Source: Geobacter sp.
GTDB taxonomy: Bacteria; Desulfobacterota; Desulfuromonadia; Geobacterales; Pseudopelobacteraceae
Direction: 5' to 3'
DNA: 60,780 nt
Assembly (NCBI GenBank): GCA_025360785.1
Contig: JANYBN010000169.1
Span: forward strand, 1 to 60,780
In this document: positions 1 through 60,780 of the stretch, piece by piece
How positions within the stretch are numbered: position 1 is the stretch's first letter
Layout: every line of letters begins with the position of its first letter
The notes under the pieces: generated by a model
What the model saw: the letters and a program-made list of their open reading frames with translations, nothing else
Databases searched by the model: none
What the model was told of the DNA's origin: nothing
Program-made: the position numbers and the translations under genes

Positions 1-80
1 TACGCTCTAAAATGGCTCTGGACGCGATTATAATGGCTTTGGCTATGTTCACCGCTGTGTTTTACAGTTTGTTGCTTTAA
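1..80 (+). CDS. Possible C-terminal end of a membrane protein (partial)
   Basis: An open frame enters from the left edge and stops with TAA at 78-80. The visible 25 residues include an uninterrupted hydrophobic stretch (IIMALAMFTAVFYSLLL), which would suit a last transmembrane helix ending at the C-terminus. No family can be assigned from so short a piece, and a chance open frame is possible. It runs convergent to the radical SAM gene that ends at 183. The 100 bases between the two stops show no clear terminator hairpin. Confidence 0.3.
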   Translation, partial: RSKMALDAIIMALAMFTAVFYSLLL

Positions 81-182
81 ATAACGTGACTAAAAATGTC
101 ATCTGATTTCAAATAAGCCCTTGTCGGACAGAAACTAGATAAGGGGAGATTTAGAGGGGTTAGGTTTAGATGTTACGTTGTA

Positions 183-1631
183 CTATGCATCTTTTTTCAT
201 ATGGCGCGATGTGCCGCGGGTGAACTTGATAAAGCTGGCAATGTTGCTGAGGAAGCGAAGCCAGCTGTCCGGCGAGCGCCAGAGCATGGTGACATACCCC
301 CAAAGCACCTTGGGCCGTTTGAAATGGGTGCGGTAGAATTCATTGAACAACACCTCCAGCCGTTCCCGTGTCATTCCCTTGGTGACGAAGAGGAAATTCA
401 TGCAGTCCATTTTTACCCAATCCTCCTCGAATTCTCCCAGGTCGTGAATATTCTCGTAAATAGGTGAACCGGGAAACGGGGTGAACTTGGCCAGGTTGAA
501 ATCATCGATCGGCAGCGAGAAAACGTACTTCATGCTCCGGCGGATACTCGCTTCGGTTTCACCGGGCAGCCCCATCATGAGGAGCCCTTTGGTGCGGAGT
601 CCGGCATCCTTGATCATTCTGATCTTCTCGGCCAGGTGGTTCAAATCGGCATTCTGGCGGTGCTGGGCAAGGAGCTCTTCGTCGCCCGTCTCGATGCCGA
701 GGCTCATCATCCAGCAGCCGGCGCTCTTCATGCGGGTCAGCAACTCGCGATCGATATGCTCGGCCCGGACGGCGCAGTTGAAGGTCATGCCGAGTGGACG
801 GTCAATCATCAGCCCGGTAAACTCCTCCACCCGCTGGCGGTTAAAGGTGAACTGATCGTCGTAGAAATTGATGTGCCGGATGCCGAAACGCTCCCTCAGG
901 TAACGCAGGTGTTCATAAAGATAATTAGCCGAGTTGTAGCGGAAGCTGCGGCGAAACACCGAGCGATCACAGTAGCTGCACGCATAGGGACAGCCGCGGC
1001 TGGAGATGCAGCTCGTATTCGGCGTCTTCGGGTAGTTGAAGATCGGGAGCATGTATGAGGAGGGAAATCCGGCCAGTTTCTCGTATGCCGGAAAGGGGAG
1101 GTCGTCCAGTTCAAGGCCCTTGTCACGGTAGCCGGTGAAGCTCACTTCAGTCCCTCTGCGATAGATGATTCCCTTGACCGCCGCCGGGTCGTCCCTCCCG
1201 CTTCTGGCGAGTTCCGCCATGGTCTCTTCGCCTTCGCCGATCACGGCATAGTCCATGGCGGGGAAATTGGCAAAAAGCTGCTCCTTGAGCGCCGAAACGT
1301 GCGGGCCGCCGAAGACGGTTTTGATGCCGGGTACCGCCTGACGTGCCATCTCCGCAATCCTGATGCCGTCGTGGAAGCTGGAGGTCGTACAGCTCAGGCC
1401 GATGAAGGCCGGCTTTTCCGCCAGCAGGTAGTCGCGAATCACCCGGTCGGAATCGGGGCGCGCGTAGCAGTCAACAATATCAGCACCGGTGCCTTGCCGT
1501 TCCAGGTAGGACGCCATACTTGCCAGTCCCAATGGGGGCATTATATTGGCGATGCGGGAGATATCGCGCCCTGCTGCGTCGGCCTTGTAGCCTAACGGGT
1601 GCACGAGGAGGATTTTATTGTCGTTCAGCAT
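183..1631 (-). CDS. Cobalamin-binding-type radical SAM enzyme 1
   Basis: 482-residue protein of the B12-binding-plus-radical SAM layout (BchE-like class). The N-terminal about 140 residues look like a cobalamin-binding Rossmann domain (PPLGLA near the start, then FGGPHVSA and VIGEGEET), without the classical DxHxxG histidine motif. The radical SAM core has SSRGCPYACSYC, giving Cys214, Cys218 and Cys221 for the 4Fe-4S cluster, followed by YDDQF and GLLMMGLPGET. Start ATG at 1631 has AGGA about 8 bases upstream; a longer frame reaches 1712 but adds residues unlike the family. It is the last gene of the minus-strand biosynthetic locus. The reaction is unknown; methylation, cyclisation or oxidative rearrangement are all catalysed by this class. 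Confidence 0.88.
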   Translation of the reverse strand: MLNDNKILLVHPLGYKADAAGRDISRIANIMPPLGLASMASYLERQGTGADIVDCYARPDSDRVIRDYLLAEKPAFIGLSCTTSSFHDGIRIAEMARQAVPGIKTVFGGPHVSALKEQLFANFPAMDYAVIGEGEETMAELARSGRDDPAAVKGIIYRRGTEVSFTGYRDKGLELDDLPFPAYEKLAGFPSSYMLPIFNYPKTPNTSCISSRGCPYACSYCDRSVFRRSFRYNSANYLYEHLRYLRERFGIRHINFYDDQFTFNRQRVEEFTGLMIDRPLGMTFNCAVRAEHIDRELLTRMKSAGCWMMSLGIETGDEELLAQHRQNADLNHLAEKIRMIKDAGLRTKGLLMMGLPGETEASIRRSMKYVFSLPIDDFNLAKFTPFPGSPIYENIHDLGEFEEDWVKMDCMNFLFVTKGMTRERLEVLFNEFYRTHFKRPKVLWGYVTMLWRSPDSWLRFLSNIASFIKFTRGTSRHMKKDA

Positions 1632-1680
1632 GGCAAAATTCCTATTTGTTTGTATCTTGCTATTTAGAAAGGCATTACTC

Positions 1681-1739
1681 ACGCAACGACGTAACGAAAG
1701 GCATGTAAACAAAACTTTTGTATTGGTTTTACGTTGCGT
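1681..1739. repeat. Inverted repeat between radical SAM genes
   Basis: ACGCAACG at 1681-1688 is matched by CGTTGCGT at 1732-1739, a perfect 8-bp inverted repeat enclosing 43 bases, in the 158-base gap between two radical SAM genes. The enclosed part is AT-rich. It could be a weak processing or regulatory structure in the polycistronic RNA, or chance. No U-run follows on either strand, so it is not called a terminator. Confidence 0.3.
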
Positions 1740-1789
1740 CGCTGCGGCGTCGCGTGAAACAAGCTTTGTTTGGTTTCCGCTTGTTCGGT

Positions 1790-3133
1790 TCAGAGCTTTG
1801 GGAACTTGATCAGTGAATCCCAGAGCAGGCCGCGGTAGCCGAAACGGTGCATGATCGAGAGCCTCTCCTGCCCTGCGGATGGGGGAAAGATCCGGTCACG
1901 CCTGTTCTTGAAGGACGCCAGGATCATATTATTCATTTCCTTCACATCGACGCCGGGCGACAGGTAGTAGACTGGCTCACGCAAGGAAGCGCCCTCGGCC
2001 AGTATACCGTCCCTGACGGCTTGTGCGAGCAGCGGGGTGCCGGGGAGGATACGAATTCCGGAGAAGGCAAAGACCACTGTGTGCTCAAGCTTTTCAAGGT
2101 TTTCAAGCCCCTCGGTGACGGTTGCCATGGTTTCCCCCGGTCCGCCGAACATGACGAAATGTGCGCACGGTAGCCGTTCGGCAACGCAGGCCCTGTTCGC
2201 CTCCAGGGCGTCGGCAAAGGAAAAACCCTTGCCGAGCGAGCGTAGCGTAGTGTCGCACGCCGCATCGGTGCCGAGTTCGACCGCATAGAGCCCGGCCCGC
2301 TTCATCAGGGCGATTTCGCGTCTCCCCACCCCCTCGGGTCGCATGTAGCAGCACCAGCGCAGGGAAATGTCGCGGCGGATGATCTCCTCAACCACGGCAA
2401 GGTAATGACCGTCGCTGTCGTTGAACACCGAGTCGGTAAAGAAAAAACTCTCCACTCCGTGCTCTGTCTTGATCCGCTCCAGATCGTCAACGACCGCTTT
2501 CGGATCCCGGCACCGGTAGGCCGTTCCCTCCAGGGAGGGATAACTGCAGTAGATGCAGCCGTGCGGACAGCCGCGCTTGGTCTGCAGGTTGATCATGCCG
2601 CTTTTTTCCAGATAGAAGCTGATCATCTGCCCCGAGTAGAGCGGCGATACCATCTCCGCCCCATGAAGCAGTCCTTCTCCGCGCAACAGGCTGGGAAGAG
2701 TGCTGCCGCCTGATAGGTCGCGAATCAGGTCGCAGACCAGGCGTTCGCCTTCGCCGATAATACCGTAATCGGCGCCGGTGAAGGCCAATAGTTCCTCCGG
2801 CATAATGGAGAATGCAGGGCCGCCAACGATGACCGGAGCAGTGGACCCTCCCCGTACCACCGCCACTATCCGTCTGGCATTCTCCGGATAGCTGGTGACG
2901 CTCAGGGAGTCGCAGTTGTCCAGATTCCTGATGGAAACGCAGACATAGTCGGGGGCGAAGGCGGCAATTCGTACGGCTAACAGCTCTTCCGCCTCTCCGG
3001 AAACCAGGAAATCAAACTGCTCCACCTCGTGCCCGGCGTTTGCAAGCGCAGCCGCTATGACCGCGAGTCCCAGCGGATAGACCGGGTACGGCTCAGTAGT
3101 TATATTCGAGGAGATCAGCAGAATCCGTTTCAT
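1790..3133 (-). CDS. Cobalamin-binding-type radical SAM enzyme 2
   Basis: 447-residue protein, N-terminal B12-binding-like Rossmann domain (VYPLGLAVIAAAL, VIVGGPAFS, IIGEGE) followed by a radical SAM barrel. The cluster ligands are Cys189, Cys193 and Cys196 in TKRGCPHGCIYCSYP, and HFVMFGGPGET is the later glycine-rich segment. It shares architecture with the genes on either side but is clearly divergent from both, so the three look like separate enzymes and not recent duplicates. Its ATG overlaps the end of the upstream gene by 4 bases, so the two are translationally coupled. The substrate is not evident; context suggests tailoring of the polyene or acyl product made by the upstream genes. 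Confidence 0.88.
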   Translation of the reverse strand: MKRILLISSNITTEPYPVYPLGLAVIAAALANAGHEVEQFDFLVSGEAEELLAVRIAAFAPDYVCVSIRNLDNCDSLSVTSYPENARRIVAVVRGGSTAPVIVGGPAFSIMPEELLAFTGADYGIIGEGERLVCDLIRDLSGGSTLPSLLRGEGLLHGAEMVSPLYSGQMISFYLEKSGMINLQTKRGCPHGCIYCSYPSLEGTAYRCRDPKAVVDDLERIKTEHGVESFFFTDSVFNDSDGHYLAVVEEIIRRDISLRWCCYMRPEGVGRREIALMKRAGLYAVELGTDAACDTTLRSLGKGFSFADALEANRACVAERLPCAHFVMFGGPGETMATVTEGLENLEKLEHTVVFAFSGIRILPGTPLLAQAVRDGILAEGASLREPVYYLSPGVDVKEMNNMILASFKNRRDRIFPPSAGQERLSIMHRFGYRGLLWDSLIKFPKL

Positions 3134-4395
3134 GCCTTGTTCGACCCCTTGTTAAAGGTACGCTTCCGCCGCGGATTGTAGCGGTAGTAGGTGTCGTCCT
3201 CCATCTCCCGCTGAATAACTTTCTTGAAGAGGTTCCCCATCTTGAGCTGGTGCCCCCCCCCGGCATAAAAAGTGTCCCAGGCGTAGTAGTACATCTCCTG
3301 GAGCTTTTCCGGAGTCATCAACTTGGGCTGAAACACCACCTTGTCGGCGGAGTAGTCTTTCCAGTTGCTGCTCAGCAATCGTCCCTCGTTTGCCAGCTGG
3401 GTACGGCAGGGAGAGTGCGGAAATGGCGTCATGATAGTGAATTCCGCCACGTCCAGTTCGACCTCCAGCAGGAAATCGACCAGGCGCTTGATGTAATCCT
3501 CGTCCTGCTCGTCGGTTCCGAGCAGAATGGTTCCCTCCACGCCGATACCATGATCCTTCAGCCGTTTGATGCGGTCGCGGATGACATCGGAAGTATCGAA
3601 GACCGCCTGGTAGACATACCAGGCACCGGCATCGGCGGCAAGTTTCAGGATCTTGTCATCGTCCATGATCGGGTGGGAGACCCACTTCTTCTTCAGCGGC
3701 GCCATGGCGGTGAACAGATCGATCAGCCAATCGCGATCCTGGGCCAGCGAGTTGTCTACTACGAACATGCGGTTGTTCTTGATCGCTTCCATCTCCTCGA
3801 TCACCTTGTCGATCGGGCGGGGACGAAAGCTCTTGCCGCCAAGGAAGCCGGTGCAACAGGGGAAACAGTCAAACTTGCAGCCACGGGATGCATGCACCAG
3901 GTCGAGCATCTGCACGCCACGATAGTTGTAAAGTTCGCGGTTCAGAATCTCCCGGCGGGCGGTGCCGATAAGGTTGGCATCCGGCGGCTGGTCCATATAG
4001 TTGTAGACCTTTTTCATCCCCCCGCCCCTGAAGTCATCCAGCATGGCGGCAAAGCGCCCTTCCGCCTCGCCGAGAAAAACGGCGTCGGCGTGTTCGGCAA
4101 CTTCCTCGGCATGCAGCATGGTCGCAATGCCGCCGAAGATGACCTTTATGCCGCGTTTACGGAATTCGGCCGCGATTTCGAACCCCCTGGGGAGCTGGCA
4201 GGTGAGCATGACCGAGATGCCAACCAGATCGTAGGCGGCATCGAAGTCGATCCGCTCCAGATTTTCGTCGATGAAGGTTAGTTCTACTTCCGGCGGGATG
4301 CAGGCGGCGAATACAGCCGGGCCGTGGGGAGGAAGGTGGAATTCCGTCTGACGATCGAGTTTGGGCCAGCTGGGGTAGATCAGGATCATGTTCAT
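3130..4395 (-). CDS. Cobalamin-binding-type radical SAM enzyme 3
   Basis: 421-residue radical SAM protein with a short N-terminal B12-binding-like domain (LPPHGPAVFAACIP, VIFGGIATMLHAEE, VFLGEAEG). The cluster motif is HASRGCKFDCFPCC: Cys173, Cys177 and Cys180, with an additional Cys181 directly after, which is unusual. The start ATG at 4395 has AAGGAA upstream; a frame continuing to 4524 only adds translation of a repeat-rich gap. It is the first of three consecutive radical SAM genes and is separated from the truncated ketosynthase by 139 bases containing two hairpins. The C-terminal region is rich in Arg and Lys. The reaction is unknown. Confidence 0.88.
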   Translation of the reverse strand: MNMILIYPSWPKLDRQTEFHLPPHGPAVFAACIPPEVELTFIDENLERIDFDAAYDLVGISVMLTCQLPRGFEIAAEFRKRGIKVIFGGIATMLHAEEVAEHADAVFLGEAEGRFAAMLDDFRGGGMKKVYNYMDQPPDANLIGTARREILNRELYNYRGVQMLDLVHASRGCKFDCFPCCTGFLGGKSFRPRPIDKVIEEMEAIKNNRMFVVDNSLAQDRDWLIDLFTAMAPLKKKWVSHPIMDDDKILKLAADAGAWYVYQAVFDTSDVIRDRIKRLKDHGIGVEGTILLGTDEQDEDYIKRLVDFLLEVELDVAEFTIMTPFPHSPCRTQLANEGRLLSSNWKDYSADKVVFQPKLMTPEKLQEMYYYAWDTFYAGGGHQLKMGNLFKKVIQREMEDDTYYRYNPRRKRTFNKGSNKA

Positions 4396-4449
4396 GGTCG
4401 TGGTTTCCTTGGTTCTTTGGATTATCCTGTGCTTAGTCGTGTAGCGTAG

Positions 4450-4526
4450 GTTGGGCAAAAACGGCCTCATGCCGTGCCCAACGTAACTATTATCGCTTGG
4501 TTGGGCACGCTTTGCTTTGCCCAACC
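4450..4526. repeat. Two tandem REP-like hairpins
   Basis: Two adjacent inverted repeats share the same core. The first is GTTGGGCA at 4450-4457 with TGCCCAAC at 4475-4482. The second is GGTTGGGCA at 4499-4507 with TGCCCAACC at 4518-4526. Extragenic palindromes built on a GTAGGTTGGG-type core are common in many bacterial genomes and are often linked to REP-associated (RAYT) transposases. No transposase lies nearby. They sit between the ketosynthase-like gene and the radical SAM block and could partly uncouple expression of the two. Confidence 0.7.
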
Positions 4527-4534
4527 TGCATTGT

Positions 4535-5251
4535 TTAACTGTTGCACTGTCCCAGAGCGGTCTGGATCAGTGCAGCCAGGCTGCCGGCATGTACTTTGTT
4601 GTACAGGAGTCCGCCGTCATCGCCAAGAGATACTGTCCCGTAACCGGTTGGTGCAACAGGTTGCGTCGCGGTCATAACCAGGAAAACCGCACCCGGCTTC
4701 AGCGTTACACAGTCGCTGAATGCGTCCGGAACCGGCAGATCGCAGATCCCGGCCAGTATGGTGTCCGCTTCACCCATGGCGAGTTCTTCCATGGCCATGC
4801 GAATGGCGCCGAGGCCGTCTTCTCCGGTTTCATTGATGGCGAGCAGGGATCCGGTGAGTCCGAACTGAATGGCCGCATCGCCCAGAAAACAGTTGGCGAG
4901 AGTGTAGGCAAACAGGTTCGGGCTGGCAAGGCCGCCGCCATTCAAAAGAACGGTCTGGTGGTACTCAAGGTCGGTGGCGAGACACCCCATCCGGGTGGAA
5001 GCGATCACTCCGAACGGTCGCTTTGTGTCCCAGGTCTCCACCCCGGCATCGCGCAGGGCAAAGGCGATGCCGGCAAGCCCCAGTTTTGCATAGTTTGACA
5101 TGCGGCCGAAACGCTGATTCGGCTCAGGAAAAACATCCTTGCGCGTCAGCACAGGAAGCGGCAGGTCCGGAAAGGAGTAATCGTTTCCCCGTCTTCCCCA
5201 GCCGAAGCCCGCGCCGGTGACCCAGCCGATGCCGGTAAGATACACGTCCAT
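4535..5251 (-). CDS. Truncated, non-catalytic ketosynthase-like protein (chain-length-factor-like)
   Basis: 238 residues, matching only the N-terminal half of a beta-ketoacyl synthase (MDVYLTGIGWVTGAG at the start). Aligning FGLTGSLLAINETGEDGLGAI-type sequence at 130-149 with the normal nucleophile elbow puts Gly143 where the catalytic Cys should be. The C-terminal half with the two catalytic histidines is absent. Aryl polyene clusters carry a comparable ketosynthase-like partner annotated as a chain-length factor, so this protein probably pairs with the adjacent intact ketosynthase. It ends the ketosynthase block, its start touching the upstream gene stop. It could instead be a degenerate remnant, but the frame is open and the N-terminus well preserved. 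Confidence 0.8.
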   Translation of the reverse strand: MDVYLTGIGWVTGAGFGWGRRGNDYSFPDLPLPVLTRKDVFPEPNQRFGRMSNYAKLGLAGIAFALRDAGVETWDTKRPFGVIASTRMGCLATDLEYHQTVLLNGGGLASPNLFAYTLANCFLGDAAIQFGLTGSLLAINETGEDGLGAIRMAMEELAMGEADTILAGICDLPVPDAFSDCVTLKPGAVFLVMTATQPVAPTGYGTVSLGDDGGLLYNKVHAGSLAALIQTALGQCNS

Positions 5252-6381
5252 CAGATCTCCTCCCGGCGCAGTATCAGGGCGGCATTGACGCCGCCGAAAC
5301 CTGAATTGGTGCTCAACAGATAGTCGCCGTTGATCTGCTGCACGGAACGGCTCAGGAACCCCTCGCCGGCTTCCTCCGGCTCCAGCATGCCTACGGTGGG
5401 GGGAAGCTGACTCTCTTTAAGGCATTTGAGGCCAAGAGCCGCCTCGATCCCGCCTGCTGCGCCCAGGGTGTGGCCGATTGAACCTTTGATCGAGTTCATC
5501 GGGATGTGGCGCTCCCCGAAGAGTGTGCGGAATGCGGTAAGTTCCATCTGGTCATTATATATGGTTGCGGTGCCGTGAGCACTGATCGCTGCAATCTGCT
5601 GCGGGCCGATGGCAGCCCGTTCCAGCGCTTGACGCACCGATTGGATCAGGCCGCAGCCGTCGCGGGCAGGTGCGGTGATGTGAGTGGCATCGTTGGCCGC
5701 TCCCCATCCGGCAACGACGCCGAGTACCGGGCGTCCCTCGCGGAGCGCCCGCTCGCGGCTCATCAGGAGCAGTGCCGCTCCACCCTCGCCGAGTGTAAGA
5801 CCGTTGCGGTTCCGGTCGAAGGGGCGACAGGCTCCGGGCGACAGGGCCTGAAGCGCTGAGAAGCCGGAAAAAACGAACTCGCTTACCAGATCCATGCAGA
5901 CCACCAGCACCGCCTCGCTTCTTCCGGACGCAATCATGGCTGCGGCACGCGCCACGGCAATGGTTGAGGAGGCGCAGGCCGCGTTGATGTTTATCCCTTG
6001 AGAGGTGAGGTTAAACCTGGCGGCAATGCCGCTCAGCAACTGCGCCATGGGGACTTCGGCCGGATCGCCCGGAAGCCCGGCCTGGAGCCGTTCCATGACG
6101 TCAACGCACCCCTTGGTGCTCGCCGTAATCAGGGTCGCATCGGCGGGAACAGGGCCGAAACCGTCCAGCAGGCGCTCCAGAAGCGGATAGATGCCGGAGC
6201 GGCCGTCCGTTGACTTCAACCCGTCAATCCAGGAGGCGTTACCGGACAGGTAGCGGCCTGTCGCGAAGCGGGTAAGCGGCCTTATAGCGCTTCCACCAGC
6301 CATTAACCCATGCCAGAGGCTGTCCAGATTCGGGCCGAGGCCGGTCACGGTGTGGGCAGAGCTGATGCAGGCCTCTCTCAT
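5251..6381 (-). CDS. Beta-ketoacyl-ACP synthase (aryl polyene type)
   Basis: 376-residue elongating ketosynthase of the FabF/KAS-II fold. The catalytic triad is complete: Cys136 in NINAACASST, His269 in SAHGTAT, His304 in KGSIGHTLGAAGG with Lys299. It condenses malonyl-ACP with the growing acyl chain. The N-terminus lacks the usual VVITGIG start and is a little short, as in several aryl polyene ketosynthases. Its stop codon overlaps the start of the truncated ketosynthase and its ATG overlaps the thioesterase gene by 4 bases. It is one of three intact ketosynthases in the locus, so division of labour is likely (initiation, elongation, or two product types). Confidence 0.9.
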   Translation of the reverse strand: MREACISSAHTVTGLGPNLDSLWHGLMAGGSAIRPLTRFATGRYLSGNASWIDGLKSTDGRSGIYPLLERLLDGFGPVPADATLITASTKGCVDVMERLQAGLPGDPAEVPMAQLLSGIAARFNLTSQGININAACASSTIAVARAAAMIASGRSEAVLVVCMDLVSEFVFSGFSALQALSPGACRPFDRNRNGLTLGEGGAALLLMSRERALREGRPVLGVVAGWGAANDATHITAPARDGCGLIQSVRQALERAAIGPQQIAAISAHGTATIYNDQMELTAFRTLFGERHIPMNSIKGSIGHTLGAAGGIEAALGLKCLKESQLPPTVGMLEPEEAGEGFLSRSVQQINGDYLLSTNSGFGGVNAALILRREEI

Positions 6382-6839
6382 TGGATATCCCCCTTCTGCC
6401 AGCGGTCGAGGAAGTCGCGCACGAACGGCGGCGGGATCAACATGATGTTCTGTTCGGTGTCGAGCAGCATCTGCACCGTGTAACCGGTAGTGGTAATTTC
6501 CTGCGCTTTGTTTCTGATGATGAACTCGAAGTTGAGGCGCGCGGCCGCACTCCAGTGCAGTTTTCCCTCGATACTGAAGACCTCCGGGAAACGGAGGGGG
6601 CGGAAATAGTCGACGTGCATCATCTTGATCGGAGTGAGGATGCCCTGTTCATAGCAGTCAAGGTAGCCGATGCCGTACTTTTCACCGAAAGCCACCCTGG
6701 CGTCCTCGAAAAAGCTCGGATAGCGTCCGTGCCAGACGATGTTGAGCGGGTCAACCTCTTCGAAGCGTACCTGCCGTTCAACGATTACGCTGAGCGGCGA
6801 CGGCGCCCCGTCCTGTACCGGAAAATAGGCGCGGCTCAT
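6378..6839 (-). CDS. 4HBT-family acyl-ACP/CoA thioesterase
   Basis: 153-residue hotdog-fold protein with the 4-hydroxybenzoyl-CoA thioesterase signature: FEEVDPLNIVWHGRY, in which Asp30 is the usual catalytic residue and His37 follows. Length is normal for the family. Similar thioesterases occur in aryl polyene and xanthomonadin-type clusters and may release or proofread acyl-ACP. It overlaps both neighbours by about 4 bases, placing it in a tightly coupled operon. Whether it acts on ACP or CoA thioesters cannot be read from the sequence. Confidence 0.85.
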   Translation of the reverse strand: MSRAYFPVQDGAPSPLSVIVERQVRFEEVDPLNIVWHGRYPSFFEDARVAFGEKYGIGYLDCYEQGILTPIKMMHVDYFRPLRFPEVFSIEGKLHWSAAARLNFEFIIRNKAQEITTTGYTVQMLLDTEQNIMLIPPPFVRDFLDRWQKGDIQ

Positions 6840-7222
6840 GGCGTCTCTCCATTGCTGGCGAGTTCGATCAGCATGCTCGCGGTGGTTGTGTCCCCTACGG
6901 TCAGTTTGGCGTCATAGAGCAGTTTCCCCTTGACGGTCCGCGGTCGGCAGCAGACCAGAAGTTCCTGATCAGGGCTCACCGGGTTGAGAAACTTGGCGTC
7001 TTCGACCGCCACAAGGCGCTGCCGGCACCTCATATGTTCTCCCACCAGCGAGACTACGACCATTATCTCCACAATTGCGGGGAGAATCGGATGTCCCGGA
7101 AAATGGCCGGCGAATCCGGCAAAGCTTTCTGTGAAGCAGTAGCGTCCCTCCAGCGTTCCAGCTTCGTCTGACGTAACGGTACCTTGTGACGCAGCTGCTA
7201 TTCCCTGCAAGATCTTATTCAT
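6836..7222 (-). CDS. FabA/FabZ-like 3-hydroxyacyl-ACP dehydratase
   Basis: 128-residue hotdog protein with the dehydratase signature FAGHFPGHPILPA at 37-49, where His40 is the expected catalytic histidine. It removes water from the 3-hydroxyacyl-ACP produced by the FabG-like reductase to give the trans double bond of the polyene. ATG at 7222 is preferred; a TTG at 7243 in the same frame would add seven residues. The start lies inside the last codons of the upstream lipoprotein gene, so translation is coupled. It is the second dehydratase-like gene of the locus, the other being the ApeP-like gene at 10897-11343. Confidence 0.85.
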   Translation of the reverse strand: MNKILQGIAAASQGTVTSDEAGTLEGRYCFTESFAGFAGHFPGHPILPAIVEIMVVVSLVGEHMRCRQRLVAVEDAKFLNPVSPDQELLVCCRPRTVKGKLLYDAKLTVGDTTTASMLIELASNGETP

Positions 7223-7895
7223 CGGTTTTTTCCACGCTTTCAATCCATAAAGTCAGGCGGTAGCCCGCCCGGTCGTCGTCAAGCACAATGCCGCCGGGAA
7301 AAAGGTGCCCCTGCAGACGTTGATACCGGTAGTAGCGGACCCGCCACGCCCCGGCCGCTCCCCGGAATGATTTTTCGAGCAGCTGGGTATAGGCTCCTCC
7401 GAAGGTAAAGCGAACAGTTCCTCCGGTGCCCTCCGCCCGTGTGAGCTGGTAAGACGTCGGGGTGCGCTCAAGAGCGTCCCCCGGCTCAGGCAACGTGGTG
7501 AGAAAGATTCTCCGTACCGAAACGGCCACCGCTTCGGCAAAGCCGGGATAGCGGGCGAGGTCCGGGATGATGAAGTGCGCCTGGCTCGATGCGGCATCGA
7601 CTGAAATATCGTACAGTTTCACTCCCATATCGTTCATCCCGACCAGTCGGGCGACTTTGGTGCTGCGGTCGAGCTTCATAACCCCGGTGATCGGAACCCG
7701 CATCCTTTCGAATTCAAAAAGGGCTGATTGGCGGATCAAGATGCTTCCGGTACCGGCGCTCCATAAACCTTCGGCAAGCGAAGCGGCAGTCCGGGGAACG
7801 GTCGGGACGAGTTCTGTGGACTCGAACGGGACCGTGGCGCAGGCGCTCACCAACAGCAGGAGCGCACCGAACAAGAACCGGTTCACGCGGATCAT
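7215..7895 (-). CDS. Outer-membrane-type lipoprotein (DUF3261-like)
   Basis: 226-residue lipoprotein. MIRVNRFLFGALLLLVSAC is a type II signal peptide with lipobox LVSAC and Cys19 as the lipidated residue. The rest is a soluble beta-rich domain without recognised catalytic residues. Aryl polyene clusters regularly carry a small lipoprotein of the DUF3261 family next to the MMPL exporter and LolA-like gene, and position here matches that. The start at 7895 overlaps the exporter stop codon (ATGA). A longer frame to 8099 is the shadow of the exporter gene. The role is probably docking or passing the product at the outer membrane; family assignment is from context and general features. Confidence 0.75.
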   Translation of the reverse strand: MIRVNRFLFGALLLLVSACATVPFESTELVPTVPRTAASLAEGLWSAGTGSILIRQSALFEFERMRVPITGVMKLDRSTKVARLVGMNDMGVKLYDISVDAASSQAHFIIPDLARYPGFAEAVAVSVRRIFLTTLPEPGDALERTPTSYQLTRAEGTGGTVRFTFGGAYTQLLEKSFRGAAGAWRVRYYRYQRLQGHLFPGGIVLDDDRAGYRLTLWIESVEKTDE

Positions 7896-10270
7896 GGCTG
7901 ATCCCTGTTGCAGATGGCCGGTATCACCAGAAGCGCTGCCGGGATTCCTGTGCCGATGCCTATGAGTACCGTGATGCCTATGGAGTGCATTGAGGGGTGG
8001 CGCGCCAGGGCAAGAGCGCCAAGCCCTGCAAGCGTCGTGAGCCCCGAGACCAGCACCGCTTTGTTTGCGGCATGGTTGGAGCCTTCGGTGAGTCTGCAAA
8101 CCATGAAAATCCCGTAATCGACGCAGAGCCCGATAATCAGGATGGTCGCTGCGATGTTGAAAATATTGAATTCGAGACCGAGCATTCCCATGATGCCCAG
8201 CATGCAGACGAGCCCGGTCACAACCGGCACCAGTACCAGCATGATGCGGGACGGAGTGCGAAACACGATAACCAGCAGGGCGAATACCAGGGCTGAGGTA
8301 AGAGCCATATAGCGGGTGAAATCATGAATGATGGCCCGTCCCACACTGTCGCCGAAATGGCTCTGCGATACGAGACGCACACCCGGCAGTGTCTTGAGAT
8401 CATCCGAGAGGGCAGCCACCACCTGTGGTGTATCCGGCACCAGGGTCAACACCCGTACCATTCCGGGGGCGCGGATGATCAGCGAATCGACCAGTTCACC
8501 CATGCCGGCCTCCCGCAGGCCTTCAATAGTCGCGGCCGGTGGCGCGGCGCTGAGAGATCCAAGAAGCGGTGCAAAGGCGAGTTTAGAGAAGCCGAAGGCT
8601 CCACCGTATTTTGCCAGATCCTGTCCCAGTTGCTCGGCGCGGCCATTCTGCCAGAAGGAGGTCCATCGTTCGCGGTTTGCCCGTTGTCGCTCGGCGCTTG
8701 GTAATAGCGGCGCAAGACTTACCAGCTCTCCGGCAGGAATGCGTCCGGAGAGCCGCGCGAAGAGCCGGTCGTTCAGCGCCAATGCGCCTTCCAGATCCTT
8801 GGCTTCGGCAAAAAGCAGCGCCTTGTCCCGCATGTCCCCCCAGGTTTTGGCCAGTTCTTCTTCTGCCTGGCGCAGTTCCGGAGTAACCATGCTGACTGAG
8901 CGCAGGTCACCATTGAAGCGGATTTTGGTCGCCTGCCAGGCACAGAGAGCAAGGATGGCCAGCCAGATACCGATCACAGCCCGGCGCGGCATCCGCCAGC
9001 CGATGTTAATGTTTCTGAGCGGGAGACTTGCCGCCACCGCAGGCTTGATCAGGTGAGGCAGCACCAGAAGCGAGATCAGAAGTGCCGCCACGATCCCGGT
9101 CATGCTGTAGATTGCGAGCTGCCGCTGACCCGGAAGGCTCGACATTAGCATGACACCGAAAGAGATGAGCGTCGCGGCAGCGCCGAACAGCACCGGCCTT
9201 GCCACTTCACCGGTGATGACGGCCAGATCTTTGCCCCCCTGTCGGCAGGAAAAATAGATCAGCATGGCGTACTCGTCGGCGATGCCGAGCAGCACCCCGC
9301 CGAAGCCGAGCGTAACAGCAAAGACGTTGGCGTCCCAGAGGCCGATAACCCCGGAGGCAATCACCAGGATCGAGGCGGGAACCAGGAATACGAAAATCGC
9401 GCTCAGGCTTCTCAGGAAGACCAGGTAGATCGCAAGAACCGCAATCACGTTAATCGTCAGCACGATATAGAGGTCTTGTTTGATGGTGTCAGCATTTACC
9501 AGCGTGTAGCGGTGTCCGGAAACGACTGTTGCGGTCATGCCGGCCGGGACGTGTGCGGTCACCGCCCTGTCGATCCGGCCAAGCAGGTCCCGTGAACCGG
9601 CAGAGTCGGTCATGGAAACTTCAGAGTCAACTACCAACAGTGCACTTCTGCCGTCAGCGGACACGAAATGGTTCTGGACCAGGCGCATCTTCGGGACCAT
9701 GTTCAGAAAGCGCATCTTCTCCAGGGCGAGTGTGGAGAAAGAAAGCGGATCGCTCTGGATACTCCCTTTGAGTGCCCACCCCTCTGGAGAAAGGAGCTTT
9801 TCGTAGCTCCCCTGAAGGCGGCTTTGCACTTCGGCGGGGGTAGTGGCGGCGGTGAGGCGGACCAGATCCTCGGCTGTGGCAAGGCTCGGAAGCATTGCTC
9901 CGAGCCAGCCGAAGAAGCCGCCTGAGAGATTTGTCGGCCCGGTCATAACATTGCCGACCCCTTCGTTATTGAGCCCAAGCGCCAGTCGGTCGGCGGCCGC
10001 CGTCAGCGCTGTTGGATCCGTAGCGGCGCCACCCTTTAAAGTGATTACCAGTTTTCGTGTGAATGGAGCCAGCTGCAACAGGCGAAAATCTTTGGCTACA
10101 GAAGAGCTGTCGTCGGGGAGCATCGCGACGATGTCTTCCTGAATTTTCAACTTTGAAGAGGCGAGGGCACTCAGTGCGACAACCAGCAGGGTTGCTGAGA
10201 AGAGTAGTTTACGGCGGCTGGATAAAAAGCGGTACAGTCGCTCGAATAGCGTGAAGGACGGTACCGGCAT
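7892..10270 (-). CDS. MMPL/RND-family exporter
   Basis: 792-residue RND-type transporter of the MMPL family: one N-terminal membrane helix (about 22-40), a periplasmic loop to about 255, a block of five helices, a second loop and a final block of five to six helices ending near residue 785. GIADEYAMLIYFS and GLCVDYGIFMV are the paired helix-4-type motifs with acidic residues used for proton coupling. Homologues in aryl polyene clusters are thought to move the lipid product out of the inner membrane. It lies between the LolA-like and lipoprotein genes with almost no spacing, consistent with a transport module. Confidence 0.88.
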   Translation of the reverse strand: MPVPSFTLFERLYRFLSSRRKLLFSATLLVVALSALASSKLKIQEDIVAMLPDDSSSVAKDFRLLQLAPFTRKLVITLKGGAATDPTALTAAADRLALGLNNEGVGNVMTGPTNLSGGFFGWLGAMLPSLATAEDLVRLTAATTPAEVQSRLQGSYEKLLSPEGWALKGSIQSDPLSFSTLALEKMRFLNMVPKMRLVQNHFVSADGRSALLVVDSEVSMTDSAGSRDLLGRIDRAVTAHVPAGMTATVVSGHRYTLVNADTIKQDLYIVLTINVIAVLAIYLVFLRSLSAIFVFLVPASILVIASGVIGLWDANVFAVTLGFGGVLLGIADEYAMLIYFSCRQGGKDLAVITGEVARPVLFGAAATLISFGVMLMSSLPGQRQLAIYSMTGIVAALLISLLVLPHLIKPAVAASLPLRNINIGWRMPRRAVIGIWLAILALCAWQATKIRFNGDLRSVSMVTPELRQAEEELAKTWGDMRDKALLFAEAKDLEGALALNDRLFARLSGRIPAGELVSLAPLLPSAERQRANRERWTSFWQNGRAEQLGQDLAKYGGAFGFSKLAFAPLLGSLSAAPPAATIEGLREAGMGELVDSLIIRAPGMVRVLTLVPDTPQVVAALSDDLKTLPGVRLVSQSHFGDSVGRAIIHDFTRYMALTSALVFALLVIVFRTPSRIMLVLVPVVTGLVCMLGIMGMLGLEFNIFNIAATILIIGLCVDYGIFMVCRLTEGSNHAANKAVLVSGLTTLAGLGALALARHPSMHSIGITVLIGIGTGIPAALLVIPAICNRDQP

Positions 10271-10900
10271 CTAGAAAAGGTCCGCTTGCAGCGGCTTGTT
10301 CACCGCTGCGTTGACGAATCTGATCCGGGTGTAGTCGCCGTCCTTCTCATGCAGCTCAACACTGCGCACATACCTGCCGTCGGCGCTGAAATTGATCAGC
10401 AGATGGTGCAGGAACCCGGCGGTAGCCGCAGAACGGGGCTCCAGCCGGAGAGCCACCGGAGACTCCGCGAGGACCGTGATCCGGTATTCCTTTTTGAGCC
10501 ACGGAAAATCTGCCTTGGCCCAGGCAAAGAGCTGTTCGGAAACAAGTTTCATGACCGGTTCCTGACTGATCTGAAAGTTTTCAGTGCGACCGGTCCGTTC
10601 ATGCCAGCGCCGCCCTTTGTCCCCCTTCAGGACGAATCCGGAGGCTACCGGCGTAGTCAGTTCCCAGCGTAACTGATCGGGTTTGCTGAAGTAGAAGCGC
10701 CCCTTGGAGGTAAGGACGGTCTTGAACATGCTCAAGTGCTTTTCCTGGACAAAGTCGCTTGACAGAGTCCTGACGGCGCCGGCGGTCCGCTCCAGAGAAC
10801 TGAGGATTGCTGAGGAATCGCCATGGTTCGGGGCTTCACCTGCGGTGGCGGTCGCAGCAGCAAACAGTAAAAAGGTGATCAGGAGCAGCACTTTGGTCAC
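10271..10900 (-). CDS. LolA-like outer-membrane lipoprotein carrier protein
   Basis: 209-residue periplasmic protein with a cleavable signal peptide (MTKVLLLITFLLFAAATATA). The mature part has the LolA pattern: LSSDFVQEKHLSMF, GRFYFSKPDQLRWELTTP, and a following G-rich turn. LolA-fold proteins bind acyl chains in a half-barrel cavity and shuttle them across the periplasm. Aryl polyene clusters carry a dedicated LolA-like gene, so this is read as the polyene carrier and not the housekeeping LolA. It overlaps the upstream dehydratase gene by 4 bases and abuts the exporter gene. Confidence 0.85.
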   Translation of the reverse strand: MTKVLLLITFLLFAAATATAGEAPNHGDSSAILSSLERTAGAVRTLSSDFVQEKHLSMFKTVLTSKGRFYFSKPDQLRWELTTPVASGFVLKGDKGRRWHERTGRTENFQISQEPVMKLVSEQLFAWAKADFPWLKKEYRITVLAESPVALRLEPRSAATAGFLHHLLINFSADGRYVRSVELHEKDGDYTRIRFVNAAVNKPLQADLF

Positions 10901-11343
10901 GCTGCACTCCCCGCTCCGACAATCCAGAGCTTGAGGGAGCCGCTTGCAACAGTTTCCGCGCCGCGCATGATCTCCCCCTCGGCAACGGCGAATCCCTCAA
11001 AACTTCCGACAGTCCTGACGTGGATCAAAAGCTGGTCCTCCGCATAAGCCCTACCGGTAACCCGCATTTTCCGGACGCCAACCAGGTACCCTTTCGAAAT
11101 ATCCTTGCCATGCAGCGTGTCATCATAACCCTTGATGACGGCGTAACCCTGCGCCAGAAGTTCTACGAACGCCGCCTCGTCCAGAACGCCATCCGTCCCG
11201 ACCAGGATGCAGTCGGCGGAAAGACACGCTTCAACCACACCGCTGGCATCACCAAATGAAATAAGTGTCTCCACCAGCCGCATCGGCTGACGATGGGGGA
11301 TGAATGCTTCAGCAGGGATCGGTAATGTCAGGTCTTTCTTCAT
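10897..11343 (-). CDS. ApeP-like hotdog dehydratase
   Basis: 148-residue protein resembling the ApeP/ApeI type of 3-hydroxyacyl-ACP dehydratase. The N-terminal IPHRQPMRLVE places His17 at the position of the catalytic histidine (other members read LPHxxPMxLL). A second hotdog gene at 6836-7222 is of FabZ type, so the locus has two dissimilar dehydratases, as aryl polyene clusters do. It lies between the ammonia-lyase and the LolA-like gene, with 24 bases to the former. Function as a partner or alternative dehydratase in polyene formation is inferred from family and context. Confidence 0.78.
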   Translation of the reverse strand: MKKDLTLPIPAEAFIPHRQPMRLVETLISFGDASGVVEACLSADCILVGTDGVLDEAAFVELLAQGYAVIKGYDDTLHGKDISKGYLVGVRKMRVTGRAYAEDQLLIHVRTVGSFEGFAVAEGEIMRGAETVASGSLKLWIVGAGSAA

Positions 11344-11367
11344 GCAGGTTTTCCTGTGATGTTTATA

Positions 11368-12993
11368 TTAAGCACGAGTGTCAAAAAACTGTACCGGCTC
11401 CGGCGTCTGGCGCCAGTAGACCTGCAGGTCATCGAAAATCTGGCTGGAGAACAGGAGCTTTCTGAATTTTACAAGATCATCGTGAAACACCCGCTTGTTG
11501 TCGTAGACTTTAAATTCCTTGTTCAGGATCTGATAGATCCGTCCGGTCGCGGTGCCGAGCTGGTCGGCGTTCCGGAAGGAGAGCGCCTGGAGGTCGGTGA
11601 AAATCTCAAGCGTCACGACATGTTTTGCGTTGCTGACCGACTTGAAGGCTTTGCGGGCTGCTACCGTTCCCATGCTGACCACGTCCTGGTTCGAGGCGTT
11701 GCAGGAGATGGAGTTCGTGGAAACCGGGTTGGCAAGCTGGCGGTTTTCCGCGGTTGTTGAGGTCGCCAGGTACTGTGCTCCCATAAACCCCATGGTCAGT
11801 CCGAGCGTGCCGGGGATCAGGAATTCGGGGAGTCCTTCGTTCAGGTTCTTGTCGAGGAATTTGTTGATTCTCCGCTCCGAGAGTGTGCAGAGCGTTGCCA
11901 TAGCCATGCAGAGAGAGTCCATGGCGAAGCCGATGCTCTGGCCGTGAAAATTGCCACCGTGGATGATCTTCTTCTTCTCCGGGATGATAATCGGGTTGTC
12001 GTTGGACGAGTTCGCCTCGGTCTCAACCACCTTGGTCGCGGCTTCGATCGCCTCAAGCACCGGGGCGAGAATCTGGGGGGTGCAGCGAATGGAATAGACA
12101 TCCTGCACGTTGATGCTCGTCTCGTACACCGGTCCCTCGGTCTCGTGCCCGCGGATCAGCTCGTGCATGTCCTTTCTGAGGGTGATGTTACCCGAACCCG
12201 CGTAGAGATTCCGGATGGTTTCGGCTACCTTGAGCTGGCCCGGATGCGGCTTGACCAGGTGGAGGTCTTCATCGAAAGCATCGTCGATGCCGCCGAAAAT
12301 TTCCAGGGCGAAGGCACCGGTTACGCAGCTGATCCGGAGCAGTTTTTTGGCGCCGAACAGGGCGAAAGCCGCCAGTGCGGTCATGGCACTTGTGCCGTTC
12401 ATAAGGGCTATACCCTCCTTGAAACTCAGCACCATCGGAACGATGGCGAGCTTTGAGAAGAGTGCCGCCGTATTGTGAAGCTCATCCTTGTAGTAGGATT
12501 TTCCCTCACCGATAATGGTAAGAGAAAGGTGCGCCAGGTGGATCAGATCGCCAGAGGCCCCGACGCTTCCACATTCCGGAATATATGGAGCGATGCCGCG
12601 GTTAACCATATCCTTCATGAACTCCAGCAGTTCGATGCGTACTCCGCTGTACCCCTTGACCAGAGTGTTCAGGCGTATGGCCATGATGGCGATGGCGACG
12701 TACGAGGGGAGCGGGTCCCCGAGTCCGGCGGCGTGGCTGCGGATAAGGTTCACCTGGAGCGCCTCGATCTCGGCATCATTTATGATCTTGTTGCACATCG
12801 GACCGTACGACGTGTTCACCCCGTAGACGATGCGCCGGGCGGCAACCTCCTCCTCAAGGAAGGTCCTGCTGGCACGGCAGCGCAGCAGGGCGGCCGGGTC
12901 AAGAGCGACCTGTTTGTCTCCTACTCCGATGGCGACGATATCTTCTACAGTGAGATCACTGCCGTTCAATACGATGGTGGAACGTTCTGACAT
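11368..12993 (-). CDS. Aromatic amino-acid ammonia-lyase (HAL/TAL family)
   Basis: 541-residue MIO-type ammonia-lyase. The cofactor-forming triad Ala146-Ser147-Gly148 is in GSVGASGDLIHLAHL, and the catalytic Tyr57 is in VYGVNTSYGP. The specificity loop reads NLIRSHAAGLG with Ser86-His87, resembling bacterial flexirubin tyrosine ammonia-lyases (NLIRSH) more than plant enzymes. Histidine lyases share the Ser-His, so the substrate is not fixed by sequence, but no other hut gene is present. In this context it would make 4-coumarate or cinnamate as polyketide starter. Start ATG at 12993 has AAGGGA upstream; a longer frame to 13110 overlaps the ligase gene. Next to the AMP ligase. Confidence 0.88.
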   Translation of the reverse strand: MSERSTIVLNGSDLTVEDIVAIGVGDKQVALDPAALLRCRASRTFLEEEVAARRIVYGVNTSYGPMCNKIINDAEIEALQVNLIRSHAAGLGDPLPSYVAIAIMAIRLNTLVKGYSGVRIELLEFMKDMVNRGIAPYIPECGSVGASGDLIHLAHLSLTIIGEGKSYYKDELHNTAALFSKLAIVPMVLSFKEGIALMNGTSAMTALAAFALFGAKKLLRISCVTGAFALEIFGGIDDAFDEDLHLVKPHPGQLKVAETIRNLYAGSGNITLRKDMHELIRGHETEGPVYETSINVQDVYSIRCTPQILAPVLEAIEAATKVVETEANSSNDNPIIIPEKKKIIHGGNFHGQSIGFAMDSLCMAMATLCTLSERRINKFLDKNLNEGLPEFLIPGTLGLTMGFMGAQYLATSTTAENRQLANPVSTNSISCNASNQDVVSMGTVAARKAFKSVSNAKHVVTLEIFTDLQALSFRNADQLGTATGRIYQILNKEFKVYDNKRVFHDDLVKFRKLLFSSQIFDDLQVYWRQTPEPVQFFDTRA

Positions 12994-13060
12994 GATGAAT
13001 TCCCTTTTTAAATGTAGAGTCTGTTGCTGTGGGCAACTGCCCGCTTGAAGCAAGCGTCCT

Positions 13061-14392
13061 TCACAGGCTGCGCTTGTCGAAAAAGATAACCGGTTTGCGC
13101 TTGTCGTCACGGATAGTAACTTTCAGAATCTCCTCCGGGGGGACGATCACTACCTCCGGTTTGACGCGGATCGAGGCTGCGATCCGTTCAGCCACAAAGG
13201 AAGAAGAGAGCGAAGAGTCGCTCGAACCGACGACGACCCGGATCCGGTCCGAGAGGGCAAATTCGCTCTCAACCTCGATGTAGTAGCCGCACACCCCGTG
13301 CATTCCTTGCAGTACGGTAAAGATTGCCGGGGGATATACGGTGGTGCCGAGGCATTTGAGCATCTGTGACTTTCTGCCGATCACGGGTCCCAGGCGGTGC
13401 GTATTTCTGCCGCAGGAGCAAGGGTCTGCGTGGAGGGTTGCGATATCACCGGTTTTGAAGCGCAACAGCGGCATCCCGGTGACGCCGAGCGGAGTCGCCA
13501 CGACCTCGCCGAAGGTGCCATGGGGAACCGGTGCCCCGTTTTCATCAACAATCTCAATAATCATCAACTCCGGAAGCAGGTGCCCTCCAGCGCCTGAGGC
13601 GCAGTCGGTGAATGATGTCGCCATCTCGGTGCTTGCGTAGGTTCCGAAAACCCGGCAGTGCCAAAGTTCCTCAAGCCCCACTCCCAGAAGGGACAGTGTA
13701 AAGTCCCGGTTCCGCACCGGTTCGCCGATGCAGACGATCCTTTTGATGCCCTGCCTTGCCGGTTCGATCCCTTCACGCTGCAACCTCTTCCCGACGTTCA
13801 ACAGCAGCGAGGGGACACCGACGAGCGCCGAGGGGCGGAAGTTTCTGATCAATTCAGCCGTGAGTGAAGCATTGCCGGAACCACCCCGTAAAACTGTGGA
13901 CTTGATACGGGTAAGTCCGAGGAAATATGCCAGCCCGGCCATGAAACACCTGTCGGAGGCAACCGCGACCAGCACCCGGTCTGCACTGCTGAAGCCGGCG
14001 GCGCGGAAAGAAAGCTCCTCGTTGTAGGCAAGTCGTTCCAGATCACCGGAACTCTGCTGCATGGCAACCGATTTTCCGGTGGTCCCGGAGGTGAGGCAGA
14101 TATCTACTATCTCTTCCTGTTCCACGGCGAGAAATTCGTCGTAACGGTTCTCAAGATCATCCTTGCAGGTAAAGGGGAGTTTCGCCAGATCGGCCTGGCA
14201 TGAGATATCCTCTGGCCGTACGTCGAGGTCAGCGAACATACTGCGGTAAAAAGGCGAATGGCCGGCGAGGTAATCGATGTGCCGCTTCAGGAGGTCATTC
14301 TGCCGGGCGGCAATATCCGACAGCGGGGCACGGGAAAGTTCGGCTCCCCTGCGACTGTCGAATCGGCAGCTTATGAGACTGTCTCCGCTCAT
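13061..14392 (-). CDS. PaaK-like AMP-forming acyl ligase
   Basis: 443-residue adenylate-forming enzyme of the phenylacetate-CoA ligase/coenzyme F390 synthetase branch. The phosphate-binding loop is DICLTSGTTGKSV; VFGTYASTEMA is the adenine-binding A5-type motif; FKTGDIA follows. It probably activates the aryl acid from the neighbouring ammonia-lyase and loads it onto ACP or CoA. Start ATG overlaps the acyltransferase stop (ATGA). The 67-base gap to the lyase gene holds two small back-to-back stem-loops on the minus strand. Preference for cinnamate, coumarate or benzoate is not predictable here. Confidence 0.85.
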   Translation of the reverse strand: MSGDSLISCRFDSRRGAELSRAPLSDIAARQNDLLKRHIDYLAGHSPFYRSMFADLDVRPEDISCQADLAKLPFTCKDDLENRYDEFLAVEQEEIVDICLTSGTTGKSVAMQQSSGDLERLAYNEELSFRAAGFSSADRVLVAVASDRCFMAGLAYFLGLTRIKSTVLRGGSGNASLTAELIRNFRPSALVGVPSLLLNVGKRLQREGIEPARQGIKRIVCIGEPVRNRDFTLSLLGVGLEELWHCRVFGTYASTEMATSFTDCASGAGGHLLPELMIIEIVDENGAPVPHGTFGEVVATPLGVTGMPLLRFKTGDIATLHADPCSCGRNTHRLGPVIGRKSQMLKCLGTTVYPPAIFTVLQGMHGVCGYYIEVESEFALSDRIRVVVGSSDSSLSSSFVAERIAASIRVKPEVVIVPPEEILKVTIRDDKRKPVIFFDKRSL

Positions 14393-15183
14393 TGATTACC
14401 CTGCATCTCTTCGAGTTTACCTGCCATGCGTTTCCGCACCTCCCTGCGCAACTCGGCAAGTCCTCTTTTTCCGGGATAATCTTTGGGGTCCACCGGATCG
14501 AGAACCGTGAGCCTGACTTTGGCGGGGTGCAGAAATGAGCGCCCGGGGGGAAGCATGATGTCGGTACCGGTTATGCAGAGCGGTACTATCGGCACACCGG
14601 TCTCCTGTGCGAGGCGGAAAGCGCCGGAGTAAAAGGGCTGCAGCTTCCCGTTCCTGCTCCTGTGACCTTCCGGAAAAAAAAGTACGGTCCCCTGTTTGTC
14701 AAAGGCCTCTGTGCAGGTCTGCATGACCTCGTTCCAGTCGTTTGTTTCCACGTCCAGATAGCGTGCAAGCCGCATGAACATGGTATACCAGTACATCTTG
14801 AACGGCCACGCTCCGACGGCAAAAATTATGTCATGGAAGGGGAGCGTCGAGATGAAATAGCTGTCAAAAAACGAGAGGTGATTGACGACCATGATGCAGG
14901 GACGCTTGATGCCGGCAAACCCTTCCCCCCGGAAACGTACGAAAGGGGAGACCATGACGACCAGGCCGTAGCCGTGGATGTTGATCAAATGCCTGACGAT
15001 CCGGCCGATATCCCATCCGGTTACGACCTTCCAGATAACGAGACAGAAAGGAGATGCCAGAATTCCAGCGACAATCCATAGGGCCATCAAAGGGTAGAAC
15101 ATCAGGTTCAGCAGTATTGCTTGTATCCGATTCCGTTTTCCGGCGCCAACCCGGTGCCGATTACTGCGCGAACTGGTTGCCAC
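14389..15183 (-). CDS. Lysophospholipid-acyltransferase-family acyltransferase
   Basis: 264-residue PlsC-type acyltransferase with an N-terminal hydrophobic segment (about 24-55). The catalytic HX4D motif is in NHLSFFDS and the second block is FPEGHRSRNGKL. In aryl polyene and flexirubin clusters such enzymes transfer acyl chains to build the lipid anchor or esterify the polyene with a resorcinol. It sits between the ACP gene (4 bases away) and the AMP ligase, fitting ACP-dependent acyl transfer. The acceptor is unknown. Confidence 0.85.
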   Translation of the reverse strand: MATSSRSNRHRVGAGKRNRIQAILLNLMFYPLMALWIVAGILASPFCLVIWKVVTGWDIGRIVRHLINIHGYGLVVMVSPFVRFRGEGFAGIKRPCIMVVNHLSFFDSYFISTLPFHDIIFAVGAWPFKMYWYTMFMRLARYLDVETNDWNEVMQTCTEAFDKQGTVLFFPEGHRSRNGKLQPFYSGAFRLAQETGVPIVPLCITGTDIMLPPGRSFLHPAKVRLTVLDPVDPKDYPGKRGLAELRREVRKRMAGKLEEMQGNQ

Positions 15184-15186
15184 GAA

Positions 15187-15447
15187 CTATGCGCTCTCCA
15201 TCTGACGTTTTTTGTCGATTACAAAGGTGTGGATGTCGCCGAGAGTGCGGATCTTGCGGATCGCCTCCTCCTCGCGAATTTTCATGCCGAAAGCAGACTC
15301 CAGAACGATGACCAGGTCCACGACATCAAGGCTGTCCAATCCCATCTCTTCAAACAGGGTTGTGTCGGGTGTCATATCGCCCAAGGCGTACTCAAACTCC
15401 TCGGCAAGCGAACTGTTGATCTGCTCTATTATTTCCTGATCAGTCAT
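15187..15447 (-). CDS. Acyl carrier protein
   Basis: 86-residue ACP with the phosphopantetheine site Ser39 in FEEMGLDSLDVVDL. It is the only ACP seen in the 20-kb locus; many aryl polyene loci have two. It would carry the starter and all chain intermediates between ketosynthases, reductase and dehydratases. It lies between a ketosynthase (adjacent stop/start) and the acyltransferase. Confidence 0.93.
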   Translation of the reverse strand: MTDQEIIEQINSSLAEEFEYALGDMTPDTTLFEEMGLDSLDVVDLVIVLESAFGMKIREEEAIRKIRTLGDIHTFVIDKKRQMESA

Positions 15448-16674
15448 TTAAGTATATCTCCTTAGAATTATGGATGAATTTACGCCACCCAAGGCGAAGT
15501 TGTTTTTAATCACCGTAGTAACCGGGCGTTTTGTCACTCCATGCAAGTGCTGCACATTTGCGCAGAGCGGATCGACGTGTTCCAGGTTGAGAGTCGGTAT
15601 CAAAAGCCCATGACGGAGCATCTCGATGCAGGCGGCCAGTTCCAGGGTGCCGCTGGCAGCCATCGCGTGTCCCAGGTGCCCCTTAAGACTGCTGACGGGG
15701 GTCGTGTTACCGAAGATGCTCGAAATTGCTTCGCACTCGGCGATGTCGCCCTGCTCGGTAGCCGTAGCGTGGGCGTTAACATAGTCGATCTGTTCCGGTT
15801 TGACCTCTGCGTCGAGCGCCAGGCGCATACAGTTCGCTATGCAAGACGAGTTCGGGTTGGCGATGCTTCCCGGGTCAGAGTTGGTGGCGAAACCAAGTAT
15901 TTCTGCGAGGATGGTAGCGTTACGTCCAATAGCCGACTCCAGCGATTCGAGAAGCAGCACACCACTCCCTTCACCGCAAACTATGCCGTCGCGGTCCAAA
16001 TCAAATGGGCGCGGGGTGCTGGTCGGGGAATCGTTGAACGCGGTTGAGGCGGCGTTCATGATGTCGAAAGTCCCGGAGGTGAGAGGGTGAAACTCGTCCG
16101 CACCACCGCAGAGCATGAAGTCCTGCTTACCCATGCCGATCATCTCGGCTGCGTAGCCGACCGCGTGGCAACTTGTAGAGCAGGCGGCAGACGGTGCCAG
16201 GATTCTCCCGGTTACGCCAAGCATCTGGGCTACGTTCGAAGCACAGCTGTGGTTCATAATATGGAAAAAAAGCGTTGATTTCATACGCTCAAGGCTGTTG
16301 TCAATGCCGAAATCCCGGAAAAAATCCTGCATGGTCTGCGGACTGCCGATCGTCGAGCCTATCGAGACCCCAAGCCGCCCGTTACTAAGATGCGCCTCGG
16401 TGAGCCCCGCCATCGCGGCGGCATCCAGACTGGCAAGGGTGGCAAAGATAGACATGCTTGACATGGAACGACGGAATTTTCTCGGAATTTCCATCGGGTC
16501 GACCCCTGTTGCAAGGGCTGCAACCCGGGTCCTCATCCCTGTTATTTCAGATAGACCGGGGACCTGAACTACGCCGCTTTTGCCCGCGAGGAGCGAGTTC
16601 ATCATGTTTTCGATTCCGCGGCCAAATGGGGATACGACCCCTATACCCGTTATGACGACTCTTTTCAGCAGCAT
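15448..16674 (-). CDS. Beta-ketoacyl-ACP synthase (FabF-like)
   Basis: 408-residue complete ketosynthase. It begins KRVVITGIGVVSPFG and has Cys165 in APSAACSTSC, His302 in NAHATATEQGD, Lys331 and His336 in LKGHLGHAMAASG. It extends the chain with malonyl-ACP. ATG at 16674 was chosen because the family starts here; the open frame continues to 16977 over the 3-prime end of the oxidoreductase gene. It overlaps that gene by 10 bases and abuts the ACP gene, so ketosynthase and ACP are likely made together. Confidence 0.92.
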   Translation of the reverse strand: MLLKRVVITGIGVVSPFGRGIENMMNSLLAGKSGVVQVPGLSEITGMRTRVAALATGVDPMEIPRKFRRSMSSMSIFATLASLDAAAMAGLTEAHLSNGRLGVSIGSTIGSPQTMQDFFRDFGIDNSLERMKSTLFFHIMNHSCASNVAQMLGVTGRILAPSAACSTSCHAVGYAAEMIGMGKQDFMLCGGADEFHPLTSGTFDIMNAASTAFNDSPTSTPRPFDLDRDGIVCGEGSGVLLLESLESAIGRNATILAEILGFATNSDPGSIANPNSSCIANCMRLALDAEVKPEQIDYVNAHATATEQGDIAECEAISSIFGNTTPVSSLKGHLGHAMAASGTLELAACIEMLRHGLLIPTLNLEHVDPLCANVQHLHGVTKRPVTTVIKNNFALGGVNSSIILRRYT

Positions 16675-18152
16675 GCCTTCAGTTCCTTTCTCATAATGTC
16701 GTGCCCGAGGATGGTGCCGCAGGCGAGTAACCCGGAGAGCACAGCCCCCATGACTCCGGGGGAAACCACCGCCTGACCTGCCAGAAACAGCCCCGGTATT
16801 CTCGTTGTTGGATGAGGGTTGTACTGGCCGACCATGTGTTTGACCCCGTACAGCCCGCCCAGCGGAGTGTTGCAGAAGTCTCTGATGGTAAGCGGGGTTG
16901 AACCCTCCATGTACTGTATGTTCCCGGCGAGATCCGGATGCGCCCGTTCGATCTGGATCTGCATCCGCTCCAGGCACTGCCCCTTGTACCGCCGGTACTC
17001 CTCTGGGCGCTTCCCGAAGCGGGAAGACTCCCAGGAAGTCGTTTCGGTAAAGAGGGTGGGGCAGATCCCGATGAATCCGTGCGGTTCTATCTCATCCTTC
17101 CTGTAGGCGGCGCTCAGGTAGAGCGGGGCATCCCCGATAGGTCTTCTGCCGAGATCGGAGAGGCAACCGGCATCCGGAAGCAGAAATCTGTTGGCCCCGG
17201 CAAGTGATGGGATCGGTCTGTTTGATACAGCGTAGCACATGAACGCTGAAACTGTTTCTTCGAGGGCTCCGAGGCGCTTGCGGTAGGCAGGGCGGAAGGT
17301 TCCCTCTGGTGCCAGTTCCAGGAGAATCCGGGGGTGAACAGTTGCGATCACTGCATTACAGGCGAGTGAACCGCCAGAGGCAAACCGCACCCCGGAAAGA
17401 GCCCCTCCGGGTGCGACCGTGATTCCGGCCACTTCGCTAGAACAAAATACATCTACACCAAGTTTCGAAAGCCTGGTATCGCAGGCCTGTGCAAGACTCA
17501 AACCGCCACCGCGTATGCCGCGCACCGATTCGTAGTAGTTACCGACGATTGACGCGTGCTGGGCAAACGAAACCTCGTCGCATGAAACACCATACAAAAG
17601 GCAATGCGTGGAAAGCAAGCTTTTTAGCAGTACATTTTCCGTCAGGGAATCCAGTTTTTCCCGTACTGTCGGCCCGAGAACCCTCTGCAGTGCTGAGTTC
17701 TGGTCGATCTCCATGTCAAGGTTCAGGTAAGGAAGGGCGTTACAAGTGGCTCTAACCTGTGAAAGATAGCTTCCAATCGCCGCGCGCTCGTCAGGAAACG
17801 CCTCGCCTAACCTCTCCTGGAGCTTGGCGTAACCGGTCGGTATCTTGAACTCGAAGCCTGGATTCTCGCAGTTGAAAATGTCGAAGCCATCCTCGTCGAA
17901 GGAAAAGCTGGTTAAATGTTCGGAAAGGCCGAGATAACGGAAAAATATGTCCAGGGGTTCTCCTGCGCCAAGCCCACCCGTGTAATGGAAACCGGTATCA
18001 AAATGCACCCCCTGGCGCGAGAAACCTCGTAAAAGCGGGGCAATGCGGTCTGCTTTTTCTACAAGTGCCACGTGGTAGCCGTTTTGGGCAAGGGTTATGG
18101 CTGAAGTGATGCCGGAGACCCCAGCACCTATGACTACGAAATCATACCTCAT
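16665..18152 (-). CDS. CrtI-like FAD-dependent oxidoreductase
   Basis: 495-residue flavoprotein of the phytoene desaturase/retinol saturase/carotene isomerase superfamily. The N-terminal dinucleotide-binding motif is FVVIGAGVSGITSA with the distal acidic residue in VALVEKAD; the C-terminal PGLFLAGQAVVSPGVMGAV segment is the second FAD contact. Family members desaturate, saturate or isomerise polyenes, so a late redox or cis/trans step on the polyene is plausible. It is translationally coupled on both sides to ketosynthase genes. This enzyme class is not a fixed part of aryl polyene clusters but appears in candidate ladderane and some flexirubin-like loci. Confidence 0.82.
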   Translation of the reverse strand: MRYDFVVIGAGVSGITSAITLAQNGYHVALVEKADRIAPLLRGFSRQGVHFDTGFHYTGGLGAGEPLDIFFRYLGLSEHLTSFSFDEDGFDIFNCENPGFEFKIPTGYAKLQERLGEAFPDERAAIGSYLSQVRATCNALPYLNLDMEIDQNSALQRVLGPTVREKLDSLTENVLLKSLLSTHCLLYGVSCDEVSFAQHASIVGNYYESVRGIRGGGLSLAQACDTRLSKLGVDVFCSSEVAGITVAPGGALSGVRFASGGSLACNAVIATVHPRILLELAPEGTFRPAYRKRLGALEETVSAFMCYAVSNRPIPSLAGANRFLLPDAGCLSDLGRRPIGDAPLYLSAAYRKDEIEPHGFIGICPTLFTETTSWESSRFGKRPEEYRRYKGQCLERMQIQIERAHPDLAGNIQYMEGSTPLTIRDFCNTPLGGLYGVKHMVGQYNPHPTTRIPGLFLAGQAVVSPGVMGAVLSGLLACGTILGHDIMRKELKACC

Positions 18153-19369
18153 TCAGTAAATTTCAGCACCAGGCAGGAGTTGGTTCCGCCAAAGCCAGCT
18201 GAGTTGCAAAGTACATGCTCAGGTGAACGGTCAATGCGGTCTGCAGCAATATTCAGGCATGCAGAGAACTCGTCGGGTTCTGTGAAGTTGATGTTCGGCG
18301 CGATGAAGCCTTGTCTGGCCATAATGGTAGAATAGACTACCTGCGAGGCCCCGGACATCCAGAGTTCGTGGCCGGTCATTGATTTGATGGAGGAAACCGG
18401 CGGGGTCCTCGGCCCGAATACGGCCGAAATGTTGCGCGCCTCGGCAGCGTCCCCGGCGGGGGTCGAGGTGGCATGCGCACAGATGTAATCGATATCGCAC
18501 TCCTTGATCCCGGCTAGCGAAATAGCCTTGCGCATGGCCCGCTGCAACCCGTCCTGGCTCGGTACCGAAATGTGATTGCCGTCGGAAGAGAAGGCATACC
18601 CGCCGATCTCGCCAAGGATGACGGCACCCCGCGCCTGGGCCAGGTCGTAGCGTTCCAGGACGATGGCTGCTGCACCGCCGCTCGGAACCAGGCCGTCGCG
18701 GCCGGCATCGAAGGGGCGCGATGCGCGCTCTGGGTCATCGAGGCGTGTCGAGAAGGCTCCAAGGGCATCAAAACTGCACATCGATTGCCAGTTTATCTCC
18801 TGGGCGCCCCCGCAGATTACCCTCTCCTGTCGTCCGAAGGCGATCAGGTCTGCGGCCTGGCCGACTGCATGGCCGCCACTGGAGCAGGCGGAGCTTATGG
18901 TCCAGCAGGCGCCGCCGGTCTTGAAAAGGGTATTCAGGTTCATCGTGATGCAGGAGGTCATGGAGCGAAAAACGTGGCCGCTGCCGATCAGCTTGGTCTC
19001 GCCGCGCTCTCTGAGCAGGTCTACCTGCTCAATCGCCGCGATGCAGCTGGAGTCACAGCCGAAAATAAGCCCAGTCTCGGCGTTTTGCACATCATCCTCA
19101 CCGAGCCCCGACATCGTGAGCGCATTGACTGCAGCCGTGTGGGCCTGTACGGCGAAGTCCGGCATGGTTTTACACTGTTTTTTGGACAGTAGCGCACGTG
19201 GATCAAAGTCGCGGATAGCTCCGGTTAGCGGGCTTCTGAAACCGAGCTTGCGGCGCTCTTCGTCGAGGATTATTCCCGAACGCCCCGCCCTTAATGCCTG
19301 TCCAACGGCCTCAATGGTATTGCCGAGGCAGGAAACGATGCCTATTCCGGTAATTGCAACTCTATGCAC
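18149..19369 (-). CDS. Beta-ketoacyl-ACP synthase
   Basis: 406-residue intact ketosynthase starting HRVAITGIGIVSCLG. Catalytic residues: Cys162 in SSACSSGGHAV, His299 in CAHATSTPAGD, Lys329 and His334 in SSIKSMTGHELWMSGA. The GHELWMSGA segment and a basic middle region differ from the FabF-like enzyme at 15448-16674, so the two are not recent duplicates and may handle different chain lengths or starters. Its start overlaps nothing upstream; 82 bases separate it from FabG. Confidence 0.9.
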   Translation of the reverse strand: MHRVAITGIGIVSCLGNTIEAVGQALRAGRSGIILDEERRKLGFRSPLTGAIRDFDPRALLSKKQCKTMPDFAVQAHTAAVNALTMSGLGEDDVQNAETGLIFGCDSSCIAAIEQVDLLRERGETKLIGSGHVFRSMTSCITMNLNTLFKTGGACWTISSACSSGGHAVGQAADLIAFGRQERVICGGAQEINWQSMCSFDALGAFSTRLDDPERASRPFDAGRDGLVPSGGAAAIVLERYDLAQARGAVILGEIGGYAFSSDGNHISVPSQDGLQRAMRKAISLAGIKECDIDYICAHATSTPAGDAAEARNISAVFGPRTPPVSSIKSMTGHELWMSGASQVVYSTIMARQGFIAPNINFTEPDEFSACLNIAADRIDRSPEHVLCNSAGFGGTNSCLVLKFTE

Positions 19370-19451
19370 AGTGCCTCGCTAGATAAACAGGGTGTAACGA
19401 TTGATATTAAATGTTGCTTGGAGGACGGTTCGAACACCTCGTGTCAGTCTG

Positions 19452-20180
19452 CTACATATAGGCGCCGCCGTTCACCGCGATGACCTGCCCGGTGATGTAG
19501 GACGCCTTATCCGAGCAAAGAAACGCGACAACTTCAGCGACCTCCTCCGGCTTTCCGACGCGTTCCATTGGTATCATCGGCAGAATTCGCTCTATCGGGA
19601 GGCCGTCAATCATCTCAGTCTCGATAAATCCCGGCGATACTGCGTTCACCAGTACCTTCCGCTTGGCGCTCTCGGCGGCAAGGGCCTTGGTTGCGCCTAT
19701 CAGTCCTGCCTTCGCTGCAGAGTAGTTTACCTGGCCCGGCATGCCGCTCTGTCCGGATGTGGAGGCGATGTTAACGATTCTTCCCCCCCTTCTCTTGAGC
19801 ATGCCGACCAAAAGCATCTTTGTGACCAGAAAGAAACCGTCAAGGTGGACGGAGAGTACGTCCTTCCATTCGCTTTCCCCCATCCAGACCATCAAGGTGT
19901 CCTTGGCAAAACCTGCATTGTTTACCAGCACGAAGGGAGATTCCAGGTCAAGAAGCGGCCCGAGTGTATCCTTCACCTCTGCGGGGTTGGCTACGTCAAA
20001 GCACAATAGCCTGCAGGATCTTCCCATCGCTTCGATCTGCCTGCCTACTTCTGTCGCAGCAGTATGATCGGAACGGTAATTAAGCCAGATGTCGAAGCCT
20101 TCTCGTGCAAGAACCAGAGCAATGGCAGCTCCGATCCCCTTGCTCGCCCCGGTAACCAAGGCTATCTTTTGCTCTTGCAT
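19452..20180 (-). CDS. 3-oxoacyl-ACP reductase (FabG-like)
   Basis: 242-residue short-chain dehydrogenase. GASKGIG at 11-17 binds NADP(H), NNAG is at 87-90, and the catalytic Ser140, Tyr153 and Lys157 lie in [10 protein letters not shown] and YSAAK. The C-terminal [11 protein letters not shown] is typical of FabG. It reduces the beta-keto group between condensation and dehydration. It is the first gene of the minus-strand locus, with AAGGA 10 bases before ATG and a likely promoter about 75-100 bases upstream. Confidence 0.9.
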
Positions 20181-20254
20181 GTCAGTAAATCCTTGTATGT
20201 AATTTATTTCGCAGGCAATAAATATGGATCTCAGGTTGCTGCTGATACCCTTTC

Positions 20255-20283
20255 TTTATACAAGCGTTTGAGTTATGGAGCAA
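20255..20283 (-). promoter_or_regulatory. Candidate sigma-70 promoter for the biosynthetic locus
   Basis: Reading on the minus strand: TTGCTC (plus 20278-20283), a 17-base spacer, then TATAAA (plus 20255-20260). Distance to the FabG start at 20180 is about 75 bases. This is the only stretch upstream of the whole 19-gene minus-strand run with both hexamers at good spacing. The identification is by eye. Confidence 0.5.
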
Positions 20284-20369
20284 GATTTAATAGGGTTTGC
20301 GTTAAAAAGAGAATTCTGTTTTTTTGATTGACACTGTTTTTAAGCGCTAATGGCCGCAACACACTTAAA

Positions 20370-21503
20370 CTATAATAAAAAACTGGCGAAAGCCTTGTTT
20401 GAAAGCAGCATCCCGCGTTTAGTCAAGGTAAGCTTGCTCTCGTTTTGAACGAGAAGTCCAAGTCGGGCAAGATCAGCCGCAACGTAGCCGTATACAGATT
20501 CCAGTGACCGACCGAACTCACGCGCAAAGTCATGCCGGTTCACCCCGTTAGAGAGGCGCAAGCCCAGGAACATATATTCCTCCATGGCATCATTCTGTGT
20601 TAGTTCGAGTTCTCCAATTAATTTCAGTTGTCCGGATCTAACCGCCTGGCGATAATCTTCAAAATTGTCGGGATTGCTGAAGCGTATGCCATATCCCTTA
20701 CGCAGAAATGAATGAGCCGCAACACCCAGTCCCAGGTAGCCATCCCGCCTCCAATAGCCGCTGTTATGCTGAGATCGGAATCCTGGACGTGCATAGTTAG
20801 CAATCTCATAATGTTCAAATCCGGATGATGTCAGGAGTTCGTCCGCAAGTTCAAACATATCCGCTGAAAGATCATGATCCAGATCCGGGCTATTTAAGGG
20901 GTACATATGCGCAAAAGGAGTGTCTTCTTCCACTGTCAGCCCGTAGATGGAAATATGCTCCGGTGAAAGCTTGATGGCGTGCTGTAATTCGGATCGCCAC
21001 TGATTGAGGCTTTGATTGGGAAGAGAGTGAATCAGATCTATGCTGATATTATTGAAACCGGCCTCACGTGCATCACTAAAGGCTTGACGAGATTGCTGAA
21101 CGGAATGAATCCGCCCCAGACACTGCAGAAATTGATCATCAAAAGATTGAATACCCAGCGAAATCCGGTTTATGCCGGCGTCACGGAATGCTTTCAGGGA
21201 AATGTGATCGACAGTGCCAGGGTTAGTTTCCAGCGTTATTTCTGCATCTATAGAGAGGTCTGCCAGTTTAGCTATTTCATCAAGCAGTCTGGCTAGTTGA
21301 AGAGGTTGAAGCAATGACGGGGTGCCGCCCCCGAAATATACCGAAGCTATCGATTGCTCTCCAGAGGCGTGAAGCTGGAGCTCGCTCATGATGAGTTCCG
21401 GGTACTCCGTAAGCTCTTTGTCTTCTGGAGTGTAGGAGACAAAAGCACAGTAGTCACATTTTTTAACGCAGAACGGCACGTGAATATAAAGTCGATTGAA
21501 CAT
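20370..21503 (-). CDS. hemW: HemW-type radical SAM protein (heme chaperone)
   Basis: 377-residue HemN-like radical SAM protein. It starts NRLYIHVPFCVKKCDYCAF with Cys12, Cys16, Cys19 and then Phe21. True coproporphyrinogen oxidases (HemN) have a fourth Cys in place of that Phe and a longer N-terminus, so HemW is the better call. FGGGTPSLL and GINRISLGIQSFDD are also typical. HemW binds heme and is thought to insert it into respiratory proteins. It stands alone between the polyene locus and a divergent secreted protein gene. Confidence 0.92.
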   Translation of the reverse strand: MFNRLYIHVPFCVKKCDYCAFVSYTPEDKELTEYPELIMSELQLHASGEQSIASVYFGGGTPSLLQPLQLARLLDEIAKLADLSIDAEITLETNPGTVDHISLKAFRDAGINRISLGIQSFDDQFLQCLGRIHSVQQSRQAFSDAREAGFNNISIDLIHSLPNQSLNQWRSELQHAIKLSPEHISIYGLTVEEDTPFAHMYPLNSPDLDHDLSADMFELADELLTSSGFEHYEIANYARPGFRSQHNSGYWRRDGYLGLGVAAHSFLRKGYGIRFSNPDNFEDYRQAVRSGQLKLIGELELTQNDAMEEYMFLGLRLSNGVNRHDFAREFGRSLESVYGYVAADLARLGLLVQNESKLTLTKRGMLLSNKAFASFLL

Positions 21504-21520
21504 TGATGATCCTGCTTTTT

Positions 21521-21548
21521 TTGAGTGCCGAGTTTACTGATGTATGAT
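21521..21548 (+). promoter_or_regulatory. Candidate sigma-70 promoter
   Basis: TTGAGT at 21521-21526, a 16-base spacer and TATGAT at 21543-21548, 42 bases before the start of the secreted OB-fold protein. It overlaps the region just upstream of divergent hemW. Confidence 0.5.
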
Positions 21549-21590
21549 AATATGTTCTGCATAAGTTGGTAAATACAAAAAGGGGAATTT

Positions 21591-22349
21591 ATGAAAAAGA
21601 ACCTTATTCTGTCACTTACATGTGTAATTACTGTCTCATGCGCATCCGCTGTGATGGCAATGCCCGACAAAATTGTAGCGCCTGCGGAAACAGAGGCACC
21701 TGCGACCGGATTGCTTACCGGCAAAGTACTTCAGACCATGGACAGCGGCGGCTATTCATACGTATATATCCAGAAGGATAATATGGAAAAAGTCTGGGTT
21801 GCAGTTGCGACAACTCCAATCGCACTAGGTACCAAGATTAGCTTTAGGGGTGGGATGGAAATGGCCAATTTCGAGAGCAAAACCCTTAAACGTACCTTTG
21901 ATAGCATTTACTTTGCCGATTCTGTAGTGGTCGACAAGAACTCTTCGGTTGCTTCACCAATAAATAAGGACAATAAGGGCTTGTCTGGTGGCAGTAAGTC
22001 GGCAACGTCAGACAAGGATGTAAAAATCTCCGTAGCCAAGGCAACCGGAGCAAATGCGTATACAGTTCAGGAAATATTTGACAAAGGCGCAAAACTCAAT
22101 AAAAAGAAAGTCGTAGTCAGAGGTAAGGTCGTTAAAGTGTCTGTCGGGATCATGGGTAAAAACTGGATTCATATTCAGGACGGAACCGGTGTTCAGTCAA
22201 AAAAGAACCACAACCTTGTCTGTACCTCGGATGAGATGGCGTATGTGGATGACGTTGTTACGGTGAGCGGAATCCTTGCCAAGGACAGAGATTTTGGCGG
22301 TGGATACAAATACAGTGTGATTGTTGAAGGTGCAACAATAAAGAAATAA
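21591..22349 (+). CDS. Secreted protein with two OB-fold-like domains
   Basis: 252 residues with a signal peptide (MKKNLILSLTCVITVSCASAVMA). Two similar segments follow: GLLTGKVLQTMDSGGYSYVYI-type sequence near 40-60 and VVVRGKVVKVSVGIMGKNWIHIQDGTG-type sequence near 175-200. Both look like the first strands of an OB-fold (nrfJ/tRNA-anti-like). A Ser/Lys-rich linker (about 118-150) joins them. Related Geobacter-type proteins are often labelled DNA-binding because of the fold, but export makes that unlikely; a periplasmic role linked to cytochromes or cell wall is possible. AAGGGG precedes the ATG and a strong terminator follows. Confidence 0.75.
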   Translation: MKKNLILSLTCVITVSCASAVMAMPDKIVAPAETEAPATGLLTGKVLQTMDSGGYSYVYIQKDNMEKVWVAVATTPIALGTKISFRGGMEMANFESKTLKRTFDSIYFADSVVVDKNSSVASPINKDNKGLSGGSKSATSDKDVKISVAKATGANAYTVQEIFDKGAKLNKKKVVVRGKVVKVSVGIMGKNWIHIQDGTGVQSKKNHNLVCTSDEMAYVDDVVTVSGILAKDRDFGGGYKYSVIVEGATIKK

Positions 22350-22369
22350 TAAATATCGCATACCTGTTT

Positions 22370-22410
22370 AACGAGCCCTTTGCACTCCTGCGAAGGGCTC
22401 GTTTTATATG
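22370..22410 (+). terminator. Rho-independent terminator
   Basis: Perfect 11-bp stem: AACGAGCCCTT at 22370-22380 and AAGGGCTCGTT at 22393-22403, 12-base loop, followed by TTATAT. It lies 20 bases after the stop of the OB-fold protein gene. Confidence 0.9.
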
Positions 22411-22454
22411 TTCCTGACTGTTGAAAGCCTTGCGATATCCTGATACAGTGCGGC

Positions 22455-23537
22455 ATGGTCAATTCTGTACAGGCACATTATCAAAATTACCCCTATCCAC
22501 ACTATCCGCTACTTGCCTCCGTACGTCGATGTGATACTTACGCGCTCAATATCCATGCCCTCTGGGCTCGCTTTAACGGCACGCTGCCGCCTCCAGAGGC
22601 GAAAAAAATACTCATTGCGGGCTGCGGAACTTTTGCCCCTTATCCCTGTTCGCTGGCCAATCCAGACGTGCCGATTACAGCATTGGATCTGTCTAAACGC
22701 AGCCTGCAGAGGGCACGCTGGCACTGCATCCTGCACGGGCGGATGAATGTCGTCTATCGTTGTGGTGATTTTTCGGAACAAAATGTGATTGATGGCGGAT
22801 TCGGGCTGATTGATTCTTTCGGAGTTCTCCATCACTTGGATGACCCGCTGGATGGTCTGAAAAAACTGGAACAGCGTCTTGTTCCGGGCGGAATCCTGAG
22901 AATTATGCTTTACAGTCGCTACGCCCGTAGGGAAGAAGAGTCTATCCGTCGGGCATTCAGGCTTCTCGGCGTAGATTCACCCAGTAGGGCGCGTCGGCTG
23001 ATGTTGAAAGCCGTAACCGGGTCACGACTGGCAAACTATCTGGCTTCTTCCGACGAGGTGGGCACGGTTTCGGGGCTTGCCGATGCCCTGCTCCACCCTC
23101 GAGTACACACATATCGTATTGATGAACTGCTGGAGATGATCGGTCAAACGGGTCTCGAACTACTGATGTTTGCTCATCACGGAGCTCTGGAAGATCCGGT
23201 AGAGGAGATTTTCAGGCTTAGAGGTCTTGAGAAGGCACGCCAATCCTCCGGTAACTTTGTACTCTATCTTGGTAAAAAAATATTGAAGGCTGTTGGCGAA
23301 AACAGAGACGGTATGGTCGCGCTTAATCCTTGCCTGGTACCTGCAGTCAGTCGATTCAAGTTTGGAACTCTGCAGATACCGGGGCGGATTGGGATTGAAA
23401 ATCCTTTGCTTACAGGCCGTGACAGAAGTTTTTTGCGTCATTTCGTTACCCCGGTCCGATTTAGTGAATTATCCGGAGATGTTGCGAGACGGGTTGCTGT
23501 TTACAAGCGATTGTTATTTCTGGTAGAGTACACATAA
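22455..23537 (+). CDS. Class I SAM-dependent methyltransferase
   Basis: 360-residue methyltransferase. Motif I is KILIAGCGTFAPY (about 50-62), motif II is the acidic end of PITALDLS, and SFGVLHHLDDP is the motif IV-V region. A distinctive N-terminus (HYQNYPYPHYPL) precedes the domain and a further 150 residues follow it, perhaps substrate recognition. The substrate is unknown. It has no obvious functional link to its neighbours and is bounded upstream by a terminator. Confidence 0.82.
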   Translation: MVNSVQAHYQNYPYPHYPLLASVRRCDTYALNIHALWARFNGTLPPPEAKKILIAGCGTFAPYPCSLANPDVPITALDLSKRSLQRARWHCILHGRMNVVYRCGDFSEQNVIDGGFGLIDSFGVLHHLDDPLDGLKKLEQRLVPGGILRIMLYSRYARREEESIRRAFRLLGVDSPSRARRLMLKAVTGSRLANYLASSDEVGTVSGLADALLHPRVHTYRIDELLEMIGQTGLELLMFAHHGALEDPVEEIFRLRGLEKARQSSGNFVLYLGKKILKAVGENRDGMVALNPCLVPAVSRFKFGTLQIPGRIGIENPLLTGRDRSFLRHFVTPVRFSELSGDVARRVAVYKRLLFLVEYT

Positions 23538-23575
23538 GTTTTCATTATTCTTGTTTCACGGAAAAGGAGTTGCAA

Positions 23576-23998
23576 TTGCCGGGATTTATTAAACGTATAA
23601 AATCATCAGTTTTTATTGTGGTTGCTGTATGCAGCATTATTCTGCCGACGCTGCAGGTGTTTGCCTTTGTGCCTGAGGACCTTGACCGCCTTAAGGCGAC
23701 AAAAAAATGTCCGGGGTGTGATCTGAGAGGTGCCGACCTGCGGGGAGTCCATCTGGAACAGGCGGAGATGGAGGGGGCTAATCTGATGGGGGCCAATCTG
23801 GAAGGTGTCAACCTTCTGGATGCAGTTCTGGATGATGCCAGCTTTGAAAACGCCAATTTGAAAAAAGCATTTCTGCATGGGGCTTCCCTTGATCATGCCA
23901 CTATCGATGGGGCCGATCTGAACGGGGCAAACCTTGAAGATGTCACCTGGCTGGATGGAAAGGTCTGCAAAAAAGGTTCTATCGGAGTTTGTAAATAG
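23576..23998 (+). CDS. Secreted pentapeptide-repeat protein
   Basis: 140 residues with an N-terminal signal or anchor (IKSSVFIVVAVCSIILPTLQVFA) and about twelve pentapeptide repeats of the form A(D/N)LxG from residue 48 to 125, which form a right-handed quadrilateral beta-helix. Two cysteines (CPGC) precede the repeats and two (VCKKGSIGVC) follow, so disulfide caps are possible. The start is taken as TTG at 23576, with AAGGAG ending 6 bases before it; a second TTG at 23570 sits directly against the AAGGAG. Function unknown. Confidence 0.8.
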   Translation: MPGFIKRIKSSVFIVVAVCSIILPTLQVFAFVPEDLDRLKATKKCPGCDLRGADLRGVHLEQAEMEGANLMGANLEGVNLLDAVLDDASFENANLKKAFLHGASLDHATIDGADLNGANLEDVTWLDGKVCKKGSIGVCK

Positions 23999-24030
23999 TT
24001 TAAAAAATAATTGGTTCTTTGTAAGCCTGG

Positions 24031-24062
24031 ACAGGGCAGACCGAATGGTCTGCCCTGTTTGT
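24031..24062 (+). terminator. Rho-independent terminator, possibly bidirectional
   Basis: Perfect 12-bp stem ACAGGGCAGACC / GGTCTGCCCTGT at 24031-24042 and 24047-24058 with a GAAT loop, followed by TTGTTT. It separates the pentapeptide gene from convergent lptD, whose stop is at 24063, so it may also serve lptD. Confidence 0.88.
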
Positions 24063-26159
24063 TTATTTGCTCCCCATTCCCGCCAGATTGAAATTCACCG
24101 TATACGATTGATTGCCGGGGCGCTGGTGAACCGCAAGGTTTACGCTCCAACATTTATGTCGGTATTCGGCAGCGTACACCGACTCAAGAAAATCACCACG
24201 GTCGAACGAGTAACGGGCGGTATAAGACAGATTCAGAGGCTTGATCAGTTTGGTGGCGAGCCGTCCCTCGAAATATTCCACCTCATTACGAGACATCTGG
24301 TAACCGGCACCTACGGAGTTTCCCTGAGGATCATCTACCTCAATCCCCGCAACAGCTGTAGACAGCTGATTGTCGTAGAGGTTATAGCGCGCGTCAAAAG
24401 TCATCCGCAACAGTTTGGTCAGTAAAACATCAGATTCCAGTATCAGATCACTCCATGGACGTTGGCTCTCCACCAGCGTCAACAGGTCACGCCTTCCTCC
24501 GTCAATCAGATAATCTGCGCTAAGCTTGATTCTTGAAATGTCACGATATTCAGTCGTATCGCCAGACACAAACTTTCCGTTCATCAAGCTGGTAACAGAG
24601 AGTGAAATCATATTGCGGTGGATTATTCGATCTGTGTAGTCATAGAGTGGCAGTCGTTGCTGATTGTGTTCCGGTACAAAACCATAGCTGAAATCCGGAA
24701 TAATCTCGTGTCTGACTTTTCTGAGAAACTGGAAGTTAGTGTCGTAGATGCGAGTCAACGATGTCGACAATCGAACTCCCGCCTCCGGCAGCAGGTCTCC
24801 GGCGCTTGCAAGAGTCCCGCTGCTGTTGTCTCGCTTGTCAGTGGAATAACCCCTGATATGTGTCCCCGCAAACAGCGACGTTTGAAGATAGTTGCTCTGG
24901 AATGGGATCATGCTGATCCGGGGATAGAGGTATAAACGCTGACCACTGGGTGCTGATTCGCGATAGAAATTGTCTGCGGACCCATCAAGATCAAAGTAGA
25001 GCGGCAAAGTTGAAATAGCCTGCCGTACCCCTGCTATGCCAAGTGACGGCAGTGTCTGTAGCGTCGTCCGGTTGTCGGCAGCATATAGATTTTCATTATA
25101 GCGCAGATATGAGGTCACACCATAATTCTGCCACGTCTTCAATGTATTGATGGTTGTATCACTCGATTGACGATTGTAATCGCCGCTTTTTTCACCAAAA
25201 TCATTCGAAAAAGTCCGGTCACTGGTGATGTTAACGGACATGCGCAGATTTGCGTTGCTTGAGAATATTTCCTTGTGCTCCCCGGCCAACTGCCACCGCC
25301 ATTGATCTGCAAGTTGATCGTAAATTTGATATCCACTTATATGCCCCTCGCTTCCGCGAGTTCTAATATAACGATATTCAAGCCCGGTTCCTACACCTCG
25401 AATCGACATCATATCCAGATCCAGCAGAAGATCCTGACTCGGTGAGATCACAATGTATAAGGGAATATCAAGCTGCACGCCTTTCTTTATAGAGTAGCCG
25501 AAGTTTGGAAAAAGAAATCCGGACTTTTTTTCAAGAACAACCGGAAAAGCAAACCATGGAAGATAGAGAACTGGTATGTTTTTTACGTAGAAGATTACAT
25601 TACGCCCTGTGGCATACTCCTGCAGGTTGACATTCAGGGCGTCTGCGCCAAACTTCCAGCTTGGGTCAGGCATGTCGCAAGTAGTCATCTCTGTGGAGGC
25701 TGAACTGAACTGATTCTCGTCTATTCTAATAAGCTTCTCGGCTGTGATAGTCATATTTGATTTGGGATCTGTAAGCAACGCAGTATCCATTTCAGCCCGA
25801 CCGGTATCCATGTTCAGGTTCAGCGTCTCACCCTTCATTACTGCAGATTCTTTTGTGAGAACAACTGAACCGGCCGCATACATTATATGCGTTGCCGCTG
25901 TATAGCGAATCTGATCGGCAGTCAGCTTCATCCCCTTCCAAAGTACGACCACATTTCCATCAGCAGTATAAATCCCTTCTGCCAGGTTCTGGTTCATGCG
26001 GTCAGCATTGATGCGTATATTCTCATCAAAAACTGCCGGCGCAACTGTCGCAGCAGCCCCGGCAGATGGCGTCCACAGGTTGATGAAACAGAATAATACT
26101 GACAGCTTGATTAGCGCACTTATTCTGCCTGTTCGGGTTAGGTAATGGAGAAGTCTCAT
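24063..26159 (-). CDS. lptD: LPS-assembly outer-membrane protein LptD
   Basis: About 698 residues. A signal peptide (to about residue 37) is followed by an LptA-like jellyroll domain (IRINADRMNQNLAEGIYTADGNV onward) and the C-terminal beta-barrel domain, with the conserved FYVKNIPVLYLPWFAFPV-type segment. LptD with LptE inserts LPS into the outer leaflet. Only two cysteines are seen, one before the barrel (TTCDMPDP) and one near the C-terminus (HKCWSV), suggesting a single long-range disulfide instead of the two of E. coli. ATG at 26159 is preferred over a TTG 12 bases upstream. It overlaps or abuts folC. Confidence 0.92.
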   Translation of the reverse strand: MRLLHYLTRTGRISALIKLSVLFCFINLWTPSAGAAATVAPAVFDENIRINADRMNQNLAEGIYTADGNVVVLWKGMKLTADQIRYTAATHIMYAAGSVVLTKESAVMKGETLNLNMDTGRAEMDTALLTDPKSNMTITAEKLIRIDENQFSSASTEMTTCDMPDPSWKFGADALNVNLQEYATGRNVIFYVKNIPVLYLPWFAFPVVLEKKSGFLFPNFGYSIKKGVQLDIPLYIVISPSQDLLLDLDMMSIRGVGTGLEYRYIRTRGSEGHISGYQIYDQLADQWRWQLAGEHKEIFSSNANLRMSVNITSDRTFSNDFGEKSGDYNRQSSDTTINTLKTWQNYGVTSYLRYNENLYAADNRTTLQTLPSLGIAGVRQAISTLPLYFDLDGSADNFYRESAPSGQRLYLYPRISMIPFQSNYLQTSLFAGTHIRGYSTDKRDNSSGTLASAGDLLPEAGVRLSTSLTRIYDTNFQFLRKVRHEIIPDFSYGFVPEHNQQRLPLYDYTDRIIHRNMISLSVTSLMNGKFVSGDTTEYRDISRIKLSADYLIDGGRRDLLTLVESQRPWSDLILESDVLLTKLLRMTFDARYNLYDNQLSTAVAGIEVDDPQGNSVGAGYQMSRNEVEYFEGRLATKLIKPLNLSYTARYSFDRGDFLESVYAAEYRHKCWSVNLAVHQRPGNQSYTVNFNLAGMGSK

Positions 26160-26167
26160 TGAAAGGC

Positions 26168-27445
26168 TCAACCCCTGATTCCGGTGTAATTTACCTGCTC
26201 AAGCCATGCCTTGACTTCACCTACCACAAAGAGCGAGCCGCACACCAGGATAAGATCCCCTTCTGATGCCTGGCTGCGGGCTTTGCTGATACCGGCCACT
26301 ACTGAGCCGCAGGGCTGGGATGCGATCCCCTGCTTTTGGAAAAAACTGGTCAATTCATCATCTTTCAAGGCTCGTTCAACAGCTGGGGTTACCGTAAAGA
26401 TGCTATCAACGAGCGGTATCAGAGGAGCATATATCTGTTCGATGTCCTTGTCATTGCAGACGCCGGTCACCAGTAACAGCCGTGAACGTGAATAATCTTG
26501 CAGCGCTTCCGCCAGAGCTGATGCTCCGGCAGGGTTGTGAGCCCCATCAAGCAGCAGAGGTGGAAGGCCCGGCACGAGTTCCATTCGACCCGGCCAATAC
26601 GCCGTGGCGATGCCCTCGTTGAAAGATGAAGGTGGAATATTCATTCCGCCAGCTTCAAGTACTTCGGCCGCAGCCAGTGCGACAGCAGCATTACATGCTT
26701 GATAGCGCCCCTTGATTCCCGGTGTGAGCTGAGTCAGAATTCTACTCAAGCCGCGGTAATCAAGGGTTCCATCGTGGTTCCGGATGTCTGAAAAATCGTT
26801 ACCGCGTATCTTTAGAGTGCAATTCCGGGCGAGACACAGTTCTTTGATTACCTGTAATGCCGTATCAGGTTGTTCAGCACTGATAACCGGTGTGCCGGGT
26901 CTGATTATTCCGGCCTTTTCCCGGGCAATCTGCTCGATTGTTGTGCCTAGATACTCGGTATGGTCAAAAGTAATTGGAGTAAGTATTGTCATCTCGCCGG
27001 CAAAGACGGCTGTCGCGTCCGAACGGCCTCCCATTCCGGCTTCCATGACAGCCAGTTCAATCCGTTCCTCGCTGAAAATCAACGCCGCCAGTGCGGTCGT
27101 TATCTCGAAAAAAGTCGCTTCTTCCGGAGCAACCTCCAGCACGGTATTAAGGTTGATTGCAAGTTTATCCGCAGAATATTCTTTACCGTTTATTCTGAAA
27201 CGCTCAGTAAAATGTACCAGGTGGGGGGAGCTGAATTGGGCAACTGAATGCCCTGCATGGAGGAGAATAGTGGAGAGGAAGGCTGACGTGGAACCTTTGC
27301 CGTTTGTGCCGACGACATGAATCGTGCGAAACTTCTTTTCAGGATTACCCAGACGCTCCAGTAGGCTTTTGACCCGTTCGACGCCTGGCTTTATACCAAA
27401 GCGCCGACGAGCGTAAAGCCTTTCCAACACATCTGTCAGAGGCAT
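26168..27445 (-). CDS. folC: Bifunctional folylpolyglutamate/dihydrofolate synthase
   Basis: 425-residue Mur-ligase-family enzyme with VVGTNGKGSTSAF as the ATP-binding loop, then FSSPHLVHFTERF and the downstream LLDGAHNPAGA motif of FolC. It adds glutamate to dihydropteroate and folates. It lies one base after accD and just before lptD on the minus strand, an arrangement familiar from Geobacter-type genomes. Confidence 0.95.
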   Translation of the reverse strand: MPLTDVLERLYARRRFGIKPGVERVKSLLERLGNPEKKFRTIHVVGTNGKGSTSAFLSTILLHAGHSVAQFSSPHLVHFTERFRINGKEYSADKLAINLNTVLEVAPEEATFFEITTALAALIFSEERIELAVMEAGMGGRSDATAVFAGEMTILTPITFDHTEYLGTTIEQIAREKAGIIRPGTPVISAEQPDTALQVIKELCLARNCTLKIRGNDFSDIRNHDGTLDYRGLSRILTQLTPGIKGRYQACNAAVALAAAEVLEAGGMNIPPSSFNEGIATAYWPGRMELVPGLPPLLLDGAHNPAGASALAEALQDYSRSRLLLVTGVCNDKDIEQIYAPLIPLVDSIFTVTPAVERALKDDELTSFFQKQGIASQPCGSVVAGISKARSQASEGDLILVCGSLFVVGEVKAWLEQVNYTGIRG

Positions 27446-27446
27446 A

Positions 27447-28301
27447 TCAGGCGGCAGAACGATGTAGCATTTTCAATATCGAAGCAATTTTAGTGCGCAT
27501 TTCAGAGCGAGGAATGATCGCATCAACCATGCCATGATCCAGCAGGTATTCCGCCCGCTGAAAACCTTCCGGTAGTTTCTGGCGGATTGTCTGCTCTATA
27601 ACTCGTGGGCCGGCAAAACCGATCAGCGCTTTCGGTTCGGCAATATTAACATCACCAAGCATTGCAAAACTGGCGGTAACACCACCGGTAGTTGGATCGG
27701 TCAGTAGTGAAACAAACGGGATACCGGCACGTTTGAGTTTTGCCAGGGCAGCTGATGTTTTGGCCATCTGCATCAGGGAGAGGATACTTTCCTGCATGCG
27801 GGCCCCGCCGGAAGCCGAAATAATGATAACCGGCTGATTTTTCTGTAGACCGCGTTCGATTGAGCGGGTAATTTTTTCGCCGACCACGCTTCCCATGCTG
27901 CCCCCCATGAAGGAGAAGTCAAAACATGAAATCTGTACAGGCAGCTCTTCGATAGCCCCTTCAACGCAGATTACCGCGTCCTTTGAACCACCTTTAGCAA
28001 GTGCGGTGTCGATACGTTCCTGATAGCTTTTGGCATCTTTGAATTCAAGAAAATCGACCGATGTCACATCGGCATCATATTCCTGCCAGGTACCGCCATC
28101 AAGAAGGGATTCAAGGCGCTTTCGTGCGGAAATGCGATAATGGTGGCCGCATTTCGGGCAGACCTGGAGGTTGGCTTCGATATCCTTGCTTAAAAGAGTT
28201 TCAGAGCAGCCCGGACACTTAACCCACATTCCATCCGGAAACGTGACTTTCTTGCCGCCCGATTTTTCTATGCCGACTCTCTCTTTGGTAAACCAGCTCA
28301 T
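27447..28301 (-). CDS. accD: Acetyl-CoA carboxylase carboxyltransferase beta subunit
   Basis: 284-residue AccD. The N-terminal zinc ribbon has CPGC (about 31-34) and CPKCGHH (about 53-59). The carboxyltransferase core includes the SASGGARMQESILSL and TDPTTGGVTASFAMLGD segments that form the oxyanion region. It transfers carboxyl from biotin to acetyl-CoA as the partner of AccA, making malonyl-CoA. It precedes folC in the same direction. Length is normal. Confidence 0.97.
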   Translation of the reverse strand: MSWFTKERVGIEKSGGKKVTFPDGMWVKCPGCSETLLSKDIEANLQVCPKCGHHYRISARKRLESLLDGGTWQEYDADVTSVDFLEFKDAKSYQERIDTALAKGGSKDAVICVEGAIEELPVQISCFDFSFMGGSMGSVVGEKITRSIERGLQKNQPVIIISASGGARMQESILSLMQMAKTSAALAKLKRAGIPFVSLLTDPTTGGVTASFAMLGDVNIAEPKALIGFAGPRVIEQTIRQKLPEGFQRAEYLLDHGMVDAIIPRSEMRTKIASILKMLHRSAA

Positions 28302-28396
28302 AAGTGACCTCGCATCTTTCGTAATCCTAAAATAGTTAAAGTATAAATAAAGTGCTAGGTAACAGAATCAGGAAGAGCTGTCAAGCTCATCCATAA

Positions 28397-29188
28397 CTAT
28401 GAGAGTGCCCTTTTCAAATCTGTAACATATCTATGCATCTGTTGCTTTAGCTCAACTCCGTTGTACTGTTCAAACAGTTTGACAATCGCGCTGCCAACTA
28501 CAATACCGTCAGCCATCTTTCCTACTTCGGCTGCCTGTTCAGGTGTAGATATTCCGAATCCGGCCATGACAGGCAGCGAAATGGTGCGCATCACGCGGGA
28601 AAGCTCCTGTTCCAGTGTGTCTGAAACGGAGGTTCTTGCTCCTGTTACTCCGGTTACCGTGACATAATAGATAAAGCCGCTGCCCAGCTTATTCACTACG
28701 GCTATTCTTTTATCATCAGAGGTCGGTGTAAGCAGGAAGATCACATCGAGTCCGTGGCGACGGGCCGGGACGATAAGCTCGTGAGATTCTTCCGGCGGCA
28801 TATCCACCAGGAGAACACCGTCAACGCCCGATTCTACGGCATCACGGCAGAATGTTTCGTAGCCGTAGGCATGAACAGGATTAAGGTATCCCATTAAAAT
28901 GATAGGAATCTGGGAGCGGGTGCGAATTTTTTTTACAACATCCAGAATGCCATGAAGCGTAGTCCCGGAGGCCAGGGCTCTCTCGGATGAAAGTTGAATC
29001 GTCGGTCCGTCTGCCATCGGGTCTGAAAAAGGGACTCCAAGTTCGATTACGTCGGCCCCAGCGTCCTCAAGTAAATAAATCATCTCCTCTGTTGTAGACA
29101 GATTCGGGTCGCCGGCGGAAATAAATGTCACCAAAGCCTTGGAGTTTTGTGTTTGAAGCGTATTTAATCGTGCAGCAAGTCTGCTCAT
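28397..29188 (-). CDS. trpA: Tryptophan synthase alpha subunit
   Basis: 263-residue TIM-barrel TrpA. The conserved ISAGDPNLSTTEEMI start, ELGVPFSDPMADGP with the catalytic acid, and GFIYYVTVTGVTGAR are all present. It cleaves indole-3-glycerol phosphate to indole. ATG at 29188 follows the family start; an in-frame extension to 29239 overlaps the chemotaxis receptor gene. Its partner trpB lies 25 kb away on the other strand, so the usual adjacency is lost here. The 95 bases downstream to accD hold no clear terminator. Confidence 0.95.
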   Translation of the reverse strand: MSRLAARLNTLQTQNSKALVTFISAGDPNLSTTEEMIYLLEDAGADVIELGVPFSDPMADGPTIQLSSERALASGTTLHGILDVVKKIRTRSQIPIILMGYLNPVHAYGYETFCRDAVESGVDGVLLVDMPPEESHELIVPARRHGLDVIFLLTPTSDDKRIAVVNKLGSGFIYYVTVTGVTGARTSVSDTLEQELSRVMRTISLPVMAGFGISTPEQAAEVGKMADGIVVGSAIVKLFEQYNGVELKQQMHRYVTDLKRALS

Positions 29189-29207
29189 GTTGTTTTTACA
29201 CAGCCGG

Positions 29208-31367
29208 TCATATTTTGAAACCGGCCATCTCCTTCTCAAGCAGATCGATCTGACGTGTTAAATCGGCAACTGCGGCCTTCATAACTTTTGTCGCAAGACT
29301 GTTTGCATCTGTAGCTCCTTCAATGCCTTTAACCGATTTTGAAATCAAGGCACTGCTGTCTACCTGAGAGCGGCAAGCTTCTCTGATCTGATCCACCATG
29401 GCGTTAGCTTCTTCCGTTGAGCGGGCAATCAGGTTGCTGGCTCGACTCTGTTCACGGGTCGAAGTGCGCACGTGGATGGTAAGATCTTTCATGCGCTCAA
29501 CCGCCGCCGAAATCATATCGGTTCCTCGGGAGTGCTCTCGCGCTGAATTGGCGATGCTTCCAACCATATCCTCAACGCTTTCCATCGCTTCCCGTATACT
29601 CTGGCTTCCTCGTGCCTGCTCAACTGTTGCCTTGGCTATCTCGTTTGCCTGAATTCCCGCCCTCTGTGCTCCAGTCACGATCTTTTCAAGTGCAGTACCG
29701 GAACGTAGCGACAGTTTTTCACCAGTTGCTATACTTTCCTCGGTCTGACTGATTGCGGCCACCGCACGACACGTCTCTTCCTGAACACCCTTGATGACGG
29801 CTGCAATTTCCCTGGTGGAGCTGCTGGTGCGTTCGGCCAGTTCGCGGATCTCGTCTGCCACTACGGCAAAACCCTTGCCGTGTTCACCTGCCTGAGCGGC
29901 TATGATTGCTGCATTCAGAGCCAGAAGATTGGTCTGCTCGGCAACTTCATCAATTACGGAAAGAATTGCTCCAATATCGTTTACCCGCAGGGAAAGTGTT
30001 TCAACTACTTCCGAGGTTATCATTGAAGAGGTTCTGATTGCCTGCATACCGGCAATAGCTTCAAGAACAGCGTTTTTACCAATCTCGGCATCGTTACGGA
30101 CAGTCTCGGAAATAGTGGCCGAATTCATTGCGTTCTTTTCTACCTGCTTGATCGTCGCATCCATTTCGGTAATTGATGATGCCGTAGTGGTCGATGCATC
30201 CAGCAGATTGACAATGCTCGTGCCGATCTCTTTTATTGAAGAGGACATTTCTGTGATTGAGGAGCTGACTTCCTCAACCGCCCCCCCCAATTTTTCAGCA
30301 CTCATTGCGATCTCTTCAATGGTTGCGGCCATTTCAAGTGACGACGCGGATGTCTCGGTTGAAGACTCGGAGAGTTTGTCAATGCCTTCGTAAACTTCAT
30401 GTACGGAATTGTTGATTTGCACAACAGCCTGGGATGTTTCCATCACAGATCTTTCCTGCATCTGTGCGGAGTTTACAACCTGCCGGGCGGCACTTTCCAG
30501 ATTGTTATCTATTGAAGTGAGTACTTCGGCGGCAGAACCTATGCGCGAAACCATGCTGTGGATATTTTCAGCCATGATGTTCATTGCGTGAGCCAGTTCA
30601 GCGGACTCTCCGCCACCCTGCACTTCAAGGCGGGCATCCAGCCTGCCTCCTGCCATGGCTTTGGCAAATTCTACACAGTTTCTAAGCGGTTTGGTAATCG
30701 AGGCGGTGATGAAATATGAAAACAGAATGATCAGACCGAAAACAACTACTGTAATTACAATAGAAACGGAGATCTTCATTCTGATACTGGATGCAACCTG
30801 TTGCTCGGTAGTGCTGACATCTTGTCGAATACGGTCAACCATCTGTGCAATTGATTTGCTGAACGAGCTGAAACGCTCCGCCTGGATTCCGGTCATGAGA
30901 TAACTCGCCTTAAGTACATCGCCTTTGGACGCAGCGGGCAGCACCTCATCCAGCAATGTTTTTCGATACTCCATCCAGATAGCATTTGCCTTGTTTATGG
31001 CCTCGTGCTTTCCGGTTGACTCAACCGACTCAAGAGCAATTCCGAAATTAAGTTCAATATTGTTTGTGAGATCTTTAATTGTGGCAATATTCTTTTCGGC
31101 CGTGGCCGGATCGGCTTCAAGCATGAAGTTCTGCATTTCGCTGTTGATCTGGAAAAGATCTGATTTCAGCAGGGCAATACTTTCAAGAGCGTCCTTATCT
31201 TTTTGAATGGATTGGTAGGCGGTGCCGCCGATTCTGACTTCATTCACCATAAACAGGCTGATCGCACTAACCAGCAGGATACCGACAAACGCTGATGCAG
31301 AAAGAAGAGCCATCTTGGCGCGAAGGGTGAGGCCGGTCGAACTGTTTGAAGCTGTTCCTCTCTCCAC
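29208..31367 (-). CDS. Methyl-accepting chemotaxis protein
   Basis: 719 residues: membrane helix at about 18-40, a periplasmic four-helix-bundle-type domain, a second helix near 210-235, HAMP, then a long coiled-coil signalling domain. The hairpin tip reads [36 protein letters not shown]-like; the usual NAAIEAARAGE is [11 protein letters not shown] here. No C-terminal receptor-methyltransferase pentapeptide. GTG start with AGGAG 7 bases upstream. It signals to CheA/CheW; the ligand is unknown. A terminator lies just upstream, so it has its own promoter or reads through. Confidence 0.93.
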
Positions 31368-31400
31368 AAAATACTCCTCTTCAGAAAAGATGCTATGTAC

Positions 31401-31435
31401 AAAAAAGCCGCCCGACTATAGCAGAGCGGCTACTT
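31401..31435 (-). terminator. Rho-independent terminator for the lytic transglycosylase gene
   Basis: On the minus strand: AGCCGCTC (plus 31424-31431) pairs with GGGCGGCT (plus 31406-31413), 8 bp with one G-T pair, followed by TTTTTG. It lies about 110 bases after the stop of the transglycosylase gene and 35 bases upstream of the chemotaxis receptor start. Confidence 0.8.
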
Positions 31436-31539
31436 TTATATCAAGAAAAAACACCCATGATGACAGCTTGGAACGACTTCTAAAGCGTTTTAAAACACAG
31501 CATGAGGTGGATTCCTGACGATAGGTTACGGGAACAAAA

Positions 31540-32169
31540 TCAATGCGTTGTCGTGGCCATGTCAGCCAAGGCCAGTTTGTCGCTCTGGTTTTTCAATTCC
31601 ATACTCATCTCCTGCCGGATTAATCGAATCTTTTTCATATATGCAGTTGCCTGAGGCCCCTGGCCACAATAGTATTTTTTTGCACGCTCAAGGTTTCCCT
31701 GGGCCATGTCGAGCTTGGTATAGAGCTCGCAAACAGCGGCTTTGGCACATTTGCCGTCGTCAAGCATGTCTTTGGGCGAATAACCGTGGCTTCTGGCGCG
31801 ACTCGGCATCAGCTGCCAAACTCCACACGCTCCTTTAGTTGAAACCGCCCGGGATGAGAGTCCGTGGCCTCCTGTTTCAGCCAGCGCAATTTCAGCCAGG
31901 TCAAATGGCATGAAGGACGTGCCGACTGTCTTGTCATAACAGATTACAGCCAGTTTATGCGCCCGTTCAGGCGAAGTTCTGCGAGAGAATGCAGATTCGA
32001 TAACAGACTGTTGTTTTTTTCGCTGGATAAGGGAGACGGCACTACTGTCAAGGATGGAAGGTTCAGTGGCCAGCGATGAGGTTGTTTGAATATCCGCTAA
32101 TTTAAACGGGGCATTTTCGCATGCTGTTAATGTCAGCATGCACATCAGATAGATAAGTTTTATTCGCAT
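31540..32169 (-). CDS. Lytic transglycosylase-like lipoprotein
   Basis: 209 residues. MRIKLIYLMCMLTLTAC is a lipoprotein signal with lipidated Cys17. The catalytic domain has the SLT pattern: EIALAETGGHGLSSRAVSTKGACGVWQLMPSRAR, in which the Glu of AETGG is the expected catalytic acid and GVWQLMP corresponds to the GLMQLMP of other members. It would cleave peptidoglycan from the outer-membrane side. ATG at 32169 chosen; a longer frame to 32223 is part of a structured leader. It has a strong promoter about 165 bases upstream and its own terminator. Confidence 0.82.
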   Translation of the reverse strand: MRIKLIYLMCMLTLTACENAPFKLADIQTTSSLATEPSILDSSAVSLIQRKKQQSVIESAFSRRTSPERAHKLAVICYDKTVGTSFMPFDLAEIALAETGGHGLSSRAVSTKGACGVWQLMPSRARSHGYSPKDMLDDGKCAKAAVCELYTKLDMAQGNLERAKKYYCGQGPQATAYMKKIRLIRQEMSMELKNQSDKLALADMATTTH

Positions 32170-32174
32170 AATAA

Positions 32175-32315
32175 TAGAGTAGGGAAGTTGTATCGGCTTT
32201 GCCGGAGCGGCGTCGTTGCCCACAGAATGCGAGGGCGTATCTCCGGCGGGATGCTCCTTTCTAAGTTATTTTGTCCCTGAAACGACAAAATCCCGATTTT
32301 CGGGACTTTGATGTT
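32175..32315 (-). promoter_or_regulatory. Long structured 5-prime leader of the lytic transglycosylase gene
   Basis: The promoter predicts an untranslated leader of about 160 bases. It can form, in order: TCCCGA/TCGGGA with an AAA loop; TTTTGTC/GACAAAA with an 8-base loop; and a compound element closed by GCCGGAG/CTCCGGC with an inner GCCC/GGGC stem. That is much more regular structure than a simple leader needs. A riboswitch or protein-binding leader is possible. It does not match the consensus of c-di-GMP-I/cGAMP (GEMM) or c-di-AMP (ydaO) classes as I remember them. Confidence 0.5.
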
Positions 32316-32336
32316 TCGGTACAAGTAGATTGGCAC

Positions 32337-32363
32337 AGTATATGGCTAATCGATAATTGTCAA
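32337..32363 (-). promoter_or_regulatory. Strong sigma-70-like promoter
   Basis: Minus strand: perfect TTGACA (plus 32358-32363), 15-base spacer, TATACT (plus 32337-32342). Start of transcription would be near 32330, giving a leader of about 160 bases before the lytic transglycosylase ATG. The spacer is a little short. Confidence 0.65.
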
Positions 32364-32389
32364 CTTTAAATAGAAAAAACGTAGCAAAT

Positions 32390-32815
32390 TCAATTGGTTT
32401 TGCTGGCAGGTTCCCCCGTGGACAACTCTTTTAGAGTGACTCCCTCCAGAACTCCGCGAACCTCTCCTTGAACCCGCTTCCACACCGGATGAACATTGCA
32501 GTAATCTGAACGTCCGCAATCAGAGGGCTTGACGACGCACCGGTTCGGAATTATCTGCCCTTCAACCGCCTCTACGACTTCTAGAAGTGTAATGTTTTCA
32601 GGTGCCCGGCCCAGCATAAAACCACCACCCGTGCCCCGGAATGATTTTACCAGACCCATTTTGCTGAACTGTTGGAATATCTTGGCCAGAAACGTGGGGG
32701 GGACATCAACTGCGGCTGCGATATCACTCAACAAGCAGACCTTATCAATCGGTTTTCCCGCCAGATAAACGATGCCTCTGATTGCATATTCACCTTTACG
32801 AGTTAGTTCCATCAT
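32390..32815 (-). CDS. Rrf2-family transcriptional regulator
   Basis: 141 residues with the Rrf2 winged-helix N-terminus (MELTRKGEYAIRGIVYLA, then LAKIFQQFSKMGLVKSFRGTGGGF). Three cysteines in NRCVVKPSDCGRSDYC suit a 2Fe-2S or 4Fe-4S cluster as in IscR/NsrR, so it may sense iron-sulfur status, NO or redox. Two consecutive ATG codons start the gene; either is possible. It is transcribed from its own region containing a perfect inverted repeat, suggesting autoregulation. The target genes are not identified. Confidence 0.92.
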   Translation of the reverse strand: MMELTRKGEYAIRGIVYLAGKPIDKVCLLSDIAAAVDVPPTFLAKIFQQFSKMGLVKSFRGTGGGFMLGRAPENITLLEVVEAVEGQIIPNRCVVKPSDCGRSDYCNVHPVWKRVQGEVRGVLEGVTLKELSTGEPASKTN

Positions 32816-32845
32816 AATAACCCCCTTGCCCTTATAAACAGGATA

Positions 32846-32903
32846 AGTGCGTTAAACGAAGACGTTTTATTAGCATCACACAGAAAAAAACTTCTAACGC
32901 ACT
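32846..32903. promoter_or_regulatory. Inverted repeat upstream of the Rrf2 gene
   Basis: AGTGCGTTA at 32846-32854 is exactly matched by TAACGCACT at 32895-32903, a 9-bp perfect repeat with 40 bases between, lying between the predicted promoter and the Rrf2 start. It could be a split operator (DNA looping or two half sites) or an RNA stem in the leader. Confidence 0.5.
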
Positions 32904-32921
32904 AAAAAGACACTTTATATC

Positions 32922-32950
32922 CTTTTAGGGGTTTGGCCGGGACTTGTCAA
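32922..32950 (-). promoter_or_regulatory. Candidate promoter of the Rrf2 gene
   Basis: Minus strand: perfect TTGACA (plus 32945-32950), 17-base spacer, TAAAAG (plus 32922-32927; 4 of 6 matches). It lies between the last in-frame stop of tatC and the Rrf2 gene, giving a leader of about 100 bases. Confidence 0.45.
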
Positions 32951-33049
32951 CAGATTTATCATGATGTTCTATGCGGATTGCCCCGGAAGCTCTTCCCCGT
33001 TCGTAAGTTTCTTCTTGCCGAAGATCAGTGCCACCCAGATACTTATCTC

Positions 33050-33820
33050 CTACATAAGATAAAGCGGGATCATGATAACAAACATGGTTATTAGATCTGC
33101 ATGAAAGGCCGCAATTATCGAACTTGCCAGCAGAGCATATTTACGTTTTGGCGCCAGGATCTTGTAACTGACAATGCCGAAGCGGGCCAGAAGCAGGGTC
33201 AATACCGGCAGTTCGAATATCAGGCCGAACACCAGAATAAGCCGCAGACAAAAATTGACGTAGGCGCTGATGTTGAACCAGCTTTGCAGTCCTTCGGCCT
33301 CGTAGGAAAGTGAGAAATTGATTATTACCGGCCAGATTACGACCAGAAAAAACATGGCGCCGACACAGAAAGTCAGACTGGCGGCCGTGACAAAAGGCAC
33401 GACCATCCTTCGCTCACGCCTGGTCAGGCCGGGTGCGATAAATAACCAGACCTGATAGAAAACTATCGGCAGCACCAGGACAAAACCGGCCAGCATCGAG
33501 ATTTTGCACTGGATGAAAAACGGCTCCAGAGGAGCGCTGTAGTTGAGGGGGTGTTGTTTCTGGGGAGTGTTGATTTCCTGCTCCAACTTGTAGTGACTGT
33601 ACATAGAGGGGGCAAGTTCTTTGACTTTGAGATAGACGTCCTTCTTGATCCCGGTCAGGTAGGTCTTGCCGGTCAGCGGCTTTTCGATGAATTTGAGCAG
33701 ATCGCCTGAGAAGTTCCAGGCCACGCCCATCCCGACTACCATGGCAATAACAATGACAACCAGTCGCTTGCGCAGTTCAACGAGATGCTCAATAAATGGG
33801 ATTACTCTTTCTTCGTTCAT
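33050..33820 (-). CDS. tatC: Sec-independent translocase TatC with in-frame TAG near the C-terminus
   Basis: 256 residues to the first stop. The IPFIEHLVELRKRL start, PLEPFF, LPIVFYQVWLFIAPGLTRRER and six hydrophobic segments identify TatC, the receptor of the twin-arginine pathway. The frame stops at TAG (33050-33052) after IPLYLM and then stays open as EISIWVALIFGKKK and on to a TAG at 32969-32971. TatC proteins have an aromatic residue followed by E here (E. coli: IPMYCLFEIG), so the TAG replaces a Tyr or Phe. The conserved TPPD segment is also altered (FHAD). It follows rnr by 72 bases with a good AGGAGG. Confidence 0.85.
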   Translation of the reverse strand: MNEERVIPFIEHLVELRKRLVVIVIAMVVGMGVAWNFSGDLLKFIEKPLTGKTYLTGIKKDVYLKVKELAPSMYSHYKLEQEINTPQKQHPLNYSAPLEPFFIQCKISMLAGFVLVLPIVFYQVWLFIAPGLTRRERRMVVPFVTAASLTFCVGAMFFLVVIWPVIINFSLSYEAEGLQSWFNISAYVNFCLRLILVFGLIFELPVLTLLLARFGIVSYKILAPKRKYALLASSIIAAFHADLITMFVIMIPLYLM

Positions 33821-33892
33821 ATATTCCTCCTATCACAGTGGCGTACCGGCTTGCAACCCTGGATTTGCCGAAAACTGCTTTAACGCCGCTTT

Positions 33893-36196
33893 CTAGGTCC
33901 GCTCTTTCCTTTGCCAGACCTGCTTTTTTCCACCCACGCTGTTTTGATCACGCCCGTCACCCCGTGGCTGCAGACCGGTTAACTTTTTGCCGCGCAGCGG
34001 AATGCGCGGATATTCATCCGATCCGCCTGCTTTGACACCGATTGGTGGTGTAGAGGCGGCGTGTGCCACCAGAGCAAATTCGATACGTCTGGTGCCGGGT
34101 GATACCGAAGCCACCGACACCCGCGCGGCATCCCCTATCCGGAAAACCTTGCCGGTGCGCCGGCCGATCAGGGAGTGCTGTTTCTCGGCGTGGGTGTACA
34201 TATCATCGGCCAGGGTCGAAATATGTACCAGTCCCTCTACGAACAGCTCTTCAAGTTCCACGAAAAAGCCGAAAGCCGTCACGCCGGTGATGTAGCCGTC
34301 AAACTCTTCCCCCACATGCTTTTGCATGTACTGAAGTTTCTTCATCTCGACCACGTCGCGTTCCGCCTCCATTGCGACCCGCTCGCGCTTGCTGGTATGT
34401 TCGGCGACCTCGCCCAGCCGTTCGGTGGCAATCGCCAACTGCTTGGCAGCACGCTTTCCGGTCGTTTCCTTCTCTGCCGTGAGGGCTAGCGCCGCCTTCA
34501 AGATCCGGTGCACCACCAGATCGGGATAACGCCGGATCGGGGAGGTGAAGTGGCAGTAACAGTCCGAGGCCAGCCCGAAGTGCCCGACATTTTCGGCGGC
34601 ATAGCGGGCCTGCTTCATGCAGCGGAGCAGGGAGTAGTTGATCATCCGCTCTTCCGGTCGGCCGGCGGCCTGGGCCAGCAGGCGCTGCAGTTCGGACGGC
34701 TGGACCTTCTCGTCAACCAGCTTGAATTCATAGCCGAAGCCGAAGACGAATTCCTGGAAGGTCTGCAGTTTGGCCGGGTCGGGATTTTCGTGAACGCGAT
34801 AGAGAAAGCCGATATCCCTTGACGTGATATAGCGGGCCACCGCTTCGTTGGCGGCCAGCATGAACTCTTCGATCAGCTGGTGTGCCAGATTGCGCTCGGC
34901 ACGAATGATTCCCTCGGTAAGGCCGGTCAGGCCGATGATGATCTCCGGCTCCGGGAGGTCGAAATCGATGCTGCCACGTTTCTTGCGCATCTCCATCAGA
35001 ATCAGGGCCAGCTCCTTCATCTCCAGCAGCATCGGCGCCACCGGCCGGTATTTGTCGGCCAGTTCACGGTCGTCATCGACAATAATCTGTTTCACAATCG
35101 TATAGGTCAGGCGGGCCGCACTCTTGATGACGCTCGAATAGAAGGCCGACTCCAGCATGGCGCCGTTCCGGTCAAAGAGCATTTCAGCCGTCATCGTCAG
35201 GCGGTCAACATTCGGATTGAGCGAACAGATGCCGTTCGAGAGCCGCTCCGGCAGCATAGGGATGCAGCGGTCCGGAAAGTAGACCGAGGTGCCGCGCAGG
35301 TACGCTTCCAGATCAAGCGGACTATCCTTCATTACATAATGGGAAACGTCGGCAATCAAGACCCAGAGCCGGAAATTATCCCCCTCGCGGCGCAGGGAGA
35401 CGGCATCATCAAAGTCGCGGGCTGTTTCGCCGTCTATGGTTACGGTCGGCATCGAGCGCAGATCAATCCGGTCTTTCAGGTCGGTCTTAGAGACAGTTTC
35501 GGCAATGCCGTCAGCTTCGGCCAGCACATCCGGGCCAAAGATGTGCGGCAGATCGAAGCGGCGAATCACCGACTGTACTTCAACTTCCGGGTCGTCCGGC
35601 CACCCCAGAACCTCGATAATCTTCCCTTCGGCAGGACGGCCGCCGATCGGGTATGACGTCAATTCCGCCACAACCTGATGGCCGTCTTCCGCCAGACCGC
35701 GCCCTTTGACCGGAATCGCCACCACCAGATTCAGGCGTTGATCTTCCGGGATGACAATCGCTCCCCGCCTGGTCTCCTCGTAGCGACCGACGATCTTGCT
35801 GGTGGCACGCTCGATTACCGCCATAACCCGGCCATCCAGCTTGTTGCCACCCATACGGCTCGGGCTGGAGCTGGCCTCGACCAAATCGCCGTGAAGAGCT
35901 CCCTTAAGAAACTTTGACGGGATAAAAATATCCTCGCCACCGCCTTCAGGGGTCACAAAACCATAGCCGTCGCGGTGAACCGAGATCCGGCCGCGTGTGG
36001 TTTTCATCTTTCCAGGCAGGCTGTAACTATTCCCCTTCAACCGGACCAGTTCGCCGTCTTCGGCCATATCTTCCAGCATGTTCTTCAGCTCCAGCTTGAC
36101 ATGGCGGCCGCCGAACTCGCGCATAAGAGCGTCAAAGTGGATAGCTCCCTCCTGCTGTTTGAACAATGCCAGTATATGTTTTTTGCTTATATTCAT
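33893..36196 (-). CDS. rnr: Ribonuclease R
   Basis: 767 residues. Domains in order: an N-terminal helix-turn-helix (1-60), cold-shock OB domains (from RGRISVHRDGYGFVTPEGGGEDIFI), the RNB catalytic domain (DGETARDFDDAVSL with the metal-binding aspartates, then LPERLSNGICSLNP), an S1 domain (GEEFDGYITGVTAFGFFVELEELFVEGL) and a basic C-terminal tail. It degrades structured RNA 3-prime to 5-prime. AAGGAG precedes the ATG. It probably forms an operon with downstream tatC. Confidence 0.96.
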   Translation of the reverse strand: MNISKKHILALFKQQEGAIHFDALMREFGGRHVKLELKNMLEDMAEDGELVRLKGNSYSLPGKMKTTRGRISVHRDGYGFVTPEGGGEDIFIPSKFLKGALHGDLVEASSSPSRMGGNKLDGRVMAVIERATSKIVGRYEETRRGAIVIPEDQRLNLVVAIPVKGRGLAEDGHQVVAELTSYPIGGRPAEGKIIEVLGWPDDPEVEVQSVIRRFDLPHIFGPDVLAEADGIAETVSKTDLKDRIDLRSMPTVTIDGETARDFDDAVSLRREGDNFRLWVLIADVSHYVMKDSPLDLEAYLRGTSVYFPDRCIPMLPERLSNGICSLNPNVDRLTMTAEMLFDRNGAMLESAFYSSVIKSAARLTYTIVKQIIVDDDRELADKYRPVAPMLLEMKELALILMEMRKKRGSIDFDLPEPEIIIGLTGLTEGIIRAERNLAHQLIEEFMLAANEAVARYITSRDIGFLYRVHENPDPAKLQTFQEFVFGFGYEFKLVDEKVQPSELQRLLAQAAGRPEERMINYSLLRCMKQARYAAENVGHFGLASDCYCHFTSPIRRYPDLVVHRILKAALALTAEKETTGKRAAKQLAIATERLGEVAEHTSKRERVAMEAERDVVEMKKLQYMQKHVGEEFDGYITGVTAFGFFVELEELFVEGLVHISTLADDMYTHAEKQHSLIGRRTGKVFRIGDAARVSVASVSPGTRRIEFALVAHAASTPPIGVKAGGSDEYPRIPLRGKKLTGLQPRGDGRDQNSVGGKKQVWQRKERT

Positions 36197-36356
36197 TAAT
36201 CAACTCCTTGGTGATTTGTTTGTTTTCTTATGCGAACACATTGTTAAGATCAATGTAAGGTAAAGTCAACCCGGTTTATAACTGTCTGTCCGGTACGGTT
36301 GCGCGGTCGGTATATTTCCGTTATATTGACACAAATTACGGTTTCTGAAAGCGGAT

Positions 36357-36863
36357 ATGAACATGATAAAGAAATTATTGCCATTAAGCCTCCTTGCAGG
36401 CTTGATCCTGGCCGGTGGCGTTGCAGCTGCGAACCAAATGTCCGGCCATGCAGGCCAGCATGCCACGGAGGCCGCTATCGGCTCAAACCACACTGACGTT
36501 GTAAAACATAAATCGTGTCAGCAGTGCGGCATGGATCGGGAAAAATTTGCCTACTCACGAATCCTGATCACCTATGCAGACGGCTCGTCTGTCGGGGTAT
36601 GCAGCATCCATTGCGCGGTTGCCGAATTGAAAGCCGGCAAAGGCAGGGCGGTCAAAGCTTTTGAGGTTGCCGATATGAATACCCGGAAACTGATGGATGT
36701 CGAAAAGGCAACATGGGTGATCGGGGGGAGTAGTAAGGGTGTTATGACTAGGACCCCGAAATGGGCTTTTGCTCAAAAGGATGACGCCGCTGCTTTTATC
36801 AAGAAGAACGGCGGCAACATGGCTGTATACAAAGAGGCGCTGGCTTTGGCCGAAAAAGATTAA
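36357..36863 (+). CDS. NosL-like metal-binding protein 1
   Basis: 168 residues with an N-terminal hydrophobic signal or anchor (about 4-25). The NosL hallmark is HKSCQQCGMDREKF: Cys54, Cys57 and Met59. A second pair of cysteines, Cys82 and Cys86 in VCSIHC, and several His and Met residues could also bind metal. NosL is a copper(I)-binding accessory of nitrous oxide reductase maturation; no nosZ is present here, so a related copper or other metal role is more likely. First gene of a six-gene operon; a second ATG six bases downstream is possible. Confidence 0.85.
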   Translation: MNMIKKLLPLSLLAGLILAGGVAAANQMSGHAGQHATEAAIGSNHTDVVKHKSCQQCGMDREKFAYSRILITYADGSSVGVCSIHCAVAELKAGKGRAVKAFEVADMNTRKLMDVEKATWVIGGSSKGVMTRTPKWAFAQKDDAAAFIKKNGGNMAVYKEALALAEKD

Positions 36864-36880
36864 AACCAATCCCACTCAAT

Positions 36881-36897
36881 CCCCCTGTGTCAGGGGG
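36881..36897. repeat. Small perfect hairpin between the two NosL-like genes
   Basis: CCCCCTG at 36881-36887 and CAGGGGG at 36891-36897 form a 7-bp stem with a TGT loop. There is no U-run after it, so it probably stabilises or processes the operon RNA rather than ending transcription. Confidence 0.5.
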
Positions 36898-36933
36898 GAA
36901 GCATAACGTTCGCCTGATAGTATAGGAGATTTC

Positions 36934-37413
36934 ATGAGACGCATTGTTCCGGCAATTGTTCTGCTCTGCTTATTATTGACTGCAGCAAGCTCTTCGGCGG
37001 CTGACAAGGGAGCCGCTCCGGTTCCCGCAACTGCCAAATGCCCGGTCTGCGGCATGTTTGTCGCCAAATTTCCGGACTGGACGGCGACCGCCCGCTTCAA
37101 GGATGGCACGGTCTCTTATTACGACGGTCCGAAGGATATGTTCAGCCACTATTTAGATGCTGCCCGCTATACACCCGGCAAACGTCAGGCCGATTTTGCG
37201 GCGCTGGCGGTGAAGGAATATTATTCACTGATGATAATCGATGCGCGCGCCGCTTTTTTTGTAATCGGCAGCGATGTGTTCGGGCCGATGGGAGGGGAGC
37301 TGATCCCGTTCACAACAGAGAAGGATGCCAGATCCTTCAAACTCGATCATAAAGGCAAACGCATTCTCCGCTTCAACGAGATAACACGCCAGATCATAAA
37401 AACACTCAACTAA
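36934..37413 (+). CDS. NosL-like metal-binding protein 2
   Basis: 159 residues with a cleavable signal peptide (MRRIVPAIVLLCLLLTAASSSAA). CPVCGMFVAKFPDW holds Cys36, Cys39 and Met41, the NosL copper site; DGTVSYYDGPKDMF and FFVIGSDVFGPMGGELIPF are typical of NosL-family proteins. It lacks the second Cys pair of the first NosL-like protein, so the two are diverged paralogues with possibly different positions in a relay. TAGGAG precedes the ATG by 6 bases. Confidence 0.87.
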   Translation: MRRIVPAIVLLCLLLTAASSSAADKGAAPVPATAKCPVCGMFVAKFPDWTATARFKDGTVSYYDGPKDMFSHYLDAARYTPGKRQADFAALAVKEYYSLMIIDARAAFFVIGSDVFGPMGGELIPFTTEKDARSFKLDHKGKRILRFNEITRQIIKTLN

Positions 37414-37420
37414 GGCAGCC

Positions 37421-37705
37421 ATGCGCCGTTCATTACAATTTCTGCTGTTCACCGCAACTGTTCTTGCCGTCTTCCTGTTGCTGCCGCTGCATGCCCGTCA
37501 TGAACAACGGCACTCCGGCGGCGAGTTGCGGCAACTGCGGAACCTGCATGTGACGGATCTCTGTTTGGCTACCGAGGCCCGCTACACCCGTCACCCGGCC
37601 ATGGCCGATCGCCATGCGCCTTTTCAGGAACATCCTTTGGCGCTGGAACATTTCCCCTCGGGTTCGCTGATTCTGCCGACCCGCCTGAACCGTGACAAAC
37701 CATGA
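37421..37705 (+). CDS. Small membrane-anchored protein of unknown function
   Basis: 94 residues: one hydrophobic N-terminal segment (about 5-22), then a soluble, His-rich tail (RHEQRHSGGE, TRHPAMADRHAPFQEHPLALEHF). Fewer than 10 bases separate it from the NosL-like gene and its stop overlaps the permease ATG (ATGA), so it is very probably expressed. The His and Met content suggests possible metal contact, but no family is recognised. Confidence 0.65.
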   Translation: MRRSLQFLLFTATVLAVFLLLPLHARHEQRHSGGELRQLRNLHVTDLCLATEARYTRHPAMADRHAPFQEHPLALEHFPSGSLILPTRLNRDKP

Positions 37706-38838
37706 AACGGGCTATTGAGCGTCATCTGAATATTCTGGAGTTCACGCTGGCATCGCTGCTGCGCAGGAAAGCCAAAAACTTCTCTCTTCTGGCGATGTAC
37801 CTGATGGTGGTCTTCATGCTGGCATCGCTGCAGTTCTTTGTCACGGCGCTGAAGAGGGAGGCGGCCATCATTCTTGACGATGCTCCCGATATGGTTGTGC
37901 AGCGGCTGACGGCCGGGCGGCAGGATTTGGTGCCGACCGGCCATGCCGCCGAAATCGCCCGCATCAGGGGGGTAACGGCGGTCAGGCCGCGCCTCTGGGG
38001 CTATTATTATGACGCTCTGAACGGCGCCAATTATACGGTCATGGCCGGTGATGATACCTCTGCAAAGACTGAGTCAGCATCGATAGGCTCCGGTGTGGCA
38101 AAAGCCCGCAACCTGGCGGTCGGTGACCTGCTGCCGCTGATAGGCTATGACAAAGCGCCGGTAATGGTGGAGATCGGCACGATCTTTCCAAGCGGTTCCG
38201 ACCTTATTGCCGCCGACCTGATTATCATCTCTCCGGCCAACTTCCAACGGCTGTTCAATCTTCCGGGCGGTCAGGCGACCGACCTGGCGGTGACGGTGCG
38301 TAACCCGAAAGAGCTGGCAACAGTGGCGGCCAAGATTGCCGAACTGTTTCCCGGTTCCAGGCCGATCCTGAAGAGTGAGATTCAGCGCACTTATCAATCC
38401 GTTTTCGACTGGCGCGGCGGCATGACGCTGATGATTCTGGCCTCGGCGTTGCTCTCGTTCATCATCTTCGCCTGGGACAAGGCCACCGGGCTTTCCGCCG
38501 AGGAGCGCAAGGAGATCGGCATCTTGAAGTCGATCGGCTGGGAAACTTCCGATGTGCTGCTGCTCAAGTTCTGGGAGGGCATTGTCATTTCGCTGACGGC
38601 CTTTCTGCTGGGCACCATCCTGGCCTACGGGCATGTCTTCTTTCTGTCGGCCCCGCTCTTTGTCCAGGCGCTCAAGGGGTGGTCGGTCATCTATCCCCGC
38701 TTTCAGCTGGTGCCGGTGGTAGATGCCTATCAACTGGCGGTGCTCTTTTTTCTGACGGTGGTCCCTTACACGACTGCCACGATCATCCCCTGCTGGCGGG
38801 CGGCGACGACCGACCCTGATGCCGCGATGAGGTATTGA
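37702..38838 (+). CDS. FtsX/MacB-type ABC transporter permease
   Basis: 378 residues with the MacB/LolCE fold: one helix at about 24-48, a periplasmic domain (about 50-235, RIRGVTAVRPRLWGYYYDALNGANYTVMAGDD in its first part), then three helices between about 245 and 368. FtsX-family EIGILKSIGW lies before the second helix. These permeases move substrates from periplasm to outside or transmit ATPase cycles to periplasmic partners; they do not usually import. Start overlaps the preceding gene; the ATPase gene follows by 1 base. Confidence 0.9.
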   Translation: MKRAIERHLNILEFTLASLLRRKAKNFSLLAMYLMVVFMLASLQFFVTALKREAAIILDDAPDMVVQRLTAGRQDLVPTGHAAEIARIRGVTAVRPRLWGYYYDALNGANYTVMAGDDTSAKTESASIGSGVAKARNLAVGDLLPLIGYDKAPVMVEIGTIFPSGSDLIAADLIIISPANFQRLFNLPGGQATDLAVTVRNPKELATVAAKIAELFPGSRPILKSEIQRTYQSVFDWRGGMTLMILASALLSFIIFAWDKATGLSAEERKEIGILKSIGWETSDVLLLKFWEGIVISLTAFLLGTILAYGHVFFLSAPLFVQALKGWSVIYPRFQLVPVVDAYQLAVLFFLTVVPYTTATIIPCWRAATTDPDAAMRY

Positions 38839-38839
38839 C

Positions 38840-39568
38840 GTGATAGAACTCTCGAACCTCACCAAATCGTTCAACAGCGGCCAGCCGAATCAGTTCACCG
38901 CCGTGGACAATGTAACGCTGGCAATAAACCCGCAGCAGATCACGGTGCTCAAAGGGCCGAGCGGTTCCGGCAAGACTTCGCTTTTGTCGATGATCGGCTG
39001 CATGGCCCGTCCGACCTCGGGGCGCATTTTCCTGCGCGGAGTTGCCGCAGCGCTGCCTTTCCGACAGGATGGCGCGGATGCGGTCGAAATTACCAGTCTG
39101 CCGGAGCGGTTCCTGAACGAGATCCGGCGCTCCACCTTCGGTTTCATCTTTCAACAGTTCAACCTGGTCAAAGGGATTTCCGTGCTCGAAAATGTCATGC
39201 TGCCCGCCTATCCGACCGGTGAGGGGAGGGCGGAGTTTCGTGCCAGGGCGGTGTCTCTCCTGGAACAGTTCAGCATCGCGCGCCTGGCCTCGCAGCGGGT
39301 GGAACTGCTCTCTGGCGGCGAGCTGCAGCGGGTCGCCATCGCCCGTGCCCTGATCAATAATCCCTCCATCATTATCGCCGATGAACCTACGGCTCACCTG
39401 GATTCAAAACTGTCACACGAATTCATGGAGATTGTCGGCCGCTTGAAAGGGGAGGGGAAGAGTGTGCTGATTGCGAGCCATGATCCGATTGTGTTTGATT
39501 CGCCGCTGATCGACACGCTGGTGGAAATGCGCGACGGGGCGATCGTGGCCAGCCGGAGCTGCCGGTGA
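38840..39568 (+). CDS. ABC transporter ATP-binding protein (LolD/MacB type)
   Basis: 242-residue ATPase. Walker A GPSGSGKTSLLS, Q-loop FIFQQFNLVKGISVLENVMLP, signature LSGGELQRVAIARAL, Walker B SIIIADEPTAHLD, and switch His in IASHDP. It is the partner of the preceding FtsX-type permease. GTG start directly after the permease stop. A slightly longer Walker A to Q-loop insert (RGVAAALPFRQDGADAVEITSLPE) is unlike most LolD proteins. Confidence 0.93.
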   Translation: MIELSNLTKSFNSGQPNQFTAVDNVTLAINPQQITVLKGPSGSGKTSLLSMIGCMARPTSGRIFLRGVAAALPFRQDGADAVEITSLPERFLNEIRRSTFGFIFQQFNLVKGISVLENVMLPAYPTGEGRAEFRARAVSLLEQFSIARLASQRVELLSGGELQRVAIARALINNPSIIIADEPTAHLDSKLSHEFMEIVGRLKGEGKSVLIASHDPIVFDSPLIDTLVEMRDGAIVASRSCR

Positions 39569-40560
39569 TTCTGCAGCCCGCCGTCCTCGCGCTGCTGCTG
39601 ATCGCGCTGCTGGTTGCCGGAATGGGGATCTACGCCGGTTATTACGGTATGCGCATTCTTGGCCAATGGGATCCGGCCAGCGGCAGTGAAGGTCAGCTGG
39701 AGCTGGAACGCAGAACCTATCTGGTTTCGACCATCATGAGCTATATCCTCAGCTTCGAGCTGATGTCGCTGTTCCTCTTCATCTACACCGCAGATGAACT
39801 GCACCCGCTCTTTACCGGAGCCATGTGCGCCGCAGGAACACTGGCGGTCAACTCTTTCGGCTATCCGGCTCTGATAATCAAGGTCGTCAATTTTCTGCTG
39901 GCCGGGGTTTGGCTGATCGTCAATTATGCCGATAACAGAGGCTATGACTACCCGCTGATCAAGGTCAAGTATGAACTGCTGAATCTGCTGGTGCCGCTGC
40001 TGGTGCTGGAGGGTGTGCTGCTGTTCGCCTATTTTGCCGGGGTGAAACCGGACATCATCACCTCCTGCTGCGGCAGTCTGTTCAGCCACGAATCGAGCGG
40101 CTTCAGCGGTGATCTTGCAATGCTGCCGCATCTTCCGATGCAGATCGCCTTTTTTTCGGGTATGGCGGTCACTGGAGCCAGCGGTCTGTTTTTCTATATC
40201 AGGGGGCGCGCCGGTTATCTCTTTTCTATATCTTCAACGGTCACCTTTCTGGTCGCCGTCGCCTCGGTACTTTCATTCATCTGTCTCTATTTTTACGAAC
40301 TCCCCACACATCACTGCCCGTTCTGCCTGCTGCAGAAGGAATACGGCTACATCGGCTACTTCCTGTACGCCACCCTCTTCGGCGGCGTTGTGGCGGGAAT
40401 CGGGACCGGAGTGTTGATGCCGTTCAGGAAGGTTGGCAGTCTGATCCGCATCATCCCGGCCATTCAACGCCGCCTCGTCCTCGTTACGCTCTGCTGCTAT
40501 CTGCTGTTTACTTTGATCACAGGTTGGAAAATGGTTTTCTCGGCGTTGACGTTGGGGTAA
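39565..40560 (+). CDS. Polytopic membrane protein with CC and CPFC motifs
   Basis: 331 residues with about eight hydrophobic segments. Two cysteine pairs lie in extramembrane loops: Cys168-Cys169 (TSCCGSLFSH) and Cys251/Cys254 (HHCPFCLLQKEYGY). The second pair with preceding His-His resembles the CxxC of DsbB/VKOR-type thiol oxidoreductases or a metal site. GTG start overlaps the ATPase stop. Last gene of the NosL/ABC operon. No family is recognised with certainty; a membrane thiol-redox or metal-transfer role is inferred. Confidence 0.75.
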   Translation: MILQPAVLALLLIALLVAGMGIYAGYYGMRILGQWDPASGSEGQLELERRTYLVSTIMSYILSFELMSLFLFIYTADELHPLFTGAMCAAGTLAVNSFGYPALIIKVVNFLLAGVWLIVNYADNRGYDYPLIKVKYELLNLLVPLLVLEGVLLFAYFAGVKPDIITSCCGSLFSHESSGFSGDLAMLPHLPMQIAFFSGMAVTGASGLFFYIRGRAGYLFSISSTVTFLVAVASVLSFICLYFYELPTHHCPFCLLQKEYGYIGYFLYATLFGGVVAGIGTGVLMPFRKVGSLIRIIPAIQRRLVLVTLCCYLLFTLITGWKMVFSALTLG

Positions 40561-40582
40561 CTGTTTGTCGCGATAAGGGGCT

Positions 40583-40627
40583 AACCAGAGTACCTGCCTG
40601 GCTGGTGTTCGGGCAGGCACTCTGGTT
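40583..40627 (+). terminator. Large hairpin after the NosL/ABC operon
   Basis: AACCAGAGT (40583-40591) pairs with ACTCTGGTT (40619-40627) and, one mismatch further in, CCTGCC with GGCAGG: 15 paired bases around a 13-base loop. It lies 23 bases after the last stop of the operon. There is no clear U-run, so it may be a Rho-dependent or processing element and the call is tentative. Confidence 0.5.
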
Positions 40628-40702
40628 GGGCTGGGAACACTATACTTCAACAGATACCCCGTTCTGTCTAAAGTGTAGGTTTGAAACCAGGATCATTTTC
40701 TG

Positions 40703-42340
40703 TTATGGGACGTTGGATGCACCGAGTTTTGCCAATCGTTCTTTAGCAATTTTTTTATAATTGCCTCTATCTAAATCTTTGGAAGCTAATAAACGTTGAT
40801 AGTATGATATGGCGCAGTCGATATTTTTCGTCTTATCACAGATGTCTGCTAAGTAATAAAGCGCATCGATCAGGTCGTTTTTCTTTTCAATTGCGTGCTC
40901 GAAAGAGATTGTTGCCCTTGTGAAATTGTCACGTTCATAGAAATATTTCCCTTCAAAGAAGTCATAAACAGGATTAAGAGGTTCAATCTGCCGCACTCCA
41001 TTGAGGATATCTAAAGCTTTAGCACGTTCACCCTTGAAGAAATAAATTGTCCCCAGATTTTCCATGGCTTGTACAGAGCGAGGCGATATAGCGATTGTAT
41101 GCCGCCAGAGCGTTAGATTTGATTTCCATACCTTGTTCTGGTTGAAAGAAAGAATGCCGAATACCAGGCAGATTGCAACTCCTGCAGTGGTAATACGATA
41201 AGGCCATCTGTCTTTTAGACCCACTCCCAAATATGCTAAAAGAAGGCAGAATGCAAAAGAAGGAAGGTAAGCGTACCTATCCGCAACAATTGTTGAAGTA
41301 GGCAACATGTGGAGAACGGGGATAATGGTAACTCCATACCAGGAAAAGGCAACATATGGCAGTGTAGAGCTGTTTCTAAAGACATAAACCAAAAGCGCCA
41401 GGACAATGATTGCAATCATGCAGGCAATGACAGTTGGCGATCCCGGTGTAGTAGAAAAAGGCATCCCGTAGTCCACTGACAAGCTTGTCGGTATAATAAA
41501 TTTGGTCAAATAAAAGAAAGGGATTTGTATTGCAGTCGAAATTCTGCTTGCAATAGAAAAGCTATCATTCGGGTGCTGATTGATTAGCCCTACACTTTTT
41601 GCAATCGAAGTGTATTGAAAATAGACTATTCCTGATACGACAAAGAAGGGAATTGTTGCTGCAAGTCTCGTAATTATTGGACGGCATCTGATAATCGGGT
41701 AGAGGGTGAGAAACAAGAAAGGTAATGAGATAGCCGTAGATTTGGAAAGAATTGCCAGTATATACCAAATGAATGCTGCGGCAAGTTTCCAATTGAAAAA
41801 GCTGCTTCTGTTGCATTCTAGAAACAGGATAAAGGAGCGACAGGACAGCAAAGCAAAAAGAGATGCAAGCAATGTATTTCGACCACCGCCAACGAAATTG
41901 ACAGTTTCGCAGTGGATGGGGTGTAAGGTAAAGAACGCTGCTGTCCAGAATGCGACCGTTGCAGGAGCAAGGCGTTCCGCACTCTGCCTACTCAACTGGA
42001 TTGTAGCTACTATCGTTTCGGAAAGAAAGTAGACCGCAACGATGTTGAAAAAATATAGCGCAAGGTTAGTGAAGTGGAAACCTGTAGATTGCTCTCCCCA
42101 CAATGTAAAATCCAATGCATAACTCAGATCACGAATTGGGAGGTACTCGAGACCGTTTCCCGGCATGAGAAAATAACGTTTAAGATCGAATGTGCGGTAA
42201 GCGTCAACATTAAGAAGAAACAGTATGTCGTCCCAAACAAATTCGTTTGTCAGTACATTGCCAAATATGACCACAACTAGTGCTGCAAGAACTGATAAAT
42301 TAACAACTCTCGATTTTCTTTCTTGCATGAAACAAGTCAC
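40703..42340 (-). CDS. TMTC-like GT-C membrane protein with C-terminal TPRs
   Basis: 545 residues: multiple membrane helices (about 10 to 400) followed by a TPR region (about 410-535; MENLGTIYFFKGERAKALDIL, ALYYLADICDKTKNIDCAISYYQ). FVWDDILFL near the start has the acidic pair of GT-C glycosyltransferases, and LHPIHCETVNFVGGGRNTLLASLF matches the TMTC/DUF1736 pattern. It probably transfers a sugar from a lipid carrier to protein or glycan. The gene is AT-richer than its neighbours, suggesting transfer. ATG at 42328 is an alternative start. Confidence 0.8.
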   Translation of the reverse strand: MTCFMQERKSRVVNLSVLAALVVVIFGNVLTNEFVWDDILFLLNVDAYRTFDLKRYFLMPGNGLEYLPIRDLSYALDFTLWGEQSTGFHFTNLALYFFNIVAVYFLSETIVATIQLSRQSAERLAPATVAFWTAAFFTLHPIHCETVNFVGGGRNTLLASLFALLSCRSFILFLECNRSSFFNWKLAAAFIWYILAILSKSTAISLPFLFLTLYPIIRCRPIITRLAATIPFFVVSGIVYFQYTSIAKSVGLINQHPNDSFSIASRISTAIQIPFFYLTKFIIPTSLSVDYGMPFSTTPGSPTVIACMIAIIVLALLVYVFRNSSTLPYVAFSWYGVTIIPVLHMLPTSTIVADRYAYLPSFAFCLLLAYLGVGLKDRWPYRITTAGVAICLVFGILSFNQNKVWKSNLTLWRHTIAISPRSVQAMENLGTIYFFKGERAKALDILNGVRQIEPLNPVYDFFEGKYFYERDNFTRATISFEHAIEKKNDLIDALYYLADICDKTKNIDCAISYYQRLLASKDLDRGNYKKIAKERLAKLGASNVP

Positions 42341-42432
42341 CGTTTTTTCTCACCATGTTATTAACATTATGCTTCAGTAAGTTAGAGACGCTTTGGCGTT
42401 TTATATTTACATGAATCAGAATAATTTTGGTA

Positions 42433-42462
42433 TCAGTCAGTATCTCTACGACATCGACAATA
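42433..42462. repeat. 30-bp exact direct repeat, copy 1
   Basis: Identical over 30 bases to 43935-43964, in the same orientation, 1,502 bases away. This copy covers the 3-prime end of the unknown gene; the other lies inside the BRO-like gene (its VDVVEILTD codons). It looks like a remnant of a second BRO-like gene. Confidence 0.85.
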
Positions 42463-43023
42463 AAGAAAGGGGTGGGGGGTGAATTCTATTCGTAAGTGCA
42501 CCACGTGATGTAAGTAAAAGACATGAGGGGCTTTTCTTGTATCAACGCTGTCATAACTTTCATACTTCAGGATTACATGGGCATTAATGCCATCAATGTA
42601 TATCTCTCGATTACCCTCCCATGCATCAGCGTCAAAAGGTTCTTTATTCAATAGAGCGTCATTGATTATGAATCCGTTTGCGAATGCTTTACCAAGAATT
42701 TTTCTTTTCCTGCTTATTTCTTCTTTATTGTCAGGATGTTCATCGGCGTATATCCGCAAATTACGCCATTTTTCCTCAAGATGTTGACGTAATGTCGAAT
42801 GCCGTCCGAATAGTGTTCTTAGTTTTTTAATAGTTGCATCAGAAGTCCGAGTCAGCACTATGTTCTCTATCTCCTCTGATGGCGTTAATCTTGTGCCGAC
42901 AGATTTTTTATCCATTCCAAGTTCGCAATTACAGTTTATGTAAGCAAGTTTCTCATCAGTCTCGATGTTTACCTCAAATGGAGGCTTCTTCCCATTCCTT
43001 GAGTAATAAACAATTGATTCCAT
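42433..43023 (-). CDS. Unknown protein in accessory patch
   Basis: 196 residues, no recognised family. It is mixed alpha/beta with a charged helical middle (about 65-110, LRTLFGRHSTLRQHLEEKWRNLRIYADEH) and a strand-rich C-terminal part. AAGGAG sits 6 bases before the ATG. The last 10 codons and the stop lie inside a 30-bp sequence shared with the BRO-like gene, read in a different frame, so the natural C-terminus may have been replaced by recombination. A perfect inverted repeat stands 26 bases upstream of the start. Confidence 0.6.
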   Translation of the reverse strand: MESIVYYSRNGKKPPFEVNIETDEKLAYINCNCELGMDKKSVGTRLTPSEEIENIVLTRTSDATIKKLRTLFGRHSTLRQHLEEKWRNLRIYADEHPDNKEEISRKRKILGKAFANGFIINDALLNKEPFDADAWEGNREIYIDGINAHVILKYESYDSVDTRKAPHVFYLHHVVHLRIEFTPHPFLYCRCRRDTD

Positions 43024-43048
43024 GATTCTCTCCTTAGGTGACCAACTC

Positions 43049-43088
43049 GTTGTTGACCAGTTCAGGCGTGCGTGAACAGGTCAACAAC
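43049..43088. repeat. 40-nt near-perfect inverted repeat
   Basis: Arms GTTGTTGACC-A-GTTCA (43049-43064) and TGAAC-A-GGTCAACAAC (43073-43088) pair over 15 of 16 positions around an 8-base loop. It lies 26 bases upstream of the unknown gene and downstream of the BRO-like gene. No U-run on the minus strand, so an operator, RNA element or mobile-element trace is as likely as a terminator. Confidence 0.75.
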
Positions 43089-43195
43089 CCATATGAAATA
43101 TTTAGACTGTGAACATGAAAAAACATTAGCAATGTAGCCGGTTATAGATTGGTTGTAAATCCCTTATGTTCCTAAGGACCTGAATATATGGCTTC

Positions 43196-44050
43196 TTAAT
43201 CTCTGCTTACCGCAATCCTCCGCTTCTTCGCTTCCGGTATTTCCTTGAAATTATCCCGTGTTGACACCCGTTTTCCCGACTTCTTCTCCAGATCTTTTCT
43301 GGCATTACCAGCCACGGTGCCTCCGGCAACGGCAGCATCCAGATTTTCATCAAATTCCCGGGCATCGCGATTCCTGGCAATCTCAGTGGTGGAGGCTTCC
43401 CCCAGCATGGTGAAGATCAGTTCCAGATCGGTCATATGATCCCGCAGGTTGTCCTTTTGCTTCTCCAGTCTCTTGAACTCCTTGTACTCCGATGGGGTCA
43501 TGCCAAAGGTAGCCCGGCTGATCTCGGCCGTGAGGATGGAATATTCCATCTGTTCCTTCACCCCGCGTTTCTTCCATTCGTTGGTCAGTTCATCCCGAAT
43601 GGCAATGCCACGCACCCGCTTTTCGATCCACTCGTCGCTGTACCCTTTGTCCCGGTACAACTCCCGCATCCGCTTGGCCGCCAGTTCCGGGTTCTCTATC
43701 TCTTCCAGCCGTTCGTAGCCCACCCGCGCCAACCAGCGCTTAAACGGCTCGGCTTTGGGGGAGGGTATGGACTGGATGAGCCGCAGTAGTTGTTCCGTGT
43801 CGGCAACATCATTCAGATAATACTTGCCATCTGCCGCCTGAAGTTTCAGTTGACTACAATTTGTAGTCAACTGGCTCCCTTCCTTCTTTAGTCGCGCTTT
43901 TAAGACACTCCAGTATTTTCGCGGACTGGGGCTGTCAGTCAGTATCTCTACGACATCGACAATAGAGAAAAACCACTTCCCCTTTTCGGCATCCCATACC
44001 GAACGAACCTTCTTTGATTCAAACAGCTTTATCGCAGTTTCACGGGCCAT
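43196..44050 (-). CDS. BRO-N-like protein
   Basis: 284 residues. The N-terminal about 110 residues (IKLFESKKVRSVWDAEKGKWFFSIVDVVEILTDSPSPRKYW and on) match the BRO-N domain found in phage antirepressors and many bacterial accessory proteins. The rest is a charged helical region (about 130-230) and a basic C-terminus (KKSGKRVSTRDNFKEIPEAKKRR). It probably binds DNA; its biological role in bacterial chromosomes is unclear. It stands alone, with an exact 30-bp repeat of part of its BRO-N codons 1.5 kb downstream. Confidence 0.8.
   Translation of the reverse strand: MARETAIKLFESKKVRSVWDAEKGKWFFSIVDVVEILTDSPSPRKYWSVLKARLKKEGSQLTTNCSQLKLQAADGKYYLNDVADTEQLLRLIQSIPSPKAEPFKRWLARVGYERLEEIENPELAAKRMRELYRDKGYSDEWIEKRVRGIAIRDELTNEWKKRGVKEQMEYSILTAEISRATFGMTPSEYKEFKRLEKQKDNLRDHMTDLELIFTMLGEASTTEIARNRDAREFDENLDAAVAGGTVAGNARKDLEKKSGKRVSTRDNFKEIPEAKKRRIAVSRD
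43935..43964. repeat. 30-bp exact direct repeat, copy 2
   Basis: Second copy of the repeat at 42433-42462, here within the N-terminal coding part of the BRO-like gene. Five of the next six bases also match, so the homology is slightly longer than the exact block. Confidence 0.85.
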
Positions 44051-44224
44051 TTTGCTTTACCCCCTACACGTATCTTTCTATTAAAGAACATACGAACTCA
44101 TAACAATATTTAACCGAAATAGCCACCGTAAACCCTCTTCATTAAAGCGGTTACAGCATGATTATCAGAGTGTCGGCCATGATCAACTTTTACGGATATT
44201 TTTTCTACCCAGCGGCAAAAAATA

Positions 44225-44233
44225 TGTTAATAT
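44225..44233 (+). promoter_or_regulatory. Candidate extended -10 element for ribH
   Basis: TGTTAATAT at 44225-44233 fits an extended -10 (TGnTAnnnT), about 35 bases before the ribH ATG. No good -35 is seen. AGGAGG at 44257-44262 is the ribosome-binding site. The remaining gap back to 44051 shows nothing else, and no FMN riboswitch. Confidence 0.4.
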
Positions 44234-44268
44234 CGCGATTCTTTTTAAGCAACATCAGGAGGTAGTTC

Positions 44269-44736
44269 ATGCCGCAATTCTTTGAAGGTAAACTTGAAGC
44301 TAAAGGCCAGAAGTTCGGGATCGTTGTCAGCCGTTTCAACAGTTTCATCTGCGAACGTCTGCTGGAGGGAGCCGTTGATGCGCTAATCCGTCACGGCGTC
44401 GATGACAAAAACATCTCTGTCGCGCGGGTGCCTGGTGCTTTCGAGATTCCGCTCTTTGCCAAGAAAATGGCTGAGTCGGGCAAGTACGATGCCCTGATCT
44501 GTCTCGGGGCCGTTATCCGCGGCTCGACGCCGCATTTCGATTATGTCGCCTCGGAAGTTTCCAAAGGGGTGGCGAGCGTGTCTCTGGAGTGCGGTATTCC
44601 GATCGCCTTCGGTGTTTTGACGACCGACACTATCGAGCAGGCGGTGGAACGGGCCGGAACAAAGGCGGGCAACAAGGGCTTTGAAGCCGCAGTTACTGCA
44701 ATTGAATCGGTCAATCTGCTGAAGGTGCTTAAATAA
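44269..44736 (+). CDS. ribH: 6,7-dimethyl-8-ribityllumazine synthase
   Basis: 155 residues, normal length. [28 protein letters not shown] and [21 protein letters not shown], with the catalytic His in PHFD, identify lumazine synthase, the penultimate riboflavin enzyme. It assembles into an icosahedral or pentameric shell. Its TAA overlaps the nusB ATG (TAATG). No other riboflavin gene is in the window. Confidence 0.96.
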
Positions 44737-45170
44737 TGGGACTACGGCGCGAAGCGCGTGAGCTGGCAGTCCAGATGCTGTACGCGCTGGATTCAAACAG
44801 CTCGGTCGGGGTGCGTGAAACCCTGCTGACTTTCCGCGAGGAACAGGGCGAAATATCGGGTAAGGTGCGGGAGTTTGCCGAAGAACTGGTGCAGGGAGTA
44901 CAGGCTCAGCGCGAGGTTATCGATGAAGCCATTCGGATTCGCTCTAAAAACTGGTCGTTGTCGCGCATGCCGCGGGTTGACCTGAACGTCATGCGTCTTG
45001 CCGCGTACGAACTGATGTTCCGCTCTGATATTCCCAAGAAGGTCAGCATCAACGAGGCGATCGAGATCGTTCGCCGTTACGGCGATAAGGAATCGCCGGC
45101 GTTCGTGAACGGCATCCTCGATGAGATCGAGGCCTGTGCAAAAACTGAAATTACTAGCGAGGAACAATGA
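44736..45170 (+). CDS. nusB: Transcription antitermination factor NusB
   Basis: 144 residues, all-helical. [15 protein letters not shown] at the start and [44 protein letters not shown] are characteristic. NusB works with NusE at boxA in rRNA transcription. It overlaps ribH by one base and hom by four, a common ribH-nusB pairing with the biosynthetic gene hom appended. Confidence 0.97.
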
Positions 45171-46483
45171 AAGATATACAGGTTGGTCTGATAGGATTCG
45201 GCAACATCGGGGCGGGAGTCGTCAAGCTGCTGCGCGAGAATGCGGATTTAATTCGCGCCAAGGCAGGGACCGGCATCGTATTGAAGCGCATTGCCGATCT
45301 CGACATAACCAGTGATCGCGGCGTGGTTGTCGATCAGGGAGTGCTGACGACCAGTGTCGATGACATTTTCAATGATCCCGATATTTCTGTCGTTATCGAA
45401 TTGATCGGCGGTTATGAGCCGGCCAAGAGCTTCGTGCTGAAGGCGATTGAAAAGGGTAAACATATCGTTACCGCCAACAAGGCGCTGCTGGCGCTGCATG
45501 GCGCGGATATCTACGCTGCCGCAGCACAGAAGGGCGTCGAGGTGCAGTTCGAAGCTGCCGTCGGCGGCGGTATTCCGGTGCTGACCGCGATCAAGAGCAA
45601 TCTGGCCGCCAATAATTTCAGCAGTGTTTTCGGCATCATGAACGGTACCTGCAATTACATCCTGACCCGCATGACCCAGGAGGGGGCCGCTTTCGGTGAT
45701 GTGCTGAAAGTCGCGCAGGAGCTGGGGTATGCCGAACCAGATCCGACCTTCGATGTCGAGGGTGTCGATACCGCCCACAAGCTGGCGGTGCTGATTTCCC
45801 TCTGCTTCGGCACACGGATAGACTTCAAGGACATTCATACCGAAGGGATATCGAATATCAGCGGGCTGGATGTCAAGTATGCCGCGCAGTTCGGTTATCG
45901 TATCAAGCTGCTGGCAATCGGAAAACATGTCGATGGCGAGATCGAAGCCCGCGTGCATCCGACCATGATTCCGCTAGACAGTCCGCTGGCCGATATCAAC
46001 GGTGTGTTCAACGCCATTCGCCTGACCGGGGATTTTGTCGGCCCGGTCATGTTTTCGGGGCGCGGCGCCGGGCAGAATCCGACCGCCAGTGCGATTGTCG
46101 GCGACCTGATCGGTCTGTCCCGCAGTATGAAGGCAGGCGCCGGCCGGCGCATGTCACCGCTCGGCTTTTTGGACGCAGCCATTGTTACCATTCCGGTCAA
46201 GCCGATGGACAATATCATCAGTAAATATATGCTTCGATTCAGCGCCCTCGACAAACCGGGCGTGCTGGGGGGGATCGCCGGAGCGCTCGGCAAGCACGGC
46301 ATCAGTATTGAATCGATGGTGCAGACCGCTCATGAAGTTGATGATGACGCGCCGGTGCCGATTGTCATCATGACTCATGAGGCCCGCGAAGGCTCGATCC
46401 AGGAAGCGTTGGCCGAGATCGATTATCTTGACATCATCTGCGAGAAGACCAGTTTTATACGTATAGAGGACAATCTGGAGTAA
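45167..46483 (+). CDS. hom: Homoserine dehydrogenase
   Basis: 438 residues. [14 protein letters not shown] binds NAD(P), [11 protein letters not shown] and [14 protein letters not shown] are the catalytic-domain signatures, and a C-terminal ACT domain (about 358-432, [26 protein letters not shown]) gives allosteric control, probably by threonine. It makes homoserine for threonine and methionine. Coupled to nusB. Confidence 0.97.
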
Positions 46484-46539
46484 CATAACCACCCCCACCC
46501 CCACCTTAACCAAGGAGGGGAGCTCTTTTAGGAGGAATC

Positions 46540-47895
46540 ATGATCACCAAAATCCTGCTGCCTGAAGACCAGATCCCGCGTCAGTGGTACAACATCATTC
46601 CCGATATGCCCGGCCCGCTCGCGCCGGTTATCAGCCCACGCACCATGCAACCGGTAACCCCGGACGAAATGCTGGCAATCTTCCCGATGGCTCTGATAGA
46701 GCAGGAAATGTCGATGCAGCGCTGGATCGACATCCCTGATGAAGTCCGTGAAATATACCAATTATGGCGACCGTCGCCGCTGTTCCGCGCCCACCGCCTG
46801 GAAAAAGCGCTCGGCACTCCGGCCAAGATCTATTACAAATATGAAGGTGTTTCACCGGCAGGATCGCATAAGCCGAACTCCGCGATTCCGCAGGCCTACT
46901 ACAACAAACAGGCCGGCATCCGCCGCCTGGCAACCGAGACCGGCGCAGGACAGTGGGGCAGCTCCCTTGCGCTCGCCTGTTCGATGTTCGGCCTGGAATG
47001 CACGATTTATATGGTCAAGATTTCCTGCACCCAGAAACCGTACCGCAAGAGCATGATGCAGTTGTGGGGTGCCCAGGTACATCCGTCACCATCCGAATTC
47101 ACCAACGCCGGGCGGACGATTCTGGCCCACGATCCGGACTGTCTCGGCTCTCTCGGCATGGCCATATCGGAAGCGGTCGAGGATGCCGCCACCCATGCCG
47201 ACACCAACTACGCCTTGGGAAGCGTGCTCAACCACGTTTGTCTGCATCAAACCATCATCGGCCAGGAAGCCCAGGCCCAGTTCAAGATCGCCGGTGACTA
47301 TCCCGATGTAGTCATCGCCTGCTGCGGCGGCGGCTCCAATTTCGCCGGTCTGGCATTTCCGTTCATCGCCGATCGCGCCAGCGGCAAAAACGTCCGTTGT
47401 GTGGCGGTTGAACCGGCATCCTGTCCGTCCCTGACCAAGGGGGTCTACGCGTTCGACTACGGTGATACCGCCAAGATGGCGCCGATCTCCAAGATGTATA
47501 CGCTGGGGCATGATTTCATGCCCCCCGGCATTCACGCCGGCGGCCTGCGCTATCACGGCGAATCACCGCTGGTCTCGCAGCTCTACCACGCCGGACAGAT
47601 CGAGGCCAAGTCCTACAGGCAGAACTCCTGTTTCGAGGGGGCGCTCCTGTTCGCCCGCAGTGAGGGGATCGTGCCGGCGCCCGAATCATCCCATGCGGTG
47701 AGGGCTGCCATCGATGAAGCGGTGCTTGCCAAAGAGGAAGGGAAGGAAAAAACGATCCTGTTCGGACTGTCCGGTCACGGCCAGCTTGATATGGGGGCGT
47801 ACGATTCCTATCTCTCCGGCAATCTGGAAGATTACGAATATCCGGATGCGATGGTGAAAGCGGCGCTGGAACGGCTTCCCAAAATAAGCCTGTAA
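46540..47895 (+). CDS. TrpB2-type tryptophan synthase beta-like protein
   Basis: 451 residues, longer than canonical TrpB. The PLP lysine is in SPAGSHKPNSA; ETGAGQWGSSLA and CCGGGSNFAGLAFPF bind the cofactor. The long N-terminus (about 75 residues before the KYEGVSPAGSHK block) and the motifs mark the TrpB2 branch, which acts without TrpA in many organisms, possibly salvaging indole. A strong GGAGG precedes the ATG. It sits 2 bases before trpF. A second, canonical trpB is at 54506-55696. Confidence 0.93.
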   Translation: MITKILLPEDQIPRQWYNIIPDMPGPLAPVISPRTMQPVTPDEMLAIFPMALIEQEMSMQRWIDIPDEVREIYQLWRPSPLFRAHRLEKALGTPAKIYYKYEGVSPAGSHKPNSAIPQAYYNKQAGIRRLATETGAGQWGSSLALACSMFGLECTIYMVKISCTQKPYRKSMMQLWGAQVHPSPSEFTNAGRTILAHDPDCLGSLGMAISEAVEDAATHADTNYALGSVLNHVCLHQTIIGQEAQAQFKIAGDYPDVVIACCGGGSNFAGLAFPFIADRASGKNVRCVAVEPASCPSLTKGVYAFDYGDTAKMAPISKMYTLGHDFMPPGIHAGGLRYHGESPLVSQLYHAGQIEAKSYRQNSCFEGALLFARSEGIVPAPESSHAVRAAIDEAVLAKEEGKEKTILFGLSGHGQLDMGAYDSYLSGNLEDYEYPDAMVKAALERLPKISL

Positions 47896-47897
47896 TC

Positions 47898-48530
47898 ATG
47901 GTACGCGTCAAAATCTGCGGCATAACCAATCTGGAAGATGCCCTGGTGGCGGTCAAAGCTGGAGCAGATGCTCTCGGTTTCGTCTTCTTTCAGGGCTCTC
48001 CGCGTTTTATATCTCCCGAACAGGCCGCAGTAATTGTTCGTCAACTGCCACCGTTCGTGCAGACGGTCGGGCTGTTTGTCAACGAGGAGACGGCAACGGT
48101 CAACGCCGTTGCTGACCAGTGCGGACTGGATCTTGTCCAACTACATGGCGAAGAGTCCCCTGATTATTGTGCTGCAGTCAAGCGCAGGATTATCAAGGCA
48201 TTCCGGGTGAAGAATGCTGCCAGTCTGGATGATATGACCAACTACCCTGTCGCCGCCTGTCTGCTGGATGCCTGGTCTCCGGCTGCACGCGGCGGCACCG
48301 GTACCACCTTCAACTGGGATATTGCCGCCAGAGCGGCCGCCTCGCAGCGTATTATTCTGGCTGGCGGGCTGACTCCGGAGAATGTTGCCGGGGCCGTTCG
48401 CCAGGTACGACCCTATGCTGTCGATGTCTCAAGCGGTGTAGAATATGAACCGGGTAAAAAAGATCCGGCAAAAATCACGTTTTTTATTAATGCGCTGAAG
48501 ACTGATTCTCAGAACTCCGGAGACCGGTAA
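47898..48530 (+). CDS. trpF: Phosphoribosylanthranilate isomerase
   Basis: 210-residue TIM barrel. VRVKICGITNLEDALVAVKAGADALGFVF at the N-terminus holds the catalytic Cys of KICG; VDVSSGVEYEPGKKDPAKI is the C-terminal phosphate-binding signature. It follows trpB2 after 2 bases and is followed by wecB after 1, so it is embedded in a mixed tryptophan/polysaccharide operon. Confidence 0.96.
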   Translation: MVRVKICGITNLEDALVAVKAGADALGFVFFQGSPRFISPEQAAVIVRQLPPFVQTVGLFVNEETATVNAVADQCGLDLVQLHGEESPDYCAAVKRRIIKAFRVKNAASLDDMTNYPVAACLLDAWSPAARGGTGTTFNWDIAARAAASQRIILAGGLTPENVAGAVRQVRPYAVDVSSGVEYEPGKKDPAKITFFINALKTDSQNSGDR

Positions 48531-48531
48531 C

Positions 48532-49677
48532 ATGATCAGGATTGTTTCTATCTTTGGCACCCGCCCAGAGGCAATTAAAATGATACCGGTTATTTTGGAG
48601 TTAGCGGCTCATCCGCAGCATTTCCAAAGCAGAGTATGTGTCACGGGTCAGCATCGTCAGATGCTTGACCGTGTGCTGGAACCTTTTGCAATAGTTCCGG
48701 ATCATGACCTTAATGTCATGGTGTCGGGGCAAGATCTGTTTGATGTTACCTGCAGCATTTTGAAGGGATTGAAAAAGGTTCTGTTGTTTGAAAAACCTCA
48801 CATGGTTCTGGTGCATGGTGACACTACTACAACACTCGCGGCATCTCTTGCGGCATACTATTTGAAAATTCCTGTTGGACACGTTGAGGCGGGTCTTCGT
48901 ACCGGCAACAAGTTTGCGCCATTTCCTGAAGAGATCAATCGTAAAATAACCGGAACTTTGGCTGACCTGCACTTTGCGCCAACAGCAGGAGCCAGGCAAA
49001 ATCTGCTGGCGGAAGGCGTGGATGATTCCGTCATCCATGTTACAGGCAATACCGGGATCGATGCCCTGCTCAAGGCCTCCGGCCTGATCAATTCCTCTCC
49101 TGATATACTTCAGAAGCTTGACACGCAATTTGCGTATCTCGACCCAGATAAACGGCTCATACTCGTGACCGGGCATCGTAGAGAAAATTTTGGTGATGCT
49201 TTTGAACAGATTTGTCTGGCGCTGCTTGATATTGCCGATAAATATCCGGATGTAAACATCGTCTATCCGGTCCATCTCAATCCAAATGTCCAGGAGCCTG
49301 TGCTTCGGATCGTGGAAAGTGCGGCTCGAAAGAATATCTATTTGATTCCGCCGGTTGATTATATGCCGTTTGTGTATCTGATGAACCGCTCGTTCATGAT
49401 TATTACCGATTCCGGCGGCGTACAGGAAGAAGCCCCTTCTCTCGGAAAACCGGTACTTGTCATGAGAGAAACTTCCGAACGTCCTGAAGCCGTTGAGCTC
49501 GGTTCGGCCCGCCTTGTCGGGGCAAACCGGGAGTTAATAGTAAGGGAAACATTTCGGCTGCTCAACAATCATGAGGCTTACAAGTCGATGAGTATGGTGC
49601 ATAATCCTTATGGTGACGGCACAGCAGCGAAAAGAATTTGTGAAATACTGCGTAAACACGGGGTCGAGAATGCCTGA
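48532..49677 (+). CDS. wecB: UDP-N-acetylglucosamine 2-epimerase (non-hydrolysing)
   Basis: 381 residues. It starts RIVSIFGTRPEAIKMIPVI, has HGDTTTTLAASLAAYY, VGHVEAGLRTG and the TGHRRENFG and TDSGGVQEEAPSLGKPVL segments of WecB/MnaA. It makes UDP-ManNAc, a precursor for surface polysaccharides. Its end overlaps the next gene by 8 bases. Together with the following GT-C and GT2 genes it indicates an O-antigen or capsule-like set. Confidence 0.94.
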   Translation: MIRIVSIFGTRPEAIKMIPVILELAAHPQHFQSRVCVTGQHRQMLDRVLEPFAIVPDHDLNVMVSGQDLFDVTCSILKGLKKVLLFEKPHMVLVHGDTTTTLAASLAAYYLKIPVGHVEAGLRTGNKFAPFPEEINRKITGTLADLHFAPTAGARQNLLAEGVDDSVIHVTGNTGIDALLKASGLINSSPDILQKLDTQFAYLDPDKRLILVTGHRRENFGDAFEQICLALLDIADKYPDVNIVYPVHLNPNVQEPVLRIVESAARKNIYLIPPVDYMPFVYLMNRSFMIITDSGGVQEEAPSLGKPVLVMRETSERPEAVELGSARLVGANRELIVRETFRLLNNHEAYKSMSMVHNPYGDGTAAKRICEILRKHGVENA

Positions 49678-51301
49678 CAAGAATCATAGTAGTGGTGAAC
49701 TCCCCCTTGGCGCCAAATCATCCTTCTTTACTGCTGAATTCATATTTCTTGTCGTTTTTTGTGTGGCTGCCTTTGCATGGAAGGCGTTGTCGGTTAAAAA
49801 CCAGCTGGTCATCTCGGCCGACGGCACCAGTTACTGCATGTCCGGTAGAGATTTCTTCATTGATGGGAATCCGAAACATTTCGGCACCGTTTTTCCGCCG
49901 CTTTATCCCTTCCTGATCGGCCTCTTCGACCTGTTTATGGGCAACCTGGAGCTGGCGGCGCGCTATGTTTCGGTGCTGTTCAGCACCATGACCATTGTCC
50001 CTGTCTATCTGGTTGGCCGGGTTGCATTGGGCAGGGTCGGGGCCGCCATAACCTGCGGGCTTTTTACGCTCCTGCCCCTTGTTCACACCATGTCAGCTAT
50101 CGACATAGCCGAGCCGGTCTATACCTTCTTCATGCTGTCAGGAACACTGCTGTTCTGGCACGGTACGGCATCTGGAAACATCTCGAAGCGGAAACTCTAC
50201 TGCTCCGGGCTGCTGCTTGGTCTGGCATATCTGGCCAGACCAGAGTCCTTCGTGACTCTTTTTTCACTTTCCCTGTTCATGGCAGCCGCCTGTTTCGTGC
50301 AATACAGATCAAGCTTCAGGCTCTTTCTGATCGGCGTTGTTTTCGCATGGGCGGGTTTTTTCACTATGGGCTTGCCCTACATGACATACCTTCATTCAGT
50401 GACCGGCGCCTGGCAGTTAAGCGGCAAAACAGGCACCAACGTAAACGCTATCAAGGAGTTCAAGGGGTTGGCTCTGACAGACCAGAGGTTTCAGCTCAAT
50501 GACAAGGGTGAATTTGTTAGCCAGGAGGGCTCACTGACAGGCCTTATTCTCGAAGAACCGGGTCTGTTCCTGCTTATTGTGAAAAAAAATGTTGAGGAGT
50601 TTATTCCGGCATTGAAGAGTGCGCTGCCGGTATATATGTGGCCATTCGTGCTGGCCGGTTTTTTCCTGTTGCCATGGCGCGGGGAAGGCTTCAGGTACAA
50701 GCTTTTCCTCGGGGGCACACTGTCGCCGGTGCTGCTCTATCTCATTTTTTATATTGTCAGCAGGTATCTCTATCCATATCTCCCCCTGCTGCTGATCCTG
50801 TTTACCTATACTCTGCTCAGACTTGACCGTGTCGTTTCAGGGCGGTTGGGCATCCCTCCGGCCTGGGTCTCTATTGCCGTTGCGATAGTGCTTGGAAGCT
50901 ATTTCATCTATACGGAGATACCCAGGCCATTGCCTCCATATCATTATGAACAGGACGGCGGGAGATTCGATGACAAGCAGGTCGGGCTTCGCCTCAAGCA
51001 GATACTGCCCAAGGGTTCAGTCCTGATGACCCGCTCGGGAAGGGTCGCGTTCTATGCCGGCATGCCGATGGTTATTCCCCCGCAGGCGGAAACGGCCCAG
51101 ATAATGGAGTATGCCCGCAAGAACAGGGTCACCCACTTGGTGGCGAATATGCAACTCATGAATATGCGGCCACAGCTTGAATATCTCTTTATCCCACTGA
51201 CTAATCCCGGCACACGGTTTTTACCACCTACCGGCATGGAGATCGTTCATATAGGCGAAGAACCTGGCGGTCTACCCTATATTATATATCGTTTGAAATG
51301 A
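49670..51301 (+). CDS. GT39/ArnT-like GT-C glycosyltransferase
   Basis: 543 residues, about twelve hydrophobic segments. The first extramembrane loop has ISADGTSYCMSGRDFFIDGNPKHFGTVFPPLYP, the acidic motif plus PPLYP typical of dolichol-P-mannose/ArnT-type transferases. Membrane helices end near residue 435; the last about 100 residues are soluble. It uses a polyprenyl-linked sugar; the acceptor is unknown. ATG at 49670 lies inside the wecB stop region. A longer frame to 49610 is a shadow of wecB. Confidence 0.82.
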   Translation: MPDKNHSSGELPLGAKSSFFTAEFIFLVVFCVAAFAWKALSVKNQLVISADGTSYCMSGRDFFIDGNPKHFGTVFPPLYPFLIGLFDLFMGNLELAARYVSVLFSTMTIVPVYLVGRVALGRVGAAITCGLFTLLPLVHTMSAIDIAEPVYTFFMLSGTLLFWHGTASGNISKRKLYCSGLLLGLAYLARPESFVTLFSLSLFMAAACFVQYRSSFRLFLIGVVFAWAGFFTMGLPYMTYLHSVTGAWQLSGKTGTNVNAIKEFKGLALTDQRFQLNDKGEFVSQEGSLTGLILEEPGLFLLIVKKNVEEFIPALKSALPVYMWPFVLAGFFLLPWRGEGFRYKLFLGGTLSPVLLYLIFYIVSRYLYPYLPLLLILFTYTLLRLDRVVSGRLGIPPAWVSIAVAIVLGSYFIYTEIPRPLPPYHYEQDGGRFDDKQVGLRLKQILPKGSVLMTRSGRVAFYAGMPMVIPPQAETAQIMEYARKNRVTHLVANMQLMNMRPQLEYLFIPLTNPGTRFLPPTGMEIVHIGEEPGGLPYIIYRLK

Positions 51302-51966
51302 TGGGAATGGATATGCCGGGAACTGTTAAGTTCGACGATAATTATTTTGCGACCTATTATGGGAATTATTCAGCCCAGAACCCTCCAGGGAAACTGTCAT
51401 GGTATATCTCTCTCCTGCTTAAGCAGGTTACGGGCGGCAATCTGCTTGACATAGGTTGCTCTTACGGCCGTTTCATATCCGCCGCATCGGCATACTTCAA
51501 CTGTTTCGGTATGGACGTAGATCCGGATGTTGTCAGGAAGGCCGGTTCTTTCGGGGCCGGCAAGGGTTTTGTCTGTTCCCGCCTCCCTTGCATACCTTTT
51601 GCCGGGCTGGATGTGATTACTATGCTGGATGTGCTTGAGCACCTGCCCGACCCGGAAGCTGTACTGGAAAGTGCATATGGTTCATTAAGGCCGGGTGGAA
51701 TACTGCTTGTCGTTGTGCCGGTTTACGATGGTCCACTCGGGCCGCTGGTGTCACTGCTCGACCATGATCCGACCCATGTGCGCAAGGAGTCACGGCAGTA
51801 CTGGTTGTCGTGCATAGGCAGGTACTTTGAAATTCTGGAGTGGCAGGGGGCGTTCAGGAAGCTGTTGTGGGGAACGAGGTATATTCACCTGCCCACGACA
51901 GGTTTCAGGGGGATCTCTCCTGCAATTGCCATCGTTGCCAGAAAAAAGCAAGATAAAGGAGATTGA
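51298..51966 (+). CDS. Class I SAM-dependent methyltransferase
   Basis: 222 residues. Motif I NLLDIGCSYGRFISAAS (about 48-64), MDVDPDVVRK as the acidic motif II, and ITMLDVLEHLPDPEAVLESAYGSLRPGGILLVVVP as the later motifs. It overlaps the GT-C stop by 4 bases. Methylation of a polysaccharide terminus or lipid carrier is plausible from context. In-frame ATGs at the start leave three possible starts. Confidence 0.87.
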   Translation: MMGMDMPGTVKFDDNYFATYYGNYSAQNPPGKLSWYISLLLKQVTGGNLLDIGCSYGRFISAASAYFNCFGMDVDPDVVRKAGSFGAGKGFVCSRLPCIPFAGLDVITMLDVLEHLPDPEAVLESAYGSLRPGGILLVVVPVYDGPLGPLVSLLDHDPTHVRKESRQYWLSCIGRYFEILEWQGAFRKLLWGTRYIHLPTTGFRGISPAIAIVARKKQDKGD

Positions 51967-51967
51967 G

Positions 51968-52705
51968 GTGATAGTTGTCGTTCTGCCGGCCTATAATGAA
52001 GCATCGTGTATCGGAGCTCTTCTCGAGAGTTTTATTGAGGCCATAGAGGAAGAAAGCCGGCAGTGCCGGTTCATCGTAGTTAACGATGGCAGCAGCGATG
52101 ACACCGCAGCTGTTGTGCAGTCTTTTGCGGACCGCATAGAGCTCGACCTCGTAACTCATCCCCTTAACCTCGGGCTGGCTGAAGCTATGAAGACCGGACT
52201 GGCGCGTGCGGTTGAAACTTCAGCTGACAAAGACATCATTGTCACGATGGATTCCGACAACAGCCATCTACCCGGTCTCATGTTCCGGATGGTGCGGCTG
52301 ATCCGGGAGGGCCACGATATCGTGATTGCCTCCCGCTACCGCAGCGGTGCCTGGACGCGCGGTCTTTCCATCTTCAGGCTTATGATGAGTTACTGCGCCT
52401 CCCTGCTTTTCAGAAGTATCATGCCGATCAGAGGGGTCAGAGATTATACTTGCGGCTACCGGGCTTACCGAGCATCAATCATCAAGAAGGCCTTTGCGGA
52501 ATACGGTCGTGAGTTCATCTCCGAGCCTGGCTTTTCCTGTATGGTGGATATTCTGCTGAAGCTTCGCAGATATGATCCAATTATTACGGAAGTGCCATTG
52601 ATTCTGAGGTATGACCAGAAGTTGAGCTCAAGCAAAATGAACGTCCGTAAAACCATAATTCAGACACTTGTTCTCCTTGCAAAAAGAAGATTGAGCAGTA
52701 AGTAG
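51968..52705 (+). CDS. Family 2 glycosyltransferase
   Basis: 245 residues. VLPAYNEASCIGALLES, VNDGSSDDTAAVV, HPLNLGLAEAMKTGL and MDSDNSHLP (the DXD-like metal site) identify GT2, dolichyl-phosphate sugar synthase-like. GTG at 51968 is chosen because AAGGAG ends 6 bases upstream; a long frame from 51827 adds only shadow sequence of the methyltransferase. It may make the polyprenyl-phosphate sugar donor used by the neighbouring GT-C enzymes. Confidence 0.88.
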   Translation: MIVVVLPAYNEASCIGALLESFIEAIEEESRQCRFIVVNDGSSDDTAAVVQSFADRIELDLVTHPLNLGLAEAMKTGLARAVETSADKDIIVTMDSDNSHLPGLMFRMVRLIREGHDIVIASRYRSGAWTRGLSIFRLMMSYCASLLFRSIMPIRGVRDYTCGYRAYRASIIKKAFAEYGREFISEPGFSCMVDILLKLRRYDPIITEVPLILRYDQKLSSSKMNVRKTIIQTLVLLAKRRLSSK

Positions 52706-52835
52706 CGCGATTTTATTGTCTGTCTTGGGCTTAGCGTCAATCGAGTGAGTATAACGAGATATTTAATTTAATCTTAGCGGGGAGGTAAGGCACGACTGCC
52801 ACCATTGTTGCTGATGTTTGGCAGTTAGGAACCAT

Positions 52836-54509
52836 ATGAATGAAAGCCAGAAAACTAACTTGCAATCAATCCGTATATTAAATAAAAAATATCTTGTCAT
52901 AGTTCCACTGGTCCTGGCCGGAATCGTAGTTTCAGTATTATATAAAACGCCGGGTGTTTCAATGGATGCCACTGCATATCTGCAGATGGCCCGCAGCATA
53001 CAATACGGGATGGGATTGGGGTGGATTGCCACCTGGTCGCCCCCTCTCTATTCCATACTGATCTACCTTGTTGATCGGATCACCGGATACAACGACCTGC
53101 TGTATGCCTCCGGAGTTATATCAGCCTTCATGGGGATCTTGCTTCCTCCAGCCATTTTTCTCCTGACATCCACCGTATTCAATTATCGTGCGGCACTGGC
53201 AGCATCGGTGCTTGCAGCACTATTCCCTCATTTCCTGATTCTGGACTTTGCTTGTGACCCGGAGATTACCTATTCTCTTTTTCTGACAATTTCATTGTTA
53301 CTGCTTTACCGAACCATTGATCACAAGTCGTTACGAACTGCCGTGGTTACCGGCATTGCTTTCAGCCTTACCTGGATGACCCGTTCGGAAGGCTTTCTGA
53401 TCATGGCATTCGCATTGACTACTCTCACATTGTTACAGGGCATACGTTTTTACCGTACGTTTGTCTTTAAAGCGGTTCTGATGGTGGCCCTCTTTTTTAT
53501 ACTGACATCCCTCCCATATCTAACCTTTCTCAAACAACATTACGGGGTCTGGATTGTCAGCCCCAAGTCCAGCTATGTTTTGGCCTGGATGAAAAGCCGT
53601 GTTTACAAGGATAATGATAAGGGAGAAGTCTATAACGATGAAATATGGGGACTGAACAGTGAGGGAAAGCTTCGGTTCCAGGAGCCTGCCGGCATCCGGG
53701 ATCTGGCTGGTTACCTGATGTCGCATCCGGCAAAGAGCGCATCAGTATATCTTCACAATCTGTCACTTGAAATTCCAGGCAGAATCCCTAATAACAGCGG
53801 TTCTCAGCACCTTCCTCAGGTGTATCCGCTGTATCTGGTTGCCTTTGCTCTCTTTGCCGCATTTAGGCGCTGGGGAGAACTATCAGCGGACAAGAAGGCC
53901 GTAATCCTGGCGCCATTCCTGATACTGCTGGTGCTGCCGATCTTCACCGAGGGGTGGTGGAAATATCTGCTGCCATATGCTCCGCTTTTATTCATCACTG
54001 CAGCAGGCGGCATGGTCATGATCGCCGACCTGGCGGCTGCACGTCTACGTCTTGGCCAACGGCTGGCGGGAGGGTTGCTGACAGGAACAGTTATCCTGCT
54101 GTTGGTCTATTTCGGTGTCCTGAACCGGCAGCCGCCTTCCCCTCCAACATCAGAGTTTGACTCAGGGAGGGGGGCATATGCCGAGGAGTCCAGAAAGGCA
54201 AACGAATGGGCAGCTCATAGATTCGGACCGGGCAAAAATTACTTGACTGTATGGAACAAGTCCATTTTTTATCTTGATGGATTATGGACACCGATGCCGA
54301 TGGCCAGCCAATATCAGATCATTCAGTACGCCGTAAAGCACAAGGTCGACTTTGCTGTTTTTGAGCTTGCCACAGCCAATGTTAATGATAAGGACCTTCA
54401 GGCCGCTCCACAGGGTTTCACCTTCGTGGACCGATACCGATCCTCAAACTACGATTACATTCTTGCCTTCTACAGATTGAATGACATTATTAAACCGGAG
54501 AAACCATGA
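52836..54509 (+). CDS. GT39-like GT-C glycosyltransferase
   Basis: 557 residues with about eleven to twelve membrane helices. [16 protein letters not shown] follows the first helix and supplies the acidic motif; [12 protein letters not shown] is the PPLYP-like segment. A soluble C-terminal part starts near 445. ATG at 52836 with TTAGGA a few bases upstream. It resembles the GT-C gene at 49670-51301 in layout. Its stop overlaps trpB (ATGA), so a sugar transferase and a tryptophan enzyme are translationally coupled. Confidence 0.82.
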
Positions 54510-55696
54510 AATTACCTGATAAAAAAGGCCACTTCGGCCAGTACGGCGGGCGATATGTTCCTGAAACCCTCATGCCTGCCCTCCTTGAGCTGGAAAAGGC
54601 CTACGAATATTATCGCCATGATAAGGAGTTTAAGCAGGAATTCGCATATTATCTGCGGCAGTACGTCGGGCGTCCCAATCCGCTTTATTTTGCCGAAAAA
54701 CTGACTAAAAAGCTGGGAGGCGCCAGGATCTACCTCAAACGTGAAGACCTTAACCATACCGGGGCGCACAAAATAAACAACACCATCGGCCAGGGGCTAT
54801 TGGCCCGGCGGATGGGGAAAAAACGGGTCATTGCCGAAACCGGTGCCGGTATGCATGGCGTGGCAACCGCCACAGTCGCAGCGCTGTTCGGGATGAAGTG
54901 CGAAGTATTTATGGGTGAAGAGGATACCCGCCGTCAGTCACAGAATGTTTTTCGTATGAAGCTGCTGGGGGCTACAGTGACACCTGTTACGGCTGGTACC
55001 GCAACGCTGAAAGACGCCATGAACGAGGCGATGCGCAACTGGGTTACCACCATTCATGAAACGTTTTATGTGATAGGTACCGTTGCCGGCCCTCACCCGT
55101 ACCCGATGATGGTGCGTGATTTTCAATCTGTAATTGGCACCGAGGTAAAGCGGCAGCACAAAAAGGTTGAAGGGCGTTTGCCGGATTATCTGGTAGCCGC
55201 TGTCGGCGGCGGCAGCAATGCTATGGGACTGTTCTATCCCTTTTTCAAGGACAAGGGAGTGCGCCTTATCGGTGTTGAAGCTTCCGGTTTCGGCATTGAG
55301 ACCGGTAAACATGCCGCACCGCTCTGCGCCGGTTCGCCAGGCATCCTGCATGGCAACAAGACCTATCTGTTGCAGGACCAGCATGGCCAGATAACCCACG
55401 CCCACTCAATATCGGCCGGTCTCGACTATCCCGGAGTCGGGCCGGAACACTCCTGGCTGAAGGATACAGCCAGGGCCGAGTATGTTTCGATAACCGATGC
55501 GGAAGCCCTGGAAGGGTTCAGTACTCTGACCCGTGAAGAGGGAATTATTCCGGCGCTTGAATCATCACACGCCATTGCACATACTTTGAAAATGGCTCCT
55601 GCGCTGAGTAAAGATACCACCATAGTGGTCTGCCTTTCTGGTCGCGGTGATAAGGATATGCACACAGTTGCCGAGGCAATGGGGGCTGCTTTTTAA
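54506..55696 (+). CDS. trpB: Tryptophan synthase beta subunit
   Basis: 396 residues, canonical TrpB. The PLP lysine is in [60 protein letters not shown] and [16 protein letters not shown] are all conserved. It joins serine and indole from TrpA. trpA is 25 kb away on the minus strand. It is coupled to the preceding glycosyltransferase by ATGA overlap and followed by another glycosyltransferase. Confidence 0.97.
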
Positions 55697-55735
55697 TCCT
55701 CCATAATTACACAAATAAATTTGTTGCGGGTGATA

Positions 55736-57226
55736 ATGACTTCACTAAAATCAGTGATCAAAAGCGAAATTACAAATAGTTATATGTTTCTTGGGCTGAT
55801 CCTGGTTTTAACCCTGATTCTCCGCATGAGCTTCGTTCACGAGCCGTTCGACCGGGACGAAGGGACATATATTCTGCTTGGCCAGGAGGTTTTCAAGGGG
55901 GCAGTTCCCTATCGCGATGCCATTGAGATGAAGCTTCCCGGAAGTTTTTATCTTTTTGCCCTGATCACGATATTCGGAAATAGCGTCGAGTACATTCGGA
56001 TTATTACGGCATTATATTCCCTTCTGACGGTCACCTTCACCTATTTACTCGCGTGTACTGTTGGTAGTCGACGTTCCGGACTCCTTGCCGCGCTCTTGTG
56101 CGGTATCTTCACTTGTGGACCCATTGTGCAGGGGAGCGGCAGCAATTTGGAAGTTTTTTTGCTACTCCCTATGATGGCCGGAGTGTATTTGCTGTTCCTT
56201 GGATTTGACAGTAGACATCGTCTTTACTTCACCGCCAGTGGTTTCTTGCTGGCATGTGCAGTATCCATTAAAACAATTGCGCTTCCTGTGTTTCTCCTTC
56301 CATTACTGTTTTTGCCTTTTGTAAACCGTTCTTCTCGGAGCTGTCGTTACGTGGCTTGGAATGTAGCATGGTACATTATTCCGGGTATTTTTATGTGCGT
56401 CCTTCTAGTTGTGTACCTTGCTGTAAACGGGGCGTGGAACGATTTTGTCTACTGGAACTTTACCTTTGCCAGCGCTTATGCAGAAAGTTCGTGGCAACTT
56501 TTTTGGGATAGGCTCATCTCCCGTGGCGTTTCTACCGCATCCGAGTTTCTGTTGCTTTGGATTGCGGCCGTTCCTGCACTTTACTGGTTCTTGGTGAAAC
56601 ATAGATCGCCCAAGGGACTTTTCCTCGTGGGGCTTGTTGTGGCGACCGTAGTAGCAGTCTGTCTGCCGGGCAAATTCTGGCCCCATTATTTGATACCGCT
56701 TATCCCGCCTCTTAGCATTGCAGCAGGCGTGGGGCTAGCAACCCTATATGAAAACCGTCGTTTACTCTTTTATTTATTACTCCCTTTTTTGGTGCTTGCT
56801 CTCTACCCGACCATTCGGCTGGATTACCCTTACTACACAGCCTCTCCGGAGAATGCGTCGGTCATGAAGTTCGGCAGTGATGTTTTTGTGAGAGCAGCTG
56901 ATGCGGCGCGCTATGTTAAAGAACGGACAACGCCGGAAGACACTATCTTTCAATGGGGATGGGAGCCTGAAATTTACGTAATAGCTAACCGGCGCTCGCC
57001 AAACCGCTTTATCAGCCACCTGCTGGTTGCCGGCAGTCCGGATGTGAATGTTGCTATACATGATCTTGTGACAAGTGTTCTTTTCAAACGCCCCAAATAT
57101 ATCATCGTCCAGTCGGGGCGAGATAATTGGCCAGGATCCCAGGAACTATCAACTATCATGACTCATTATTACCACCTTGAGAAAACAATCGGCGGTTATG
57201 CAATTTACCGTATAAATGCCTCTTGA
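55736..57226 (+). CDS. GT39-like GT-C glycosyltransferase
   Basis: 496 residues, about ten to twelve membrane helices. FDRDEGTYILLGQEVFKGAVPYRDAIEMKLPGSFYL is the typical PMT_2 first loop with the DRDEG acidic motif. GKFWPHYLIPLIPPLSIAAGVG and a soluble C-terminal domain follow. ATG at 55736 is chosen over TTGs at 55721 and 55724. AT-richer than neighbours. Probable sugar transfer from a polyprenyl-linked donor. Confidence 0.82.
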   Translation: MTSLKSVIKSEITNSYMFLGLILVLTLILRMSFVHEPFDRDEGTYILLGQEVFKGAVPYRDAIEMKLPGSFYLFALITIFGNSVEYIRIITALYSLLTVTFTYLLACTVGSRRSGLLAALLCGIFTCGPIVQGSGSNLEVFLLLPMMAGVYLLFLGFDSRHRLYFTASGFLLACAVSIKTIALPVFLLPLLFLPFVNRSSRSCRYVAWNVAWYIIPGIFMCVLLVVYLAVNGAWNDFVYWNFTFASAYAESSWQLFWDRLISRGVSTASEFLLLWIAAVPALYWFLVKHRSPKGLFLVGLVVATVVAVCLPGKFWPHYLIPLIPPLSIAAGVGLATLYENRRLLFYLLLPFLVLALYPTIRLDYPYYTASPENASVMKFGSDVFVRAADAARYVKERTTPEDTIFQWGWEPEIYVIANRRSPNRFISHLLVAGSPDVNVAIHDLVTSVLFKRPKYIIVQSGRDNWPGSQELSTIMTHYYHLEKTIGGYAIYRINAS

Positions 57227-57329
57227 CCATGTATGATCGACCCGGAAACAGGGCCTATTGTCCTGCCAGTATGCGATTCTGAAGCCGTTGAAGGATACCG
57301 TCCCTGATCCTTGAGGAGGAGATTGTTTT

Positions 57330-58700
57330 ATGTCTAACGGCAGCTTAATAAATCATGGTGATACATATATCTGTGCTCAACCAACATTATGGCAGCGGAG
57401 CTTTCTATTTATTTTCATTTGTTTTTTGATAGCCTACCGTCAACCTGCTGTTTTGACTGAACAAAGATTCTGGGCCGAAGAAGGAACATATTTTTTCCCA
57501 TACGCATTATCACATGGCTGGTTTGATACGGTTATTCATGTCGTTCCACTGTTCGGATTCTATTCGCTTGCCCACAACATAGCTGGACTATTTGCAACTT
57601 TAGTTCCACTTGAACAGGCACCATTTGTTACGACCTACCTTGGTTTTCTTTCGCATCTGTTGCCCTGCTGTATAGTCATAGTAGGCAACTCTCCTTTCTG
57701 GAATACCTTGCCTAAAAAAACATTGATTTGTCTTGGTATTCTGTTGTTCCCTTTCGGCAGGATGTGGCTAAATACGACATACGTTCATTTTACTCTTGCA
57801 CTCAGCGTCTTTCTGATTTTGTTGGAAGAAATGGAACATAGCAGTAGGCTGATAAAAAATTTATACCGTACCATTATACTGATAGCCGGATTATCAGGTG
57901 CCGTGTCCTGCTTTCTCACTCCGGTATATTTGCTTAAAGCCTGGCGCTCAAGACGGAAAGAAAACATACTCCAAGCCTCGCTGCTGGCATTTGTTTCAGC
58001 CGTACAAGTTGCCGTCTTCATGTATACGATCACCAAGCTCGATCCAAACGCCCAAACAAGATTCTTATCATTTGGCTATGATAAACTGTGGTCAATTATA
58101 TACTTTCAGTTCGGCATTCCATTCTTCGGCGTTCCTTACTTCAATTCAGAAATTATCAAATCACTGGACTTCAGGGCATTTTATATGGCGTTCCCAAAAG
58201 TATATTCCTACCTGGGAAGGGCCATGGTCTTGTCAAATGGGCCGGTATACCTGGTTTCGCTTTCAATGGTAATTGCATACGCATTATTTGTATTTATAAA
58301 GCAGATCCGCGACAAGTTTCTCCAGTTGCCGGCGATTTCGTTTCTCCTGATGTTTGTCCTTTCCTCGGCCGGTTCTATGAATATGAGGGGCGGGCAACGA
58401 TATGCGTATATACCATGTGTGATTATGCTCGTTATGTTTTTAACTGAGTTTTACAACGAACATAATGGGGTGCTCCGCAAAAGTTTAGCGGCATTATTTA
58501 TTACGTTAATGTTACTGTCTAATTCTTATGGTTATAGGAAGGGTACTGAAATATGCACTCCCAAATGGGTTGATGAAATTCGCATATGGCAGAAAGATCA
58601 TAATTACAAAATTAAAATATGGCCGTACTACTATGAAGAAAGATGGGAAATAATGCTTACTTCAAAATTGGAAGTGTCTCAACCAGAAAGGAAATTATAA
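57330..58700 (+). CDS. GT-C-like polytopic membrane protein
   Basis: 456 residues, about ten to eleven hydrophobic segments. The first loop after helix 1 has RFWAEEGTYFFPYALSHGWFDT, an acidic motif in the position expected for GT-C enzymes, but the family is not one I can name. GAGGAG lies 10 bases upstream of the ATG. The gene is AT-rich and follows a 103-base gap with no clear terminator. Possibly a glycosyltransferase or polymerase for the same surface glycan. Confidence 0.6.
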   Translation: MSNGSLINHGDTYICAQPTLWQRSFLFIFICFLIAYRQPAVLTEQRFWAEEGTYFFPYALSHGWFDTVIHVVPLFGFYSLAHNIAGLFATLVPLEQAPFVTTYLGFLSHLLPCCIVIVGNSPFWNTLPKKTLICLGILLFPFGRMWLNTTYVHFTLALSVFLILLEEMEHSSRLIKNLYRTIILIAGLSGAVSCFLTPVYLLKAWRSRRKENILQASLLAFVSAVQVAVFMYTITKLDPNAQTRFLSFGYDKLWSIIYFQFGIPFFGVPYFNSEIIKSLDFRAFYMAFPKVYSYLGRAMVLSNGPVYLVSLSMVIAYALFVFIKQIRDKFLQLPAISFLLMFVLSSAGSMNMRGGQRYAYIPCVIMLVMFLTEFYNEHNGVLRKSLAALFITLMLLSNSYGYRKGTEICTPKWVDEIRIWQKDHNYKIKIWPYYYEERWEIMLTSKLEVSQPERKL

Positions 58701-58991
58701 ATGGGCATTGAAGTCTATGTAGGGCATGTCTCCGGATCAGTAACAGAGGATGAGGTGCGGAGACTTTTCTCTGTTGTTGGTACTGTCACTTCCGTTCACC
58801 TGGTTGTCGATCCCGCTTCCGGTGAATCGAGAGGATGCGGGTATGTCAGAATGTCGACCGAAGATGAAGCCAGAGAGGCGATCGATCTCCTGAATGGGGC
58901 CAAACTCGGTGACAGCCTGATTATTGTAAAAAACGCTCCGCCCAAAAACTTTAAGAAAGCCGGATCGTCAGGTAATAGTCGTAGTGGGTAA
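58701..58991 (+). CDS. RRM-domain RNA-binding protein
   Basis: 96 residues: one RRM with RNP2 VYVGHVSG at 5-12 and RNP1 RGCGYVRM near 44-51, plus a short basic tail (KKAGSSGNSRSG). Such small RRM proteins are common in cyanobacteria and occur in deltaproteobacterial lineages. It starts on the base after the preceding stop, so it is co-transcribed with the membrane protein gene. Its RNA targets are unknown. Confidence 0.9.
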   Translation: MGIEVYVGHVSGSVTEDEVRRLFSVVGTVTSVHLVVDPASGESRGCGYVRMSTEDEAREAIDLLNGAKLGDSLIIVKNAPPKNFKKAGSSGNSRSG

Positions 58992-59098
58992 TATTCGGGA
59001 TGCCTTGTCTATGCTGCTCAGTTGTACTATGCAGAGATATCTGCTACAAGAACACGTTACCTTATTACCTATACTAGGCTGATACGAAAAGCGGATTC

Positions 59099-60358
59099 AT
59101 GAATCGATACCTTCAGACACTTTCCTGCCTCTTGATTTTCTCTCTGCTTATGCCGTTTCCGGCGTTTGCTGCCAAGAGAAAACTGGTTGCCTTTATTGGA
59201 CAATCATCTGCAACTACCCGACCTCCAGTAGTACTCAATGAGATGAAACACTGGTCAAACCCTGACTACACGCGCATTTCGCTGGAGCTTGATCGGGATG
59301 TTACCTGGGAAACTCATGAAATTGGCAAAGGTTTGCCAGGTAAACCTGGTCGGGTCTATATCGACCTGAAACGGACCCGTTTGGGGAGAAACGTCAGGGA
59401 TATTACTATCGGAGACGGCCTGTTAAAGGGTGCCAGGGTCGGCCAGTACAAGGCTGACGTGGTAAGGGTTGTACTGGATACTGAAAACATCAAGGACTAT
59501 AAAATATTTCCACTGTCCGATCCGGCGCGATTGGTAATCGATGTCCGCGGTGAACGACCGACTGAAATATCGCGGCTTGAACAGTCGGTAACGGCCATGC
59601 CGGAACGGGTTGTTGTGCCTAAGCTTGAGGTGCAGCCAGTGGTTGCAGAGAAAAAGTCCAAGCCATCCAAAAAGCCGGCTATTTCAAAAATCAGGCGGAT
59701 TGTTGTTGATCCCGGCCACGGCGGCCATGATCCCGGTGCGATAGGTCCGAACGGCATTCAGGAAAAAGACATTGTACTGTCCGTAGGGCTCAAATTGAGG
59801 GATTTGTTTAAGGAAGAGTTGGGTGTGGACGTCGTTATGACCCGCTCTGCCGATGTATTCATACCGCTGGAAGAGCGTACCGCTATTGCAAATAAGGTGG
59901 GAGCCGACCTGTTCCTGTCTGTACACGCAAACGCTGCGCTCAATCGCTCTGCTGCCGGAATTGAAACTTATTACCTCAACCTGGCCAAGACTGACAAGGT
60001 TGCACAGTTGGCTGCCAAGGAGAACGGCACGACACTCGAAAAGGTCAGTGTGCTGCAGGCGATTCTGTTTGATCTGATGGCAAACTACAAATTAAACGAT
60101 TCGGCTCATCTGGCTGATGAAGTCCAGAAATCCCTCCATAAAAAAGTCCGTACCCGCTACAGTGATGTTAAAAATCTGGGGGTCAAACAGGGCCCATTCT
60201 ATGTTTTGGTAGGAGCTTCAATGCCCAGCATTCTTGTCGAAGCCGCCTTTCTGTCAAACTCGATAGAGGAATCACGTCTGAAAGACCCTGCCTACCAGGA
60301 TCTGGTCGCAGAGGGCATTCTGGCCGGTGTCCGCAACTATATCACCAGCTTGAAATAA
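59099..60358 (+). CDS. N-acetylmuramoyl-L-alanine amidase with AMIN domain
   Basis: 419 residues: signal peptide (about 1-24), AMIN domain (about 45-150; YTRISLELDRDVTWETHEIG and the repeat-like PARLVIDVRGE), a Lys/Ser linker, then an amidase_3 domain from about 199 (RRIVVDPGHGGHDPGAIGPNGIQEKDIVLSV) with VDPGHGG and SVHANAA zinc-site motifs. It cuts the peptide stem from glycan, usually in daughter-cell separation (AmiC-like). A terminator hairpin follows 45 bases after the stop. Confidence 0.93.
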   Translation: MNRYLQTLSCLLIFSLLMPFPAFAAKRKLVAFIGQSSATTRPPVVLNEMKHWSNPDYTRISLELDRDVTWETHEIGKGLPGKPGRVYIDLKRTRLGRNVRDITIGDGLLKGARVGQYKADVVRVVLDTENIKDYKIFPLSDPARLVIDVRGERPTEISRLEQSVTAMPERVVVPKLEVQPVVAEKKSKPSKKPAISKIRRIVVDPGHGGHDPGAIGPNGIQEKDIVLSVGLKLRDLFKEELGVDVVMTRSADVFIPLEERTAIANKVGADLFLSVHANAALNRSAAGIETYYLNLAKTDKVAQLAAKENGTTLEKVSVLQAILFDLMANYKLNDSAHLADEVQKSLHKKVRTRYSDVKNLGVKQGPFYVLVGASMPSILVEAAFLSNSIEESRLKDPAYQDLVAEGILAGVRNYITSLK

Positions 60359-60402
60359 GTCTAACGTGATGCATTGCCATGCCGGAGAATATGAAAAAGA
60401 AA

Positions 60403-60436
60403 ACGGCGCTCCCTGACTATTTCAGGACAGCGCCGT
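60403..60436 (-). terminator. Terminator between convergent genes
   Basis: ACGGCGCT (60403-60410) pairs with AGCGCCGT (60429-60436), with further CTGA/TCAG pairing inside. On the minus strand it is followed by TTTTCTTTTTC, a good U-run for the Crp/Fnr gene. On the plus strand it may also stop the amidase transcript. Confidence 0.82.
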
Positions 60437-60463
60437 GTGGTTGTGATAAAAATTTCTTCTGTG

Positions 60464-60780
60464 TCATTCGTGCCGTTCACTCAACTTTTCAAGCTTATCC
60501 ATCTGATGCACTACCACACGATTCCCCTGTACTTCGATAATTCCCTCTTCCTTCAGTTTTTTGAACGTGCGGGAGATTGTCTCGCTGGCGGTTCCCAGAC
60601 GGGAGGCCAGCTCGCCTTTTTTTATCCCCAGATCAATATAGGTGATGCCGCCGAAGTTTGTTGAGCCCTCTGCTGCCCGCCGTACTAGAAAGGAGGCTAA
60701 TCGTGACGTAACGTCGGCAAAGGAGAGTTCTTCAATTTGGCGGGCAAACTGACGCAGCATGAGTGAGAGCGATACTACCA
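60464..60780 (-). CDS. Crp/Fnr-family regulator, C-terminal part (partial)
   Basis: The visible part includes SLMLRQFARQIEELSFADVTSRLASFLVRRA and the helix-turn-helix KKGELASRLGTASETISRTFKKLKEEGIIEVQGNRVVV, which is the DNA-binding domain of Crp/Fnr proteins. The frame is open to the right edge, so the N-terminal sensor domain lies outside. The effector, heme/FeS or cyclic nucleotide, cannot be told from this part. Confidence 0.9.
   Translation of the reverse strand, partial: VVSLSLMLRQFARQIEELSFADVTSRLASFLVRRAAEGSTNFGGITYIDLGIKKGELASRLGTASETISRTFKKLKEEGIIEVQGNRVVVHQMDKLEKLSERHE

What the first reader, a model, noticed from the sequence alone, without database searches (positions are those of the whole stretch)
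4535..20180. Aryl-polyene/flexirubin-like locus with its own ammonia-lyase and PaaK-like ligase
Sixteen minus-strand genes combine three intact ketosynthases, one degenerate ketosynthase, ACP, FabG, two dehydratases, thioesterase, acyltransferase, LolA-like, MMPL and a lipoprotein with an HAL/TAL-family lyase and an AMP ligase. The MIO triad and catalytic residues are visible. This predicts a starter of the coumarate or cinnamate type and an outer-membrane polyene, in an obligate-anaerobe-type lineage where such pigments are little described. Family roles are established for aryl polyenes and flexirubins; the product here is inference.
Basis: partly seen in the sequence, partly recalled or inferred. 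Interest (0 to 1): 0.8.

Follow-up and report, generated by a model that had tools for sequence, protein, structure and literature searches.

The report
Flexirubin-like operon with ladderane-type enzymes
A Geobacter-like anaerobe carries one gene array that should build a pigment-like aromatic polyene lipid from tyrosine and send it to the outer membrane, and the same array runs on into radical enzymes of a family known as a candidate for making the strange 'ladder' lipids of anammox bacteria.

Summary
Sixteen minus-strand genes (4535-20180) form an aryl-polyene/flexirubin-type module with its own MIO lyase and FlxY-like ligase. The lyase is not a histidine lyase: it has Gln where HALs have Glu, the motif combination reported for the proven tyrosine lyase FlxA; a 100/99 branch parts it from HAL-type lyases; no urocanase was found. 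KS2 sits in a 100/100 clade with ApeR. The 'degenerate' ketosynthase resembles the half-size chain-length factor ApeC.

In relatives they lead into a second module (LpxL-like, ACP, KS, KS', PagL, DarG, DarH, ABC), found here on two small contigs. In one complete relative the modules lie 2.6 Mb apart. The slot beside the ligase holds the lyase (11 loci) or a SPASM radical-SAM gene (6).

Verdict: new variant of a known kind, bridging aryl-polyene/flexirubin clusters and the anammox 'ladderane' gene set. Product and radical-SAM chemistry are inferred; anammox sequences could not be compared.

The parts
19452..20180 (-). FabG-type ketoreductase (FlxB/ApeQ role)
   Evidence: NCBIfam FlxB 302 bits (cut-off 340), FabG PRK05653.1-5 291 bits (cut-off 273)
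18149..19369 (-). KS1, intact ketosynthase, sister clade to FabB
16665..18152 (-). CrtI/CrtD-like FAD oxidoreductase (phytoene-dehydrogenase type)
   Evidence: PF01593 63.7 bits; TIGR02733 93.6 bits, far under its cut-off of 549.7
15448..16674 (-). KS2, ApeR-type ketosynthase
   Evidence: best solved relatives 4EWG 310 bits and 7F27 290 bits, which are PpApeR and AbApeR; 100/100 clade
15187..15447 (-). acyl carrier protein
   Evidence: PF00550 42.7 bits
14389..15183 (-). PlsC-type acyltransferase (ApeD role)
   Evidence: PF01553 77.9 bits
13061..14392 (-). FlxY/PaaK-like acyl-CoA ligase (coumarate activation, inferred)
   Evidence: NF053551 FlxY 467 bits, cut-off 520
11368..12993 (-). MIO aromatic amino-acid lyase, Gln (non-HAL) type; predicted tyrosine ammonia-lyase
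   Evidence: PF00221 546 bits; motifs NLIRSHAAG / GSVGASGDL / SNQDVVSMG; tree
10897..11343 (-). ApeP-like dehydratase
   Evidence: PF22817 30.2 bits, cut-off 27
10271..10900 (-). LolA-like periplasmic carrier (flexirubin LolA2-like, ApeL role)
   Evidence: PF03548 70.5 bits; NF053544 115 bits, cut-off 125
7892..10270 (-). MMPL/RND-type exporter (ApeM role)
   Evidence: PF03176 75.5 bits
7215..7895 (-). outer-membrane lipoprotein, DUF3261/LolB-like (ApeN role)
   Evidence: PF11659 19.7 bits, under its cut-off; lipobox-like LLVSAC in the translation
6836..7243 (-). ApeI-like dehydratase
   Evidence: PF22818 20.3 bits, under its cut-off
6378..6839 (-). 4HBT-type thioesterase (ApeK role)
   Evidence: PF13279 59.7 bits
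5251..6381 (-). KS3, intact ketosynthase, proposed ApeO-like partner of the next gene
   Evidence: PF02801 98.1 bits; separate clade
4535..5251 (-). half-size ketosynthase-like protein, proposed ApeC-type chain-length factor
   Evidence: 238 aa, matches only the first KS half; AlphaFold pLDDT 86.3, pTM 0.87; Foldseek hit 6QSP chain B (ApeC, 238 residues) at rank 9, E 3.9e-9, TM 0.59/0.59
3130..4395 (-). rS1, radical-SAM protein (CKFDCFPC), weak B12 domain
   Evidence: PF02310 28.1 and PF04055 24.1 bits, both under cut-off; motif; relatives with usable ORFs in 25 of the 30 loci L022-L051
1790..3133 (-). rS2, B12/radical-SAM protein of the 'ladderane' family TIGR04072
   Evidence: 683 bits, cut-off 360
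183..1631 (-). rS3, B12/radical-SAM protein (BchE/HpnJ-like), last gene before the contig end
   Evidence: PF04055 85 bits, PF02310 81 bits

Best explanation
It is one operon-like array with two lipid-building modules. Module 1 (4535-20180): the lyase deaminates tyrosine to 4-coumarate; the FlxY-like ligase activates it; KS3 with its half-size partner, helped by ApeR-like KS2 and by KS1, extends it with malonyl units on the ACP; FabG and the two dehydratases turn each unit into a conjugated double bond; the PlsC-type acyltransferase and thioesterase hand the aryl-polyene acyl chain to a lipid; MMPL, LolA and the LolB-like lipoprotein carry it to the outer membrane. Module 2 (rS1-rS3, then LpxL-like acyltransferase, ACP, KS, KS', PagL, DarG, DarH, ABC ATPase; in this genome split over two more contigs) makes or modifies a second lipid part, as the dialkylresorcinol module does in flexirubin, with B12 radical-SAM chemistry on it. 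Shown: gene content, order, motifs, clades, separability of the modules. Inferred: substrates, product, export route, the joining of two lipids, and what CrtI and the radical-SAM enzymes do.
For: Module 1 families resemble the ape gene set of E. coli (table passages of PMC8253772) and the flexirubin set (PMC3992019 passages). KS2 in a 100/100 clade with ApeR. Lyase: Gln at motif 2 and HAL-like motif 1, the combination reported for FlxA, a proven TAL with about 1000-fold preference for tyrosine; Gln and Glu types split by one 100/99 branch; no urocanase match in the genome. In 141 genomes of the order the lyase family occurs in 9, and in all 9 one copy lies 8-12 kb from rS3. Same sixteen genes in the same order in a one-contig genome, with module 2 elsewhere (L157 at 3.57 Mb, L158 at 0.99 Mb). 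Module 2 orthologues in this genome on contigs C37 and C91. DarG and DarH over cut-off in L026.
Against: FlxA, FlxB, FlxY and LolA2 models score under their curated cut-offs. No methyltransferase, glycosyltransferase or ApeH-type loader was named by the models among the sixteen. No DarA/DarB model hit among the nine L026 downstream ORFs scanned. In G031 the ligase is gone and the lyase is at most a 28-bit remnant, though thirteen of the sixteen stand, so an aryl starter is not essential everywhere; G008, G028 and G035 also have rS3 without the lyase. KS1 is sister to FabB (99/96), and KS3 scores higher to FabF than to ApeO structures. I know of no chemistry for TIGR04072 or the CrtI-like enzyme; two anammox CrtI-like proteins failed to make lycopene (PMC4790861 passages). 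The genome is a 229-contig assembly; the link from the window to C37 and C91 rests on gene order in relatives.
Confidence: 0.7

Rival explanations
1. A plain new member of the flexirubin family: coumaroyl polyene esterified to a dialkylresorcinol, the radical-SAM genes being neighbours of unrelated function.
For: FlxA/FlxB/FlxY/LolA2 are among the best models; DarG and DarH sit in module 2.
Against: No DarA/DarB model hit among the nine downstream ORFs scanned. rS1-rS3 with LpxL-like, KS and KS' stay together where no module-1 gene is seen in the 5.7 kb or more upstream (L024/L084, L028, L030) and as a block in L158, so they are not stray neighbours.
Confidence: 0.15
2. A ladderane or ladderane-like (cyclobutane) lipid pathway as in anammox bacteria, fed by an aromatic starter.
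For: TIGR04072 683 bits; CrtI-like, phenylacetyl-CoA-ligase-like and non-canonical KS genes recur in the Kuenenia list.
Against: Desulfotalea with a syntenic cluster made no detected ladderanes (abstract); attempts with Kuenenia genes in E. coli did not succeed (abstract); Kuenenia sequences were not compared here.
Confidence: 0.07
3. The lyase belongs to histidine breakdown and merely lies inside a lipid operon.
For: hutH models give the highest raw scores (488 and 501 bits); motif 1 is HAL-like.
Against: Under both hutH cut-offs; Gln at motif 2; no urocanase match; directly after the ligase in the 11 distinct loci that show both; does not group with HAL types.
Confidence: 0.02
4. An anaerobic polyunsaturated fatty acid pathway with no aryl starter in its main product (the 2009 reading for Kuenenia and Desulfotalea clusters).
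For: PMC2649909; versions without lyase and ligase exist (L026, L040, L041, L160).
Against: In the window the lyase and ligase are in the array, closely spaced with their neighbours, and the ApeR-type KS, ApeP-like dehydratase and MMPL/LolA genes point to aryl polyenes.
Confidence: 0.06

Closest known systems
Flexirubin clusters of Chitinophaga/Flavobacterium (flxA-flxY plus dar)
   Same: TAL-type lyase with the same two-motif combination, FlxY-like ligase, FlxB-like reductase, LolA2-like carrier, PlsC, exporter, several KS; a second lipid module that may be joined or elsewhere; DarG and DarH relatives
   Different: all four flx/LolA2 models score under cut-off; no DarA/DarB hit among the ORFs scanned; carries CrtI-like, three B12 radical-SAM genes, LpxL-like and PagL genes, which the passages read on flexirubin do not name
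Aryl polyene (ape) clusters of E. coli, Xenorhabdus, Acinetobacter
   Same: ApeR-type KS, KS with a half-size chain-length-factor-like partner, ApeP/ApeI-like dehydratases, TE, PlsC, LolA, MMPL, DUF3261-like lipoprotein
   Different: starter made from an amino acid by its own lyase and activated by a PaaK/FlxY-type ligase instead of 4-hydroxybenzoate loaded by ApeH; one ACP in module 1; no ApeB-, ApeG- or ApeJ-like family named
Kuenenia 'ladderane' candidate clusters and the Desulfotalea/Geobacter clusters of Rattray 2009 (PMC2649909)
   Same: B12/radical-SAM, phytoene-dehydrogenase-like, phenylacetyl-CoA-ligase-like, non-canonical FabF, FabZ, FabG, ACPs, membrane protein
   Different: the two papers do not mention an ammonia-lyase (0 occurrences; 'ammonia' twice, both 'ammonia-oxidizing'); product of the non-anammox clusters unknown; anammox sequences not compared here

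Membership tests
Aryl polyene cluster | ApeR-type ketosynthase | tested here: met
   KS2: 100/100 clade with PpApeR and AbApeR (identities)
Aryl polyene cluster | KS plus half-size chain-length factor (ApeO-ApeC) | tested here: inconclusive
   KSd is 238 aa and matches one KS half; Foldseek lists ApeC 6QSP_B and, by size, 7F28_C among FabF-like hits, but VIA-align's 50 rows do not list them, and KS3 scores higher to FabF than to 6QSP or 7F28
Aryl polyene cluster | ApeP and ApeI dehydratases | tested here: inconclusive
   ApeP model over cut-off (30.2/27), ApeI model under (20.3/28.5)
Aryl polyene cluster | ApeH acyl-ACP synthetase with 4-hydroxybenzoate starter | tested here: not met
   the only AMP ligase among the sixteen is FlxY/PaaK-like
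Flexirubin cluster | TAL FlxA (NF053541) | tested here: not met
   473 bits, cut-off 700; motif combination agrees with FlxA's
Flexirubin cluster | ligase FlxY (NF053551) | tested here: not met
   467 bits, cut-off 520; best model by far
Flexirubin cluster | DarA/DarB for the dialkylresorcinol | tested here: inconclusive
   no hit of that name among nine downstream ORFs of L026; the rest of the genome was not searched for them
Flexirubin cluster | DarG and DarH | tested here: inconclusive
   L026: DarG family 133 bits (cut-off 70) and DarH 480 (cut-off 300) over cut-off, but flexirubin_DarG 128 bits under its 170; orthologues in this genome on C91
'Ladderane' radical-SAM family TIGR04072 | score over the curated cut-off | tested here: met
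   683 bits, cut-off 360; paralogues of another locus type also pass it at 368-410 bits
Ladderane pathway | makes cyclobutane-bearing lipids | not testable with these tools
   needs lipid chemistry
Ladderane pathway | cluster genes orthologous to Kuenenia kuste genes | not tested
   no anammox genome was reached; only published gene lists were read
Histidine ammonia-lyase | Glu in the [N/D][K/Q]EDHV motif | tested here: not met
   SNQDVVSMG; rule as given in PMC3992019
Histidine ammonia-lyase | urocanase in the genome | tested here: not met
   PF01175: no match in G000

The most novel reading that the evidence does not exclude
The anammox 'ladderane' gene set and this locus are branches of one family of two-module aryl-polyene/flexirubin-like pathways. 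A polyene or acyl chain is the substrate, and the three B12 radical-SAM enzymes with the CrtI-like oxidoreductase remodel it, possibly into rings, giving an aryl-capped cyclised outer-membrane lipid in Geobacterales. Ladderane synthesis would then have grown out of a pigment pathway, and a Geobacter relative would be a workable stand-in for studying it.
Probability: 0.12. Interest if true: 0.85.

Novelty: new variant of a known kind. Interest (0 to 1): 0.6.

Why it matters
Clusters called 'ladderane' turn up and are expressed in Desulfobacterota, Verrucomicrobiota and other phyla that are not known to make ladderanes, with unknown function (PMC9902471 passages). This locus offers a testable answer for a part of them: tyrosine-started aryl-polyene-type lipids with a second, radical-SAM-modified part. 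It also means that the phytoene-dehydrogenase-like, ligase and TIGR04072-type genes on the ladderane candidate list need not be ladderane-specific. The lyase/SPASM swap next to the ligase points to a possible second, radical route to the starter.

Tried and rejected
Histidine breakdown: rejected. Housekeeping fatty-acid synthesis: of nine KS matches in the genome (E up to 1e-5, one KS query) three are the window's, one is module 2's, four lie in longer ORFs on C100 and C16, and the one FabF-sized other (C176) pairs with E. coli FabF. Decayed-gene reading of the half-size KS: disfavoured, since 21 aligned sequences keep 11 invariant columns. Motif 1 as a substrate predictor: dropped, since most Gln and all Glu rows share SH there. 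PDB look-ups of rS2 and CrtI gave only distant relatives (tryptophan C2-methyltransferase 120 bits; carotene desaturase 30 bits). Plasmid search with the lyase gave 859 records, all under 60% identity. ACP search gave generic ACPs. Correlated loss of CrtI with lyase and ligase: seen in G031 but not in L160, which keeps a CrtI-like gene, so not claimed. VIA-align did not list ApeC among its 50 rows. In print: paper searches listed, by title and abstract start, no paper that describes this cluster apart from the related ones of PMC2649909; some lists were capped (20 of 57, 20 of 28, 30 of 54), and most subscription papers are not held. antiSMASH and MIBiG were not available.

Rows dropped: in the KS tree only hits whose span exceeded 330 residues were kept and E. 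coli FabF is a 353-residue part; the lyase tree used 24 of the 51 rows plus SgTAM; one search covers 35 of the 51 lyases; one search used 21 of 24 half-size KS sequences (window plus 23).
Full report
What is there. The window is contig G000:C77 of a 3.9 Mb, 229-contig genome. Sixteen minus-strand ORFs from 20180 down to 4535 encode, in order, FabG, KS1, a CrtI-like FAD oxidoreductase, KS2, ACP, PlsC, ligase, MIO lyase, ApeP-like dehydratase, LolA, MMPL, lipoprotein, ApeI-like dehydratase, thioesterase, KS3 and a half-length KS. Gaps within the sixteen run from -29 to +82 bp.

What was missed. The array goes on with three radical-SAM genes to position 183, with gaps of 139, -4 and 158 bp. Each keeps a CxxxCxxC motif. 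The middle one, rS2, scores 683 bits against TIGR04072, 'lipid biosynthesis B12-binding/radical SAM protein', cut-off 360.

The locus in relatives. A scan with rS2 gave 41 loci; a table of best phmmer matches to the window genes was made for 62 loci and redone with nine downstream ORFs of L026 added. Downstream of rS3 relatives carry an LpxL-like acyltransferase, ACP, FabF-like KS, CLF-like KS', PagL, DarG, DarH and an ABC ATPase (families read on L026). In the window's own genome these genes lie on contigs C37 (3,077 bases: LpxL-like, ACP, KS, start of KS') and C91 (4,596 bases: rest of KS', PagL, DarG, DarH, ABC).

Two modules. In G458, one contig, the sixteen genes lie in the same order at 3.57 Mb (L157), and rS1-rS2-rS3-LpxL-ACP-KS-KS'-PagL-DarG-DarH-ABC lie at 0.99 Mb (L158). 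Three more loci have the radical-SAM block with LpxL, KS and KS' and no module-1 match upstream in view: L024/L084 (G008, 13.3 kb upstream), L030 (8.6 kb) and L028 (5.7 kb); whether those genomes hold module 1 elsewhere was not searched. This parallels Chitinophaga, where the polyene genes (Cpin_1853-1877) and the resorcinol genes (Cpin_6850-6851) lie apart (PMC3992019 passages).

The lyase. NCBIfam models: hutH 488 and 501 bits (cut-offs 539 and 524), FlxA 473 (700), and the aminomutase models under cut-off too. Motif 2 is SNQDVVSMG, with Gln where HALs have Glu; motif 1 is the HAL-like NLIRSHAAG. The paper on FlxA reports just this combination, and FlxA prefers tyrosine about 1000-fold (PMC3992019 passages and section 5). 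In one search (51 rows, one a copy of the window's) 14 distinct lyases of the window's group have Gln, 6 further Gln types lie near rS2 relatives, 29 have Glu, 1 has no residues there. The tree puts all 16 Gln rows, SgTAM among them, on one side of a branch (100/99) and the 9 Glu rows on the other; its root is only the midpoint, and the program warns that some long branches meet. No urocanase match in G000.

Association. Of 141 genomes of the order, 13 have rS3 (a 290-residue part was used) at 85% identity or more; further matches reach 35-59%. 9 of 141 have the lyase family, each with one copy 8-12 kb from rS3. The four with rS3 but no lyase are G008, G028, G031 and G035, all listed at 99-100% completeness; two of these contigs are short (5.4 and 12.1 kb), but the search covered whole genomes. 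In a phylum sample of 395 genomes the lyase (E up to 1e-40) occurs in 51, an rS2 relative (E up to 1e-60) in 113, both in 26 (odds ratio 3.1, P 0.0004), and in 7 of the 26 they lie on one contig within 25 kb. Of the lyases that I examined (35 of 51), all 7 co-located ones are Gln type and 27 of 28 others are Glu type; the exception is G458's, which sits in module 1. These tests ignore kinship.

Starter slot. In the 17 distinct loci where a ligase match over 200 bits has its next gene in view, that gene is the MIO lyase in 11 and a SPASM-type radical-SAM protein in 6 (Desulforhopalus, Desulfopila, Desulfurivibrio, a deltaproteobacterium MAG, a Kiritimatiellales MAG and G056), never both. The four SPASM proteins scanned score best, far under cut-off, to AhbD or NirJ2 models. 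The two further ligases scanned, one beside each type, are FlxY-like (L051 417 bits, L157 460 bits, cut-off 520). Against a strict rule: L029 and L044 show a lyase without a ligase hit, and L026/L074, L040, L041 and L160 have neither between PlsC and the next gene.

Known work. Rattray 2009 (PMC2649909; abstract, passages, section 9 and part 1 of 11) described such clusters in Kuenenia, Desulfotalea, Geobacter and Pelobacter as candidate ladderane or PUFA clusters; 'ammonia-lyase' occurs nowhere in it. Javidpour 2016 (PMC4790861; abstract and passages) expressed Kuenenia genes without success. The Cariaco paper (PMC9902471; passages) reports 'ladderane' clusters in Desulfobacterota and others, function unknown. 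So the general cluster type is known; the aryl-polyene nature, its lyase-ligase starter unit and the two-module layout are what this analysis adds. Genome-mining papers often name both aryl-polyene and ladderane clusters (term counts); whether the two calls fall on one locus there I did not check.

Limits. No anammox sequence was compared. Product and chemistry are inferred. The genome is a draft. Pontiella (PMC7356697), Red Sea (PMC6562949) and E. coli (PMC8253772) papers were read only in passages.

Noticed in passing
window 126-157; L162 (G000:C37) 104-135: A 32-base element (GGACAGAAACTANNTAAGGGGAGATTTAGAGG) lies at the window's left end and near the start of contig C37, and its 25-base core matches exactly only there in the genome. 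Relative to the operon the two copies face opposite ways, so they may flank an inserted element between rS3 and the LpxL-like gene that broke the assembly.
   Followed up: partly
L079-L081 and other Geobacterales loci: A second, commoner locus type holds a TIGR04072 paralogue (359-410 bits); in the two examples fetched it lies with FabG, TE, KS, KS', LolA and MMPL relatives. In 58 genomes it occurs in 33, the window's type (616-686 bits) in 7, both in 0 (P 0.0016 ignoring kinship): the two may replace one another.
   Followed up: partly
L042, L045, L047, L049, L051, L088: A SPASM radical-SAM gene takes the lyase's place beside the FlxY-like ligase. Kuenenia lists a SAM radical gene (kuste3343) next in number to its phenylacetyl-CoA ligase (kuste3344); whether it is the same protein was not tested.
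   Followed up: partly
L073/L074 (G031:C50): A close relative lacks the ligase and the CrtI gene of module 1 and keeps only a 28-bit lyase match between PlsC and the ApeP-like gene, while the other thirteen module-1 genes and rS1-rS3 stand: the aryl starter seems to have been lost.
   Followed up: partly
L075 (G069) and L077 (G092): G069 shows rS3 directly after the half-size KS with no rS1 or rS2 match between; G092 shows rS2 and rS3 but no rS1 match. So rS1 and rS2 are missing from the usual place in some lyase-bearing loci; whether they lie elsewhere was not checked.
   Followed up: no
L149-L153, L155, L156: A further Gln-type lyase group (FHGCG or YHGCG / HNQDKVS) recurs near TIGR04072 relatives, variously with KS, CrtI, FabG, LolA or MMPL relatives, in five other families of the phylum, possibly another aryl-started pathway.
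   Followed up: partly
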